Shown here in pieces: positions 1-64,000 of a DNA stretch of 64,000 nucleotides. Source of the stretch: Brachyhypopomus gauderio (Eukaryota; Chordata; Actinopteri; Gymnotiformes; Hypopomidae); assembly GCF_052324685.1 (NCBI RefSeq), contig NW_027506898.1, positions 1,309,501 through 1,373,500 on the forward strand. Direction: 5' to 3'. Position 1 is the first letter of the stretch, and the number at the start of each line of letters is the position of its first letter. Under the pieces are notes generated by a model, which did no database searches, was not told the DNA's origin, and saw only the letters and a list, made by a program, of their open reading frames with translations. A program made the translations under genes and the position numbers.

Positions 1-72
1 AGGTTCCACCGAGAGTCGAACTCGGATTGCTGGATTCAGAATCCAGCGTGCTAACCATTACACCATGGAACC
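1..72 (-). tRNA. tRNA-Gln(CTG), A/C hybrid
   Basis: Carries G26 and U32 of class C but the normal A58 and C5, and has the 5' flank of class D genes. This mixture suggests gene conversion between slots. The anticodon loop is TTCTGAA. All stems pair, so it should fold. Confidence 0.88.
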
Positions 73-299
73 TACGTTAGACACTTCTGAGTCTTGTTTT
101 GCTCGGTTCACAGACCAAGTTAAGCTCAAAGTGATTTGTCATGGGAGAATGCATGTTGCAACAACTACAGACAAGGACTTCCAGCAACAAGATATTTAGT
201 TGAGGTATTCGATTTGGTCAACTGAAAGACACTTTCTGTTTACAGTAGTCTTCAACAATGAAAGCTGGTACAATCCCAGATAAAGAGCATGTAGCAGAA
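73..299 (-). repeat. short (S) spacer, exemplar
   Basis: This 227-bp spacer recurs between most genes with minor variants. It holds no gene. In gene sense it has no run of four T, so no canonical Pol III terminator. It contains one TTAA (in ccaagttaagctc), the site used by the transposon in another copy. The gene 3' end runs directly into TTTCTGC, at best a weak terminator. Confidence 0.85.
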
Positions 300-371
300 A
301 GGTTCCACCGAGAGTCGAACTCGGATTGCTGGATTCAGAGTCCAGAGTGCTAACCATTACACCATGGAACC
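300..371 (-). tRNA. tRNA-Gln(CTG) class A
   Basis: Decodes CAG. Acceptor GGTTCCA pairs with TGGAACC plus discriminator T73. D stem GTGT/GCAC; anticodon stem CTGGA/TCCAG with loop CTCTGAA (anticodon CTG); variable loop CAAT; T stem CCGAG/CTCGG with loop TTCGACT. The A box lies over TGGTGTAATGG and the B box over GAGTTCGACTC. No CCA is encoded. It closely resembles vertebrate tRNA-Gln-CTG as I recall it. This class dominates the right part of the window. Confidence 0.95.
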
Positions 372-598
372 TACATGAGACACTTCTGAGTCTTGTTTTG
401 CTGGGTTCACAGACCAAGTTAAGCTCAAAGTGACTTGTCATGGGAGAATGCATGTTGCAACAACTACAGACAAGGACTTCCAGCAACAAGATAATTAGTT
501 GAGGTATTTGATTTGGTCAACTGAAAGACACTTTCTGTTTACAGTAGTCTTCAACAATGAAAGCTGGTACAATCCCAGATAAAGAGCATGTAGCAGAA

Positions 599-670
599 AG
601 GTTCCACCGAGAGTCGAACTCGGATCACTGGATTCAAAGTCCAGAGTGCTGACCATTACACCATGGAACC
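599..670 (-). tRNA. tRNA-Gln(TTG) class T
   Basis: Decodes CAA (and CAG by wobble). It matches class A except for loop CTTTGAA (anticodon TTG), C in place of U just before A21, and variable loop TGAT. All stems are fully paired. A T4 run lies about 6 bases upstream in the 5' flank (cagcaaaag on the plus strand), which could stop transcripts arriving from the L spacer. Its own 3' end has only TTTC. Confidence 0.95.
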
Positions 671-700
671 CACAGCAAAAGTTGTTTCTAGCAAATGAGT

Positions 701-739
701 TGCTGGATTCAGAGTCCAGAATGCTAACACCATGGAACC
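701..739 (-). pseudogene. half tRNA-Gln(CTG) relic
   Basis: In gene sense this gives GGTTCCATGGTG, then a D arm with its loop mostly lost, then TTAGCATTCTGGACTCTGAA and TCCAGCA. The anticodon arm with CTG is intact; the T arm, B box and 3' acceptor strand are absent. Without a B box it is unlikely to be transcribed by itself. The same relic lies 102-140 bases after the start of every class T gene. Confidence 0.85.
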
Positions 740-764
740 AGCAAATAGGTTTCCAACTTCTCTG

Positions 765-810
765 CCGTTGATTTCAGAGTCTGTTGTGCTTACTACTGCA
801 TCACGCAACC
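765..810 (-). pseudogene. older, diverged half tRNA-Gln relic
   Basis: Gene-sense sequence starts GGTTGCGTGATGCAGTAG, continues TAAGCAC and then ACTCTGAA. It aligns with the 5' half of tRNA-Gln at roughly 28-30 of 39 positions, including GGTT, the 3' D strand (AGCAC) and the anticodon loop with CTG. The anticodon stem no longer pairs well and the T arm is gone. Found at +166 to +211 of each class T gene. Chance similarity is possible but the ordered matches argue against it. Confidence 0.55.
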
Positions 811-834
811 AAAGAAATTAGCTTTTGTGAATAC

Positions 835-860
835 TGTTTTGCTGAACACATAGCAAAACA
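835..860. other. perfect hairpin in L spacer
   Basis: TGTTTTGCT (835-843) is the exact inverse complement of AGCAAAACA (852-860) with an 8-base loop. It recurs in the other L spacers; the copy in 44415-44807 has lost two bases from the loop. The left arm resembles tgttttgctgggttcac in S spacers, so the L spacer may be an aged S spacer. Confidence 0.6.
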
Positions 861-1062
861 TCCTGTCCTGAGACCCTAGCATATTTGGATTTAAATGACT
901 TCACCAATTCTAGGATAATCAGAAAGCTGTTTGCCACAAGAACAAGCATGTAAAAATTCTGAAAACAATTCATGAAATATGCTGGAATTATATAGACCGC
1001 AAGCATGTGATAGAGCTTGCATGGAGAAAAGACCTGCAAGCTGGAATCAACACTAATGAATC

Positions 1063-1066
1063 AAAA
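1063..1066 (-). terminator. T4 Pol III terminator of class B gene
   Basis: In gene sense, T73 of the class B tRNA starts a TTTT run followed by GATT. Most class B copies share it (plus-strand atcaaaagg). It would leave a trailer of three U or fewer. Class A, C, D and T genes have only TTTC here. Confidence 0.75.
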
Positions 1067-1137
1067 GGTTCCACTGAGAGTTGAACTCAGATTGCTGGAT
1101 TCAGAGTCCAGAGTGCTAACCATTACACCATGGAACC
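1066..1137 (-). tRNA. tRNA-Gln(CTG) class B
   Basis: Same as class A except the T arm: stem CTGAG/CTCAG with loop TTCAACT. Relative to class A both strands of one pair have changed (C50:G64 to U50:A64), so pairing is kept, which suggests selection on the folded RNA. It is the only class with T4 runs at both ends. One copy accompanies every class T gene, 465-469 bp away, so the two classes are locked in a 1:1 ratio (44 each). Confidence 0.95.
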
Positions 1138-1138
1138 T

Positions 1139-1142
1139 AAAA
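1139..1142 (-). terminator. T4 run just upstream of class B gene
   Basis: Gene-sense CTTATCTTTTA ends one base before the class B gene. It should stop polymerase reading in from the preceding class A/C/D gene. It recurs at nearly every class B gene but not at 61015 or 63276, which have class A-type 5' flanks. Confidence 0.55.
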
Positions 1143-1365
1143 GATAAGTTCTGATTCTTCTGTTTTGCTGGGTTCACAGACCAAGTTAAGCTCAAAGTGA
1201 CTTGTCTTGAGAGGATGCAAGTTGCAACAACTACAGACAAGGACTTCCAGCAACAAGATATTTAGTTGAGGTATTCGATTTGGTCAACTGAAAGACACTT
1301 TCTGTTTACACTAGTCTTCAACAATGAAAGCTGGTACAATCCCAGATAAAGAGCATGTAGCAGAA

Positions 1366-1437
1366 AGGTTCCACCGAGAGTCGAACTCGGATTGCTGGAT
1401 TCAGAGTCCAGAGTGCTAAACATTACACCATGGAACC
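1366..1437 (-). tRNA. tRNA-Gln(CTG), class A with G19U
   Basis: D loop AATGTTTA in place of AATGGTTA: G19 is U, losing the G19-C56 tertiary pair and altering the A box. Stems are intact. It occupies the slot held by class C elsewhere. Function doubtful. Confidence 0.8.
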
Positions 1438-1664
1438 TACATTAGACATTTCTGAGTCTTGTTTTGCTGGGTTCACAGACCAAGTTAAGCTCAAAGTGAC
1501 TTGTCTTGAGAGGATGCAGGTTGCAACAACTACAGACAAGGACTTCCAGCAACAAGATGTTTAGTTGAGGTATTCGATTTGGTCAACTGAAAGACACTTT
1601 CTGTTTACACTAGTCTTCAACAACGAAAGCTGGTACAACCCCTGATAAAGAGCATGTAGCAGAA

Positions 1665-1736
1665 AGGTTCCACCGAGAGTCGAACTTGGATTGCTGGATT
1701 CAGAGTCCAGCGTGCTAACCATTACACCATGGAACC
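1665..1736 (-). tRNA. tRNA-Gln(CTG) class D
   Basis: G26 and T stem CCAAG/CTCGG, which leaves an A51.C63 mismatch; otherwise a normal cloverleaf with loop CTCTGAA. Confined to the left part of the window, always in the slot just before a class T gene (in plus-strand order). Confidence 0.87.
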
Positions 1737-1963
1737 TACGTTAGACACTTCTGAGTCTTGTTTTGCTGGGTTCACAGACCAAGTTAAGCTCAAAGTGACT
1801 TGTCATGGGAGAATGCATGTTGCAACAACTACAGACAAGGACTTCCAGCAACAAGATAATTAGTTGAGGTATTTGATTTGGTCAACTGAAAGACACTTTC
1901 TGTTTACAGTAGTCTTCAACAATGAAAGCTGGTACAATCCCAGATAAAGAGCATGTAGCAGAA

Positions 1964-2035
1964 AGGTTCCACCGAGAGTCGAACTCGGATCACTGGATTC
2001 AAAGTCCAGAGTGCTGACCATTACACCATGGAACC
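1964..2035 (-). tRNA. tRNA-Gln(TTG) class T
   Basis: As at 599, no changes seen. Confidence 0.94.
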
Positions 2036-2430
2036 CACAGCAAAAGGTGTTTCTAGAAAATGAGTTGCTGGATTCAGAGTCCAGAATGCTAACACCATGG
2101 AACCAGCAAATAGGTTTCCAACTTCTCTGCCGTTGATTTCAGAGTCTGTTGTGCTTACCACTGCATCACGCAACCAAAGAAATTAGCTTTTGTGAATACT
2201 GTTTTGCTGAACACATAGCAAAACATCCTGTCCTGAGACCCTAGCATATTTGGATTTAAATGACTTCACCAATTCTAGGATAATCAGAAAGCTGTTTGCC
2301 ACAAGAACAAGCATGTAAAAATTCTGAAAACAATTCATGAAATATGCTGGAATTATATATACCGCAAGCATGTGATAGAGCTTGCATGGAGAAAAGACCT
2401 GCAAGCTGGAATCAACACTAATGAATCAAA
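2036..2430 (-). repeat. L spacer, subtype L2
   Basis: L2 is marked by ggtgtttctagaaaatgag, taccactgc and tatatacc. Confidence 0.8.
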
Positions 2431-2502
2431 AGGTTCCACTGAGAGTTGAACTCAGATTGCTGGATTCAGAGTCCAGAGTGCTAACCATTACACCATGGAA
2501 CC
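2431..2502 (-). tRNA. tRNA-Gln(CTG) class B
   Basis: As at 1066. Confidence 0.94.
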
Positions 2503-2730
2503 TAAAAGATAAGTTCTGATTCTTCTGTTTTGCTGGGTTCACAGACCAAGTTAAGCTCAAAGTGACTTGTCTTGAGAGGATGCAAGTTGCAACAACTACA
2601 GACAAGGACTTGCAGCAACAAGATATTTAGTTGAGGTATTCGATTTGGTCAACTGAAAGACACTTTCTGTTTACAGTAGTCTTCAACAATGAAAGCTGGT
2701 ACAATCCCAGATAAAGAGCATGTAGCAGAA

Positions 2731-2802
2731 AGGTTCCACCGAGAGTCGAACTCGGATTGCTGGATTCAGAGTCCAGAGTGCAAACCATTACACCATGGAA
2801 CA
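2731..2802 (-). tRNA. tRNA-Gln(CTG) class A21U, G1 lost
   Basis: A21 is U (gtgcaaacc on the plus strand), which disturbs the 8-14-21 core triple. G1 is also U here, breaking the 1:72 pair. Likely impaired. Confidence 0.75.
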
Positions 2803-3028
2803 TACATGAGACACTTCTGAGTCTTGTTTTGCTGGGTTCACAGACCAAGTTAAGCTCAAAGTGACTTGTCATGGGAGAATGCATGTTGCAACAACTACAG
2901 ACAAGGACTTCCAGCAACAAGATAATTAGTTGAGGTATTTGATTTGGTCAACTGAAAGACACTTTCTGTTTACAGTAGTCTTCAACAATGAAAGCTGGTA
3001 CAATCCCAGATAAAGAGCAATAGCAGAA

Positions 3029-3100
3029 AGGTTCCACCGAGAGTCGAACTCGGATCACTGGATTCAAAGTCCAGAGTGCTGACCATTACACCATGGAACC
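3029..3100 (-). tRNA. tRNA-Gln(TTG) class T
   Basis: As at 599. The 3' flank is the one-base-shorter gagcaatagc form. Confidence 0.94.
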
Positions 3101-3495
3101 CACAGCAAAAGTTGTTTCTAGCAAATGAGTTGCTGGATTCAGAGTCCAGAATGCTAACACCATGGAAACAGCAAATAGGTTTCCAACTTCTCTGTCGTTG
3201 ATTTCAGAGTCTGTTGTGCTTACTACTGCATCACGCAACCAAAGAAATTAGCTTTTGTGAATACTGTTTTGCTGAACACATAGCAAAACATCCTGTCCTG
3301 AGACCCTAGCATATTTGGATTTAAATGACTTCACCAATTCTAGGATAATCAGAAAGCTGTTTGCCACAAGAACAAGCATGTAAAAATTCTGAAAACAATT
3401 CATGAAATATGCTGGAATTATATAGACCGCAAGCATGTGATAGAGCTTGCATGGAGAAAAGACCTGCAAGCTGGAATCAACACTAATGAATCAAA
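3101..3495 (-). repeat. L spacer, subtype L1
   Basis: L1 is like L0 but has gaaacagc in the half-tRNA relic, damaging its acceptor strand. Confidence 0.8.
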
Positions 3496-3567
3496 AGGTT
3501 CCACTGAGAGTTGAACTCAGATTGCTGGATTCAGAGTCCAGAGTGCTAACCATTACACCATGGAACC
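3496..3567 (-). tRNA. tRNA-Gln(CTG) class B
   Basis: As at 1066. Confidence 0.94.
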
Positions 3568-3795
3568 TAAAAGATAAGTTCTGATTCTTCTGTTTTGCTG
3601 GGTTCACAGACCAAGTTAAGCTCAAAGTGACTTGTCTTGAGAGGATGCAAGTTGCAACAACTACAGACAAGGACTTCCAGCAACAAGATATTTAGTTGAG
3701 GTATTCGATTTGGTCAACTGAAAGACACTTTCTGTTTACACTAGTCTTCAACAATGAAAGCTGGTACAATCCCAGATAAAGAGCATGTAGCAGAA

Positions 3796-3867
3796 AGGTT
3801 CCACCGAGAGTCGAACTCGGATCGCTGGATTCAAAGTCCAGAGTGCTGACCATTACACCATGGAACC
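3796..3867 (-). tRNA. tRNA-Gln(TTG) class T, CGAT variable loop
   Basis: Variable loop is CGAT in place of TGAT. This gene follows directly after a class B gene because the C and D slots are missing, marking an unequal-crossover joint. Confidence 0.93.
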
Positions 3868-4262
3868 CACAGCAAAAGGTGTTTCTAGAAAATGAGTTGC
3901 TGGATTCAGAGTCCAGAATGCTAACACCATGGAACCAGCAAATAGGTTTCCAACTTCTCTGCCGTTGATTTCAGAGTCTGTTGTGCTTACCACTGCATCA
4001 CGCAACCAAAGAAATTAGCTTTTGTGAATACTGTTTTGCTGAACACATAGCAAAACATCCTGTCCTGAGACCCTAGCATATTTGGATTTAAATGACTTCA
4101 CCAATTCTAGGATAATCAGAAAGCTGTTTGCCACAAGAACAAGCATGTAAAAATTCTGAAAACAATTCATGAAATATGCTGGAATTATATATACCGCAAG
4201 CATGTGATAGAGCTTGGATGGAGAAAAGACCTGCAAGCTGGAATCAACACTAATGAATCAAA
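3868..4262 (-). repeat. L spacer, subtype L2
   Basis: One base (gagcttggatgg) differs in the hairpin arm near its right end. Confidence 0.8.
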
Positions 4263-4334
4263 AGGTTCCACTGAGAGTTGAACTCAGATTGCTGGATTCA
4301 GAGTCCAGAGTGCTAACCATTACACCATGGAACC
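4263..4334 (-). tRNA. tRNA-Gln(CTG) class B
   Basis: As at 1066. Confidence 0.94.
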
Positions 4335-4562
4335 TAAAAGATAAGTTCTGATTCTTCTGTTTTGCTGGGTTCACAGACCAAGTTAAGCTCAAAGTGACTT
4401 GTCTTGAGAGGATGCAAGTTGCAACAACTACAGACAAGGACTTGCAGCAACAAGATATTTAGTTGAGGTATTCGATTTGGTCAACTGAAAGACACTTTCT
4501 GTTTACAGTAGTCTTCAACAATGAAAGCTGGTACAATCCCAGATAAAGAGCATGTAGCAGAA

Positions 4563-4634
4563 AGGTTCCACCGAGAGTCGAACTCGGATTGCTGGATTCA
4601 GAGTCCAGAGTGCAAACCATTACACCATGGAACC
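4563..4634 (-). tRNA. tRNA-Gln(CTG) class A21U
   Basis: Class A with U at position 21 as the only change. Stems fully paired; tertiary core weakened, so activity is uncertain. Confidence 0.83.
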
Positions 4635-4860
4635 TACATGAGACACTTCTGATTCTTGTTTTGCTGGGTTCACAGACCAAGTTAAGCTCAAAGTGACTTG
4701 TCATGGGAGAATGCATGTTGCAACAACTACAGACAAGGACTTCCAGCAACAAGATAATTAGTTGAGGTATTTGATTTGGTCAACTGAAAGACACTTTCTG
4801 TTTACAGTAGTCTTCAACAATGAAAGCTGGTACAATCCCAGATAAAGAGCAATAGCAGAA

Positions 4861-4932
4861 AGGTTCCACCGAGAGTCGAACTCGGATCACTGGATTCAAA
4901 GTCCAGAGTGCTGACCATTACACCATGGAACC
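4861..4932 (-). tRNA. tRNA-Gln(TTG) class T
   Basis: As at 599. Confidence 0.94.
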
Positions 4933-5327
4933 CACAGCAAAAGTTGTTTCTAGCAAATGAGTTGCTGGATTCAGAGTCCAGAATGCTAACACCATGGAAA
5001 CAGCAAATAGGTTTCCAACTTCTCTGTCGTTGATTTCAGAGTCTGTTGTGCTTACTACTGCATCACGCAACCAAAGAAATTAGCTTTTGTGAATACTGTT
5101 TTGCTGAACACATAGCAAAACATCCTGTCCTGAGACCCTAGCATATTTGGATTTAAATGACTTCACCAATTCTAGGATAATCAGAAAGCTGTTTGCCACA
5201 AGAACAAGCATGTAAAAATTCTGAAAACAATTCATGAAATATGCTGGAATTATATAGACCGCAAGCATGTGATAGAGCTTGCATGGAGAAAAGACCTGCA
5301 AGCTGGAATCAACACTAATGAATCAAA
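4933..5327 (-). repeat. L spacer, subtype L1
   Basis: Intact copy. Confidence 0.8.
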
Positions 5328-5399
5328 AGGTTCCACTGAGAGTTGAACTCAGATTGCTGGATTCAGAGTCCAGAGTGCTAACCATTACACCATGGAACC
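5328..5399 (-). tRNA. tRNA-Gln(CTG) class B
   Basis: As at 1066. Confidence 0.94.
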
Positions 5400-5627
5400 T
5401 AAAAGATAAGTTCTGATTCTTCTGTTTTGCTGGGTTCACAGACCAAGTTAAGCTCAAAGTGACTTGTCTTGAGAGGATGCAAGTTGCAACAACTACAGAC
5501 AAGGACTTCCAGCAACAAGATATTTAGTTGAGGTATTCGATTTGGTCAACTGAAAGACACTTTCTGTTTACACTAGTCTTCAACAATGAAAGCTGGTACA
5601 ATCCCAGATAAAGAGCATGTAGCAGAA

Positions 5628-5699
5628 AGGTTCCACCGAGAGCCGAACTCGGATTGCTGGATTCAGAATCCAGCGTGCTAACCATTACACCATGAAACC
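5628..5699 (-). tRNA. tRNA-Gln(CTG)-like, class C, probably impaired
   Basis: Differs from class A by G26, U32 (loop TTCTGAA), C5 to U (a U.G wobble with G68) and A58 to G (T loop TTCGGCT). A58 is near-universal in tRNA: it forms the T-loop reverse-Hoogsteen pair, is methylated, and its DNA base is a core B-box position. The change should weaken both transcription and folding. Ten copies occur, all in the left part and in the same slot, so the defect spread with the higher-order repeat. Confidence 0.75.
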
Positions 5700-5926
5700 T
5701 ACATTAGACATTTCTGAGTCTTGTTTTGCTGGGTTCACAGACCAAGTTAAGCTCAAAGTGACTTGTCTTGAGAGGATGCAGGTTGCAACAACTACAGACA
5801 AGGACTTCCAGCAACAAGATGTTTAGTTGAGGTATTCGATTTGGTCAACTGAAAGACACTTTCTGTTTACACTAGTCTTCAACAACGAAAGCTGGTACAA
5901 CCCCTGATAAAGAGCATGTAGCAGAA

Positions 5927-5998
5927 AGGTTCCACCGAGAGTCGAACTTGGATTGCTGGATTCAGAGTCCAGCGTGCTAACCATTACACCATGGAACC
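5927..5998 (-). tRNA. tRNA-Gln(CTG) class D
   Basis: As at 1665. Confidence 0.87.
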
Positions 5999-6225
5999 TA
6001 CGTTAGACACTTCTGAGTCTTGTTTTGCTGGGTTCACAGACCAAGTTAAGCTCAAAGTGACTTGTCATGGGAGAATGCATGTTGCAACAACTACAGACAA
6101 GGACTTCCAGCAACAAGATAATTAGTTGAGGTATTTGATTTGGTCAACTGAAAGACACTTTCTGTTTACAGTAGTCTTCAACAATGAAAGCTGGTACAAT
6201 CCCAGATAAAGAGCATGTAGCAGAA

Positions 6226-6297
6226 AGATTCCACCGAGAGTCGAACTCGGATCACTGGATTCAAAGTCCAGAGTGCTGACCATTACACCATGGAACC
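6226..6297 (-). tRNA. tRNA-Gln(TTG) class T, C71U
   Basis: C71 is U (agattcc on the plus strand), giving a G2.U71 wobble in the acceptor stem. Shared with 8656, 11086 and 17310. Confidence 0.92.
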
Positions 6298-6692
6298 CAC
6301 AGCAAAAGGTGTTTCTAGAAAATGAGTTGCTGGATTCAGAGTCCAGAATGCTAACACCATGGAACCAGCAAATAGGTTTCCAACTTCTCTGCCGTTGATT
6401 TCAGAGTCTGTTGTGCTTACCACTGCATCACGCAACCAAAGAAATTAGCTTTTGTGAATACTGTTTTGCTGAACACATAGCAAAACATCCTGTCCTGAGA
6501 CCCTAGCATATTTGGATTTAAATGACTTCACCAATTCTAGGATAATCAGAAAGCTGTTTGCCACAAGAACAAGCATGTAAAAATTCTGAAAACAATTCAT
6601 GAAATATGCTGGAATTATATATACCGCAAGCATGTGATAGAGCTTGCATGGAGAAAAGACCTGCAAGCTGGAATCAACACTAATGAATCAAA
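6298..6692 (-). repeat. L spacer, subtype L2
   Basis: Intact copy. Confidence 0.8.
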
Positions 6693-6764
6693 AGGTTCCA
6701 CTGAGAGTTGAACTCAGATTGCTGGATTCAGAGTCCAGAGTGCTAACCATTACACCATGGAACC
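6693..6764 (-). tRNA. tRNA-Gln(CTG) class B
   Basis: As at 1066. Confidence 0.94.
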
Positions 6765-6992
6765 TAAAAGATAAGTTCTGATTCTTCTGTTTTGCTGGGT
6801 TCACAGACCAAGTTAAGCTCAAAGTGACTTGTCTTGAGAGGATGCAAGTTGCAACAACTACAGACAAGGACTTGCAGCAACAAGATATTTAGTTGAGGTA
6901 TTCGATTTGGTCAACTGAAAGACACTTTCTGTTTACAGTAGTCTTCAACAATGAAAGCTGGTACAATCCCAGATAAAGAGCATGTAGCAGAA

Positions 6993-7064
6993 AGGTTCCA
7001 CCGAGAGTCGAACTCGGATTGCTGGATTCAGAGTCCAGAGTGCAAACCATTACACCATGGAACC
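6993..7064 (-). tRNA. tRNA-Gln(CTG) class A21U
   Basis: As at 4563. Confidence 0.83.
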
Positions 7065-7290
7065 TACATGAGACACTTCTGAGTCTTGTTTTGCTGGGTT
7101 CACAGACCAAGTTAAGCTCAAAGTGACTTGTCATGGGAGAATGCATGTTGCAACAACTACAGACAAGGACTTCCAGCAACAAGATAATTAGTTGAGGTAT
7201 TTGATTTGGTCAACTGAAAGACACTTTCTGTTTACAGTAGTCTTCAACAATGAAAGCTGGTACAATCCCAGATAAAGAGCAATAGCAGAA

Positions 7291-7362
7291 AGGTTCCACC
7301 GAGAGTCGAACTCGGATCACTGGATTCAAAGTCCAGAGTGCTGACCATTACACCATGGAACC
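7291..7362 (-). tRNA. tRNA-Gln(TTG) class T
   Basis: As at 599. Confidence 0.94.
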
Positions 7363-7757
7363 CACAGCAAAAGTTGTTTCTAGCAAATGAGTTGCTGGAT
7401 TCAGAGTCCAGAATGCTAACACCATGGAAACAGCAAATAGGTTTCCAACTTCTCTGTCGTTGATTTCAGAGTCTGTTGTGCTTACTACTGCATCACGCAA
7501 CCAAAGAAATTAGCTTTTGTGAATACTGTTTTGCTGAACACATAGCAAAACATCCTGTCCTGAGACCCTAGCATATTTGGATTTAAATGACTTCACCAAT
7601 TCTAGGATAATCAGAAAGCTGTTTGCCACAAGAACAAGCATGTAAAAATTCTGAAAACAATTCATGAAATATGCTGGAATTATATAGACCGCAAGCATGT
7701 GATAGAGCTTGCATGGAGAAAAGACCTGCAAGCTGGAATCAACACTAATGAATCAAA
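7363..7757 (-). repeat. L spacer, subtype L1
   Basis: Intact copy. Confidence 0.8.
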
Positions 7758-7829
7758 AGGTTCCACTGAGAGTTGAACTCAGATTGCTGGATTCAGAGTC
7801 CAGAGTGCTAACCATTACACCATGGAACC
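7758..7829 (-). tRNA. tRNA-Gln(CTG) class B
   Basis: As at 1066. Confidence 0.94.
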
Positions 7830-8057
7830 TAAAAGATAAGTTCTGATTCTTCTGTTTTGCTGGGTTCACAGACCAAGTTAAGCTCAAAGTGACTTGTCTT
7901 GAGAGGATGCAAGTTGCAACAACTACAGACAAGGACTTCCAGCAACAAGATATTTAGTTGAGGTATTCGATTTGGTCAACTGAAAGACACTTTCTGTTTA
8001 CACTAGTCTTCAACAATGAAAGCTGGTACAATCCCAGATAAAGAGCATGTAGCAGAA

Positions 8058-8129
8058 AGGTTCCACCGAGAGCCGAACTCGGATTGCTGGATTCAGAATC
8101 CAGCGTGCTAACCATTACACCATGAAACC
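8058..8129 (-). tRNA. tRNA-Gln(CTG)-like, class C, probably impaired
   Basis: As at 5628. Confidence 0.75.
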
Positions 8130-8356
8130 TACATTAGACATTTCTGAGTCTTGTTTTGCTGGGTTCACAGACCAAGTTAAGCTCAAAGTGACTTGTCTTG
8201 AGAGGATGCAGGTTGCAACAACTACAGACAAGGACTTCCAGCAACAAGATGTTTAGTTGAGGTATTCGATTTGGTCAACTGAAAGACACTTTCTGTTTAC
8301 ACTAGTCTTCAACAACGAAAGCTGGTACAACCCCTGATAAAGAGCATGTAGCAGAA

Positions 8357-8428
8357 AGGTTCCACCGAGAGTCGAACTTGGATTGCTGGATTCAGAGTCC
8401 AGCGTGCTAACCATTACACCATGGAACC
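8357..8428 (-). tRNA. tRNA-Gln(CTG) class D
   Basis: As at 1665. Confidence 0.87.
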
Positions 8429-8655
8429 TACGTTAGACACTTCTGAGTCTTGTTTTGCTGGGTTCACAGACCAAGTTAAGCTCAAAGTGACTTGTCATGG
8501 GAGAATGCATGTTGCAACAACTACAGACAAGGACTTCCAGCAACAAGATAATTAGTTGAGGTATTTGATTTGGTCAACTGAAAGACACTTTCTGTTTACA
8601 GTAGTCTTCAACAATGAAAGCTGGTACAATCCCAGATAAAGAGCATGTAGCAGAA

Positions 8656-8727
8656 AGATTCCACCGAGAGTCGAACTCGGATCACTGGATTCAAAGTCCA
8701 GAGTGCTGACCATTACACCATGGAACC
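8656..8727 (-). tRNA. tRNA-Gln(TTG) class T, C71U
   Basis: As at 6226. Confidence 0.92.
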
Positions 8728-9122
8728 CACAGCAAAAGGTGTTTCTAGAAAATGAGTTGCTGGATTCAGAGTCCAGAATGCTAACACCATGGAACCAGCA
8801 AATAGGTTTCCAACTTCTCTGCCGTTGATTTCAGAGTCTGTTGTGCTTACCACTGCATCACGCAACCAAAGAAATTAGCTTTTGTGAATACTGTTTTGCT
8901 GAACACATAGCAAAACATCCTGTCCTGAGACCCTAGCATATTTGGATTTAAATGACTTCACCAATTCTAGGATAATCAGAAAGCTGTTTGCCACAAGAAC
9001 AAGCATGTAAAAATTCTGAAAACAATTCATGAAATATGCTGGAATTATATATACCGCAAGCATGTGATAGAGCTTGCATGGAGAAAAGACCTGCAAGCTG
9101 GAATCAACACTAATGAATCAAA
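8728..9122 (-). repeat. L spacer, subtype L2
   Basis: Intact copy. Confidence 0.8.
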
Positions 9123-9194
9123 AGGTTCCACTGAGAGTTGAACTCAGATTGCTGGATTCAGAGTCCAGAGTGCTAACCATTACACCATGGAACC
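9123..9194 (-). tRNA. tRNA-Gln(CTG) class B
   Basis: As at 1066. Confidence 0.94.
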
Positions 9195-9422
9195 TAAAAG
9201 ATAAGTTCTGATTCTTCTGTTTTGCTGGGTTCACAGACCAAGTTAAGCTCAAAGTGACTTGTCTTGAGAGGATGCAAGTTGCAACAACTACAGACAAGGA
9301 CTTGCAGCAACAAGATATTTAGTTGAGGTATTCGATTTGGTCAACTGAAAGACACTTTCTGTTTACAGTAGTCTTCAACAATGAAAGCTGGTACAATCCC
9401 AGATAAAGAGCATGTAGCAGAA

Positions 9423-9494
9423 AGGTTCCACCGAGAGTCGAACTCGGATTGCTGGATTCAGAGTCCAGAGTGCAAACCATTACACCATGGAACC
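9423..9494 (-). tRNA. tRNA-Gln(CTG) class A21U
   Basis: As at 4563. Confidence 0.83.
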
Positions 9495-9720
9495 TACATG
9501 AGACACTTCTGAGTCTTGTTTTGCTGGGTTCACAGACCAAGTTAAGCTCAAAGTGACTTGTCATGGGAGAATGCATGTTGCAACAACTACAGACAAGGAC
9601 TTCCAGCAACAAGATAATTAGTTGAGGTATTTGATTTGGTCAACTGAAAGACACTTTCTGTTTACAGTAGTCTTCAACAATGAAAGCTGGTACAATCCCA
9701 GATAAAGAGCAATAGCAGAA

Positions 9721-9792
9721 AGGTTCCACCGAGAGTCGAACTCGGATCACTGGATTCAAAGTCCAGAGTGCTGACCATTACACCATGGAACC
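9721..9792 (-). tRNA. tRNA-Gln(TTG) class T
   Basis: As at 599. Confidence 0.94.
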
Positions 9793-10187
9793 CACAGCAA
9801 AAGTTGTTTCTAGCAAATGAGTTGCTGGATTCAGAGTCCAGAATGCTAACACCATGGAAACAGCAAATAGGTTTCCAACTTCTCTGTCGTTGATTTCAGA
9901 GTCTGTTGTGCTTACTACTGCATCACGCAACCAAAGAAATTAGCTTTTGTGAATACTGTTTTGCTGAACACATAGCAAAACATCCTGTCCTGAGACCCTA
10001 GCATATTTGGATTTAAATGACTTCACCAATTCTAGGATAATCAGAAAGCTGTTTGCCACAAGAACAAGCATGTAAAAATTCTGAAAACAATTCATGAAAT
10101 ATGCTGGAATTATATAGACCGCAAGCATGTGATAGAGCTTGCATGGAGAAAAGACCTGCAAGCTGGAATCAACACTAATGAATCAAA
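9793..10187 (-). repeat. L spacer, subtype L1
   Basis: Intact copy. Confidence 0.8.
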
Positions 10188-10259
10188 AGGTTCCACTGAG
10201 AGTTGAACTCAGATTGCTGGATTCAGAGTCCAGAGTGCTAACCATTACACCATGGAACC
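10188..10259 (-). tRNA. tRNA-Gln(CTG) class B
   Basis: As at 1066. Confidence 0.94.
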
Positions 10260-10487
10260 TAAAAGATAAGTTCTGATTCTTCTGTTTTGCTGGGTTCACA
10301 GACCAAGTTAAGCTCAAAGTGACTTGTCTTGAGAGGATGCAAGTTGCAACAACTACAGACAAGGACTTCCAGCAACAAGATATTTAGTTGAGGTATTCGA
10401 TTTGGTCAACTGAAAGACACTTTCTGTTTACACTAGTCTTCAACAATGAAAGCTGGTACAATCCCAGATAAAGAGCATGTAGCAGAA

Positions 10488-10559
10488 AGGTTCCACCGAG
10501 AGCCGAACTCGGATTGCTGGATTCAGAATCCAGCGTGCTAACCATTACACCATGAAACC
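10488..10559 (-). tRNA. tRNA-Gln(CTG)-like, class C, probably impaired
   Basis: As at 5628. Confidence 0.75.
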
Positions 10560-10786
10560 TACATTAGACATTTCTGAGTCTTGTTTTGCTGGGTTCACAG
10601 ACCAAGTTAAGCTCAAAGTGACTTGTCTTGAGAGGATGCAGGTTGCAACAACTACAGACAAGGACTTCCAGCAACAAGATGTTTAGTTGAGGTATTCGAT
10701 TTGGTCAACTGAAAGACACTTTCTGTTTACACTAGTCTTCAACAACGAAAGCTGGTACAACCCCTGATAAAGAGCATGTAGCAGAA

Positions 10787-10858
10787 AGGTTCCACCGAGA
10801 GTCGAACTTGGATTGCTGGATTCAGAGTCCAGCGTGCTAACCATTACACCATGGAACC
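10787..10858 (-). tRNA. tRNA-Gln(CTG) class D
   Basis: As at 1665. Confidence 0.87.
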
Positions 10859-11085
10859 TACGTTAGACACTTCTGAGTCTTGTTTTGCTGGGTTCACAGA
10901 CCAAGTTAAGCTCAAAGTGACTTGTCATGGGAGAATGCATGTTGCAACAACTACAGACAAGGACTTCCAGCAACAAGATAATTAGTTGAGGTATTTGATT
11001 TGGTCAACTGAAAGACACTTTCTGTTTACAGTAGTCTTCAACAATGAAAGCTGGTACAATCCCAGATAAAGAGCATGTAGCAGAA

Positions 11086-11157
11086 AGATTCCACCGAGAG
11101 TCGAACTCGGATCACTGGATTCAAAGTCCAGAGTGCTGACCATTACACCATGGAACC
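11086..11157 (-). tRNA. tRNA-Gln(TTG) class T, C71U
   Basis: As at 6226. Confidence 0.92.
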
Positions 11158-11552
11158 CACAGCAAAAGGTGTTTCTAGAAAATGAGTTGCTGGATTCAGA
11201 GTCCAGAATGCTAACACCATGGAACCAGCAAATAGGTTTCCAACTTCTCTGCCGTTGATTTCAGAGTCTGTTGTGCTTACCACTGCATCACGCAACCAAA
11301 GAAATTAGCTTTTGTGAATACTGTTTTGCTGAACACATAGCAAAACATCCTGTCCTGAGACCCTAGCATATTTGGATTTAAATGACTTCACCAATTCTAG
11401 GATAATCAGAAAGCTGTTTGCCACAAGAACAAGCATGTAAAAATTCTGAAAACAATTCATGAAATATGCTGGAATTATATATACCGCAAGCATGTGATAG
11501 AGCTTGCATGGAGAAAAGACCTGCAAGCTGGAATCAACACTAATGAATCAAA
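11158..11552 (-). repeat. L spacer, subtype L2
   Basis: Intact copy. Confidence 0.8.
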
Positions 11553-11624
11553 AGGTTCCACTGAGAGTTGAACTCAGATTGCTGGATTCAGAGTCCAGAG
11601 TGCTAACCATTACACCATGGAACC
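11553..11624 (-). tRNA. tRNA-Gln(CTG) class B
   Basis: As at 1066. Confidence 0.94.
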
Positions 11625-11852
11625 TAAAAGATAAGTTCTGATTCTTCTGTTTTGCTGGGTTCACAGACCAAGTTAAGCTCAAAGTGACTTGTCTTGAGAG
11701 GATGCAAGTTGCAACAACTACAGACAAGGACTTGCAGCAACAAGATATTTAGTTGAGGTATTCGATTTGGTCAACTGAAAGACACTTTCTGTTTACAGTA
11801 GTCTTCAACAATGAAAGCTGGTACAATCCCAGATAAAGAGCATGTAGCAGAA

Positions 11853-11924
11853 AGGTTCCACCGAGAGTCGAACTCGGATTGCTGGATTCAGAGTCCAGAG
11901 TGCAAACCATTACACCATGGAACC
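11853..11924 (-). tRNA. tRNA-Gln(CTG) class A21U
   Basis: As at 4563. Confidence 0.83.
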
Positions 11925-12150
11925 TACATGAGACACTTCTGAGTCTTGTTTTGCTGGGTTCACAGACCAAGTTAAGCTCAAAGTGACTTGTCATGGGAGA
12001 ATGCATGTTGCAACAACTACAGACAAGGACTTCCAGCAACAAGATAATTAGTTGAGGTATTTGATTTGGTCAACTGAAAGACACTTTCTGTTTACAGTAG
12101 TCTTCAACAATGAAAGCTGGTACAATCCCAGATAAAGAGCAATAGCAGAA

Positions 12151-12222
12151 AGGTTCCACCGAGAGTCGAACTCGGATCACTGGATTCAAAGTCCAGAGTG
12201 CTGACCATTACACCATGGAACC
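12151..12222 (-). tRNA. tRNA-Gln(TTG) class T
   Basis: As at 599. Confidence 0.94.
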
Positions 12223-12617
12223 CACAGCAAAAGTTGTTTCTAGCAAATGAGTTGCTGGATTCAGAGTCCAGAATGCTAACACCATGGAAACAGCAAATAG
12301 GTTTCCAACTTCTCTGTCGTTGATTTCAGAGTCTGTTGTGCTTACTACTGCATCACGCAACCAAAGAAATTAGCTTTTGTGAATACTGTTTTGCTGAACA
12401 CATAGCAAAACATCCTGTCCTGAGACCCTAGCATATTTGGATTTAAATGACTTCACCAATTCTAGGATAATCAGAAAGCTGTTTGCCACAAGAACAAGCA
12501 TGTAAAAATTCTGAAAACAATTCATGAAATATGCTGGAATTATATAGACCGCAAGCATGTGATAGAGCTTGCATGGAGAAAAGACCTGCAAGCTGGAATC
12601 AACACTAATGAATCAAA
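12223..12617 (-). repeat. L spacer, subtype L1
   Basis: Intact copy. Confidence 0.8.
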
Positions 12618-12689
12618 AGGTTCCACTGAGAGTTGAACTCAGATTGCTGGATTCAGAGTCCAGAGTGCTAACCATTACACCATGGAACC
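12618..12689 (-). tRNA. tRNA-Gln(CTG) class B
   Basis: As at 1066. Confidence 0.94.
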
Positions 12690-12917
12690 TAAAAGATAAG
12701 TTCTGATTCTTCTGTTTTGCTGGGTTCACAGACCAAGTTAAGCTCAAAGTGACTTGTCTTGAGAGGATGCAAGTTGCAACAACTACAGACAAGGACTTCC
12801 AGCAACAAGATATTTAGTTGAGGTATTCGATTTGGTCAACTGAAAGACACTTTCTGTTTACACTAGTCTTCAACAATGAAAGCTGGTACAATCCCAGATA
12901 AAGAGCATGTAGCAGAA

Positions 12918-12989
12918 AGGTTCCACCAAGAGCCGAACTCGGATTGCTGGATACAGAATCCAGCGTGCTAACCATTACACCATGAAACC
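12918..12989 (-). pseudogene. class C tRNA-Gln(CTG) pseudogene
   Basis: The most decayed class C copy. It also has A37 changed to U in the anticodon loop (TTCTGTA) and a further change in the 3' T strand (CTTGG against CCGAG) that breaks pairing. A purine at 37 is needed next to the anticodon. Confidence 0.75.
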
Positions 12990-13216
12990 TACATTAGACA
13001 TTTCTGAGTCTTGTTTTGCTGGGTTCACAGACCAAGTTAAGCTCAAAGTGACTTGTCTTGAGAGGATGCAGGTTGCAACAACTACAGACAAGGACTTCCA
13101 GCAACAAGATGTTTAGTTGAGGTATTCGATTTGGTCAACTGAAAGACACTTTCTGTTTACACTAGTCTTCAACAACGAAAGCTGGTACAACCCCTGATAA
13201 AGAGCATGTAACAGAA

Positions 13217-13288
13217 AGGTTCCACCGAGAGTCGAACTTGGATTGCTGGATTCAGAGTCCAGCGTGCTAACCATTACACCATGGAACC
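13217..13288 (-). tRNA. tRNA-Gln(CTG) class D
   Basis: As at 1665. The 3' flank reads gtaacag on the plus strand in place of gtagcag. Confidence 0.87.
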
Positions 13289-13514
13289 TACGTTAGACAC
13301 TTCTGAGTCTTGTTTTGCTGGGTTCACAGACCAAGTTAAGCTCAAAGTGACTTGTCATGGGAGAATGCATGTTGCAACAACTACAGACAAGGACTTCCAG
13401 CAACAAGATAATTAGTTGAGGTATTTGATTTGGTCAATTGAAAGACACTTTCTGTTTACAGTAGTCTTCAACAATGAAAGCTGGTACAATCCCAGATAAA
13501 GAGCAATAGCAGAA

Positions 13515-13586
13515 AGGTTCCACCGAGAGTCGAACTCGGATCACTGGATTCAAAGTCCAGAGTGCTGACCATTACACCATGGAACC
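13515..13586 (-). tRNA. tRNA-Gln(TTG) class T
   Basis: As at 599. Confidence 0.94.
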
Positions 13587-13981
13587 CACAGCAAAAGTTG
13601 TTTCTAGCAAATGAGTTGCTGGATTCAGAGTCCAGAATGCTAACACCATGGAACCAGCAAATAGGTTTCCAACTTCTCTGCCGTTGATTTCAGAGTCTGT
13701 TGTGCTTACTACTGCATCACGCAACCAAAGAAATTAGCTTTTGTGAATACTGTTTTGCTGAACACATAGCAAAACATCCTGTCCTGAGACCCTAGCATAT
13801 TTGGATTTAAATGACTTCACCAATTCTAGGATAATCAGAAAGCTGTTTGCCACAAGAACAAGCATGTAAAAATTCTGAAAACAATTCATGAAATATGCTG
13901 GAATTATATAGACCGCAAGCATGTGATAGAGCTTGCATGGAGAAAAGACCTGCAAGCTGGAATCAACACTAATGAATCAAA
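13587..13981 (-). repeat. L spacer, subtype L0
   Basis: Same subtype as 671-1065. Confidence 0.8.
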
Positions 13982-14053
13982 AGGTTCCACTGAGAGTTGA
14001 ACTCAGATTGCTGGATTCAGAGTCCAGAGTGCTAACCATTACACCATGGAACC
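13982..14053 (-). tRNA. tRNA-Gln(CTG) class B
   Basis: As at 1066. Confidence 0.94.
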
Positions 14054-14281
14054 TAAAAGATAAGTTCTGATTCTTCTGTTTTGCTGGGTTCACAGACCAA
14101 GTTAAGCTCAAAGTGACTTGTCTTGAGAGGATGCAAGTTGCAACAACTACAGACAAGGACTTGCAGCAACAAGATATTTAGTTGAGGTATTCGATTTGGT
14201 CAACTGAAAGACACTTTCTGTTTACACTAGTCTTCAACAATGAAAGCTGGTACAATCCCAGATAAAGAGCATGTAGCAGAA

Positions 14282-14353
14282 AGGTTCCACCGAGAGCCGA
14301 ACTCGGATTGCTGGATTCAGAATCCAGCGTGCTAACCATTACACCATGAAACC
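14282..14353 (-). tRNA. tRNA-Gln(CTG)-like, class C, probably impaired
   Basis: As at 5628. Confidence 0.75.
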
Positions 14354-14580
14354 TACATTAGACATTTCTGAGTCTTGTTTTGCTGGGTTCACAGACCAAG
14401 TTAAGCTCAAAGTGACTTGTCTTGAGAGGATGCAGGTTGCAACAACTACAGACAAGGACTTCTAGCAACAAGATGTTTAGTTGAGGTATTCGATTTGGTC
14501 AACTGAAAGACACTTTCTGTTTACACTAGTCTTCAACAACGAAAGCTGGTACAACCCCTGATAAAGAGCATGTAGCAGAA

Positions 14581-14652
14581 AGGTTCCACCAAGAGTCGAA
14601 CTTGGATTGCTGGATTCAGAGTCCAGCGTGCTAACCATTACACCATGGAACC
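14581..14652 (-). tRNA. tRNA-Gln(CTG) class D, compensated T stem
   Basis: The only class D copy whose 3' T strand reads CTTGG, giving a perfect CCAAG/CTTGG stem in place of the A51.C63 mismatch. Confidence 0.92.
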
Positions 14653-14879
14653 TACGTTAGACACTTCTGAGTCTTGTTTTGCTGGGTTCACAGACCAAGT
14701 TAAGCTCAAAGTGACTTGTCATGGGAGAATGCATGTTGCAACAACTACAGACAAGGACTTCCAGCAACAAGATAATTAGTTGAGGTATTTGATTTGGTCA
14801 ACTGAAAGACACTTTCTGTTTACAGTAGTCTTCAACAATGAAAGCTGGTACAATCCCAGATAAAGAGCATGTAGCAGAA

Positions 14880-14951
14880 AGGTTCCACCGAGAGTCGAAC
14901 TCGGATCACTGGATTCAAAGTCCAGAGTGCTGACCATTACACCATGGAACC
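14880..14951 (-). tRNA. tRNA-Gln(TTG) class T
   Basis: As at 599. Confidence 0.94.
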
Positions 14952-15346
14952 CACAGCAAAAGGTGTTTCTAGAAAATGAGTTGCTGGATTCAGAGTCCAG
15001 AATGCTAACACCATGGAACCAGCAAATAGGTTTCCAACTTCTCTGCCGTTGATTTCAGAGTCTGTTGTGCTTACCACTGCATCACGCAACCAAAGAAATT
15101 AGCTTTTGTGAATACTGTTTTGCTGAACACATAGCAAAACATCCTGTCCTGAGACCCTAGCATATTTGGATTTAAATGACTTCACCAATTCTAGGATAAT
15201 CAGAAAGCTGTTTGCCACAAGAACAAGCATGTAAAAATTCTGAAAACAATTCATGAAATATGCTGGAATTATATAGACCGCAAGCATGTGATAGAGCTTG
15301 CATGGAGAAAAGACCTGCAAGCTGGAATCAACACTAATGAATCAAA
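14952..15346 (-). repeat. L spacer, subtype L2/L1 mosaic
   Basis: Starts as L2 (gaaaatgag, taccact) but ends with the tatagacc of L0/L1. Confidence 0.8.
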
Positions 15347-15418
15347 AGGTTCCACTGAGAGTTGAACTCAGATTGCTGGATTCAGAGTCCAGAGTGCTAA
15401 CCATTACACCATGGAACC
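15347..15418 (-). tRNA. tRNA-Gln(CTG) class B
   Basis: As at 1066. Confidence 0.94.
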
Positions 15419-15646
15419 TAAAAGATAAGTTCTGATTCTTCTGTTTTGCTGGGTTCACAGACCAAGTTAAGCTCAAAGTGACTTGTCTTGAGAGGATGCA
15501 AGTTGCAACAACTACAGACAAGGACTTGCAGCAACAAGATATTTAGTTGAGGTATTCGATTTGGTCAACTGAAAGACACTTTCTGTTTACAGTAGTCTTC
15601 AACAATGAAAGCTGGTACAATCCCAGATAAAGAGCATGTAGCAGAA

Positions 15647-15718
15647 AGGTTCCACCGAGAGTCGAACTCGGATTGCTGGATTCAGAGTCCAGAGTGCAAA
15701 CCATTACACCATGGAACC
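15647..15718 (-). tRNA. tRNA-Gln(CTG) class A21U
   Basis: As at 4563. Confidence 0.83.
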
Positions 15719-15944
15719 TACATGAGACACTTCTGAGTCTTGTTTTGCTGGGTTCACAGACCAAGTTAAGCTCAAAGTGACTTGTCATGGGAGAATGCAT
15801 GTTGCAACAACTACAGACAAGGACTTCCAGCAACAAGATAATTAGTTGAGGTATTTGATTTGGTCAACTGAAAGACACTTTCTGTTTACAGTAGTCTTCA
15901 ACAATGAAAGCTGGTACAATCCCAGATAAAGAGCAATAGCAGAA

Positions 15945-16016
15945 AGGTTCCACCGAGAGTCGAACTCGGATCACTGGATTCAAAGTCCAGAGTGCTGACC
16001 ATTACACCATGGAACC
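15945..16016 (-). tRNA. tRNA-Gln(TTG) class T
   Basis: As at 599. Confidence 0.94.
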
Positions 16017-16411
16017 CACAGCAAAAGTTGTTTCTAGCAAATGAGTTGCTGGATTCAGAGTCCAGAATGCTAACACCATGGAAACAGCAAATAGGTTTCC
16101 AACTTCTCTGTCGTTGATTTCAGAGTCTGTTGTGCTTACTACTGCATCACGCAACCAAAGAAATTAGCTTTTGTGAATACTGTTTTGCTGAACACATAGC
16201 AAAACATCCTGTCCTGAGACCCTAGCATATTTGGATTTAAATGACTTCACCAATTCTAGGATAATCAGAAAGCTGTTTGCCACAAGAACAAGCATGTAAA
16301 AATTCTGAAAACAATTCATGAAATATGCTGGAATTATATAGACCGCAAGCATGTGATAGAGCTTGCATGGAGAAAAGACCTGCAAGCTGGAATCAACACT
16401 AATGAATCAAA
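16017..16411 (-). repeat. L spacer, subtype L1
   Basis: Intact copy. Confidence 0.8.
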
Positions 16412-16483
16412 AGGTTCCACTGAGAGTTGAACTCAGATTGCTGGATTCAGAGTCCAGAGTGCTAACCATTACACCATGGAACC
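16412..16483 (-). tRNA. tRNA-Gln(CTG) class B
   Basis: As at 1066. Confidence 0.94.
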
Positions 16484-16711
16484 TAAAAGATAAGTTCTGA
16501 TTCTTCTGTTTTGCTGGGTTCACAGACCAAGTTAAGCTCAAAGTGACTTGTCTTGAGAGGATGCAAGTTGCAACAACTACAGACAAGGACTTCCAGCAAC
16601 AAGATATTTAGTTGAGGTATTCGATTTGGTCAACTGAAAGACACTTTCTGTTTACACTAGTCTTCAACAATGAAAGCTGGTACAATCCCAGATAAAGAGC
16701 ATGTAGCAGAA

Positions 16712-16783
16712 AGGTTCCACCGAGAGCCGAACTCGGATTGCTGGATTCAGAATCCAGCGTGCTAACCATTACACCATGAAACC
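16712..16783 (-). tRNA. tRNA-Gln(CTG)-like, class C, probably impaired
   Basis: As at 5628. Confidence 0.75.
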
Positions 16784-17010
16784 TACATTAGACATTTCTG
16801 AGTCTTGTTTTGCTGGGTTCACAGACCAAGTTAAGCTCAAAGTGACTTGTCTTGAGAGGATGCAGGTTGCAACAACTACAGACAAGGACTTCCAGCAACA
16901 AGATGTTTAGTTGAGGTATTCGATTTGGTCAACTGAAAGACACTTTCTGTTTACACTAGTCTTCAACAACGAAAGCTGGTACAACCCCTGATAAAGAGCA
17001 TGTAGCAGAA

Positions 17011-17082
17011 AGGTTCCACCGAGAGTCGAACTTGGATTGCTGGATTCAGAGTCCAGCGTGCTAACCATTACACCATGGAACC
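17011..17082 (-). tRNA. tRNA-Gln(CTG) class D
   Basis: As at 1665. Confidence 0.87.
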
Positions 17083-17309
17083 TACGTTAGACACTTCTGA
17101 GTCTTGTTTTGCTGGGTTCACAGACCAAGTTAAGCTCAAAGTGACTTGTCATGGGAGAATGCATGTTGCAACAACTACAGACAAGGACTTCCAGCAACAA
17201 GATAATTAGTTGAGGTATTTGATTTGGTCAACTGAAAGACACTTTCTGTTTACAGTAGTCTTCAACAATGAAAGCTGGTACAATCCCAGATAAAGAGCAT
17301 GTAGCAGAA

Positions 17310-17381
17310 AGATTCCACCGAGAGTCGAACTCGGATCACTGGATTCAAAGTCCAGAGTGCTGACCATTACACCATGGAACC
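17310..17381 (-). tRNA. tRNA-Gln(TTG) class T, C71U
   Basis: As at 6226. Confidence 0.92.
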
Positions 17382-17776
17382 CACAGCAAAAGGTGTTTCT
17401 AGAAAATGAGTTGCTGGATTCAGAGTCCAGAATGCTAACACCATGGAACCAGCAAATAGGTTTCCAACTTCTCTGCCGTTGATTTCAGAGTCTGTTGTGC
17501 TTACCACTGCATCACGCAACCAAAGAAATTAGCTTTTGTGAATACTGTTTTGCTGAACACATAGCAAAACATCCTGTCCTGAGACCCTAGCATATTTGGA
17601 TTTAAATGACTTCACCAATTCTAGGATAATCAGAAAGCTGTTTGCCACAAGAACAAGCATGTAAAAATTCTGAAAACAATTCATGAAATATGCTGGAATT
17701 ATATATACCGCAAGCATGTGATAGAGCTTGCATGGAGAAAAGACCTGCAAGCTGGAATCAACACTAATGAATCAAA
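17382..17776 (-). repeat. L spacer, subtype L2
   Basis: Intact copy. Confidence 0.8.
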
Positions 17777-17848
17777 AGGTTCCACTGAGAGTTGAACTCA
17801 GATTGCTGGATTCAGAGTCCAGAGTGCTAACCATTACACCATGGAACC
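17777..17848 (-). tRNA. tRNA-Gln(CTG) class B
   Basis: As at 1066. Confidence 0.94.
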
Positions 17849-18076
17849 TAAAAGATAAGTTCTGATTCTTCTGTTTTGCTGGGTTCACAGACCAAGTTAA
17901 GCTCAAAGTGACTTGTCTTGAGAGGATGCAAGTTGCAACAACTACAGACAAGGACTTGCAGCAACAAGATATTTAGTTGAGGTATTCGATTTGGTCAACT
18001 GAAAGACACTTTCTGTTTACAGTAGTCTTCAACAATGAAAGCTGGTACAATCCCAGATAAAGAGCATGTAGCAGAA

Positions 18077-18148
18077 AGGTTCCACCGAGAGTCGAACTCG
18101 GATTGCTGGATTCAGAGTCCAGAGTGCAAACCATTACACCATGGAACC
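18077..18148 (-). tRNA. tRNA-Gln(CTG) class A21U
   Basis: As at 4563. Confidence 0.83.
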
Positions 18149-18374
18149 TACATGAGACACTTCTGAGTCTTGTTTTGCTGGGTTCACAGACCAAGTTAAG
18201 CTCAAAGTGACTTGTCATGGGAGAATGCATGTTGCAACAACTACAGACAAGGACTTCCAGCAACAAGATAATTAGTTGAGGTATTTGATTTGGTCAACTG
18301 AAAGACACTTTCTGTTTACAGTAGTCTTCAACAATGAAAGCTGGTACAATCCCAGATAAAGAGCAATAGCAGAA

Positions 18375-18446
18375 AGGTTCCACCGAGAGTCGAACTCGGA
18401 TCACTGGATTCAAAGTCCAGAGTGCTGACCATTACACCATGGAACC
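18375..18446 (-). tRNA. tRNA-Gln(TTG) class T
   Basis: As at 599. Confidence 0.94.
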
Positions 18447-18841
18447 CACAGCAAAAGTTGTTTCTAGCAAATGAGTTGCTGGATTCAGAGTCCAGAATGC
18501 TAACACCATGGAAACAGCAAATAGGTTTCCAACTTCTCTGTCGTTGATTTCAGAGTCTGTTGTGCTTACTACTGCATCACGCAACCAAAGAAATTAGCTT
18601 TTGTGAATACTGTTTTGCTGAACACATAGCAAAACATCCTGTCCTGAGACCCTAGCATATTTGGATTTAAATGACTTCACCAATTCTAGGATAATCAGAA
18701 AGCTGTTTGCCACAAGAACAAGCATGTAAAAATTCTGAAAACAATTCATGAAATATGCTGGAATTATATAGACCGCAAGCATGTGATAGAGCTTGCATGG
18801 AGAAAAGACCTGCAAGCTGGAATCAACACTAATGAATCAAA
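18447..18841 (-). repeat. L spacer, subtype L1
   Basis: Intact copy. Confidence 0.8.
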
Positions 18842-18913
18842 AGGTTCCACTGAGAGTTGAACTCAGATTGCTGGATTCAGAGTCCAGAGTGCTAACCATT
18901 ACACCATGGAACC
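18842..18913 (-). tRNA. tRNA-Gln(CTG) class B
   Basis: As at 1066. The following S spacer switches to the form normally found after class C, so the class C unit was lost by crossover inside the spacer. Confidence 0.94.
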
Positions 18914-19141
18914 TAAAAGATAAGTTCTGATTCTTCTGTTTTGCTGGGTTCACAGACCAAGTTAAGCTCAAAGTGACTTGTCTTGAGAGGATGCAGGTTG
19001 CAACAACTACAGACAAGGACTTCCAGCAACAAGATGTTTAGTTGAGGTATTCGATTTGGTCAACTGAAAGACACTTTCTGTTTACACTAGTCTTCAACAA
19101 CGAAAGCTGGTACAACCCCTGATAAAGAGCATGTAACAGAA

Positions 19142-19213
19142 AGGTTCCACCGAGAGTCGAACTTGGATTGCTGGATTCAGAGTCCAGCGTGCTAACCATT
19201 ACACCATGGAACC
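19142..19213 (-). tRNA. tRNA-Gln(CTG) class D
   Basis: As at 1665. Confidence 0.87.
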
Positions 19214-19439
19214 TACGTTAGACACTTCTGAGTCTTGTTTTGCTGGGTTCACAGACCAAGTTAAGCTCAAAGTGACTTGTCATGGGAGAATGCATGTTGC
19301 AACAACTACAGACAAGGACTTCCAGCAACAAGATAATTAGTAGAGGTATTTGATTTGGTCAACTGAAAGACACTTTCTGTTTACAGTAGTCTTCAACAAT
19401 GAAAGCTGGTACAATCCCAGATAAAGAGCAATAGCAGAA

Positions 19440-19511
19440 AGGTTCCACCGAGAGTCGAACTCGGATCACTGGATTCAAAGTCCAGAGTGCTGACCATTAC
19501 ACCATGGAACC
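19440..19511 (-). tRNA. tRNA-Gln(TTG) class T
   Basis: As at 599. Confidence 0.94.
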
Positions 19512-19906
19512 CACAGCAAAAGTTGTTTCTAGCAAATGAGTTGCTGGATTCAGAGTCCAGAATGCTAACACCATGGAACCAGCAAATAGGTTTCCAACTT
19601 CTCTGCCGTTGATTTCAGAGTCTGTTGTGCTTACTACTGCATCACGCAACCAAAGAAATTAGCTTTTGTGAATACTGTTTTGCTGAACACATAGCAAAAC
19701 ATCCTGTCCTGAGACCCTAGCATATTTGGATTTAAATGACTTCACCAATTCTAGGATAATCAGAAAGCTGTTTGCCACAAGAACAAGCATGTAAAAATTC
19801 TGAAAACAATTCATGAAATATGCTGGAATTATATAGACCGCAAGCATGTGATAGAGCTTGCATGGAGAAAAGACCTGCAAGCTGGAATCAACACTAATGA
19901 ATCAAA
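19512..19906 (-). repeat. L spacer, subtype L0
   Basis: Same subtype as 671-1065. Confidence 0.8.
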
Positions 19907-19978
19907 AGGTTCCACTGAGAGTTGAACTCAGATTGCTGGATTCAGAGTCCAGAGTGCTAACCATTACACCATGGAACC
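19907..19978 (-). tRNA. tRNA-Gln(CTG) class B
   Basis: As at 1066. Confidence 0.94.
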
Positions 19979-20206
19979 TAAAAGATAAGTTCTGATTCTT
20001 CTGTTTTGCTGGGTTCACAGACCAAGTTAAGCTCAAAGTGACTTGTCTTGAGAGGATGCAAGTTGCAACAACTACAGACAAGGACTTGCAGCAACAAGAT
20101 ATTTAGTTGAGGTATTCGATTTGGTCAACTGAAAGACACTTTCTGTTTACAGTAGTCTTCAACAATGAAAGCTGGTACAATCCCAGATAAAGAGCATGTA
20201 GCAGAA

Positions 20207-20278
20207 AGGTTCCACCGAGAGTCGAACTCGGATTGCTGGATTCAGAGTCCAGAGTGCAAACCATTACACCATGGAACC
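20207..20278 (-). tRNA. tRNA-Gln(CTG) class A21U
   Basis: As at 4563. Confidence 0.83.
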
Positions 20279-20504
20279 TACATGAGACACTTCTGAGTCT
20301 TGTTTTGCTGGGTTCACAGACCAAGTTAAGCTCAAAGTGACTTGTCATGGGAGAATGCATGTTGCAACAACTACAGACAAGGACTTCCAGCAACAAGATA
20401 ATTAGTTGAGGTATTTGATTTGGTCAACTGAAAGACACTTTCTGTTTACAGTAGTCTTCAACAATGAAAGCTGGTACAATCCCAGATAAAGAGCAATAGC
20501 AGAA

Positions 20505-20576
20505 AGGTTCCACCGAGAGTCGAACTCGGATCACTGGATTCAAAGTCCAGAGTGCTGACCATTACACCATGGAACC
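20505..20576 (-). tRNA. tRNA-Gln(TTG) class T
   Basis: As at 599. Confidence 0.94.
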
Positions 20577-20971
20577 CACAGCAAAAGTTGTTTCTAGCAA
20601 ATGAGTTGCTGGATTCAGAGTCCAGAATGCTAACACCATGGAAACAGCAAATAGGTTTCCAACTTCTCTGTCGTTGATTTCAGAGTCTGTTGTGCTTACT
20701 ACTGCATCACGCAACCAAAGAAATTAGCTTTTGTGAATACTGTTTTGCTGAACACATAGCAAAACATCCTGTCCTGAGACCCTAGCATATTTGGATTTAA
20801 ATGACTTCACCAATTCTAGGATAATCAGAAAGCTGTTTGCCACAAGAACAAGCATGTAAAAATTCTGAAAACAATTCATGAAATATGCTGGAATTATATA
20901 GACCGCAAGCATGTGATAGAGCTTGCATGGAGAAAAGACCTGCAAGCTGGAATCAACACTAATGAATCAAA
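20577..20971 (-). repeat. L spacer, subtype L1
   Basis: Intact copy. Confidence 0.8.
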
Positions 20972-21043
20972 AGGTTCCACTGAGAGTTGAACTCAGATTG
21001 CTGGATTCAGAGTCCAGAGTGCTAACCATTACACCACGGAACC
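20972..21043 (-). tRNA. tRNA-Gln(CTG) class B, A7G
   Basis: A7 is G (ccacgg on the plus strand), giving a G7.U66 wobble at the base of the acceptor stem. Confidence 0.92.
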
Positions 21044-21271
21044 TAAAAGATAAGTTCTGATTCTTCTGTTTTGCTGGGTTCACAGACCAAGTTAAGCTCA
21101 AAGTGACTTGTCTTGAGAGGATGCAAGTTGCAACAACTACAGACAAGGACTTCCAGCAACAAGATATTTAGTTGAGGTATTCGATTTGGTCAACTGAAAG
21201 ACACTTTCTGTTTACACTAGTCTTCAACAATGAAAGCTGGTACAATCCCAGATAAAGAGCATGTAGCAGAA

Positions 21272-21343
21272 AGGTTCCACCGAGAGTCGAACTCGGATAG
21301 CTGGATTCAGAGTCCAGAGTGCTAAACATTACACCATGGAACC
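21272..21343 (-). tRNA. tRNA-Gln(CTG), class A with G19U
   Basis: Shares G19U with 1366 and also has variable loop CTAT. It sits in a class C slot. Function doubtful. Confidence 0.8.
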
Positions 21344-21570
21344 TACATTAGACATTTCTGAGTCTTGTTTTGCTGGGTTCACAGACCAAGTTAAGCTCAA
21401 AGTGACTTGTCTTGAGAGGATGCAGGTTGCAACAACTACAGACAAGGACTTCCAGCAACAAGATGTTTAGTTGAGGTATTCGATTTGGTCAACTGAAAGA
21501 CACTTTCTGTTTACACTAGTCTTCAACAACGAAAGCTGGTACAACCCCTGATAAAGAGCATGTAGCAGAA

Positions 21571-21642
21571 AGGTTCCACCGAGAGTCGAACTTGGATTGC
21601 TGGATTCAGAGTCCAGCGTGCTAACCATTACACCATGGAACC
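21571..21642 (-). tRNA. tRNA-Gln(CTG) class D
   Basis: As at 1665. Confidence 0.87.
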
Positions 21643-21869
21643 TACGTTAGACACTTCTGAGTCTTGTTTTGCTGGGTTCACAGACCAAGTTAAGCTCAAA
21701 GTGACTTGTCATGGAAGAATGCATGTTGCAACAACTACAGACAAGGACTTCCAGCAACAAGATAATTAGTTGAGGTATTTGATTTGGTCAACTGAAAGAC
21801 ACTTTCTGTTTACAGTAGTCTTCAACAATGAAAGCTGGTACAATCCCAGATAAAGAGCATGTAGCAGAA

Positions 21870-21941
21870 AGGTTCCACCGAGAGTCGAACTCGGATCACT
21901 GGATTCAAAGTCCAGAGTGCTGACCATTACACCATGGAACC
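21870..21941 (-). tRNA. tRNA-Gln(TTG) class T
   Basis: As at 599. Confidence 0.94.
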
Positions 21942-22336
21942 CACAGCAAAAGGTGTTTCTAGAAAATGAGTTGCTGGATTCAGAGTCCAGAATGCTAACA
22001 CCATGGAACCAGCAAATAGGTTTCCAACTTCTCTGCCGTTGATTTCAGAGTCTGTTGTGCTTACCACTGCATCACGCAACCAAAGAAATTAGCTTTTGTG
22101 AATACTGTTTTGCTGAACACATAGCAAAACATCCTGTCCTGAGACCCTAGCATATTTGGATTTAAATGACTTCACCAATTCTAGGATAATCAGAAAGCTG
22201 TTTGCCACAAGAACAAGCATGTAAAAATTCTGAAAACAATTCATGAAATATGCTGGAATTATATATACCGCAAGCATGTGATAGAGCTTGCATGGAGAAA
22301 AGACCTGCAAGCTGGAATCAACACTAATGAATCAAA
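21942..22336 (-). repeat. L spacer, subtype L2
   Basis: Intact copy. Confidence 0.8.
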
Positions 22337-22408
22337 AGGTTCCACTGAGAGTTGAACTCAGATTGCTGGATTCAGAGTCCAGAGTGCTAACCATTACACC
22401 ATGGAACC
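22337..22408 (-). tRNA. tRNA-Gln(CTG) class B
   Basis: As at 1066. Confidence 0.94.
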
Positions 22409-22636
22409 TAAAAGATAAGTTCTGATTCTTCTGTTTTGCTGGGTTCACAGACCAAGTTAAGCTCAAAGTGACTTGTCTTGAGAGGATGCAAGTTGCAACA
22501 ACTACAGACAAGGACTTGCAGCAACAAGATATTTAGTTGAGGTATTCGATTTGGTCAACTGAAAGACACTTTCTGTTTACAGTAGTCTTCAACAATGAAA
22601 GCTGGTACAATCCCAGATAAAGAGCATGTAGCAGAA

Positions 22637-22708
22637 AGGTTCCACCGAGAGTCGAACTCGGATTGCTGGATTCAGAGTCTAGAGTGCAAACCATTACACC
22701 ATGGAACC
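22637..22708 (-). tRNA. tRNA-Gln(CTG) class A21U, G29A
   Basis: In addition to U21, G29 is A (stem CTAGA/TCCAG), leaving an A.C mismatch in the anticodon stem. Likely impaired. Confidence 0.78.
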
Positions 22709-22934
22709 TACATGAGACACTTCTGAGTCTTGTTTTGCTGGGTTCACAGACCAAGTTAAGCTCAAAGTGACTTGTCATGGGAGAATGCATGTTGCAACAA
22801 CTACAGACAAGGACTTCCAGCAACAAGATAATTAGTTGAGGTATTTGATTTGGTCAACTGAAAGACACTTTCTGTTTACAGTAGTCTTCAACAATGAAAG
22901 CTGGTACAATCCCAGATAAAGAGCAATAGCAGAA

Positions 22935-23006
22935 AGGTTCCACCGAGAGTCGAACTCGGATCACTGGATTCAAAGTCCAGAGTGCTGACCATTACACCAT
23001 GGAACC
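22935..23006 (-). tRNA. tRNA-Gln(TTG) class T
   Basis: As at 599. Confidence 0.94.
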
Positions 23007-23401
23007 CACAGCAAAAGTTGTTTCTAGCAAATGAGTTGCTGGATTCAGAGTCCAGAATGCTAACACCATGGAAACAGCAAATAGGTTTCCAACTTCTCTG
23101 CCGTTGATTTCAGAGTCTGTTGTGCTTACTACTGCATCACGCAACCAAAGAAATTAGCTTTTGTGAATACTGTTTTGCTGAACACATAGCAAAACATCCT
23201 GTCCTGAGACCCTAGCATATTTGGATTTAAATGACTTCACCAATTCTAGGATAATCAGAAAGCTGTTTGCCACAAGAACAAGCATGTAAAAATTCTGAAA
23301 ACAATTCATGAAATATGCTGGAATTATATAGACCGCAAGCATGTGATAGAGCTTGCATGGAGAAAAGACCTGCAAGCTGGAATCAACACTAATGAATCAA
23401 A
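23007..23401 (-). repeat. L spacer, subtype L1
   Basis: Has ctctgccg where earlier L1 copies have ctctgtcg. Confidence 0.8.
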
Positions 23402-23473
23402 AGGTTCCACTGAGAGTTGAACTCAGATTGCTGGATTCAGAGTCCAGAGTGCTAACCATTACACCATGGAACC
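23402..23473 (-). tRNA. tRNA-Gln(CTG) class B
   Basis: As at 1066. Confidence 0.94.
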
Positions 23474-23701
23474 TAAAAGATAAGTTCTGATTCTTCTGTT
23501 TTGCTGGGTTCACAGACCAAGTTAAGCTCAAAGTGACTTGTCTTGAGAGGATGCAAGTTGCAACAACTACAGACAAGGACTTCCAGCAACAAGATATTTA
23601 GTTGAGGTATTCGATTTGGTCAACTGAAAGACACTTTCTGTTTACACTAGTCTTCAACAATGAAAGCTGGTACAATCCCAGATAAAGAGCATGTAGCAGA
23701 A

Positions 23702-23773
23702 AGGTTCCACCGAGAGCCGAACTCGGATTGCTGGATTCAGAATCCAGCGTGCTAACCATTACACCATGAAACC
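23702..23773 (-). tRNA. tRNA-Gln(CTG)-like, class C, probably impaired
   Basis: As at 5628. Confidence 0.75.
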
Positions 23774-24000
23774 TACATTAGACATTTCTGAGTCTTGTTT
23801 TGCTGGGTTCACAGACCAAGTTAAGCTCAAAGTGACTTGTCTTGAGAGGATGCAGGTTGCAACAACTACAGACAAGGACTTCCAGCAACAAGATGTTTAG
23901 TTGAGGTATTCGATTTGGTCAACTGAAAGACACTTTCTGTTTACACTAGTCTTCAACAACGAAAGCTGGTACAACCCCTGATAAAGAGCATGTAACAGAA

Positions 24001-24072
24001 AGGTTCCACCGAGAGTCGAACTTGGATTGCTGGATTCAGAGTCCAGCGTGCTAACCATTACACCATGGAACC
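24001..24072 (-). tRNA. tRNA-Gln(CTG) class D
   Basis: As at 1665, with gtaacag in the 3' flank. Confidence 0.87.
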
Positions 24073-24298
24073 TACGTTAGACACTTCTGAGTCTTGTTTT
24101 GCTGGGTTCACAGACCAAGTTAAGCTCAAAGTGACTTGTCATGGGAGAATGCATGTTGCAACAACTACAGACAAGGACTTCCAGCAACAAGATAATTAGT
24201 TGAGGTATTTGATTTGGTCAACTGAAAGACACTTTCTGTTTACAGTAGTCTTCAACAATGAAAGCTGGTACAATCCCAGATAAAGAGCAATAGCAGAA

Positions 24299-24370
24299 AG
24301 GTTCCACCGAGAGTCGAACTCGGATCACTGGATTCAAAGTGCAGAGTGCTGACCATTACACCATGGAACC
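24299..24370 (-). tRNA. tRNA-Gln(TTG) class T, G30C
   Basis: G30 is C (stem CTGCA/TCCAG), a C.C mismatch in the anticodon stem. Shared only with 26728. Confidence 0.85.
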
Positions 24371-24765
24371 CACAGCAAAAGTTGTTTCTAGCAAATGAGT
24401 TGCTGAATTCAGAGTCCAGAATGCTAACACCATGGAACCAGCAAATAGGTTTCCAACTTCTCTGCCGTTGATTTCAGAGTCTGTTGTGCTTACTACTGCA
24501 TCACGCAACCAAAGAAATTAGCTTTTGTGAATACTGTTTTGCTGAACACATAGCAAAACATCCTGTCCTGAGACCCTAGCATATTTGGATTTAAATGACT
24601 TCACCAATTCTAGGATAATCAGAAAGCTGTTTGCCACAAGAACAAGCATGTAAAAATTCTGAAAACAATTCATGAAATATGCTGGAATTATATAGACCGC
24701 AAGCATGTGATAGAGCTTGCATGGAGAAAAGACCTGCAAGCTGGAATCAACACTAATGAATCAAA
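24371..24765 (-). repeat. L spacer, subtype L0
   Basis: The half-tRNA relic has ctgaattc in place of ctggattc; shared with 26800-27194. Confidence 0.8.
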
Positions 24766-24837
24766 AGGTTCCACTGAGAGTTGAACTCAGATTGCTGGAT
24801 TCAGAGTCCAGAGTGCTAACCATTACACCATGGAACC
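24766..24837 (-). tRNA. tRNA-Gln(CTG) class B
   Basis: As at 1066. Confidence 0.94.
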
Positions 24838-25065
24838 TAAAAGATAAGTTCTGATTCTTCTGTTTTGCTGGGTTCACAGACCAAGTTAAGCTCAAAGTGA
24901 CTTGTCTTGAGAGGATGCAAGTTGCAACAACTACAGACAAGGACTTGCAGCAACAAGATATTTAGTTGAGGTATTCGATTTGGTCAACTGAAAGACACTT
25001 TCTGTTTACAGTAGTCTTCAACAATGAAAGCTGGTACAATCCCAGATAAAGAGCATGTAGCAGAA

Positions 25066-25137
25066 AGGTTCCACCGAGAGTCGAACTCGGATTGCTGGAT
25101 TCAGAGTCCAGAGTGCAAACCATTACACCATGGAACC
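25066..25137 (-). tRNA. tRNA-Gln(CTG) class A21U
   Basis: As at 4563. Confidence 0.83.
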
Positions 25138-25363
25138 TACATGAGACACTTCTGAGTCTTGTTTTGCTGGGTTCACAGACCAAGTTAAGCTCAAAGTGAC
25201 TTGTCATGGGAGAATGCATGTTGCAACAACTACAGACAAGGACTTCCAGCAACAAGATAATTAGTTGAGGTATTTGATTTGGTCAACTGAAAGACACTTT
25301 CTGTTTACAGTAGTCTTCAACAATGAAAGCTGGTACAATCCCAGATAAAGAGCAATAGCAGAA

Positions 25364-25435
25364 AGGTTCCACCGAGAGTCGAACTCGGATCACTGGATTC
25401 AAAGTCCAGAGTGCTGACCATTACACCATGGAACC
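25364..25435 (-). tRNA. tRNA-Gln(TTG) class T
   Basis: As at 599. Confidence 0.94.
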
Positions 25436-25830
25436 CACAGCAAAAGTTGTTTCTAGCAAATGAGTTGCTGGATTCAGAGTCCAGAATGCTAACACCATGG
25501 AAACAGCAAATAGGTTTCCAACTTCTCTGCCGTTGATTTCAGAGTCTGTTGTGCTTACTACTGCATCACGCAACCAAAGAAATTAGCTTTTGTGAATACT
25601 GTTTTGCTGAACACATAGCAAAACATCCTGTCCTGAGACCCTAGCATATTTGGATTTAAATGACTTCACCAATTCTAGGATAATCAGAAAGCTGTTTGCC
25701 ACAAGAACAAGCATGTAAAAATTCTGAAAACAATTCATGAAATATGCTGGAATTATATAGACCGCAAGCATGTGATAGAGCTTGCATGGAGAAAAGACCT
25801 GCAAGCTGGAATCAACACTAATGAATCAAA
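25436..25830 (-). repeat. L spacer, subtype L1
   Basis: Intact copy. Confidence 0.8.
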
Positions 25831-25902
25831 AGGTTCCACTGAGAGTTGAACTCAGATTGCTGGATTCAGAGTCCAGAGTGCTAACCATTACACCATGGAA
25901 CC
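25831..25902 (-). tRNA. tRNA-Gln(CTG) class B
   Basis: As at 1066. Confidence 0.94.
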
Positions 25903-26130
25903 TAAAAGATAAGTTCTGATTCTTCTGTTTTGCTGGGTTCACAGACCAAGTTAAGCTCAAAGTGACTTGTCTTGAGAGGATGCAAGTTGCAACAACTACA
26001 GACAAGGACTTCCAGCAACAAGATATTTAGTTGAGGTATTCGATTTGGTCAACTGAAAGACACTTTCTGTTTACACTAGTCTTCAACAATGAAAGCTGGT
26101 ACAATCCCAGATAAAGAGCATGTAGCAGAA

Positions 26131-26202
26131 AGGTTCCACCGAGAGCCGAACTCGGATTGCTGGATTCAGAATCCAGCGTGCTAACCATTACACCATGAAA
26201 CC
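26131..26202 (-). tRNA. tRNA-Gln(CTG)-like, class C, probably impaired
   Basis: As at 5628. The S spacer after it carries a private g at 26361, shared with the transposon-bearing spacer. Confidence 0.75.
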
Positions 26203-26429
26203 TACATTAGACATTTCTGAGTCTTGTTTTGCTGGGTTCACAGACCAAGTTAAGCTCAAAGTGACTTGTCTTGAGAGGATGCAGGTTGCAACAACTACAG
26301 ACAAGGACTTCCAGCAACAAGATGTTTAGTTGAGGTATTCGATTTGGTCAACTGAAAGACGCTTTCTGTTTACACTAGTCTTCAACAACGAAAGCTGGTA
26401 CAACCCCTGATAAAGAGCATGTAACAGAA

Positions 26430-26501
26430 AGGTTCCACCGAGAGTCGAACTTGGATTGCTGGATTCAGAGTCCAGCGTGCTAACCATTACACCATGGAAC
26501 C
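26430..26501 (-). tRNA. tRNA-Gln(CTG) class D
   Basis: As at 1665, with gtaacag in the 3' flank. Confidence 0.87.
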
Positions 26502-26727
26502 TACGTTAGACACTTCTGAGTCTTGTTTTGCTGGGTTCACAGACCAAGTTAAGCTCAAAGTGACTTGTCATGGGAGAATGCATGTTGCAACAACTACAGA
26601 CAAGGACTTCCAGCAACAAGATAATTAGTTGAGGTATTTGATTTGGTCAACTGAAAGACACTTTCTGTTTACAGTAGTCTTCAACAATGAAAGCTGGTAC
26701 AATCCCAGATAAAGAGCAATAGCAGAA

Positions 26728-26799
26728 AGGTTCCACCGAGAGTCGAACTCGGATCACTGGATTCAAAGTGCAGAGTGCTGACCATTACACCATGGAACC
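26728..26799 (-). tRNA. tRNA-Gln(TTG) class T, G30C
   Basis: As at 24299. Confidence 0.85.
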
Positions 26800-27194
26800 C
26801 ACAGCAAAAGTTGTTTCTAGCAAATGAGTTGCTGAATTCAGAGTCCAGAATGCTAACACCATGGAACCAGCAAATAGGTTTCCAACTTCTCTGCCGTTGA
26901 TTTCAGAGTCTGTTGTGCTTACTACTGCATCACGCAACCAAAGAAATTAGCTTTTGTGAATACTGTTTTGCTGAACACATAGCAAAACATCCTGTCCTGA
27001 GACCCTAGCATATTTGGATTTAAATGACTTCACCAATTCTAGGATAATCAGAAAGCTGTTTGCCACAAGAACAAGCATGTAAAAATTCTGAAAACAATTC
27101 ATGAAATATGCTGGAATTATATAGACCGCAAGCATGTGATAGAGCTTGCATGGAGAAAAGACCTGCAAGCTGGAATCAACACTAATGAATCAAA
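26800..27194 (-). repeat. L spacer, subtype L0
   Basis: Same ctgaattc variant as 24371-24765. Confidence 0.8.
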
Positions 27195-27266
27195 AGGTTC
27201 CACTGAGAGTTGAACTCAGATTGCTGGATTCAGAGTCCAGAGTGCTAACCATTACACCATGGAACC
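27195..27266 (-). tRNA. tRNA-Gln(CTG) class B
   Basis: As at 1066. Confidence 0.94.
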
Positions 27267-27494
27267 TAAAAGATAAGTTCTGATTCTTCTGTTTTGCTGG
27301 GTTCACAGACCAAGTTAAGCTCAAAGTGACTTGTCTTGAGAGGATGCAAGTTGCAACAACTACAGACAAGGACTTGCAGCAACAAGATATTTAGTTGAGG
27401 TATTCGATTTGGTCAACTGAAAGACACTTTCTGTTTACAGTAGTCTTCAACAATGAAAGCTGGTACAATCCCAGATAAAGAGCATGTAGCAGAA

Positions 27495-27566
27495 AGGTTC
27501 CACCGAGAGTCGAACTCGGATTGCTGGATTCAGAGTCCAGAGTGCAAACCATTACACCATGGAACC
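27495..27566 (-). tRNA. tRNA-Gln(CTG) class A21U
   Basis: As at 4563. Confidence 0.83.
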
Positions 27567-27792
27567 TACATGAGACACTTCTGAGTCTTGTTTTGCTGGG
27601 TTCACAGACCAAGTTAAGCTCAAAGTGACTTGTCATGGGAGAATGCATGTTGCAACAACTACAGACAAGGACTTCCAGCAACAAGATAATTAGTTGAGGT
27701 ATTTGATTTGGTCAACTGAAAGACACTTTCTGTTTACAGTAGTCTTTAACAATGAAAGCTGGTACAATCCCAGATAAAGAGCAATAGCAGAA

Positions 27793-27864
27793 AGGTTCCA
27801 CCGAGAGTCGAACTCGGATCACTGGATTCAAAGTCCAGAGTGCTGACCATTACACCATGGAACC
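27793..27864 (-). tRNA. tRNA-Gln(TTG) class T
   Basis: As at 599. Confidence 0.94.
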
Positions 27865-28259
27865 CACAGCAAAAGTTGTTTCTAGCAAATGAGTTGCTGG
27901 ATTCAGAGTCCAGAATGCTAACACCATGGAAACAGCAAATAGGTTTCCAACTTCTCTGCCGTTGATTTCAGAGTCTGTTGTGCTTACTACTGCATCACGC
28001 AACCAAAGAAATTAGCTTTTGTGAATACTGTTTTGCTGAACACATAGCAAAACATCCTGTCCTGAGACCCTAGCATATTTGGATTTAAATGACTTCACCA
28101 ATTCTAGGATAATCAGAAAGCTGTTTGCCACAAGAACAAGCATGTAAAAATTCTGAAAACAATTCATGAAATATGCTGGAATTATATAGACCGCAAGCAT
28201 GTGATAGAGCTTGCATGGAGAAAAGACCTGCAAGCTGGAATCAACACTAATGAATCAAA
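27865..28259 (-). repeat. L spacer, subtype L1
   Basis: Intact copy. Confidence 0.8.
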
Positions 28260-28331
28260 AGGTTCCACTGAGAGTTGAACTCAGATTGCTGGATTCAGAG
28301 TCCAGAGTGCTAACCATTACACCATGGAACC
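28260..28331 (-). tRNA. tRNA-Gln(CTG) class B
   Basis: As at 1066. Confidence 0.94.
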
Positions 28332-28559
28332 TAAAAGATAAGTTCTGATTCTTCTGTTTTGCTGGGTTCACAGACCAAGTTAAGCTCAAAGTGACTTGTC
28401 TTGAGAGGATGCAAGTTGCAACAACTACAGACAAGGACTTCCAGCAACAAGATATTTAGTTGAGGTATTCGATTTGGTCAACTGAAAGACACTTTCTGTT
28501 TACACTAGTCTTCAACAATGAAAGCTGGTACAATCCCAGATAAAGAGCATGTAGCAGAA

Positions 28560-28631
28560 AGGTTCCACCGAGAGCCGAACTCGGATTGCTGGATTCAGAA
28601 TCCAGCGTGCTAACCATTACACCATGAAACC
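28560..28631 (-). tRNA. tRNA-Gln(CTG)-like, class C, probably impaired
   Basis: As at 5628. Its 5' flank is cut 47 bases upstream by the transposon, which moves the next gene 2950 bp away. Confidence 0.75.
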
Positions 28632-28678
28632 TACATTAGACATTTCTGAGTCTTGTTTTGCTGGGTTCACAGACCAAG

Positions 28679-28682
28679 TTAA
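28679..28682. repeat. TTAA target-site duplication, left
   Basis: The uninterrupted spacer reads ccaagttaagctc. Here ccaag-ttaa is followed by the transposon end. Confidence 0.95.
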
Positions 28683-28695
28683 CACTAGAAGCGCC
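28683..28695 (+). repeat. piggyBac left terminal inverted repeat
   Basis: CACTAGAAGCGCC, the exact inverse complement of 31616-31628. Confidence 0.95.
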
Positions 28696-28793
28696 AAAGC
28701 TCCGGTCATTTGACCGCTGTGACGTCTACTAGAAGCGCCGCCTCTGGTCGACCTAATTATACCTAGAAGCGCCGAGCACCGGTCACTTGACCG
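28685..28793 (+). promoter_or_regulatory. left subterminal motifs, likely transposase-binding
   Basis: CTAGAAGCGCC occurs at 28685-28695, 28729-28739 and 28763-28773. Palindromes CGGTCA-TT-TGACCG (28703-28716), GGTCGACC (28746-28753) and CGGTCA-CT-TGACCG (28780-28793) lie between or after them. Repeated subterminal motifs are typical binding sites for piggyBac transposases; the assignment here is inferred from position and repetition. Confidence 0.7.
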
Positions 28794-29580
28794 CAGCAGC
28801 ACAAAAAATAATAATATCTTTGCACTGGATCCAATTTCAGAACCCTCCTTTCATGACTTTTCCCAGAATTGTCCTTTTAATAAACTAGTATTTTTACATT
28901 GTTAAAAGAAACCCTGCACATGCTAGTTTCAATCGATTTCGCTCGTATCTCTGTAATATTGTCGTCGTCGCCTACACTTCAAGACTGTGATTCTCTTTTC
29001 TGCCAGCGGGTGTCGCAAAGATTCGTATGTCATTTAATATTTAGTATAACTAAATAAAGATCAATAGTTTTCAAAACTAAATTATTCAAAGTTCAAACTG
29101 ATTATTGTGTAAAGACAAAACGGAATTCGTCCGTTGAACGAAAGTGAAAGTGTTTCACTTTCCAAAGTCTTAAAATATATACTTTATTTATTAATATTAT
29201 TTAATATATACTATATATAAGTTTACATCAATGGTTTTCAAACCGTGAGAGCGTCTTGCTTTGCCTAATAAATGCTTTAGTAGTTTGCAGGAATTCTGCG
29301 AATGGTAATTAGCCTACTTATCAAGTCAATATCTCAAATAAATGATCTCTCGGGTATAATCCCTCTTCGCCAGGGCTAGCTGTTAGATACATACATTATG
29401 TATGGCTGCTTTTGACACACTGGCATTACAAAAGAATTAAGCAGAATGCAAGTTACGTATGTAAATGCATACCTTTGCGAGCGAAACTGAGATGATGGCA
29501 TGGGCGGTGCTGTTATGAACACTTTATTCACAATAGCATTCATGAGGCAACGTGAGCTATAAATTCGTCGGGACGCGGCT
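28794..29580. other. transposon interior, no gene recognised
   Basis: AT-rich, notably 29174-29220. No coding frame resembling a transposase catalytic domain is seen on either strand. A small inverted repeat AAAGTG-TTT-CACTTT occurs near 29145. It probably represents non-coding internal or captured DNA. Confidence 0.5.
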
Positions 29581-29911
29581 ACACAGTTTGAGTGAAAACT
29601 CTGCTTGGGCGATCGAACAGCAACACAGTTTGCTTGAAAGCTCGGTTTTGGCGTTTGAACAGCAACATAGTTTGCGTGACTCCTCGGTTTGGGCGTTTGA
29701 ACAGCAACACAGTTTGCTTGAAAGCTCGGTTTGGGCGATCGAACAGCAACACAGTTTGCTTGAAAGCTCGGTTTTGGCGTTTGAACAGCAACATAGTTTG
29801 CGTGACTCCTCGGTTTGGGCGTTTGAACAGCAACACAGTTTGCTTGAAAGCTCGGTTTGGGTGATCGAACAGCAACACAGTTTGCTTGAAAGCTCGGTTT
29901 GGGTGATCGAA
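29581..29911 (+). repeat. 42-bp minisatellite, about 7.8 copies
   Basis: A partial unit (29581-29610) is followed by seven 42-bp units starting at 29611, 29653, 29695, 29737, 29779, 29821 and 29863, then the first bases of another. Typical core: cagcaacacagtttgcttg. Units alternate in subtype with a 126-bp super-period. Because 42 is divisible by 3, two frames per strand stay open (14-residue repeats such as AFEQQHSLLESSVW), giving spurious open frames of 90-235 codons. The frame of the Cys-rich remnant has a stop in each unit, so the repeat is not part of that protein. Confidence 0.93.
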
Positions 29912-30099
29912 TTTTACCTGAAGCTCCTTGCCCGCCCTCAAAAAGAAAACAATGCCAAGTCGGCAGATGTTCAGGGAACAAAACGTATGACATCTGCCAG
30001 ACATGTAAGCGACTGGTCTGTGGCAAATGTGCAAAGACTGCACCTAAGCTGTGTTTTGAATGTGAAGCTGACACACAAATCAAAACAAAGGGAACTTAA
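29899..30099 (+). pseudogene. piggyBac transposase C-terminal Cys-rich remnant
   Basis: About 60 codons ending at a TAA. The peptide contains SKRKQCQVGRCSG, then YDICQTCKRLVCGKC and KLCFEC, matching the pattern of the C-terminal zinc-binding Cys-rich domain of piggyBac transposases, which binds the terminal repeats. The DDE catalytic region and N-terminus are absent; the minisatellite lies where they should be. I read it as a truncated fossil. A start at TTG 29899 is not credible. Domain assignment is from pattern recognition only. Confidence 0.72.
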
Positions 30100-30529
30100 T
30101 TTGAGGTGGTGAACGAAACTTATGCAATATACGCTAAAGAGAGACGGGATGCATCCGTTGTTGGCCTGTAGCTGTGTTCTACAACCTCCAAAACCTGGCT
30201 GTAATTAATAAATATTGTTCAAACAGTGCATGAACATTAACCACAGCGGTGGAGGTTTATTCTCAAGTTCACAATTCACTACATAAATGTAACCTAATTT
30301 GAGGTGGGGAACGAAACTTATTCAATATACGCTAAAGAGAGACGGGATGCACCCGTTGTTGGCCTGTAGCTGTGTTCTACAACCTCCAAAACCTGGCTGT
30401 AATTAATAAATATTGTTCAAACAGTGCATGAACATTAACCACAGCGGCGGAGGTTTATTCTCAAGTTCACAATTCACTACATAAATGGAACTTAATTTGA
30501 GGTGGGGAACGAAACTTATGCAATATACG
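30091..30529 (+). repeat. 198-bp tandem duplication, 2.2 copies
   Basis: Copies start at 30091 and 30289, with a 43-bp third start at 30487; the phase is set by ggaacttaatttgaggtgg. The repeat begins over the stop codon of the transposase remnant, so it duplicates the element's 3' untranslated region. The two full copies differ at few positions. Each contains attaataaatattg, a possible poly(A)-signal context (aataaa). Confidence 0.92.
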
Positions 30530-31165
30530 ATACATGTAAATCACCGAATGGTGATAACGCTTGGTGATAACACGGTCGTTAGGACGTGGGATCACACATC
30601 GGCTATTCACCGATCAAACACCTCATTTGAAACGGCAACACAATACGGCAAGATAAAAAAGTGAACATTAGAGAGGACAGAGGCAACTATATTCGTGAAG
30701 CCATCCGTATCATTTTAATAATTTTGCGTTTTGTTACGCAAAGGTACATAGCCTACCTTTTATAATGATATTTTTGTAATTATTTTGCCTATTTATGCTT
30801 TTTGTTCTTTGTCTAACACAAAACATTATAGACATTTATTTGTAGATTTGTTATGTTCACCATAGCCTACAATTCACTAACATACACAACTTTTAGACAT
30901 TAAAACTTGAAATGGCGTAACATTGAACAAAGTATACAAACAAACTTGCTTTAGCTCGGTCTACGGGCTTCACTTTGCTACTCTGAGTATCGAACAAGCT
31001 TTTTGTGGATGTGGGGGTGGAAGGCTGCAGCGCAGTCTGTTTCATTAGCAAGACAAAAGACGTGAACGCTTCACAGTGGGGGTGCGGGCCAGTGGGTTAG
31101 TGGTGTGGCGAACGTACATGATAATATAGTGACATATATGCCAACAGAATAACACACAGACAAAT
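30530..31165. other. transposon interior, no gene recognised
   Basis: No coding frame or RNA gene recognised. A duplicated tggtgataac (30549-30558 and 30562-30571) and a small hairpin TCACC-GAAT-GGTGA (30541-30554) are present; 30720-30950 is AT-rich. Confidence 0.5.
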
Positions 31166-31207
31166 AAGCAAACTATTACACTAACCAAGCAAACTATTAC
31201 ACTAACC
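31166..31207 (+). repeat. 21-bp direct tandem pair
   Basis: Two exact copies of a 21-bp unit beginning aagcaaactattacac. Confidence 0.9.
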
Positions 31208-31488
31208 AAGAAACAAAACTGAAACTATATTTTGCATTTACGTTTTCGCACAAACCAGGAAATGCAATATGAAACTAAACAAAACTGACAATGGGAAAGC
31301 TACTGAGAACGAGGTCACAAGGCACTGATTCTAAAAGGTTTAGTCACATTAATTTGTTAACATATTGACGTTACGTGCAAATGTCACCATTACGAATATT
31401 TTGTTTGGGCGGCTCATTCTTCCTTTTGTGCAAAACGCCATCTAGCGTTAATTATGTGTCAGTACCAGCTCCCCTGTGTAAAGACTCA
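31208..31488. other. transposon interior, nothing recognised
   Basis: AT-rich sequence without a supported feature. Confidence 0.5.
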
Positions 31489-31592
31489 GCGGTCTTTTGA
31501 CCGCCCGAGGCGCGCTTTAAGTAGGTGAAAACAACACGGCGCTAGTAGGAGGTGGTGAAATCGGTCAGATGACCGGCCCTCCGCGCTTCTAG
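31489..31592 (-). promoter_or_regulatory. right subterminal motifs, likely transposase-binding
   Basis: Palindromes GCGGTC-TTTT-GACCGC (31489-31504) and CGGTCA-GA-TGACCG (31562-31575) mirror those of the left end. A one-base variant of the CTAGAAGCGCC motif (inverted, CGCGCTTCTAG) is at 31582-31592; weaker relatives lie around 31510 and 31538. Confidence 0.7.
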
Positions 31593-31615
31593 GTATAAGT
31601 ATGTAAATGAGGCGC

Positions 31616-31628
31616 GGCGCTTCTAGTG
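31616..31628 (-). repeat. piggyBac right terminal inverted repeat
   Basis: GGCGCTTCTAGTG, exact inverse complement of the left end. Confidence 0.95.
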
Positions 31629-31632
31629 TTAA
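31629..31632. repeat. TTAA target-site duplication, right
   Basis: Followed by gctcaaagtgac, the continuation of the interrupted S spacer. Confidence 0.95.
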
Positions 31633-31808
31633 GCTCAAAGTGACTTGTCTTGAGAGGATGCAGGTTGCAACAACTACAGACAAGGACTTCCAGCAACAAG
31701 ATGTTTAGTTGAGGTATTCGATTTGGTCAACTGAAAGACGCTTTCTGTTTACACTAGTCTTCAACAACGAAAGCTGGTACAACCCCTGATAAAGAGCATG
31801 TAACAGAA

Positions 31809-31880
31809 AGGTTCCACCGAGAGTCGAACTTGGATTGCTGGATTCAGAGTCCAGCGTGCTAACCATTACACCATGGAACC
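31809..31880 (-). tRNA. tRNA-Gln(CTG) class D
   Basis: As at 1665. Its upstream class C neighbour is on the far side of the transposon. Confidence 0.87.
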
Positions 31881-32106
31881 TACGTTAGACACTTCTGAGT
31901 CTTGTTTTGCTGGGTTCACAGACCAAGTTAAGCTCAAAGTGACTTGTCATGGGAGAATGCATGTTGCAACAACTACAGACAAGGACTTCCAGCAACAAGA
32001 TAATTAGTTGAGGTATTTGATTTGGTCAACTGAAAGACACTTTCTGTTTACAGTAGTCTTCAACAATGAAAGCTGGTACAATCCCAGATAAAGAGCAATA
32101 GCAGAA

Positions 32107-32178
32107 AGGTTCCACCGAGAGTCGAACTCGGATCACTGGATTCAAAGTCCAGAGTGCTGACCATTACACCATGGAACC
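32107..32178 (-). tRNA. tRNA-Gln(TTG) class T
   Basis: As at 599. Confidence 0.94.
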
Positions 32179-32573
32179 CACAGCAAAAGTTGTTTCTAGC
32201 AAATGAGTTGCTGGATTCAGAGTCCAGAATGCTAACACCATGGAAACAGCAAATAGGTTTCCAACTTCTCTGTCGTTGATTTCAGAGTCTGTTGTGCTTA
32301 CTACTGCATCACGCAACCAAAGAAATTAGCTTTTGTGAATACTGTTTTGCTGAACACATAGCAAAACATCCTGTCCTGAGACCCTAGCATATTTGGATTT
32401 AAATGACTTCACCAATTCTAGGATAATCAGAAAGCTGTTTGCCACAAGAACAAGCATGTAAAAATTCTGAAAACAATTCATGAAATATGCTGGAATTATA
32501 TAGACCACAAGCATGTGATAGAGCTTGCATGGAGAAAAGACCTGCAAGCTGGAATCAACACTAATGAATCAAA
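32179..32573 (-). repeat. L spacer, subtype L1
   Basis: Private change gaccacaagc near the right end. Confidence 0.8.
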
Positions 32574-32645
32574 AGGTTCCACTGAGAGTTGAACTCAGAT
32601 TGCTGGATTCAGAGTCCAGAGTGCTAACCATTACACCATGGAACC
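32574..32645 (-). tRNA. tRNA-Gln(CTG) class B
   Basis: As at 1066. Confidence 0.94.
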
Positions 32646-32873
32646 TAAAAGATAAGTTCTGATTCTTCTGTTTTGCTGGGTTCACAGACCAAGTTAAGCT
32701 CAAAGTGACTTGTCTTGAGAGGATGCAAGTTGCAACAACTACAGACAAGGACTTCCAGCAACAAGATATTTAGTTGAGGTATTCGATTTGGTCAACTGAA
32801 AGACACTTTCTGTTTACACTAGTCTTCAACAATGAAAGCTGGTACAATCCCAGATAAAGAGCATGTAGCAGAA

Positions 32874-32945
32874 AGGTTCCACCGAGAGCCGAACTCGGAT
32901 TGCTGGATTCAGAATCCAGCGTGCTAACCATTACACCATGAAACC
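32874..32945 (-). tRNA. tRNA-Gln(CTG)-like, class C, probably impaired
   Basis: As at 5628; the last class C copy. Confidence 0.75.
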
Positions 32946-33172
32946 TACATTAGACATTTCTGAGTCTTGTTTTGCTGGGTTCACAGACCAAGTTAAGCTC
33001 AAAGTGACTTGTCTTGAGAGGATGCAGGTTGCAACAACTACAGACAAGGACTTCCAGCAACAAGATGTTTAGTTGAGGTATTCGATTTGGTCAACTGAAA
33101 GACACTTTCTGTTTACACTAGTCTTCAACAACGAAAGCTGGTACAACCCCTGATAAAGAGCATGTAACAGAA

Positions 33173-33244
33173 AGGTTCCACCGAGAGTCGAACTTAGATT
33201 GCTGGATTCAGAGTCCAGCGTGCTAACCATTACACCATGGAACC
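33173..33244 (-). tRNA. tRNA-Gln(CTG) class D, extra T-stem change
   Basis: T stem CTAAG/CTCGG: the A51.C63 mismatch plus a U50.G64 wobble. The last class D copy; likely weakened. Confidence 0.82.
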
Positions 33245-33470
33245 TACGTTAGACACTTCTGAGTCTTGTTTTGCTGGGTTCACAGACCAAGTTAAGCTCA
33301 AAGTGACTTGTCATGGGAGAATGCATGTTGCAACAACTACAGACAAGGACTTCCAGCAACAAGATAATTAGTTGAGGTATTTGATTTGGTCAACTGAAAG
33401 ACACTTTCTGTTTACAGTAGTCTTCAACAATGAAAGCTGGTACAATCCCAGATAAAGAGCAATAGCAGAA

Positions 33471-33542
33471 AGGTTCCACCGAGAGTCGAACTCGGATCAC
33501 TGGATTCAAAGTCCAGAGTGCTGACCATTACACCATGGAACC
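33471..33542 (-). tRNA. tRNA-Gln(TTG) class T
   Basis: As at 599. Confidence 0.94.
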
Positions 33543-33937
33543 CACAGCAAAAGTTGTTTCTAGCAAATGAGTTGCTGGATTCAGAGTCCAGAATGCTAAC
33601 ACCATGGAACCAGCAAATAGGTTTCCAACTTCTCTGCCGTTGATTTCAGAGTCTGTTGTGCTTACTACTGCATCACGCAACCAAAGAAATTAGCTTTTGT
33701 GAATACTGTTTTGCTGAACACATAGCAAAACATCCTGTCCTGAGACCCTAGCATATTTGGATTTAAATGACTTCACCAATTCTAGGATAATCAGAAAGCT
33801 GTTTGCCACAAGAACAAGCATGTAAAAATTCTGAAAACAATTCATGAAATATGCTGGAATTATATAGACCGCAAGCATGTGATAGAGCTTGCATGGAGAA
33901 AAGACCTGCAAGCTGGAATCAACACTAATGAATCAAA
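33543..33937 (-). repeat. L spacer, subtype L0
   Basis: Last L0 copy before the right-part layout begins. Confidence 0.8.
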
Positions 33938-34009
33938 AGGTTCCACTGAGAGTCGAACTCAGATTGCTGGATTCAGAGTCCAGAGTGCTAACCATTACAC
34001 CATGGAACC
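33938..34009 (-). tRNA. tRNA-Gln(CTG) class B, G57
   Basis: Paired class B T stem but loop TTCGACT as in class A: a B/A chimera at the left/right boundary. Confidence 0.93.
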
Positions 34010-34237
34010 TAAAAGATAAGTTCTGATTCTTCTGTTTTGCTGGGTTCACAGACCAAGTTAAGCTCAAAGTGACTTGTCTTGAGAGGATGCAAGTTGCAAC
34101 AACTACAGACAAGGACTTGCAGCAACAAGATAATTAGTAGAGGTATTTGATTTGGTCAACTGAAAGACACTTTCTGTTTACAGTAGTCTTCAACAATGAA
34201 AGCTGGTACAATCCCAGATAAAGAGCATGTAGCAGAA

Positions 34238-34309
34238 AGGTTCCACCGAGAGTCGAACTCAGATTGCTGGATTCAGAGTCCAGAGTGCTAACCATTACAC
34301 CATGGAACC
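34238..34309 (-). tRNA. tRNA-Gln(CTG) class A, U50.G64
   Basis: T stem CTGAG/CTCGG, one strand from class B and one from class A, giving a wobble. Confidence 0.92.
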
Positions 34310-34536
34310 TACATGAGACACTTCTGAGTCTTGTTTTGCTGGGTTCACAGACCAAGTTAAGCTCAAAGTGACTTGTCATGGGAGAATGCAGGTTGCAACA
34401 ACTACAGACAAGGACTTCCAGCAACAAGATAATTAGTAGAGGTATTTGATTTGGTCAACTGAAAGACACTTTCTGTTTACAGTAGTCTTCAACAATGAAA
34501 GCTGGTACAATCCCAGATAAAGAGCATGTAGCAGAA

Positions 34537-34608
34537 AGGTTCCACCGAGAGTCGAACTCGGATCACTGGATTCAAAGTCCAGAGTGCTGACCATTACACC
34601 ATGGAACC
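34537..34608 (-). tRNA. tRNA-Gln(TTG) class T
   Basis: As at 599. Confidence 0.94.
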
Positions 34609-35003
34609 CACAGCAAAAGTTGTTTCTAGCAAATGAGTTGCTGGATTCAGAGTTCAGAATGCTAACACCATGGAACCAACAAATAGGTTTCCAACTTCTC
34701 TGCCGTTGATTTCAGAGTCTGTTGTGCTTACTACTGCATCACGCAACCAAAGAAATTAGCTTTTGTGAATACTGTTTTGCTGAACACATAGCAAAACATC
34801 CTGTCCTGAGACCCTAGCATATTTGGATTTAAATGACTTCACCAATTCTAGGATAATCAGAAAGCTGTTTGCCACAAGAACAAGCATGTAAAAATTCTGA
34901 AAACAATTAATGAAATATGCTGGAATTATATAGACCGCAAGCATGTGATAGAGCTTGCATGGAGAAAAGACCTGCAAGCTGGAATCAACACTAATGAATC
35001 AAA
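34609..35003 (-). repeat. L spacer, subtype L3
   Basis: L3 (right part only) has gagttcag and aaccaac in the first half-tRNA relic. Confidence 0.8.
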
Positions 35004-35075
35004 AGGTTTCACTGAGAGTTGAACTCAGATTGCTGGATTCAGAGTCCAGAGTGCTAACCATTACACCATGGAACC
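35004..35075 (-). tRNA. tRNA-Gln(CTG) class B, G68A
   Basis: G68 is A (ggtttcac on the plus strand), leaving a C5.A68 mismatch in the acceptor. Shared with 36665, 43448, 51763 and 59653. The S spacer after it is 3 bases shorter. Confidence 0.87.
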
Positions 35076-35300
35076 TAAAAGATAAGTTCTGATTCTTCTG
35101 TTTTGCTGGGTTCACAGACCAAGTTAAGCTCAAAGTGACTTGTCTTGAGAGGATGCAAGTTGCAACTACAGACAAGGACTTCCAGCAACAAGATATTTAG
35201 TTGAGGTATTCGATTTGGTCAACTGAAAGACACTTTTTGTTTACAGTAGTCTTCAACAATGAAAGCTGGTACAATCCCAGATAAAGAGCATGTAGCAGAA

Positions 35301-35372
35301 AGGTTCCACCGAGAGTCGAACTCGGATTGCTGGATTCAGAGTCCAGAGTGCTAACCATTACACCATGGAACC
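35301..35372 (-). tRNA. tRNA-Gln(CTG) class A
   Basis: As at 300. Confidence 0.94.
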
Positions 35373-35599
35373 TACATTAGACATTTCTGAGTCTTGTTTT
35401 GCTGGGTTCACAGACCAAGTTAAGCTCAAAGTGACTTGTCATGGGAGAATGCAGGTTGCAACAACTACAGACAAGGACTTCCAGCAACAAGATAATTAGT
35501 AGAGGTATTTGATTTGGTCAACTGAAAGACACTTTCTGTTTACAGTAGTCTTCAACAATGAAAGCTGGTACAATCCCAGATAAAGAGCATGTAGCAGAA

Positions 35600-35671
35600 A
35601 GGTTCCACCGAGAGTCGAACTCGGATTGCTGGATTCAGAGTCCTGAGTGCTAACCATTACACCATGGAACC
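35600..35671 (-). tRNA. tRNA-Gln(CTG) class A, U28A
   Basis: Anticodon stem CAGGA/TCCAG, an A28.A42 mismatch. Recurs at seven other right-part genes. Confidence 0.86.
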
Positions 35672-35898
35672 TACATGAGACACTTCTGAGTCTTGTTTTG
35701 CTGGGTTCACAGACCAAGTTAAGCTCAAAGTGACTTGTCATGGGAGAATGCAGGTTGCAACAACTACAGACAAGGACTTCCAGCAACAAGATAATTAGTA
35801 GAGGTATTTGATTTGGTCAACTGAAAGACACTTTCTGTTTACAGTAGTCTTCAACAATGAAAGCTGGTACAATCCCAGATAAAGAGCATGTAGCAGAA

Positions 35899-35970
35899 AG
35901 GTTCCACCGAGAGTCGAACTCGGATTGCTGGATTCAGAGTCCAGAGTGCTAACCATTACACCATGGAACC
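35899..35970 (-). tRNA. tRNA-Gln(CTG) class A
   Basis: As at 300. Confidence 0.94.
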
Positions 35971-36197
35971 TACATGAGACACTTCTGAGTCTTGTTTTGC
36001 TGGGTTCACAGACCAAGTTAAGCTCAAAGTGACTTGTCATGGGAGAATGCAGGTTGCAACAACTACAGACAAGGACTTCCAGCAACAAGATAATTAGTAG
36101 AGGTATTTGATTTGGTCAACTGAAAGACACTTTCTGTTTACAGTAGTCTTCAACAATGAAAGCTGGTACAATCCCAGATAAAGAGCATGTAGCAGAA

Positions 36198-36269
36198 AGG
36201 TTCCACCGAGAGTCGAACTCGGATCACTGGATTCAAAGTCCAGAGTGCTGACCATTACACCATGGAACC
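36198..36269 (-). tRNA. tRNA-Gln(TTG) class T
   Basis: As at 599. Confidence 0.94.
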
Positions 36270-36664
36270 CACAGCAAAAGTTGTTTCTAGCAAATGAGTT
36301 GCTGGATTCAGAGTTCAGAATGCTAACACCATGGAACCAACAAATAGGTTTCCAACTTCTCTGCCGTTGATTTCAGAGTCTGTTGTGCTTACTACTGCAT
36401 CACGCAACCAAAGAAATTAGCTTTTGTGAATACTGTTTTGCTGAACACATAGCAAAACATCCTGTCCTGAGACCCTAGCATATTTGGATTTAAATGACTT
36501 CACCAATTCTAGGATAATCAGAAAGCTGTTTGCCACAAGAACAAGCATGTAAAAATTCTGAAAACAATTCATGAAATATGCTGGAATTATATAGACCGCA
36601 AGCATGTGATAGAGCTTGCATGGAGAAAAGACCTGCAAGCTGGAATCAACACTAATGAATCAAA
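36270..36664 (-). repeat. L spacer, subtype L3
   Basis: Intact copy. Confidence 0.8.
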
Positions 36665-36736
36665 AGGTTTCACTGAGAGTTTAACTCAGATTGCTGGATT
36701 CAGAGTCCAGAGTGCTAACCATTACACCATGGAACC
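36665..36736 (-). pseudogene. class B tRNA-Gln(CTG), C56A and G68A, likely pseudogene
   Basis: T loop TTAAACT: the invariant C56, which pairs with G19 and is a core B-box base, is A. The C5.A68 acceptor mismatch is also present. Probably not transcribed well. Confidence 0.75.
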
Positions 36737-36961
36737 TAAAAGATAAGTTCTGATTCTTCTGTTTTGCTGGGTTCACAGACCAAGTTAAGCTCAAAGTGAC
36801 TTGTCTTGAGAGGATGCAAGTTGCAACTACAGACAAGGACTTCCAGCAACAAGATAATTAGTAGAGGTATTTGATTTGGTCAACTGAAAGACACTTTCTG
36901 TTTACAGTAGTCTTCAACAATGAAAGCTGGTACAATCCCAGATAAAGAGCATGTAGCAGAA

Positions 36962-37033
36962 AGGTTCCACCGAGAGTCGAACTCGGATTGCTGGATTCAG
37001 AGTCCAGAGTGCTAACCATTACACCATGGAACC
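36962..37033 (-). tRNA. tRNA-Gln(CTG) class A
   Basis: As at 300. Confidence 0.94.
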
Positions 37034-37260
37034 TACATGAGACACTTCTGAGTCTTGTTTTGCTGGGTTCACAGACCAAGTTAAGCTCAAAGTGACTTGT
37101 CATGGGAGAATGCAGGTTGCAACAACTACAGACAAGGACTTCCAGCAACAAGATAATTAGTAGAGGTATTTGATTTGGTCAACTGAAAGACACTTTCTGT
37201 TTACAGTAGTCTTCAACAATGAAAGCTGGTACAATCCCAGATAAAGAGCATGTAGCAGAA

Positions 37261-37332
37261 AGGTTCCACCGAGAGTCGAACTCGGATTGCTGGATTCAGA
37301 GTCCAGAGTGCTAACCATTACACCATGGAACC
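37261..37332 (-). tRNA. tRNA-Gln(CTG) class A
   Basis: As at 300. Confidence 0.94.
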
Positions 37333-37559
37333 TACATGAGACACTTCTGAGTCTTGTTTTGCTGGGTTCACAGACCAAGTTAAGCTCAAAGTGACTTGTC
37401 ATGGGAGAATGCAGGTTGCAACAACTACAGACAAGGACTTCCAGCAACAAGATAATTAGTAGAGGTATTTGATTTGGTCAACTGAAAGACACTTTCTGTT
37501 TACAGTAGTCTTCAACAATGAAAGCTGGTACAATCCCAGATAAAGAGCATGTAGCAGAA

Positions 37560-37631
37560 AGGTTCCACCGAGAGTCGAACTCGGATTGCTGGATTCAGAG
37601 TCCTGAGTGCTAACCATTACACCATGGAACC
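37560..37631 (-). tRNA. tRNA-Gln(CTG) class A, U28A
   Basis: As at 35600. Confidence 0.86.
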
Positions 37632-37858
37632 TACATGAGACACTTCTGAGTCTTGTTTTGCTGGGTTCACAGACCAAGTTAAGCTCGAAGTGCCTTGTCA
37701 TGGGAGAATGCAGGTTGCAACAACTACAGACAAGGACTTCCAGCAACAAGATAATTAGTAGAGGTATTTGATTTGGTCAACTGAAAGACACTTTCTGTTT
37801 ACAGTAGTCTTCAACAATGAAAGCTGGTACAATCCCAGATAAAGAGCATGTAGCAGAA

Positions 37859-37930
37859 AGGTTCCACCGAGAGTCGAACTCAGATTGCTGGATTCAGAGT
37901 CCAGAGTGCTAACCATTACACCATGGAATC
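37859..37930 (-). tRNA. tRNA-Gln(CTG) class A, G2A and U50.G64
   Basis: G2 is A (ggaatc on the plus strand), an A2.C71 mismatch, plus the T-stem wobble seen at 34238. Confidence 0.84.
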
Positions 37931-38157
37931 TACATGAGACACTTCTGAGTCTTGTTTTGCTGGGTTCACAGACCAAGTTAAGCTCAAAGTGACTTGTCAT
38001 GGGAGAATGCAGGTTGCAACAACTACAGACAAGGACTTCCAGCAACAAGATAATTAGTAGAGGTATTTGATTTGGTCAACTGAAAGACACTTTCTGTTTA
38101 CAGTAGTCTTCAACAATGAAAGCTGGTACAATCCCAGATAAAGAGCATGTAGCAGAA

Positions 38158-38229
38158 AGGTTCCACCGAGAGTCGAACTCGGATCACTGGATTCAAAGTC
38201 CAGAGTGCTGACCATTACACCATGGAACC
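38158..38229 (-). tRNA. tRNA-Gln(TTG) class T
   Basis: As at 599. Confidence 0.94.
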
Positions 38230-38624
38230 CACAGCAAAAGTTGTTTCTAGCAAATGAGTTGCTGAATTCAGAGTTCAGAATGCTAACACCATGGAACCAA
38301 CAAATAGGTTTCCAACTTCTCTGCCGTTGATTTCAGAGTCTGTTGTGCTTACTACTGCATCACGCAACCAAAGAAATTAGCTTTTGTGAATACTGTTTTG
38401 CTGAACACATAGCAAAACATCCTGTCCTGAGACCCTAGCATATTTGGATTTAAATGACTTCACCAATTCTAGGATAATCAGAAAGCTGTTTGCCACAAGA
38501 ACAAGCATGTAAAAATTCTGAAAACAATTCATGAAATATGCTGGAATTATATAGACCGCAAGCATGTGATAGAGCTTGCATGGAGAAAAGACCTGCAAGC
38601 TGGAATCAACACTAATGAATCAAA
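38230..38624 (-). repeat. L spacer, subtype L3
   Basis: Has ctgaattc in the relic, like its duplicate at 45479. Confidence 0.8.
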
Positions 38625-38696
38625 AGGTTCCACTGAGAGTTGAACTCAGATTGCTGGATTCAGAGTCCAGAGTGCTAACCATTACACCATGGAACC
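38625..38696 (-). tRNA. tRNA-Gln(CTG) class B
   Basis: As at 1066. Confidence 0.94.
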
Positions 38697-38924
38697 TAAA
38701 AGATAAGTTCTGATTCTTCTGTTTTGCTGGGTTCACAGACCAAGTTAAGCTCAAAGTGACTTGTCTTGAGAGGATGCAAGTTGCAACAACTACAGACAAG
38801 GACTTCCAGCAACAAGATATTTAGTTGAGGTATTCGATTTGGTCAACTGAAAGACACTTTCTGTTTACAGTAGTCTTCAACAATGAAAGCTGGTACAATC
38901 CCAGATAAAGAGCATGTAGCAGAA

Positions 38925-38996
38925 AGGTTCCACCGAGAGTCGAACTCGGATTGCTGGATTCAGAGTCCAGAGTGCTAACCATTACACCATGGAACC
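38925..38996 (-). tRNA. tRNA-Gln(CTG) class A
   Basis: As at 300. Confidence 0.94.
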
Positions 38997-39223
38997 TACA
39001 TGAGACACTTCTGAGTCTTGTTTTGCTGGGTTCACAGACCAAGTTAAGCTCAAAGTGACTTGTCATGGGAGAATGCATGTTGCAACAACTACAGACAAGG
39101 ACTTCCAGCAACAAGATAATTAGTTGAGGTATTTGATTTGGTCAACTGAAAGACACTTTCTGTTTACACTAGTCTTCAACAACGAAAGCTGGTACAACCC
39201 CAGATAAAGAGCATGTAGCAGAA

Positions 39224-39295
39224 AGGTTCCACCGAGAGTTGAACTCGGATTGCTGGATTCAGAGTCCAGAGTGCTAACCATTACACCATGGAACC
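39224..39295 (-). tRNA. tRNA-Gln(CTG) class A, G57A
   Basis: T loop TTCAACT as in class B within a class A stem; purine 57 is kept, so probably neutral. Confidence 0.93.
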
Positions 39296-39522
39296 TACAT
39301 TAGACATTTCTGAGTCTTGTTTTGCTGGGTTCACAGACCAAGTTAAGCTCAAAGTGACTTGTCATGGGAGAATGCAGGTTGCAACAACTACAGACAAGGA
39401 CTTCCAGCAACAAGATAATTAGTAGAGGTATTTGATTTGGTCAACTGAAAGACACTTTCTGTTTACAGTAGTCTTCAACAATGAAAGCTGGTACAATCCC
39501 AGATAAAGAGCATGTAGCAGAA

Positions 39523-39594
39523 AGGTTCCACCGAGAGTCGAACTCGGATTGCTGGATTCAGAGTCCAGAGTGCTAACCATTACACCATGGAACC
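39523..39594 (-). tRNA. tRNA-Gln(CTG) class A
   Basis: As at 300. Confidence 0.94.
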
Positions 39595-39821
39595 TACATG
39601 AGACACTTCTGAGTCTTGTTTTGCTGGGTTCACAGACCAAGTTAAGCTCGAAGTGCCTTGTCATGGGAGAATGCAGGTTGCAACAACTACAGACAAGGAC
39701 TTCCAGCAACAAGATAATTAGTAGAGGTATTTGATTTGGTCAACTGAAAGACACTTTCTGTTTACAGTAGTCTTCAACAATGAAAGCTGGTACAATCCCA
39801 GATAAAGAGCATGTAGCAGAA

Positions 39822-39893
39822 AGGTTCCACCGAGAGTCGAACTCGGATTGCTGGATTCAGAGTCCAGAGTGCTAACCATTACACCATGGAATC
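39822..39893 (-). tRNA. tRNA-Gln(CTG) class A, G2A
   Basis: A2.C71 mismatch in the acceptor stem; shared with 37859 and 47071. Confidence 0.86.
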
Positions 39894-40120
39894 TACATGA
39901 GACACTTCTGAGTCTTGTTTTGCTGGGTTCACAGACCAAGTTAAGCTCAAAGTGACTTGTCATGGGAGAATGCAGGTTGCAACAACTACAGACAAGGACT
40001 TCCAGCAACAAGATAATTAGTAGAGGTATTTGATTTGGTCAACTGAAAGACACTTTCTGTTTACAGTAGTCTTCAACAATGAAAGCTGGTACAATCCCAG
40101 ATAAAGAGCATGTAGCAGAA

Positions 40121-40192
40121 AGGTTCCACCGAGAGTCGAACTCGGATCACTGGATTCAAAGTCCAGAGTGCTGACCATTACACCATGGAACC
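40121..40192 (-). tRNA. tRNA-Gln(TTG) class T
   Basis: As at 599. Confidence 0.94.
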
Positions 40193-40587
40193 CACAGCAA
40201 AAGTTGTTTCTAGCAAATGAGTTGCTGGATTCAGAGTTCAGAATGCTAACACCATGGAACCAACAAATAGGTTTCCAACTTCTCTGCCGTTGATTTCAGA
40301 GTCTGTTGTGCTTACTACTGCATCACGCAACCAAAGAAATTAGCTTTTGTGAATACTGTTTTGCTGAACACATAGCAAAACATCCTGTCCTGAGACCCTA
40401 GCATATTTGGATTTAAATGACTTCACCAATTCTAGGATAATCAGAAAGCTGTTTGCCACAAGAACAAGCATGTAAAAATTCTGAAAACAATTCATGAAAT
40501 ATGCTGGAATTATATAGACCGCAAGCATGTGATAGAGCTTGCATGGAGAAAAGACCTGCAAGCTGGAATCAACACTAATGAATCAAA
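40193..40587 (-). repeat. L spacer, subtype L3
   Basis: Intact copy. Confidence 0.8.
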
Positions 40588-40659
40588 AGGTTCCACTGAG
40601 AGTTGAACTCAGATTGCTGGATTCAGAGTCCAGAGTGCTAACCATTACACCATGGAACC
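40588..40659 (-). tRNA. tRNA-Gln(CTG) class B
   Basis: As at 1066. Confidence 0.94.
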
Positions 40660-40887
40660 TAAAAGATAAGTTCTGATTCTTCTGTTTTGCTGGGTTCACA
40701 GACCAAGTTAAGCTCAAAGTGACTTGTCTTGAGAGGATGCAAGTTGCAACAACTACAGACAAGGACTTCCAGCAACAAGATATTTAGTTGAGGTATTCGA
40801 TTTGGTCAACTGAAAGACACTTTCTGTTTACAGTAGTCTTCAACAATGAAAGCTGGTACAATCCCAGATAAAGAGCATGTAGCAGAA

Positions 40888-40959
40888 AGGTTCCACCGAG
40901 AGTCGAACTCGGATTGCTGGATTCAGAGTCCAGAGTGCTAACCATTACACCATGGAACC
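40888..40959 (-). tRNA. tRNA-Gln(CTG) class A
   Basis: As at 300. Confidence 0.94.
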
Positions 40960-41186
40960 TACATGAGACACTTCTGAGTCTTGTTTTGCTGGGTTCACAG
41001 ACCAAGTTAAGCTCAAAGTGACTTGTCATGGGAGAATGCATGTTGCAACAACTACAGACAAGGACTTCCAGCAACAAGATAATTAGTTGAGGTATTTGAT
41101 TTGGTCAACTGAAAGACACTTTCTGTTTACACTAGTCTTCAACAACGAAAGCTGGTACAACCCCAGATAAAGAGCATGTAGCAGAA

Positions 41187-41258
41187 AGGTTCCACCGAGA
41201 GTTGAACTCGGATTGCTGGATTCAGAGTCCAGAGTGCTAACCATTACACCATGGAACC
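41187..41258 (-). tRNA. tRNA-Gln(CTG) class A, G57A
   Basis: As at 39224. Confidence 0.93.
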
Positions 41259-41485
41259 TACATTAGACATTTCTGAGTCTTGTTTTGCTGGGTTCACAGA
41301 CCAAGTTAAGCTCAAAGTGACTTGTCATGGGAGAATGCAGGTTGCAACAACTACAGACAAGGACTTCCAGCAACAAGATAATTAGTAGAGGTATTTGATT
41401 TGGTCAACTGAAAGACACTTTCTGTTTACAGTAGTCTTCAACAATGAAAGCTGGTACAATCCCAGATAAAGAGCATGTAGCAGAA

Positions 41486-41557
41486 AGGTTCCACCGAGAG
41501 TCGAACTCGGATTGCTGGATTCAGAGTCCAGAGTGCTAACCATTACACCATGGAACC
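41486..41557 (-). tRNA. tRNA-Gln(CTG) class A
   Basis: As at 300. Confidence 0.94.
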
Positions 41558-41784
41558 TACATGAGACACTTCTGAGTCTTGTTTTGCTGGGTTCACAGAC
41601 CAAGTTAAGCTCAAAGTGACTTGTCATGGGAGAATGCATGTTGCAACAACTACAGACAAGGACTTCCAGCAACAAGATAATTAGTTGAGGTATTTGATTT
41701 GGTCAACTGAAAGACACTTTCTGTTTACACTAGTCTTCAACAACGAAAGCTGGTACAACCCCAGATAAAGAGCATGTAGCAGAA

Positions 41785-41856
41785 AGGTTCCACCGAGAGT
41801 CGAACTCGGATTGCTGGATTCAGAGTCCAGAGTGCTAACCATTACACCATGGAACC
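41785..41856 (-). tRNA. tRNA-Gln(CTG) class A
   Basis: As at 300. Confidence 0.94.
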
Positions 41857-42083
41857 TACATTAGACATTTCTGAGTCTTGTTTTGCTGGGTTCACAGACC
41901 AAGTTAAGCTCAAAGTGACTTGTCATGGGAGAATGCAGGTTGCAACAACTACAGACAAGGACTTCCAGCAACAAGATAATTAGTAGAGGTATTTGATTTG
42001 GTCAACTGAAAGACACTTTCTGTTTACAGTAGTCTTCAACAATGAAAGCTGGTACAATCCCAGATAAAGAGCATGTAGCAGAA

Positions 42084-42155
42084 AGGTTCCACCGAGAGTC
42101 GAACTCGGATTGCTGGATTCAGAGTCCTGAGTGCTAACCATTACACCATGGAACC
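42084..42155 (-). tRNA. tRNA-Gln(CTG) class A, U28A
   Basis: As at 35600. Confidence 0.86.
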
Positions 42156-42382
42156 TACATGAGACACTTCTGAGTCTTGTTTTGCTGGGTTCACAGACCA
42201 AGTTAAGCTCGAAGTGCCTTGTCATGGGAGAATGCAGGTTGCAACAACTACAGACAAGGACTTCCAGCAACAAGATAATTAGTAGAGGTATTTGATTTGG
42301 TCAACTGAAAGACACTTTCTGTTTACAGTAGTCTTCAACAATGAAAGCTGGTACAATCCCAGATAAAGAGCATGTAGCAGAA

Positions 42383-42454
42383 AGGTTCCACCGAGAGTCG
42401 AACTCGGATTGCTGGATTCAGAGTCCTGAGTGCTAACCATTACACCATGGAACC
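42383..42454 (-). tRNA. tRNA-Gln(CTG) class A, U28A
   Basis: As at 35600; a tandem twin of 42084. Confidence 0.86.
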
Positions 42455-42681
42455 TACATGAGACACTTCTGAGTCTTGTTTTGCTGGGTTCACAGACCAA
42501 GTTAAGCTCGAAGTGCCTTGTCATGGGAGAATGCAGGTTGCAACAACTACAGACAAGGACTTCCAGCAACAAGATAATTAGTAGAGGTATTTGATTTGGT
42601 CAACTGAAAGACACTTTCTGTTTACAGTAGTCTTCAACAATGAAAGCTGGTACAATCCCAGATAAAGAGCATGTAGCAGAA

Positions 42682-42753
42682 AGGTTCCACCGAGAGTCGA
42701 ACTCGGATTGCTGGATTCAGAGTCCAGAGTGCTAACCATTACACCATGGAACC
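42682..42753 (-). tRNA. tRNA-Gln(CTG) class A
   Basis: As at 300. Confidence 0.94.
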
Positions 42754-42980
42754 TACATGAGACACTTCTGAGTCTTGTTTTGCTGGGTTCACAGACCAAG
42801 TTAAGCTCAAAGTGACTTGTCATGGGAGAATGCAGGTTGCAACAACTACAGACAAGGACTTCCAGCAACAAGATAATTAGTAGAGGTATTTGATTTGGTC
42901 AACTGAAAGACACTTTCTGTTTACAGTAGTCTTCAACAATGAAAGCTGGTACAATCCCAGATAAAGAGCATGTAGCAGAA

Positions 42981-43052
42981 AGGTTCCACCGAGAGTCGAA
43001 CTCGGATCACTGGATTCAAAGTCCAGAGTGCTGACCATTACACCATGGAACC
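42981..43052 (-). tRNA. tRNA-Gln(TTG) class T
   Basis: As at 599. Confidence 0.94.
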
Positions 43053-43447
43053 CACAGCAAAAGTTGTTTCTAGCAAATGTGTTGCTGGATTCAGAGTTCA
43101 GAATGCTAACACCATGGAACCAACAAATAGGTTTCCAACTTCTCTGCCGTTGATTTCAGAGTCTGTTGTGCTTACTACTGCATCACGCAACCAAAGAAAT
43201 TAGCTTTTGTGAATACTGTTTTGCTGAACACATAGCAAAACATCCTGTCCTGAGACCCTAGCATATTTGGATTTAAATGACTTCACCAATTCTAGGATAA
43301 TCAGAAAGCTGTTTGCCACAAGAACAAGCATGTAAAAATTCTGAAAACAATTCATGAAATATGCTGGAATTATATAGACCGCAAGCATGTGATAGAGCTT
43401 GCATGGAGAAAAGACCTGCAAGCTGGAATCAACACTAATGAATCAAA
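43053..43447 (-). repeat. L spacer, subtype L3
   Basis: Has aaatgtgttgctgg, shared with 51368. Confidence 0.8.
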
Positions 43448-43519
43448 AGGTTTCACTGAGAGTTGAACTCAGATTGCTGGATTCAGAGTCCAGAGTGCTA
43501 ACCATTACACCATGGAACC
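43448..43519 (-). tRNA. tRNA-Gln(CTG) class B, G68A
   Basis: As at 35004. Confidence 0.87.
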
Positions 43520-43744
43520 TAAAAGATAAGTTCTGATTCTTCTGTTTTGCTGGGTTCACAGACCAAGTTAAGCTCAAAGTGACTTGTCTTGAGAGGATGC
43601 AAGTTGCAACTACAGACAAGGACTTCCAGCAACAAGATATTTAGTTGAGGTATTCGATTTGGTCAACTGAAAGACACTTTCTGTTTACAGTAGTCTTCAA
43701 CAATGAAAGCTGGTACAATCCCAGATAAAGAGCTTGTAGCAGAA

Positions 43745-43816
43745 AGGTTCCACCGAGAGTCGAACTCGGATTGCTGGATTCAGAGTCCAGAGTGCTAACC
43801 ATTACACCACGGAACC
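43745..43816 (-). tRNA. tRNA-Gln(CTG) class A, A7G
   Basis: G7.U66 wobble; gagcttgtagc in the 3' flank. Same pair of changes at 52060. Confidence 0.92.
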
Positions 43817-44043
43817 TACATGAGACACTTCTGAGTCTTGTTTTGCTGGGTTCACAGACCAAGTTAAGCTCAAAGTGACTTGTCATGGGAGAATGCATGT
43901 TGCAACAACTACAGACAAGGACTTCCAGCAACAAGATAATTAGTTGAGGTATTTGATTTGGTCAACTGAAAGACACTTTCTGTTTACACTAGTCTTCAAC
44001 AACGAAAGCTGGTACAACCCCAGATAAAGAGCATGTAGCAGAA

Positions 44044-44115
44044 AGGTTCCACCGAGAGTCGAACTCGGATTGCTGGATTCAGAGTCCAGAGTGCTAACCA
44101 TTACACCATGGAACC
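44044..44115 (-). tRNA. tRNA-Gln(CTG) class A
   Basis: As at 300. Confidence 0.94.
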
Positions 44116-44342
44116 TACATTAGACATTTCTGAGTCTTGTTTTGCTGGGTTCACAGACCAAGTTAAGCTCAAAGTGACTTGTCATGGGAGAATGCAGGTT
44201 GCAACAACTACAGACAAGGACTTCCAGCAACAAGATAATTAGTTGAGGTATTTGATTTGGTCAACTGAAAGACACTTTCTGTTTACAGTAGTCTTCAACA
44301 ATGAAAGCTGGTACAATCCCAGATAAAGAGCATGTAGCAGAA

Positions 44343-44414
44343 AGGTTCCACCGAGAGTCGAACTCGGATCACTGGATTCAAAGTCCAGAGTGCTGACCAT
44401 TACACCATGGAACC
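44343..44414 (-). tRNA. tRNA-Gln(TTG) class T
   Basis: As at 599. Confidence 0.94.
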
Positions 44415-44807
44415 CACAGCAAAAGTTGTTTCTAGCAAATGAGTTGCTGGATTCAGAGTCCAGAATGCTAACACCATGGAAACAGCAAATAGGTTTCCAA
44501 CTTCTCTGCCGTTGATTTCAGAGTCTGTTGTGCTTACTACTGCATCACGCAACCAAAGAAATTAGCTTTTGTGAATACTGTTTTGCTGAACACAGCAAAA
44601 CATCCTGTCCTGAGACCCTAGCATATTTGGATTTAAATGACTTCACCAATTCTAGGATAATCAGAAAGCTGTTTGCCACAAGAACAAGCATGTAAAAATT
44701 CTGAAAACAATTCATGAAATATGCTGGAATTATATAGACCGCAAGCATGTGATAGAGCTTGCATGGAGAAAAGACCTGCAAGCTGGAATCAACACTAATG
44801 AATCAAA
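44415..44807 (-). repeat. L spacer, subtype L1, 2-bp deletion
   Basis: Two bases are lost from the hairpin loop (aacacagcaaaac), shifting the open frame without other sign of consequence. Confidence 0.8.
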
Positions 44808-44879
44808 AGGTTCCACTGAGAGTTGAACTCAGATTGCTGGATTCAGAGTCCAGAGTGCTAACCATTACACCATGGAACC
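44808..44879 (-). tRNA. tRNA-Gln(CTG) class B
   Basis: As at 1066. Confidence 0.94.
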
Positions 44880-45107
44880 TAAAAGATAAGTTCTGATTCT
44901 TCTGTTTTGCTGGGTTCACAGACCAAGTTAAGCTCAAAGTGACTTGTCTTGAGAGGATGCAAGTTGCAACAACTACAGACAAGGACTTCCAGCAACAAGA
45001 TATTTAGTTGAGGTATTCGATTTGGTCAACTGAAAGACACTTTCTGTTTACAGTAGTCTTCAACAATGAAAGCTGGTACAATCCCAGATAAAGAGCATGT
45101 AGCAGAA

Positions 45108-45179
45108 AGGTTCCACCGAGAGTCGAACTCGGATTGCTGGATTCAGAGTCCAGAGTGCTAACCATTACACCATGGAACC
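45108..45179 (-). tRNA. tRNA-Gln(CTG) class A
   Basis: As at 300. Confidence 0.94.
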
Positions 45180-45406
45180 TACATGAGACACTTCTGAGTC
45201 TTGTTTTGCTGGGTTCACAGACCAAGTTAAGCTCAAAGTGACTTGTCATGGGAGAATGCAGGTTGCAACAACTACAGACAAGGACTTCCAGCAACAAGAT
45301 AAGTAGTTGAGGTATTTGATTTGGTCAACTGAAAGACACTTTCTGTTTACAGTAGTCTTCAACAATGAAAGCTGGTACAATCCCAGATAAAGAGCATGTA
45401 GCAGAA

Positions 45407-45478
45407 AGGTTCCACCGAGAGTCGAACTCGGATCACTGGATTCAAAGTCCAGAGTGCTGACCATTACACCATGGAACC
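45407..45478 (-). tRNA. tRNA-Gln(TTG) class T
   Basis: As at 599. Confidence 0.94.
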
Positions 45479-45873
45479 CACAGCAAAAGTTGTTTCTAGC
45501 AAATGAGTTGCTGAATTCAGAGTTCAGAATGCTAACACCATGGAACCAACAAATAGGTTTCCAACTTCTCTGCCGTTGATTTCAGAGTCTGTTGTGCTTA
45601 CTACTGCATCACGCAACCAAAGAAATTAGCTTTTGTGAATACTGTTTTGCTGAACACATAGCAAAACATCCTGTCCTGAGACCCTAGCATATTTGGATTT
45701 AAATGACTTCACCAATTCTAGGATAATCAGAAAGCTGTTTGCCACAAGAACAAGCATGTAAAAATTCTGAAAACAATTCATGAAATATGCTGGAATTATA
45801 TAGACCGCAAGCATGTGATAGAGCTTGCATGGAGAAAAGACCTGCAAGCTGGAATCAACACTAATGAATCAAA
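45479..45873 (-). repeat. L spacer, subtype L3
   Basis: Duplicate of 38230-38624, with ctgaattc. Confidence 0.8.
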
Positions 45874-45945
45874 AGGTTCCACTGAGAGTTGAACTCAGAT
45901 TGCTGGATTCAGAGTCCAGAGTGCTAACCATTACACCATGGAACC
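45874..45945 (-). tRNA. tRNA-Gln(CTG) class B
   Basis: As at 1066. Confidence 0.94.
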
Positions 45946-46173
45946 TAAAAGATAAGTTCTGATTCTTCTGTTTTGCTGGGTTCACAGACCAAGTTAAGCT
46001 CAAAGTGACTTGTCTTGAGAGGATGCAAGTTGCAACAACTACAGACAAGGACTTCCAGCAACAAGATATTTAGTTGAGGTATTCGATTTGGTCAACTGAA
46101 AGACACTTTCTGTTTACAGTAGTCTTCAACAATGAAAGCTGGTACAATCCCAGATAAAGAGCATGTAGCAGAA

Positions 46174-46245
46174 AGGTTCCACCGAGAGTCGAACTCGGAT
46201 TGCTGGATTCAGAGTCCAGAGTGCTAACCATTACACCATGGAACC
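46174..46245 (-). tRNA. tRNA-Gln(CTG) class A
   Basis: As at 300. Confidence 0.94.
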
Positions 46246-46472
46246 TACATGAGACACTTCTGAGTCTTGTTTTGCTGGGTTCACAGACCAAGTTAAGCTC
46301 AAAGTGACTTGTCATGGGAGAATGCATGTTGCAACAACTACAGACAAGGACTTCCAGCAACAAGATAATTAGTTGAGGTATTTGATTTGGTCAACTGAAA
46401 GACACTTTCTGTTTACACTAGTCTTCAACAACGAAAGCTGGTACAACCCCAGATAAAGAGCATGTAGCAGAA

Positions 46473-46544
46473 AGGTTCCACCGAGAGTTGAACTCGGATT
46501 GCTGGATTCAGAGTCCAGAGTGCTAACCATTACACCATGGAACC
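46473..46544 (-). tRNA. tRNA-Gln(CTG) class A, G57A
   Basis: As at 39224. Confidence 0.93.
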
Positions 46545-46771
46545 TACATTAGACATTTCTGAGTCTTGTTTTGCTGGGTTCACAGACCAAGTTAAGCTCA
46601 AAGTGACTTGTCATGGGAGAATGCAGGTTGCAACAACTACAGACAAGGACTTCCAGCAACAAGATAATTAGTAGAGGTATTTGATTTGGTCAACTGAAAG
46701 ACACTTTCTGTTTACAGTAGTCTTCAACAATGAAAGCTGGTACAATCCCAGATAAAGAGCATGTAGCAGAA

Positions 46772-46843
46772 AGGTTCCACCGAGAGTCGAACTCGGATTG
46801 CTGGATTCAGAGTCCAGAGTGCTAACCATTACACCATGGAACC
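46772..46843 (-). tRNA. tRNA-Gln(CTG) class A
   Basis: As at 300. Confidence 0.94.
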
Positions 46844-47070
46844 TACATGAGACACTTCTGAGTCTTGTTTTGCTGGGTTCACAGACCAAGTTAAGCTCGA
46901 AGTGCCTTGTCATGGGAGAATGCAGGTTGCAACAACTACAGACAAGGACTTCCAGCAACAAGATAATTAGTAGAGGTATTTGATTTGGTCAACTGAAAGA
47001 CACTTTCTGTTTACAGTAGTCTTCAACAATGAAAGCTGGTACAATCCCAGATAAAGAGCATGTAGCAGAA

Positions 47071-47142
47071 AGGTTCCACCGAGAGTCGAACTCGGATTGC
47101 TGGATTCAGAGTCCAGAGTGCTAACCATTACACCATGGAATC
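47071..47142 (-). tRNA. tRNA-Gln(CTG) class A, G2A
   Basis: As at 39822. Confidence 0.86.
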
Positions 47143-47369
47143 TACATGAGACACTTCTGAGTCTTGTTTTGCTGGGTTCACAGACCAAGTTAAGCTCAAA
47201 GTGACTTGTCATGGGAGAATGCAGGTTGCAACAACTACAGACAAGGACTTCCAGCAACAAGATAATTAGTAGAGGTATTTGATTTGGTCAACTGAAAGAC
47301 ACTTTCTGTTTACAGTAGTCTTCAACAATGAAAGCTGGTACAATCCCAGATAAAGAGCATGTAGCAGAA

Positions 47370-47441
47370 AGGTTCCACCGAGAGTCGAACTCGGATCACT
47401 GGATTCAAAGTCCAGAGTGCTGACCATTACACCATGGAACC
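47370..47441 (-). tRNA. tRNA-Gln(TTG) class T
   Basis: As at 599. Confidence 0.94.
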
Positions 47442-47836
47442 CACAGCAAAAGTTGTTTCTAGCAAATGAGTTGCTGGATTCAGAGTTCAGAATGCTAACA
47501 CCATGGAACCAACAAATAGGTTTCCAACTTCTCTGCCGTTGATTTCAGAGTCTGTTGTGCTTACTACTGCATCACGCAACCAAAGAAATTAGCTTTTGTG
47601 AATACTGTTTTGCTGAACACATAGCAAAACATCCTGTCCTGAGACCCTAGCATATTTGGATTTAAATGACTTCACCAATTCTAGGATAATCAGAAAGCTG
47701 TTTGCCACAAGAACAAGCATGTAAAAATTCTGAAAACAATTCATGAAATATGCTGGAATTATATAGACCGCAAGCATGTGATAGAGCTTGCATGGAGAAA
47801 AGACCTGCAAGCTGGAATCAACACTAATGAATCAAA
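47442..47836 (-). repeat. L spacer, subtype L3
   Basis: Duplicate of 40193-40587. Confidence 0.8.
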
Positions 47837-47908
47837 AGGTTCCACTGAGAGTTGAACTCAGATTGCTGGATTCAGAGTCCAGAGTGCTAACCATTACACC
47901 ATGGAACC
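47837..47908 (-). tRNA. tRNA-Gln(CTG) class B
   Basis: As at 1066. Confidence 0.94.
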
Positions 47909-48136
47909 TAAAAGATAAGTTCTGATTCTTCTGTTTTGCTGGGTTCACAGACCAAGTTAAGCTCAAAGTGACTTGTCTTGAGAGGATGCAAGTTGCAACA
48001 ACTACAGACAAGGACTTCCAGCAACAAGATATTTAGTTGAGGTATTCGATTTGGTCAACTGAAAGACACTTTCTGTTTACAGTAGTCTTCAACAATGAAA
48101 GCTGGTACAATCCCAGATAAAGAGCATGTAGCAGAA

Positions 48137-48208
48137 AGGTTCCACCGAGAGTCGAACTCGGATTGCTGGATTCAGAGTCCAGAGTGCTAACCATTACACC
48201 ATGGAACC
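48137..48208 (-). tRNA. tRNA-Gln(CTG) class A
   Basis: As at 300. Confidence 0.94.
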
Positions 48209-48435
48209 TACATGAGACACTTCTGAGTCTTGTTTTGCTGGGTTCACAGACCAAGTTAAGCTCAAAGTGACTTGTCATGGGAGAATGCATGTTGCAACAA
48301 CTACAGACAAGGACTTCCAGCAACAAGATAATTAGTTGAGGTATTTGATTTGGTCAACTGAAAGACACTTTCTGTTTACACTAGTCTTCAACAACGAAAG
48401 CTGGTACAACCCCAGATAAAGAGCATGTAGCAGAA

Positions 48436-48507
48436 AGGTTCCACCGAGAGTTGAACTCGGATTGCTGGATTCAGAGTCCAGAGTGCTAACCATTACACCA
48501 TGGAACC
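48436..48507 (-). tRNA. tRNA-Gln(CTG) class A, G57A
   Basis: As at 39224. Confidence 0.93.
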
Positions 48508-48734
48508 TACATTAGACATTTCTGAGTCTTGTTTTGCTGGGTTCACAGACCAAGTTAAGCTCAAAGTGACTTGTCATGGGAGAATGCAGGTTGCAACAAC
48601 TACAGACAAGGACTTCCAGCAACAAGATAATTAGTAGAGGTATTTGATTTGGTCAACTGAAAGACACTTTCTGTTTACAGTAGTCTTCAACAATGAAAGC
48701 TGGTACAATCCCAGATAAAGAGCATGTAGCAGAA

Positions 48735-48806
48735 AGGTTCCACCGAGAGTCGAACTCGGATTGCTGGATTCAGAGTCCAGAGTGCTAACCATTACACCAT
48801 GGAACC
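48735..48806 (-). tRNA. tRNA-Gln(CTG) class A
   Basis: As at 300. Confidence 0.94.
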
Positions 48807-49033
48807 TACATGAGACACTTCTGAGTCTTGTTTTGCTGGGTTCACAGACCAAGTTAAGCTCAAAGTGACTTGTCATGGGAGAATGCATGTTGCAACAACT
48901 ACAGACAAGGACTTCCAGCAACAAGATAATTAGTTGAGGTATTTGATTTGGTCAACTGAAAGACACTTTCTGTTTACACTAGTCTTCAACAACGAAAGCT
49001 GGTACAACCCCAGATAAAGAGCATGTAGCAGAA

Positions 49034-49105
49034 AGGTTCCACCGAGAGTCGAACTCGGATTGCTGGATTCAGAGTCCAGAGTGCTAACCATTACACCATG
49101 GAACC
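49034..49105 (-). tRNA. tRNA-Gln(CTG) class A
   Basis: As at 300. Confidence 0.94.
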
Positions 49106-49332
49106 TACATTAGACATTTCTGAGTCTTGTTTTGCTGGGTTCACAGACCAAGTTAAGCTCAAAGTGACTTGTCATGGGAGAATGCAGGTTGCAACAACTA
49201 CAGACAAGGACTTCCAGCAACAAGATAATTAGTAGAGGTATTTGATTTGGTCAACTGAAAGACACTTTCTGTTTACAGTAGTCTTCAACAATGAAAGCTG
49301 GTACAATCCCAGATAAAGAGCATGTAGCAGAA

Positions 49333-49404
49333 AGGTTCCACCGAGAGTCGAACTCGGATTGCTGGATTCAGAGTCCTGAGTGCTAACCATTACACCATGG
49401 AACC
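49333..49404 (-). tRNA. tRNA-Gln(CTG) class A, U28A
   Basis: As at 35600. Confidence 0.86.
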
Positions 49405-49631
49405 TACATGAGACACTTCTGAGTCTTGTTTTGCTGGGTTCACAGACCAAGTTAAGCTCGAAGTGCCTTGTCATGGGAGAATGCAGGTTGCAACAACTAC
49501 AGACAAGGACTTCCAGCAACAAGATAATTAGTAGAGGTATTTGATTTGGTCAACTGAAAGACACTTTCTGTTTACAGTAGTCTTCAACAATGAAAGCTGG
49601 TACAATCCCAGATAAAGAGCATGTAGCAGAA

Positions 49632-49703
49632 AGGTTCCACCGAGAGTCGAACTCGGATTGCTGGATTCAGAGTCCTGAGTGCTAACCATTACACCATGGA
49701 ACC
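49632..49703 (-). tRNA. tRNA-Gln(CTG) class A, U28A
   Basis: As at 35600. Confidence 0.86.
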
Positions 49704-49930
49704 TACATGAGACACTTCTGAGTCTTGTTTTGCTGGGTTCACAGACCAAGTTAAGCTCGAAGTGCCTTGTCATGGGAGAATGCAGGTTGCAACAACTACA
49801 GACAAGGACTTCCAGCAACAAGATAATTAGTAGAGGTATTTGATTTGGTCAACTGAAAGACACTTTCTGTTTACAGTAGTCTTCAACAATGAAAGCTGGT
49901 ACAATCCCAGATAAAGAGCATGTAGCAGAA

Positions 49931-50002
49931 AGGTTCCACCGAGAGTCGAACTCGGATTGCTGGATTCAGAGTCCAGAGTGCTAACCATTACACCATGGAA
50001 CC
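49931..50002 (-). tRNA. tRNA-Gln(CTG) class A
   Basis: As at 300. Confidence 0.94.
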
Positions 50003-50229
50003 TACATGAGACACTTCTGAGTCTTGTTTTGCTGGGTTCACAGACCAAGTTAAGCTCAAAGTGACTTGTCATGGGAGAATGCAGGTTGCAACAACTACAG
50101 ACAAGGACTTCCAGCAACAAGTTAAGTAGTTGAGGTATTTGATTTGGTCAACTGAAAGACACTTTCTGTTTACAGTAGTCTTCAACAATGAAAGCTGGTA
50201 CAATCCCAGATAAAGAGCATGTAGCAGAA

Positions 50230-50301
50230 AGGTTCCACCGAGAGTCGAACTCGGATCACTGGATTCAAAGTCCAGAGTGCTGACCATTACACCATGGAAC
50301 C
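50230..50301 (-). tRNA. tRNA-Gln(TTG) class T
   Basis: As at 599. Confidence 0.94.
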
Positions 50302-50696
50302 CACAGCAAAAGTTGTTTCTAGCAAATGAGTTGCTGGATTCAGAGTCCAGAATGCTAACACCATGGAAACAGCAAATAGGTTTCCAACTTCTCTGCCGTT
50401 GATTTCAGAGTCTGTTGTGCTTACTACTGCATCACGCAACCAAAGAAATTAGCTTTTGTGAATACTGTTTTGCTGAACACATAGCAAAACATCCTGTCCT
50501 GAGACCCTAGCATATTTGGATTTAAATGACTTCACCAATTCTAGGATAATCAGAAAGCTGTTTGCCACAAGAATAAGCATGTAAAAATTCTGAAAACAAT
50601 TCATGAAATATGCTGGAATTATATAGACCGCAAGCATGTGATAGAGCTTGCATGGAGAAAAGACCTGCAAGCTGGAATCAACACTAATGAATCAAA
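50302..50696 (-). repeat. L spacer, subtype L1
   Basis: Has gaataagc, shared with 52431 and 53497. Confidence 0.8.
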
Positions 50697-50768
50697 AGGT
50701 TCCACTGAGAGTTGAACTCAGATTGCTGGATTCAGAGTCCAGAGTGCTAACCATTACACCATGGAACC
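50697..50768 (-). tRNA. tRNA-Gln(CTG) class B
   Basis: As at 1066, but the S spacer after it switches to the class A type (gctcgaagtgcc), a recombination joint. Confidence 0.94.
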
Positions 50769-50996
50769 TAAAAGATAAGTTCTGATTCTTCTGTTTTGCT
50801 GGGTTCACAGACCAAGTTAAGCTCGAAGTGCCTTGTCATGGGAGAATGCAGGTTGCAACAACTACAGACAAGGACTTCCAGCAACAAGATAATTAGTAGA
50901 GGTATTTGATTTGGTCAACTGAAAGACACTTTCTGTTTACAGTAGTCTTCAACAATGAAAGCTGGTACAATCCCAGATAAAGAGCATGTAGCAGAA

Positions 50997-51068
50997 AGGT
51001 TCCACCGAGAGTCGAACTCGGATTGCTGGATTCAGAGTCCAGAGTGCTAACCATTACACCATGGAACC
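50997..51068 (-). tRNA. tRNA-Gln(CTG) class A
   Basis: As at 300. Confidence 0.94.
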
Positions 51069-51295
51069 TACATGAGACACTTCTGAGTCTTGTTTTGCTG
51101 GGTTCACAGACCAAGTTAAGCTCAAAGTGACTTGTCATGGGAGAATGCAGGTTGCAACAACTACAGACAAGGACTTCCAGCAACAAGATAATTAGTAGAG
51201 GTATTTGATTTGGTCAACTGAAAGACACTTTCTGTTTACAGTAGTCTTCAACAATGAAAGCTGGTACAATCCCAGATAAAGAGCATGTAGCAGAA

Positions 51296-51367
51296 AGGTT
51301 CCACCGAGAGTCGAACTCGGATCACTGGATTCAAAGTCCAGAGTGCTGACCATTACACCATGGAACC
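51296..51367 (-). tRNA. tRNA-Gln(TTG) class T
   Basis: As at 599. Confidence 0.94.
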
Positions 51368-51762
51368 CACAGCAAAAGTTGTTTCTAGCAAATGTGTTGC
51401 TGGATTCAGAGTTCAGAATGCTAACACCATGGAACCAACAAATAGGTTTCCAACTTCTCTGCCGTTGATTTCAGAGTCTGTTGTGCTTACTACTGCATCA
51501 CGCAACCAAAGAAATTAGCTTTTGTGAATACTGTTTTGCTGAACACATAGCAAAACATCCTGTCCTGAGACCCTAGCATATTTGGATTTAAATGACTTCA
51601 CCAATTCTAGGATAATCAGAAAGCTGTTTGCCACAAGAACAAGCATGTAAAAATTCTGAAAACAATTCATGAAATATGCTGGAATTATATAGACCGCAAG
51701 CATGTGATAGAGCTTGCATGGAGAAAAGACCTGCAAGCTGGAATCAACACTAATGAATCAAA
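51368..51762 (-). repeat. L spacer, subtype L3
   Basis: Duplicate of 43053-43447. Confidence 0.8.
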
Positions 51763-51834
51763 AGGTTTCACTGAGAGTTGAACTCAGATTGCTGGATTCA
51801 GAGTCCAGAGTGCTAACCATTACACCATGGAACC
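51763..51834 (-). tRNA. tRNA-Gln(CTG) class B, G68A
   Basis: As at 35004. Confidence 0.87.
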
Positions 51835-52059
51835 TAAAAGATAAGTTCTGATTCTTCTGTTTTGCTGGGTTCACAGACCAAGTTAAGCTCAAAGTGACTT
51901 GTCTTGAGAGGATGCAAGTTGCAACTACAGACAAGGACTTCCAGCAACAAGATATTTAGTTGAGGTATTCGATTTGGTCAACTGAAAGACACTTTCTGTT
52001 TACAGTAGTCTTCAACAATGAAAGCTGGTACAATCCCAGATAAAGAGCTTGTAGCAGAA

Positions 52060-52131
52060 AGGTTCCACCGAGAGTCGAACTCGGATTGCTGGATTCAGAG
52101 TCCAGAGTGCTAACCATTACACCACGGAACC
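52060..52131 (-). tRNA. tRNA-Gln(CTG) class A, A7G
   Basis: As at 43745. Confidence 0.92.
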
Positions 52132-52358
52132 TACATGAGACACTTCTGAGTCTTGTTTTGCTGGGTTCACAGACCAAGTTAAGCTCAAAGTGACTTGTCA
52201 TGGGAGAATGCATGTTGCAACAACTACAGACAAGGACTTCCAGCAACAAGATAATTAGTTGAGGTATTTGATTTGGTCAACTGAAAGACACTTTCTGTTT
52301 ACAGTAGTCTTCAACAATGAAAGCTGGTACAATCCCAGATAAAGAGCATGTAGCAGAA

Positions 52359-52430
52359 AGGTTCCACCGAGAGTCGAACTCGGATCACTGGATTCAAAGT
52401 CCAGAGTGCTGACCATTACACCATGGAACC
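52359..52430 (-). tRNA. tRNA-Gln(TTG) class T
   Basis: As at 599. Confidence 0.94.
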
Positions 52431-52825
52431 CACAGCAAAAGTTGTTTCTAGCAAATGAGTTGCTGGATTCAGAGTCCAGAATGCTAACACCATGGAAACA
52501 GCAAATAGGTTTCCAACTTCTCTGCCGTTGATTTCAGAGTCTGTTGTGCTTACTACTGCATCACGCAACCAAAGAAATTAGCTTTTGTGAATACTGTTTT
52601 GCTGAACACATAGCAAAACATCCTGTCCTGAGACCCTAGCATATTTGGATTTAAATGACTTCACCAATTCTAGGATAATCAGAAAGCTGTTTGCCACAAG
52701 AATAAGCATGTAAAAATTCTGAAAACAATTCATGAAATATGCTGGAATTATATAGACCGCAAGCATGTGATAGAGCTTGCATGGAGAAAAGACCTGCAAG
52801 CTGGAATCAACACTAATGAATCAAA
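52431..52825 (-). repeat. L spacer, subtype L1
   Basis: Carries gaataagc. Confidence 0.8.
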
Positions 52826-52897
52826 AGGTTCCACTGAGAGTTGAACTCAGATTGCTGGATTCAGAGTCCAGAGTGCTAACCATTACACCATGGAACC
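52826..52897 (-). tRNA. tRNA-Gln(CTG) class B
   Basis: As at 1066. Confidence 0.94.
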
Positions 52898-53125
52898 TAA
52901 AAGATAAGTTCTGATTCTTCTGTTTTGCTGGGTTCACAGACCAAGTTAAGCTCAAAGTGACTTGTCTTGAGAGGATGCAAGTTGCAACAACTACAGACAA
53001 GGACTTCCAGCAACAAGATATTTAGTTGAGGTATTCGATTTGGTCAACTGAAAGACACTTTCTGTTTACAGTAGTCTTCAACAATGAAAGCTGGTACAAT
53101 CCCAGATAAAGAGCATGTAGCAGAA

Positions 53126-53197
53126 AGGTTCCACCGAGAGTCGAACTCGGATTGCTGGATTCAGAGTCCAGAGTGCTAACCATTACACCATGGAACC
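53126..53197 (-). tRNA. tRNA-Gln(CTG) class A
   Basis: As at 300. Confidence 0.94.
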
Positions 53198-53424
53198 TAC
53201 ATGAGACACTTCTGAGTCTTGTTTTGCTGGGTTCACAGACCAAGTTAAGCTCAAAGTGACTTGTCATGGGAGAATGCAGGTTGCAACAACTACAGACAAG
53301 GACTTCCAGCAACAAGATAATTAGTTGAGGTATTTGATTTGGTCAACTGAAAGACACTTTCTGTTTACAGTAGTCTTCAACAATGAAAGCTGGTACAATC
53401 CCAGATAAAGAGCATGTAGCAGAA

Positions 53425-53496
53425 AGGTTCCACCGAGAGTCGAACTCGGATCACTGGATTCAAAGTCCAGAGTGCTGACCATTACACCATGGAACC
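53425..53496 (-). tRNA. tRNA-Gln(TTG) class T
   Basis: As at 599. Confidence 0.94.
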
Positions 53497-53893
53497 CACA
53501 GCAAAAGTTGTTTCTAGCAAATGAGTTGCTGGATTCAGAGTCCAGAATGCTAACACCATGGAAACAGCAAATAGGTTTCCAACTTCTCTGCCGTTGATTT
53601 CAGAGTCTGTTGTGCTTACTACTGCATCACGCAACCAAAGAAATTAGCTTTTGTGAATACTGTTTTGCTGAACACATAGCAAAACATCCTGTCCTGAGAC
53701 CCTAGCATATTTGGATTTAAATGACTTCACCAATTCTAGGATAATCAGAAAGCTGTTTGCCACAAGAATAAGCATGTGTAAAAATTCTGAAAACAATTCA
53801 TGAAATATGCTGGAATTATATAGACCGCAAGCATGTGATAGAGCTTGCATGGAGAAAAGACCTGCAAGCTGGAATCAACACTAATGAATCAAA
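53497..53893 (-). repeat. L spacer, subtype L1, 2-bp insertion
   Basis: A gt doubling (gcatgtgtaaa) adds two bases and shifts the open frame. Confidence 0.8.
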
Positions 53894-53965
53894 AGGTTCC
53901 ACTGAGAGTGGAACTCAGATTGCTGGATTCAGAGTCCAGAGTGCTAACCATTACACCATGGAACC
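53894..53965 (-). tRNA. tRNA-Gln(CTG) class B, C57
   Basis: T loop TTCCACT: purine 57 is C, which disturbs T-D loop stacking. The 5' flank reads taaagg, so the upstream T4 run is lost here. Confidence 0.85.
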
Positions 53966-54193
53966 TAAAGGATAAGTTCTGATTCTTCTGTTTTGCTGGG
54001 TTCACAGACCAAGTTAAGCTCAAAGTGACTTGTCTTGAGAGGATGCAAGTTGCAACAACTACAGACAAGGACTTCCAGCAACAAGATATTTAGTTGAGGT
54101 ATTCGATTTGGTCAACTGAAAGACACTTTCTGTTTACAGTAGTCTTCAACAATGAAAGCTGGTACAATCCCAGATAAAGAGCATGTAGCAGAA

Positions 54194-54265
54194 AGGTTCC
54201 ACCGAGAGTCGAACTCGGATTGCTGGATTCAGAGTCCAGAGTGCTAACCATTACACCATGGAACC
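54194..54265 (-). tRNA. tRNA-Gln(CTG) class A
   Basis: As at 300. Confidence 0.94.
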
Positions 54266-54492
54266 TACATTAGACATTTCTGAGTCTTGTTTTGCTGGGT
54301 TTACAGACCAAGTTAAGCTCAAAGTGACTTGTCATGGGAGAATGCAGGTTGCAACAACTACAGACAAGGACTTCCAGCAACAAGATAATTAGTAGAGGTA
54401 TTTGATTTGGTCAACTGAAAGACACTTTCTGTTTACAGTAGTCTTCAACAATGAAAGCTGGTACAATCCCAGATAAAGAGCATGTAGCAGAA

Positions 54493-54564
54493 AGGTTCCA
54501 CCGAGAGTCGAACTCGGATCACTGGATTCAAAGTCCAGAGTGCTGACCATTACACCATGGAACC
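54493..54564 (-). tRNA. tRNA-Gln(TTG) class T
   Basis: As at 599. Confidence 0.94.
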
Positions 54565-54959
54565 CACAGCAAAAGTTGTTTCTAGCAAATGAGTTGCTGG
54601 ATTCAGAGTCCAGAATGCTAACACCATGGAAACAGCAAATAGGTTTCCAACTTCTCTGCCGTTGATTTCAGAGTCTGTTGTGCTTACTACTGCATCACGC
54701 AACCAAAGAAATTAGCTTTTGTGAATACTGTTTTGCTGAACACATAGCAAAACATCCTGTCCTGAGACCCTAGCATATTTGGATTTAAATAACTTCACCA
54801 ATTCTAGGATAATCAGAAAGCTGTTTGCCACAAGAACAAGCATGTAAAAATTCTGAAAACAATTCATGAAATATGCTGGAATTATATAGACCGCAAGCAT
54901 GTGATAGAGCTTGCATGGAGAAAAGACCTGCAAGCTGGAATCAACACTAATTAATCAAA
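54565..54959 (-). repeat. L spacer, subtype L1
   Basis: Private changes aaataactt and taattaatc. Confidence 0.8.
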
Positions 54960-55031
54960 AGGTTCCACTGAGAGTTGAACTCAGATTGCTGGATTCAGAG
55001 TCCAGAGTGCTAACCATTACACCATGGAACC
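54960..55031 (-). tRNA. tRNA-Gln(CTG) class B
   Basis: As at 1066. Confidence 0.94.
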
Positions 55032-55259
55032 TAAAAGATAAGTTCTGATTCTTCTGTTTTGCTGGGTTCACAGACCAAGTTAAGCTCAAAGTGACTTGTC
55101 TTGAGAGGATGCAAGTTGCAACAACTACAGACAAGGACTTCCAGCAACAAGATATTTAGTTGAGGTATTCGATTTGGTCAACTGAAAGACACTTTCTGTT
55201 TACAGTAGTCTTCAACAATGAAAGCTGGTACAATCCCAGATAAAGAGCATGTAGCAGAA

Positions 55260-55331
55260 AGGTTCCACCGAGAGTCGAACTCGGATTGCTGGATTCAGAG
55301 TCCAGAGTGCTAACCATTACACCATGGAACC
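55260..55331 (-). tRNA. tRNA-Gln(CTG) class A
   Basis: As at 300. Confidence 0.94.
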
Positions 55332-55558
55332 TACATTAGACATTTCTGAGTCTTGTTTTGCTGGGTTTACAGACCAAGTTAAGCTCAAAGTGACTTGTCA
55401 TGGGAGAATGCAGGTTGCAACAACTACAGACAAGGACTTCCAGCAACAAGATAATTAGTAGAGGTATTTGATTTGGTCAACTGAAAGACACTTTCTGTTT
55501 ACAGTAGTCTTCAACAATGAAAGCTGGTACAATCCCAGATAAAGAGCATGTAGCAGAA

Positions 55559-55630
55559 AGGTTCCACCGAGAGTCGAACTCGGATCACTGGATTCAAAGT
55601 CCAGAGTGCTGACCATTACACCATGGAACC
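55559..55630 (-). tRNA. tRNA-Gln(TTG) class T
   Basis: As at 599. Confidence 0.94.
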
Positions 55631-56025
55631 CACAGCAAAAGTTGTTTCTAGCAAATGAGTTGCTGGATTCAGAGTCCAGAATGCTAACACCATGGAAACA
55701 GCAAATAGGTTTCCAACTTCTCTGCCGTTGATTTCAGAGTCTGTTGTGCTTACTACTGCATCACGCAACCAAAGAAATTAGCTTTTGTGAATACTGTTTT
55801 GCTGAACACATAGCAAAACATCCTGTCCTGAGACCCTAGCATATTTGGATTTAAATGACTTCACCAATTCTAGGATAATCAGAAAGCTGTTTGCCACAAG
55901 AACAAGCATGTAAAAATTCTGAAAACAATTCATGAAATATGCTGGAATTATATAGACCGCAAGCATGTGATAGAGCTTGCATGGAGAAAAGACCTGCAAG
56001 CTGGAATCAACACTAATGAATCAAA
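55631..56025 (-). repeat. L spacer, subtype L1
   Basis: Intact copy. Confidence 0.8.
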
Positions 56026-56097
56026 AGGTTCCACTGAGAGTTGAACTCAGATTGCTGGATTCAGAGTCCAGAGTGCTAACCATTACACCATGGAACC
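56026..56097 (-). tRNA. tRNA-Gln(CTG) class B
   Basis: As at 1066. Confidence 0.94.
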
Positions 56098-56325
56098 TAA
56101 AAGATAAGTTCTGATTCTTCTGTTTTGCTGGGTTCACAGACCAAGTTAAGCTCAAAGTGACTTGTCTTGAGAGGATGCAAGTTGCAACAACTACAGACAA
56201 GGACTTCCAGCAACAAGATATTTAGTTGAGGTATTCGATTTGGTCAACTGAAAGACACTTTCTGTTTACAGTAGTCTTCAACAATGAAAGCTGGTACAAT
56301 CCCAGATAAAGAGCATGTAGCAGAA

Positions 56326-56397
56326 AGGTTCCACCGAGAGTCGAACTCGGATTGCTGGATTCAGAGTCCAGAGTGCTAACCATTACACCATGGAACC
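56326..56397 (-). tRNA. tRNA-Gln(CTG) class A
   Basis: As at 300. Confidence 0.94.
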
Positions 56398-56624
56398 TAC
56401 ATGAGACACTTCTGAGTCTTGTTTTGCTGGGTTCACAGACCAAGTTAAGCTCAAAGTGACTTGTCATGGGAGAATGCATGTTGCAACAACTACAGACAAG
56501 GACTTCCAGCAACAAGATAATTAGTTGAGGTATTTGATTTGGTCAACTGAAAGACACTTTCTGTTTACACTAGTCTTCAACAACGAAAGCTGGTACAACC
56601 CCAGATAAAGAGCATGTAGCAGAA

Positions 56625-56696
56625 AGGTTCCACCGAGAGTCGAACTCGGATTGCTGGATTCAGAGTCCAGAGTGCTAACCATTACACCATGGAACC
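56625..56696 (-). tRNA. tRNA-Gln(CTG) class A
   Basis: As at 300. Confidence 0.94.
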
Positions 56697-56923
56697 TACA
56701 TGAGACACTTCTGAGTCTTGTTTTGCTGGGTTCACAGACCAAGTTAAGCTCAAAGTGACTTGTCATGGGAGAATGCAGGTTGCAACAACTACAGACAAGG
56801 ACTTCCAGCAACAAGATAATTAGTAGAGGTATTTGATTTGGTCAACTGAAAGACACTTTCTGTTTACAGTAGTCTTCAACAATGAAAGCTGGTACAATCC
56901 CAGATAAAGAGCATGTAGCAGAA

Positions 56924-56995
56924 AGGTTCCACCGAGAGTCGAACTCGGATCACTGGATTCAAAGTCCAGAGTGCTGACCATTACACCATGGAACC
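56924..56995 (-). tRNA. tRNA-Gln(TTG) class T
   Basis: As at 599. Confidence 0.94.
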
Positions 56996-57390
56996 CACAG
57001 CAAAAGTTGTTTCTAGCAAATGAGTTGCTGGATTCAGAGTTCAGAATGCTAACCCCATGGAACCAACAAATAGGTTTCCAACTTCTCTGCCGTTGATTTC
57101 AGAGTCTGTTGTGCTTACTACTGCATCACGCAACCAAAGAAATTAGCTTTTGTGAATACTGTTTTGCTGAACACATAGCAAAACATCCTGTCCTGAGACC
57201 CTAGCATATTTGGATTTAAATGACTTCACCAATTCTAGGATAATCAGAAAGCTGTTTGCCACAGGAACAAGCATGTAAAAATTCTGAAAACAATTCATGA
57301 AATATGCTGGAATTATATAGACCGCAAGCATGTGATAGAGCTTGCATGGAGAAAAGACCTGCAAGCTGGAATCAACACTAATGAATCAAA
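56996..57390 (-). repeat. L spacer, subtype L3
   Basis: Private change taaccccatgg in the relic. Confidence 0.8.
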
Positions 57391-57462
57391 AGGTTCCACT
57401 GAGAGTTGAACTCAGATTGCTGGATTCAGAGTCCAGAGTGCTAACCATTACACCATGGAACC
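57391..57462 (-). tRNA. tRNA-Gln(CTG) class B
   Basis: As at 1066. Confidence 0.94.
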
Positions 57463-57690
57463 TAAAAGATAAGTTCTGATTCTTCTGTTTTGCTGGGTTC
57501 ACAGACCAAGTTAAGCTCAAAGTGACTTGTCTTGAGAGGATGCAAGTTGCAACAACTACAGACAAGGACTTCCAGCAACAAGATATTTAGTTGAGGTATT
57601 CGATTTGGTCAACTGAAAGACACTTTCTGTTTACAGTAGTCTTCAACAATGAAAGCTGGTACAATCCCAGTTAAAGAGCATGTAGCAGAA

Positions 57691-57762
57691 AGGTTCCACC
57701 GAGAGTCGAACTCGGATTGCTGGATTCAGAGTCCAGAGTGCTAACCATTACACCATGGAACC
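57691..57762 (-). tRNA. tRNA-Gln(CTG) class A
   Basis: As at 300. Confidence 0.94.
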
Positions 57763-57989
57763 TACATGAGACACTTCTGAGTCTTGTTTTGCTGGGTTCA
57801 CAGACCAAGTTAAGCTCAAAGTGACTTGTCATGGGAGAATGCATGTTGCAACAACTACAGACAAGGACTTCCAGCAACAAGATAATTAGTTGAGGTATTT
57901 GATTTGGTCAACTGAAAGACACTTTCTGTTTACACTAGTCTTCAACAACGAAAGCTGGTACAACCCCAGATAAAGAGCATGTAGCAGAA

Positions 57990-58061
57990 AGGTTCCACCG
58001 AGAGTTGAACTCGGATTGCTGGATTCAGAGTCCAGAGTGCTAACCATTACACCATGGAACC
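57990..58061 (-). tRNA. tRNA-Gln(CTG) class A, G57A
   Basis: As at 39224. Confidence 0.93.
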
Positions 58062-58288
58062 TACATTAGACATTTCTGAGTCTTGTTTTGCTGGGTTCAC
58101 AGACCAAGTTAAGCTCAAAGTGACTTGTCATGGGAGAATGCAGGTTGCAACAACTACAGACAAGGACTTCCAGCAACAAGATAATTAGTAGAGGTATTTG
58201 ATTTGGTCAACTGAAAGACACTTTCTGTTTACAGTAGTCTTCAACAATGAAAGCTGGTACAATCCCAGATAAAGAGCATGTAGCAGAA

Positions 58289-58360
58289 AGGTTCCACCGA
58301 GAGTCGAACTCGGATTGCTGGATTCAGAGTCCAGAGTGCTAACCATTACACCATGGAACC
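58289..58360 (-). tRNA. tRNA-Gln(CTG) class A
   Basis: As at 300. Confidence 0.94.
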
Positions 58361-58587
58361 TACATGAGACACTTCTGAGTCTTGTTTTGCTGGGTTCACA
58401 GACCAAGTTAAGCTCAAAGTGACTTGTCATGGGAGAATGCATGTTGCAACAACTACAGACAAGGACTTCCAGCAACAAGATAATTAGTAGAGGTATTTGA
58501 TTTGGTCAACTGAAAGACACTTTCTGTTTACAGTAGTCTTCAACAATGAAAGCTGGTACAATCCCAGATAAAGAGCATGTAGCAGAA

Positions 58588-58659
58588 AGGTTCCACCGAG
58601 AGTCGAACTCGGATTGCTGGATTCAGAGTCCTGAGTGCTAACCATTACACCATGGAACC
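58588..58659 (-). tRNA. tRNA-Gln(CTG) class A, U28A
   Basis: As at 35600. Confidence 0.86.
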
Positions 58660-58886
58660 TACATGAGACACTTCTGAGTCTTGTTTTGCTGGGTTCACAG
58701 ACCAAGTTAAGCTCAAAGTGACTTGTCATGGGAGAATGCAGGTTGCAACAACTACAGACAAGGACTTCCAGCAACAAGATAATTAGTAGAGGTATTTGAT
58801 TTGGTCAACTGAAAGACACTTTCTGTTTACAGTAGTCTTCAACAATGAAAGCTGGTACAATCCCAGATAAAGAGCATGTAGCAGAA

Positions 58887-58958
58887 AGGTTCCACCGAGA
58901 GTCGAACTCGGATTGCTGGATTCAGAGTCCAGAGTGCTAACCATTACACCATGGAACC
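58887..58958 (-). tRNA. tRNA-Gln(CTG) class A
   Basis: As at 300. Confidence 0.94.
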
Positions 58959-59185
58959 TACATGAGAGACTTCTGAGTCTTGTTTTGCTGGGTTCACAGA
59001 CCAAGTTAAGCTCAAAGTGACTTGTCATGGGAGAATGCAGGTTGCAACAACTACAGACAAGGACTTCCAGCAACAAGATAATTAGTAGAGGTATTTGATT
59101 TGGTCAACTGAAAGACACTTTCTGTTTACAGTAGTCTTCAACAATGAAAGCTGGTACAATCCCAGATAAAGAGCATGTAGCAGAA

Positions 59186-59257
59186 AGGTTCCACTGAGAG
59201 TCGAACTCGGATCACTGGATTCAAAGTCCAGAGTGCTGACCATTACACCATGGAACC
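59186..59257 (-). tRNA. tRNA-Gln(TTG) class T, C50.A64
   Basis: T stem CCGAG/CTCAG: one strand in class B form, leaving a C.A mismatch. A gene-conversion chimera. Confidence 0.88.
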
Positions 59258-59652
59258 CACAGCAAAAGTTGTTTCTAGCAAATGAGTTGCTGGATTCAGA
59301 GTTCAGAATGCTAACACCATGGAACCAACAAATAGGTTTCCAACTTCTCTGCCGTTGATTTCAGAGTCTGTTGTGCTTACTACTGCATCACGCAACCAAA
59401 GAAATTAGCTTTTGTGAATACTGTTTTGCTGAACACATAGCAAAACATCCTGTCCTGAGACCCTAGCATATTTGGATTTAAATGACTTCACCAATTCTAG
59501 GATAATCAGAAAGCTGTTTGCCACAAGAACAAGCATGTAAAAATTCTGAAAACAATTCATGAAATATGCTGGAATTATATAGACCGCAAGCATGTGATAG
59601 AGCTTGCATGGAGAAAAGACCTGCAAGCTGGAATCAACACTAATGAATCAAA
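59258..59652 (-). repeat. L spacer, subtype L3
   Basis: Intact copy. Confidence 0.8.
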
Positions 59653-59724
59653 AGGTTTCACTGAGAGTTGAACTCAGATTGCTGGATTCAGAGTCCAGAG
59701 TGCTAACCATTACACCATGGAACC
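59653..59724 (-). tRNA. tRNA-Gln(CTG) class B, G68A
   Basis: As at 35004. Confidence 0.87.
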
Positions 59725-59949
59725 TAAAAGATAAGTTCTGATTCTTCTGTTTTGCTGGGTTCACAGACCAAGTTAAGCTCAAAGTGACTTGTCTTGAGAG
59801 GATGCAAGTTGCAACTACAGACAAGGACTTCCAGCAACAAGATATTTAGTTGAGGTATTCGATTTGGTCAACTGAAAGACACTTTTTGTTTACAGTAGTC
59901 TTCAACAATGAAAGCTGGTACAATCCCAGATAAAGAGCATGTAGCAGAA

Positions 59950-60021
59950 AGGTTCCACCGAGAGTCGAACTCGGATTGCTGGATTCAGAGTCCAGAGTGC
60001 TAACCATTACACCATGGAACC
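59950..60021 (-). tRNA. tRNA-Gln(CTG) class A
   Basis: As at 300. Confidence 0.94.
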
Positions 60022-60248
60022 TACATGAGACACTTCTGAGTCTTGTTTTGCTGGGTTCACAGACCAAGTTAAGCTCAAAGTGACTTGTCATGGGAGAATG
60101 CAGGTTGCAACAACTACAGACAAGGACTTCCAGCAACAAGATAATTAGTAGAGGTATTTGATTTGGTCAACTGAAAGACACTTTCTGTTTACAGTAGTCT
60201 TCAACAATGAAAGCTGGTACAATCCCAGATAAAGAGCATGTAGCAGAA

Positions 60249-60320
60249 AGGTTCCACCGAGAGTCGAACTCGGATTGCTGGATTCAGAGTCCAGAGTGCT
60301 AACCATTACACCATGGAACC
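60249..60320 (-). tRNA. tRNA-Gln(CTG) class A
   Basis: As at 300. Confidence 0.94.
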
Positions 60321-60547
60321 TACATGAGACACTTCTGAGTCTTGTTTTGCTGGGTTCACAGACCAAGTTAAGCTCAAAGTGACTTGTCATGGGAGAATGC
60401 AGGTTGCAACAACTACAGACAAGGACTTCCAGCAACAAGATAATTAGTAGAGGTATTTGATTTGGTCAACTGAAAGACACTTTCTGTTTACAGTAGTCTT
60501 CAACAATGAAAGCTGGTACAATCCCAGATAAAGAGCATGTAGCAGAA

Positions 60548-60619
60548 AGGTTCCACCGAGAGTCGAACTCGGATCACTGGATTCAAAGTCCAGAGTGCTG
60601 ACCATTACACCATGGAACC
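60548..60619 (-). tRNA. tRNA-Gln(TTG) class T
   Basis: As at 599. Confidence 0.94.
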
Positions 60620-61014
60620 CACAGCAAAAGTTGTTTCTAGCAAATGAGTTGCTGGATTCAGAGTTCAGAATGCTAACACCATGGAACCAACAAATAGGTT
60701 TCCAACTTCTCTGCCGTTGATTTCAGAGTCTGTTGTGCTTACTACTGCATCACGCAACCAAAGAAATTAGCTTTTGTGAATACTGTTTTGCTGAACACAT
60801 AGCAAAACATCCTGTCCTGAGACCCTAGCATATTTGGATTTAAATGACTTCACCAATTCTAGGATAATCAGAAAGCTGTTTGCCACAAGAACAAGCATGT
60901 AAAAATTCTGAAAACAATTCATGAAATATGCTGGAATTATATAGACCGCAAGCATGTGATAGAGCTTGCATGGAGAAAAGACCTGCAAGCTGGAATCAAC
61001 ACTAATGAATCAAA
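60620..61014 (-). repeat. L spacer, subtype L3
   Basis: Intact copy. Confidence 0.8.
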
Positions 61015-61086
61015 AGGTTCCACTGAGAGTTGAACTCAGATTGCTGGATTCAGAGTCCAGAGTGCTAACCATTACACCATGGAACC
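61015..61086 (-). tRNA. tRNA-Gln(CTG) class B with class A 5' flank
   Basis: Gene body is class B with its 3' T4 run, but the 5' flank is tacatgagac, so the upstream T4 run is missing. The crossover lies inside or next to the tRNA. Confidence 0.93.
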
Positions 61087-61313
61087 TACATGAGACACTT
61101 CTGAGTCTTGTTTTGCTGGGTTCACAGACCAAGTTAAGCTCAAAGTGACTTGTCATGGGAGAATGCATGTTGCAACAACTACAGACAAGGACTTCCAGCA
61201 ACAAGATAATTAGTTGAGGTATTTGATTTGGTCAACTGAAAGACACTTTCTGTTTACACTAGTCTTCAACAACGAAAGCTGGTACAACCCCAGATAAAGA
61301 GCATGTAGCAGAA

Positions 61314-61385
61314 AGGTTCCACCGAGAGTTGAACTCGGATTGCTGGATTCAGAGTCCAGAGTGCTAACCATTACACCATGGAACC
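61314..61385 (-). tRNA. tRNA-Gln(CTG) class A, G57A
   Basis: As at 39224. Confidence 0.93.
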
Positions 61386-61612
61386 TACTTTAGACATTTC
61401 TGAGTCTTGTTTTGCTGGGTTCACAGACCAAGTTAAGCTCAAAGTGACTTGTCATGGGAGAATGCAGGTTGCAACAACTACAGACAAGGACTTCCAGCAA
61501 CAAGATAATTAGTAGAGGTATTTGATTTGGTCAACTGAAAGACACTTTCTGTTTACAGTAGTCTTCAACAATGAAAGCTGGTACAATCCCAGATAAAGAG
61601 CATGTAGCAGAA

Positions 61613-61684
61613 AGGTTCCACCGAGAGTCGAACTCGGATTGCTGGATTCAGAGTCCAGAGTGCTAACCATTACACCATGGAACC
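61613..61684 (-). tRNA. tRNA-Gln(CTG) class A
   Basis: As at 300. Confidence 0.94.
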
Positions 61685-61911
61685 TACATGAGACACTTCT
61701 GAGTCTTGTTTTGCTGGGTTCACAGACCAAGTTAAGCTCAAAGTGACTTGTCATGGGAGAATGCATGTTGCAACAACTACAGACAAGGACTTCCAGCAAC
61801 AAGATAATTAGTTGAGGTATTTGATTTGGTCAACTGAAAGACACTTTCTGTTTACACTAGTCTTCAACAACGAAAGCTGGTACAACCCCAGATAAAGAGC
61901 ATGTAGCAGAA

Positions 61912-61983
61912 AGGTTCCACCGAGAGTCGAACTCGGATTGCTGGATTCAGAGTCCAGAGTGCTAACCATTACACCATGGAACC
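61912..61983 (-). tRNA. tRNA-Gln(CTG) class A
   Basis: As at 300. Confidence 0.94.
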
Positions 61984-62210
61984 TACATTAGACATTTCTG
62001 AGTCTTGTTTTGCTGGGTTCACAGACCAAGTTAAGCTCAAAGTGACTTGTCATGGGAGAATGCAGGTTGCAACAACTACAGACAAGGACTTCCAGCAACA
62101 AGATAATTAGTAGAGGTATTTGATTTGGTCAACTGAAAGACACTTTCTGTTTACAGTAGTCTTCAACAATGAAAGCTGGTACAATCCCAGATAAAGAGCA
62201 TGTAGCAGAA

Positions 62211-62282
62211 AGGTTCCACCGAGAGTCGAACTCGGATTGCTGGATTCAGAGTCCTGAGTGCTAACCATTACACCATGGAACC
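62211..62282 (-). tRNA. tRNA-Gln(CTG) class A, U28A
   Basis: As at 35600. Confidence 0.86.
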
Positions 62283-62509
62283 TACATGAGACACTTCTGA
62301 GTCTTGTTTTGCTGGGTTCACAGACCAAGTTAAGCTCGAAGTGCCTTGTCATGGGAGAATGCAGGTTGCAACAACTACAGACAAGGACTTCCAGCAACAA
62401 GATAATTAGTAGAGGTATTTGATTTGGTCAACTGAAAGACACTTTCTGTTTACAGTAGTCTTCAACAATGAAAGCTGGTACAATCCCAGATAAAGAGCAT
62501 GTAGCAGAA

Positions 62510-62581
62510 AGGTTCCACCGAGAGTCGAACTCAGATTGCTGGATTCAGAGTCCAGAGTGCTAACCATTACACCATGGAACC
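62510..62581 (-). tRNA. tRNA-Gln(CTG) class A, U50.G64
   Basis: As at 34238. Confidence 0.92.
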
Positions 62582-62808
62582 TACATGAGACACTTCTGAG
62601 TCTTGTTTTGCTGGGTTCACAGACCAAGTTAAGCTCAAAGTGACTTGTCATGGGAGAATGCAGGTTGCAACAACTACAGACAAGGACTTCCAGCAACAAG
62701 ATAATTAGTAGAGGTATTTGATTTGGTCAACTGAAAGACACTTTCTGTTTACAGTAGTCTTCAACAATGAAAGCTGGTACAATCCCAGATAAAGAGCATG
62801 TAGCAGAA

Positions 62809-62880
62809 AGGTTCCACCGAGAGTCGAACTCGGATCACTGGATTCAAAGTCCAGAGTGCTGACCATTACACCATGGAACC
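62809..62880 (-). tRNA. tRNA-Gln(TTG) class T
   Basis: As at 599. Confidence 0.94.
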
Positions 62881-63275
62881 CACAGCAAAAGTTGTTTCTA
62901 GCAAATGAGTTGCTGGATTCAGAGTTCAGAATGCTAACACCATGGAACCAACAAATAGGTTTCCAACTTCTCTGCCGTTGATTTCAGAGTCTGTTGTGCT
63001 TACTACTGCATCACGCAACCAAAGAAATTAGCTTTTGTGAATACTGTTTTGCTGAACACATAGCAAAACATCCTGTCCTGAGACCCTAGCATATTTGGAT
63101 TTAAATGACTTCACCAATTCTAGGATAATCAGAAAGCTGTTTGCCACAAGAACAAGCATGTAAAAATTCTGAAAACAATTCATGAAATATGCTGGAATTA
63201 TATAGACCGCAAGCATGTGATAGAGCTTGCATGGAGAAAAGACCTGCAAGCTGGAATCAACACTAATGAATCAAA
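62881..63275 (-). repeat. L spacer, subtype L3
   Basis: Intact copy. Confidence 0.8.
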
Positions 63276-63347
63276 AGGTTCCACTGAGAGTTGAACTCGG
63301 ATTGCTGGATTCAGAGTCCAGAGTGCTAACCATTACACCATGGAACC
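63276..63347 (-). tRNA. tRNA-Gln(CTG) B/A chimera
   Basis: T stem CCGAG/CTCAG with a C50.A64 mismatch, the class B 3' side and T4 run, but class A body and 5' flank. The crossover lies within the T arm. Confidence 0.88.
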
Positions 63348-63574
63348 TACATTAGACATTTCTGAGTCTTGTTTTGCTGGGTTCACAGACCAAGTTAAGC
63401 TCAAAGTGACTTGTCATGGGAGAATGCAGGTTGCAACAACTACAGACAAGGACTTCCAGCAACAAGATAATTAGTAGAGGTATTTGATTTGGTCAACTGA
63501 AAGACACTTTCTGTTTACAGTAGTCTTCAACAATGAAAGCTGGTACAATCCCAGATAAAGAGCATGTAGCAGAA

Positions 63575-63646
63575 AGGTTCCACCGAGAGTCGAACTCGGA
63601 TTGCTGGATTCAGAGTCCAGAGTGCTAACCATTACACCATGGAACC
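63575..63646 (-). tRNA. tRNA-Gln(CTG) class A
   Basis: As at 300. Confidence 0.94.
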
Positions 63647-63873
63647 TACATGAGACACTTCTGAGTCTTGTTTTGCTGGGTTCACAGACCAAGTTAAGCT
63701 CAAAGTGACTTGTCATGGGAGAATGCATGTTGCAACAACTACAGACAAGGACTTCCAGCAACAAGATAATTAGTTGAGGTATTTGATTTGGTCAACTGAA
63801 AGACACTTTCTGTTTACACTAGTCTTCAACAACGAAAGCTGGTACAACCCCAGATAAAGAGCATGTAGCAGAA

Positions 63874-63945
63874 AGGTTCCACCGAGAGTCGAACTCGGAT
63901 TGCTGGATTCAGAGTCCAGAGTGCTAACCATTACACCATGGAACC
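63874..63945 (-). tRNA. tRNA-Gln(CTG) class A
   Basis: As at 300. The last gene; the array continues past the window edge. Confidence 0.94.
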
Positions 63946-64000
63946 TACATTAGACATTTCTGAGTCTTGTTTTGCTGGGTTCACAGACCAAGTTAAGCTC

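Follow-up and report, generated by a model that had tools for sequence, protein, structure and literature searches.

What is a 64-kb stretch of a vertebrate genome in which one tRNA-Gln gene follows another, and is it likely to make tRNA? The question is raised by a stretch of Brachyhypopomus gauderio DNA (64,000 nt, contig NW_027506898.1, positions 1,309,501 to 1,373,500), which we call the window, and in which the original prediction saw about 180 Gln-only tRNA genes on one strand, 136 of them CTG and 44 TTG.

Gene content of the window

ARAGORN run on the whole window bears this out, with 180 tRNA genes that are all tRNA-Gln (136 CTG and 44 TTG) and all on the minus strand, and no other isotype called; the count is 179 without the gene that touches base 1, and 180 once it is included. 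A cmscan search against Rfam also gave 180 matches above gathering scores in the window, and the best 150 of these 180 are all to RF00005 (tRNA). In 146 of the 180 genes all 19 tested stem pairs are kept, and in the other 34 one pair is broken. The ARAGORN calls, the Rfam matches and the intact stem pairs rule out chance or misfolded repeats as the source of the tRNA calls, and chance is no issue because the array is a tandem repeat with unit lengths of 299 nt and 467 nt. The genes form a head-to-tail series on one strand and are mostly intact, as is characteristic of teleost arrays. Features are listed in Table 1.

Table 1. Features of the window (positions are those of the window; T4 absence refers to the first 100 nt)
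Feature	Position	Strand	Remarks
tRNA-Gln tandem array, 180 genes (136 CTG, 44 TTG)	1..64000	-	section of larger array C54:1295684-1500095
Class A tRNA-Gln-CTG gene, example	299..372	-	T4 absent, as in 92/92 class A
Class T tRNA-Gln-TTG gene, example	598..671	-	T4 absent, as in 44/44 class T
393-nt spacer, class B to TTG gene, example	672..1064	-	by eye, two degenerate pieces resembling tRNA-Gln (about 697-745 and 763-814)
Class B tRNA-Gln-CTG gene, example	1065..1138	-	T-stem CTGAG/CTCAG; TTTT directly behind
Transposable element at TTAA of array spacer	28683..31628	.	ends CACTAGAAGCGCC / GGCGCTTCTAGTG
Cys-rich open stretch in element	29980..30099	+	resembles transposase C-terminus by eye; no Pfam family above cut-off

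One point corrects the original prediction: a transposable element (28,683-31,628) interrupts the array in the window. A TTAA target-site duplication is seen by eye at 28679-28682 and 31629-31632, and in a genome search the element's inverted end matches at about 80%. Searched as 28683-31630 the element has a 100% identical copy at C7:500762, and one of its ends has dozens of near-identical copies elsewhere in the genome. TTAA target duplication and terminal inverted repeats are the marks of piggyBac elements, and by these marks, both of which it has, the element appears to be piggyBac-like. In the one stretch scanned against Pfam (59 aa) there is no transposase domain over cut-off; no family at all passed, and neither of two weak sub-cut-off matches was a transposase.

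Extent of the array

The window sits within a 204-kb stretch (C54:1295684-1500095) with 587 tRNA calls, all on the minus strand. The array is cut off where contig C54 ends and carries on from the first bases of contig C69. The last bases of the one contig and the first of the other make up one intact gene with the 299-nt register kept, and on C69 the array extends from base 1 up to 137,153 at the least. We estimate that the array has several hundred, and perhaps over a thousand, tRNA-Gln genes in total (about 1,100). No tRNA genes were called in the first 10 kb of each of contigs C52, C53, C55 and C56.

It is highly improbable that the copy number is an assembly artefact, distorted by collapsed or falsely expanded repeats. 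The end of C54 and the start of C69 do both fall inside the array, but contig breaks within an array would suggest under- rather than over-assembly. The units also differ from each other, with 77 distinct sequences among the 587 genes of the 204-kb stretch, in which exact repeats reach 6,686 bases at most and the transposable element occurs at one place only.

A further alternative is that the array is a neutral macrosatellite derived from tRNA genes, multiplied through unequal exchange and for the most part silent, while the work is done by tRNA-Gln genes elsewhere. The distribution of tRNA-Gln sequences argues against this. A 31-base tRNA-Gln pattern has 949 matches genome-wide, 487 of them in the C54 stretch and 461 unplaced, mostly outside the matches listed, with just one of the 949 on the forward strand (on C12). 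The ordinary vertebrate tRNA-Gln form has two matches, one of which, at C69:182060, is probably part of the array; these patterns would overlook divergent tRNA-Gln genes elsewhere in the genome.

Gene classes and unit order

In transcription order the unit in the window is T - A(0 to 7) - B, with T standing for Gln-TTG and A and B both for Gln-CTG. Class B is defined as Gln-CTG genes with TTTT directly behind, so that all 44 of 44 in the window have it by definition. There are 44 T, 92 A and 44 B genes. The original prediction had each TTG gene coupled to a class B gene, and within the window this is so, as all 44 TTG genes are preceded in transcription order by a class B gene, with a spacer of about 393 nt between them. 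The further claim that this locks the copy numbers of the two goes too far: anywhere from 0 to 7 class A genes lie between T and B, and for the 160 TTG genes of the 204-kb stretch the preceding gene carries a T4 in 151 cases, is a CTG gene without T4 in 3 and is another TTG gene in 6.

We considered whether class A genes are simple crossover products of B and T. By eye the gene bodies fit this origin but the flanks do not, because class A has its own 5' flank. A 22-mer from the spacer had no exact match in viral contig or genome contig databases.

Terminators

The T4 terminator is carried by class B genes only, and 136 of the 180 genes in the window lack one within 100 nt. As a control, T4 is missing within that distance at 1 of 34 genes sampled from other arrays of the same genome, the 34 being copies of about eight gene types. 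In the case of the spacers, T4 is found in 0 of 43 between T and A, 0 of 47 between A and A (setting aside an additional A-A pair, which the transposon separates and which contains T4), 41 of 44 leading into B and 44 of 44 leading out of B. There is usually a second T4 about 5 nt ahead of the class B gene, and T and A genes have a T4 before the next gene only where that gene is B. Successive T-A and A-A genes are thus without the canonical T4 between them, as would be so in a polycistronic Pol III unit. A single spacer without T4 could well arise by chance: T4 was likewise absent in 355 of 2000 dinucleotide shuffles of one spacer. The A and T spacers all seem to share a single ancestor.

There is about an even chance that T and A genes end at the non-canonical TTTCTG, giving single-tRNA transcripts only and no multi-tRNA ones. 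Non-canonical Pol III termination is known in human cells. In addition T4 lies within 100 bp of 93% of human tRNA genes, so that some manage without (PMC12675287), and in yeast termination is improved by RNA structure beside weak T-tracts (PMC9278858). Against this is the presence of T4 within 100 nt at 33 of the 34 control genes. Termination at TTTCTG is compatible with our preferred explanation, which leaves both routes open.

Sequence variation and upkeep

The density of segregating sites is higher in genes than in spacers in all three alignments (0.319 and 0.206, 0.208 and 0.163, 0.153 and 0.091 respectively). Non-CpG singletons are also denser in genes (20/204 gene sites and 34/842 spacer sites, p 0.002), and single copies therefore look little constrained. 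With alleles shared between classes dropped, a filter applied to genes only, the gene singletons fall to 13/204 (p 0.18) and the 2.4-fold excess becomes 1.58-fold and not significant, and for this reason we do not take it as evidence of transcription. Common variants (5% or more, non-CpG) are depleted in genes, at 4/204 gene sites and 46/842 spacer sites (0.36x, p 0.042), and the odds ratio for singletons versus common variants is 4.4 (p 0.015) after the shared gene alleles are dropped. All of these p-values are optimistic because the sites of a tandem array do not vary independently. The evidence for upkeep of the array genes is weak and mixed.

For the neutral macrosatellite one can cite the denser variable sites and singletons in genes (not significant after the shared-allele filter), the broken stem pair in 34 of the window genes and the spread of anticodon mutants to several copies, and there is a precedent in an Arabidopsis Ser/Tyr tandem cluster that is silent in most tissues (PMC12308677). 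However common variants are depleted in the genes and most gene copies are intact, and together with the genome-wide matches this leads us to consider a neutral satellite unlikely. Silent heterochromatin is a state that the array could be in.

Anticodon variants

Calls of other isotypes had been named as evidence that would count against a Gln array. There are none in the window, and in the 204-kb stretch 23 of the 587 calls have a non-Gln anticodon, in each case on a tRNA-Gln body. The anticodon CTA, which reads UAG (amber), is found in 17 class B genes, and the CTA gene has 17 exact matches in the genome, all on C54 and all outside the window. All tested stem pairs are intact in 13 of the 17, giving a CUA anticodon in an intact tRNA as in an amber suppressor. 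The 17 copies probably share one origin.

Amber suppressor tRNA-Gln arises by a change of anticodon from CUG to CUA, as in E. coli supE. The identical one-base change, with the rest of the tRNA-Gln unchanged, is present in 13 of the 17 array copies, and the difference is that this candidate suppressor has 17 natural genomic copies in an array. Suppressor tRNAs have been predicted in fish before, one example being a Sup-TTA tRNA that clusters with Lys-TTT in zebrafish (PMC11417395), but a limited search of the open-access literature gave no report of a vertebrate in which a CTA tRNA-Gln is amplified.

Proposed explanation

We think it probable that the window is a portion of a very large tandem tRNA-Gln array, of the kind found in zebrafish, that makes bulk tRNA-Gln. 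Higher-order repeats (periods of 1,066, 1,365 and about 2,431 nt) and mosaic genes suggest unequal exchange and conversion as the means by which copies have spread. Pol III would initiate at the internal promoter of every gene, and transcripts from T or A genes would either stop weakly at TTTCTG or read on through A genes to the T4 ahead of B, the multi-tRNA transcripts then presumably being cut into tRNAs. In zebrafish the isodecoders present in eggs come from repetitive regions and later ones from scattered genes (PMC11417395), and by analogy the array here may supply tRNA-Gln in bulk at a time when much of it is needed, most likely during oogenesis and early embryonic life. With little constraint on any one copy, anticodon mutants would be able to arise and be copied, among them the UAG-reading allele with its 17 copies. 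A more elaborate proposal we think improbable: that operon-like Pol III units, each with a TTG gene at the front, CTG genes after it and a single terminator at the close, set the ratio of TTG to CTG output, and that the amplified CTA allele provides egg or embryo with a dosed supply of glutamine tRNA reading UAG, a natural multi-copy amber suppressor in a vertebrate.

Relation to known tRNA gene arrays

The tRNA-Gln array belongs to a kind already described, the tRNA gene arrays of teleosts. The host is probably a teleost; one globin exon of the genome has as its best PDB matches hemoglobin beta chains, apparently from fish, and globin exons on both strands at C6 and C3 are reminiscent of teleost clusters. 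The array resembles those of zebrafish in having many clustered tRNA genes, with adjacent pairs nearly all parallel and several arrays per genome, and differs in that the window is single-isotype, whereas zebrafish adjacent pairs are described as mostly for different amino acids (PMC2888827). That a single-amino-acid array is unusual, as first thought, is only partly so. Other tRNA arrays exist in the genome and samples of two of them are single-isotype, Ile-AAT (plus one Ala gene) and Thr-TGT, and work from 2010 had already described homogeneous tRNA clusters as well as teleost clusters with fifty or more tRNA genes (PMC2888827). For a glutamine-only array of such size, we found no report in a limited open-access literature search.

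The human tRNA variable-number tandem repeat at 1q23.3 also has tandem tRNA genes, in units about 98% alike. However its 7.3-kb unit, present in 9-43 copies, has five tRNA genes for four amino acids on both strands (PMC4041453), while the tRNA-Gln array has one amino acid, one strand and 299/467-nt units. The Arabidopsis Ser-Tyr-Tyr cluster is similar in its tandem tRNA genes, few isotypes and possible role in a special protein demand, and differs in being from a plant, for Ser and Tyr, and observed to be silent in most tissues (PMC12308677).

What is unusual in the array is the T4 on class B only, the position of TTG genes after class B, and the 17 CTA genes outside the window. As a natural case it bears on how arrays of tandem tRNA genes remain functional while they evolve in concert, on whether the Pol III of vertebrates produces multi-tRNA transcripts when terminators are missing, and on how much stop-codon suppression is tolerated by a vertebrate that has a CUA tRNA in many genomic copies.

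Gene content and extent of the array

The original prediction of about 180 glutamine tRNA genes in the window is confirmed, with 136 Gln-CTG and 44 Gln-TTG genes, all on the minus strand, giving a total of 180 that includes a gene touching base 1 (179 without that gene). The cmscan search gave 180 matches above the gathering scores, and the best 150 of the 180 are all tRNA. The stems are intact in 146 of the 180 genes for the 19 pairs tested per gene, and each of the remaining 34 has one broken pair.

The genome sequence comprises 796.5 Mb in 840 contigs. On C54, the contig that carries the window, there are 587 tRNA calls from 1279501 to the contig end, all minus, with anticodons for 404 Gln-CTG, 160 Gln-TTG, 17 CTA, 4 CCG, 1 CTT and 1 CTC. 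A second contig, C69, starts inside the array, and joining the end of C54 to the start of C69 yields one intact gene in the 299-nt register of the array; array matches on C69 reach at least 137,153. A 31-base pattern has 949 matches genome-wide, 948 of them on the minus strand, with 487 in the C54 stretch, one on C12 and the other 461 without a listed position. If these 461 are on C69, and an equal share of genes is missed there, the whole array is estimated at about 1,100 genes.

At its low edge the array stops, by eye, in a class B spacer carrying a LINE-like insert, and beyond this are two reading frames with matches to hAT-type transposases, PF05699 and DUF4371, the latter just over the cut-off. 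Within the window the array is interrupted by a piggyBac-like element at a TTAA of an array spacer. It was probably inserted recently, as there is a 100% identical copy on C7, and one of its ends has dozens of near-identical copies in the genome (40 of 626 candidates scored).

Coordinates of features (window numbering for the piggyBac-like element, contig numbering for all others)
Feature	Contig	Position	Strand	Loci
Window	C54	1309501-1373500		
piggyBac-like element	window	28,683-31,628		
Gln calls, from first call to contig end (within a gene)	C54	1,295,684 to 1,500,095	minus	
CTA genes, starts	C54	1385528-1481248		L013-L022
Six other anticodon-shifted copies	C54	1408347, 1418540, 1419607, 1422506, 1423873, 1426305		
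Ile-AAT array	C54	1-101600		L028, L035, L036
tRNA array with the Thr-TGT samples	C7	24156421-24287056		
tRNA array with the Lys, Leu and Glu sample	C71	47835-514296		
Globin exons	C6	18392084-18471734		

Order of classes and terminators

We put the Gln-CTG genes with TTTT (T4, the Pol III terminator) behind the gene in class B and those without it in class A; the Gln-TTG genes are class T. The predicted coupling of TTG genes to class B holds throughout the window (44 T, 92 A and 44 B genes), as every T directly follows a B and every B directly precedes a T in the direction of transcription (44 of 44 in both cases). In the larger C54 stretch a T4-bearing gene precedes T in 151 of 160 cases, the exceptions being three T genes after a CTG gene without T4 and six after another T. 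The B-to-T spacer in the window is 393 nt between gene calls, identical in length in 42 of 44 cases, and by eye it includes two degenerate tRNA-Gln-like pieces; other spacers are about 225 nt. The 43 units in the window that open with a T gene and close with a B gene have one A gene in 19 cases, two in 15, three in 1, four in 3, five in 2, seven in 2 and none in 1.

T4 lies immediately 3' of all 44 B genes in the window, this being the criterion for the class. It is present in none of the 43 T-to-A spacers and, with the transposon-split pair set aside, none of the 47 A-to-A spacers; in spacers entering B it is found in 41 of 44, about 5 nt ahead of the B gene. There is no T4 within 100 nt for 136 of the 180 window genes and 427 of the 587 genes in the larger stretch. 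As a control we took all tRNA gene calls from eight pieces sampled elsewhere in the same genome, in other arrays and clusters. These 34 genes represent some eight gene types in several copies, and in 33 of them T4 follows within 100 nt; for human tRNA genes the figure given in PMC12675287 is 93%. Shuffling a single spacer gave no T4 in 355 of 2000 cases, so absence in one spacer is not improbable by itself. The T and A genes may have weak termination, or may be read through into neighbouring genes.

The amber allele

In 17 class B genes, all outside the window, CTG is replaced by CTA, an anticodon that would read UAG, and no other variant of the class B genes attains a frequency of 5% (CTA: 17 of 151 units). 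Apart from the anticodon 13 of the 17 are the commonest class B gene, and the other four have an additional T-stem change that breaks one pair. The exact pattern of the CTA genes gave 17 matches genome-wide and none further. The consensus spacer haplotype is present in 16 of the 17, as would be expected if the CTA genes were of one origin, which is probable, and were copied along with the array, but it is the most frequent haplotype of the CTG copies too. Unequal exchange suffices to account for the copies, and selection need not be invoked.

With regard to function, a human tRNA-Gln-CTG gene has been turned into a suppressor in cultured cells, as described in PMC12675287. Engineered human Gln suppressors in human cells are described in PMC6379413 as clearly preferring UAA over UAG, which speaks against strong activity of the CUA form.

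Six more copies with shifted anticodons are also outside the window: the four CCG copies are stem-broken, and the CTT and CTC copies keep all tested pairs.

Constraint on genes and spacers

In each of the three alignments segregating sites are more densely spaced within genes than within spacers. At non-CpG sites, which are not independent in these tests, common variants occur at a lower rate in genes, 4 at 204 sites against 46 at 842 in spacers (p 0.042), and singletons at a higher rate, 20 against 34 at the same numbers of sites (p 0.002). Removal of alleles common to several classes, a filter used on genes and not on spacers, leaves 13 gene singletons (p 0.18). There is thus at most a weak indication that the array as a whole is kept up, with single copies under little constraint.

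Comparison with other arrays

At the opposite end of C54 lies an array of Ile-AAT genes whose unit is 769 nt. Its first 10 kb has 13 Ile genes and one Ala gene, samples at 30 and 100 kb have two Ile genes each, and those at 300 kb and 1.2 Mb have none. Further sample places were taken from among the matches listed: two on C7 have Thr-TGT exclusively, with a 1,219-nt unit, one on C71 has Lys, Leu and Glu, with a 971-nt unit, and those on C4 and C2 have two Thr and two Cys genes. The host is probably a teleost. One globin exon has its best matches among hemoglobins that are probably from fish, and on C6 there are interleaved globin exons on both strands, an arrangement that we take to resemble teleost globin clusters.

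The array had been thought unusual in being for a single amino acid. The window does have only one isotype; however, with the near-pure Ile-AAT and the Thr-TGT samples, arrays of a single isotype seem not to be uncommon in this genome. Homogeneous tRNA clusters, and teleost clusters of fifty and more genes, are on record in PMC2888827, and in zebrafish the isodecoders present in eggs are described as encoded in repetitive regions (PMC11417395). The array is a new single-isotype instance of an already known type, and it is set apart from known arrays by its missing terminators and its amplified amber allele.
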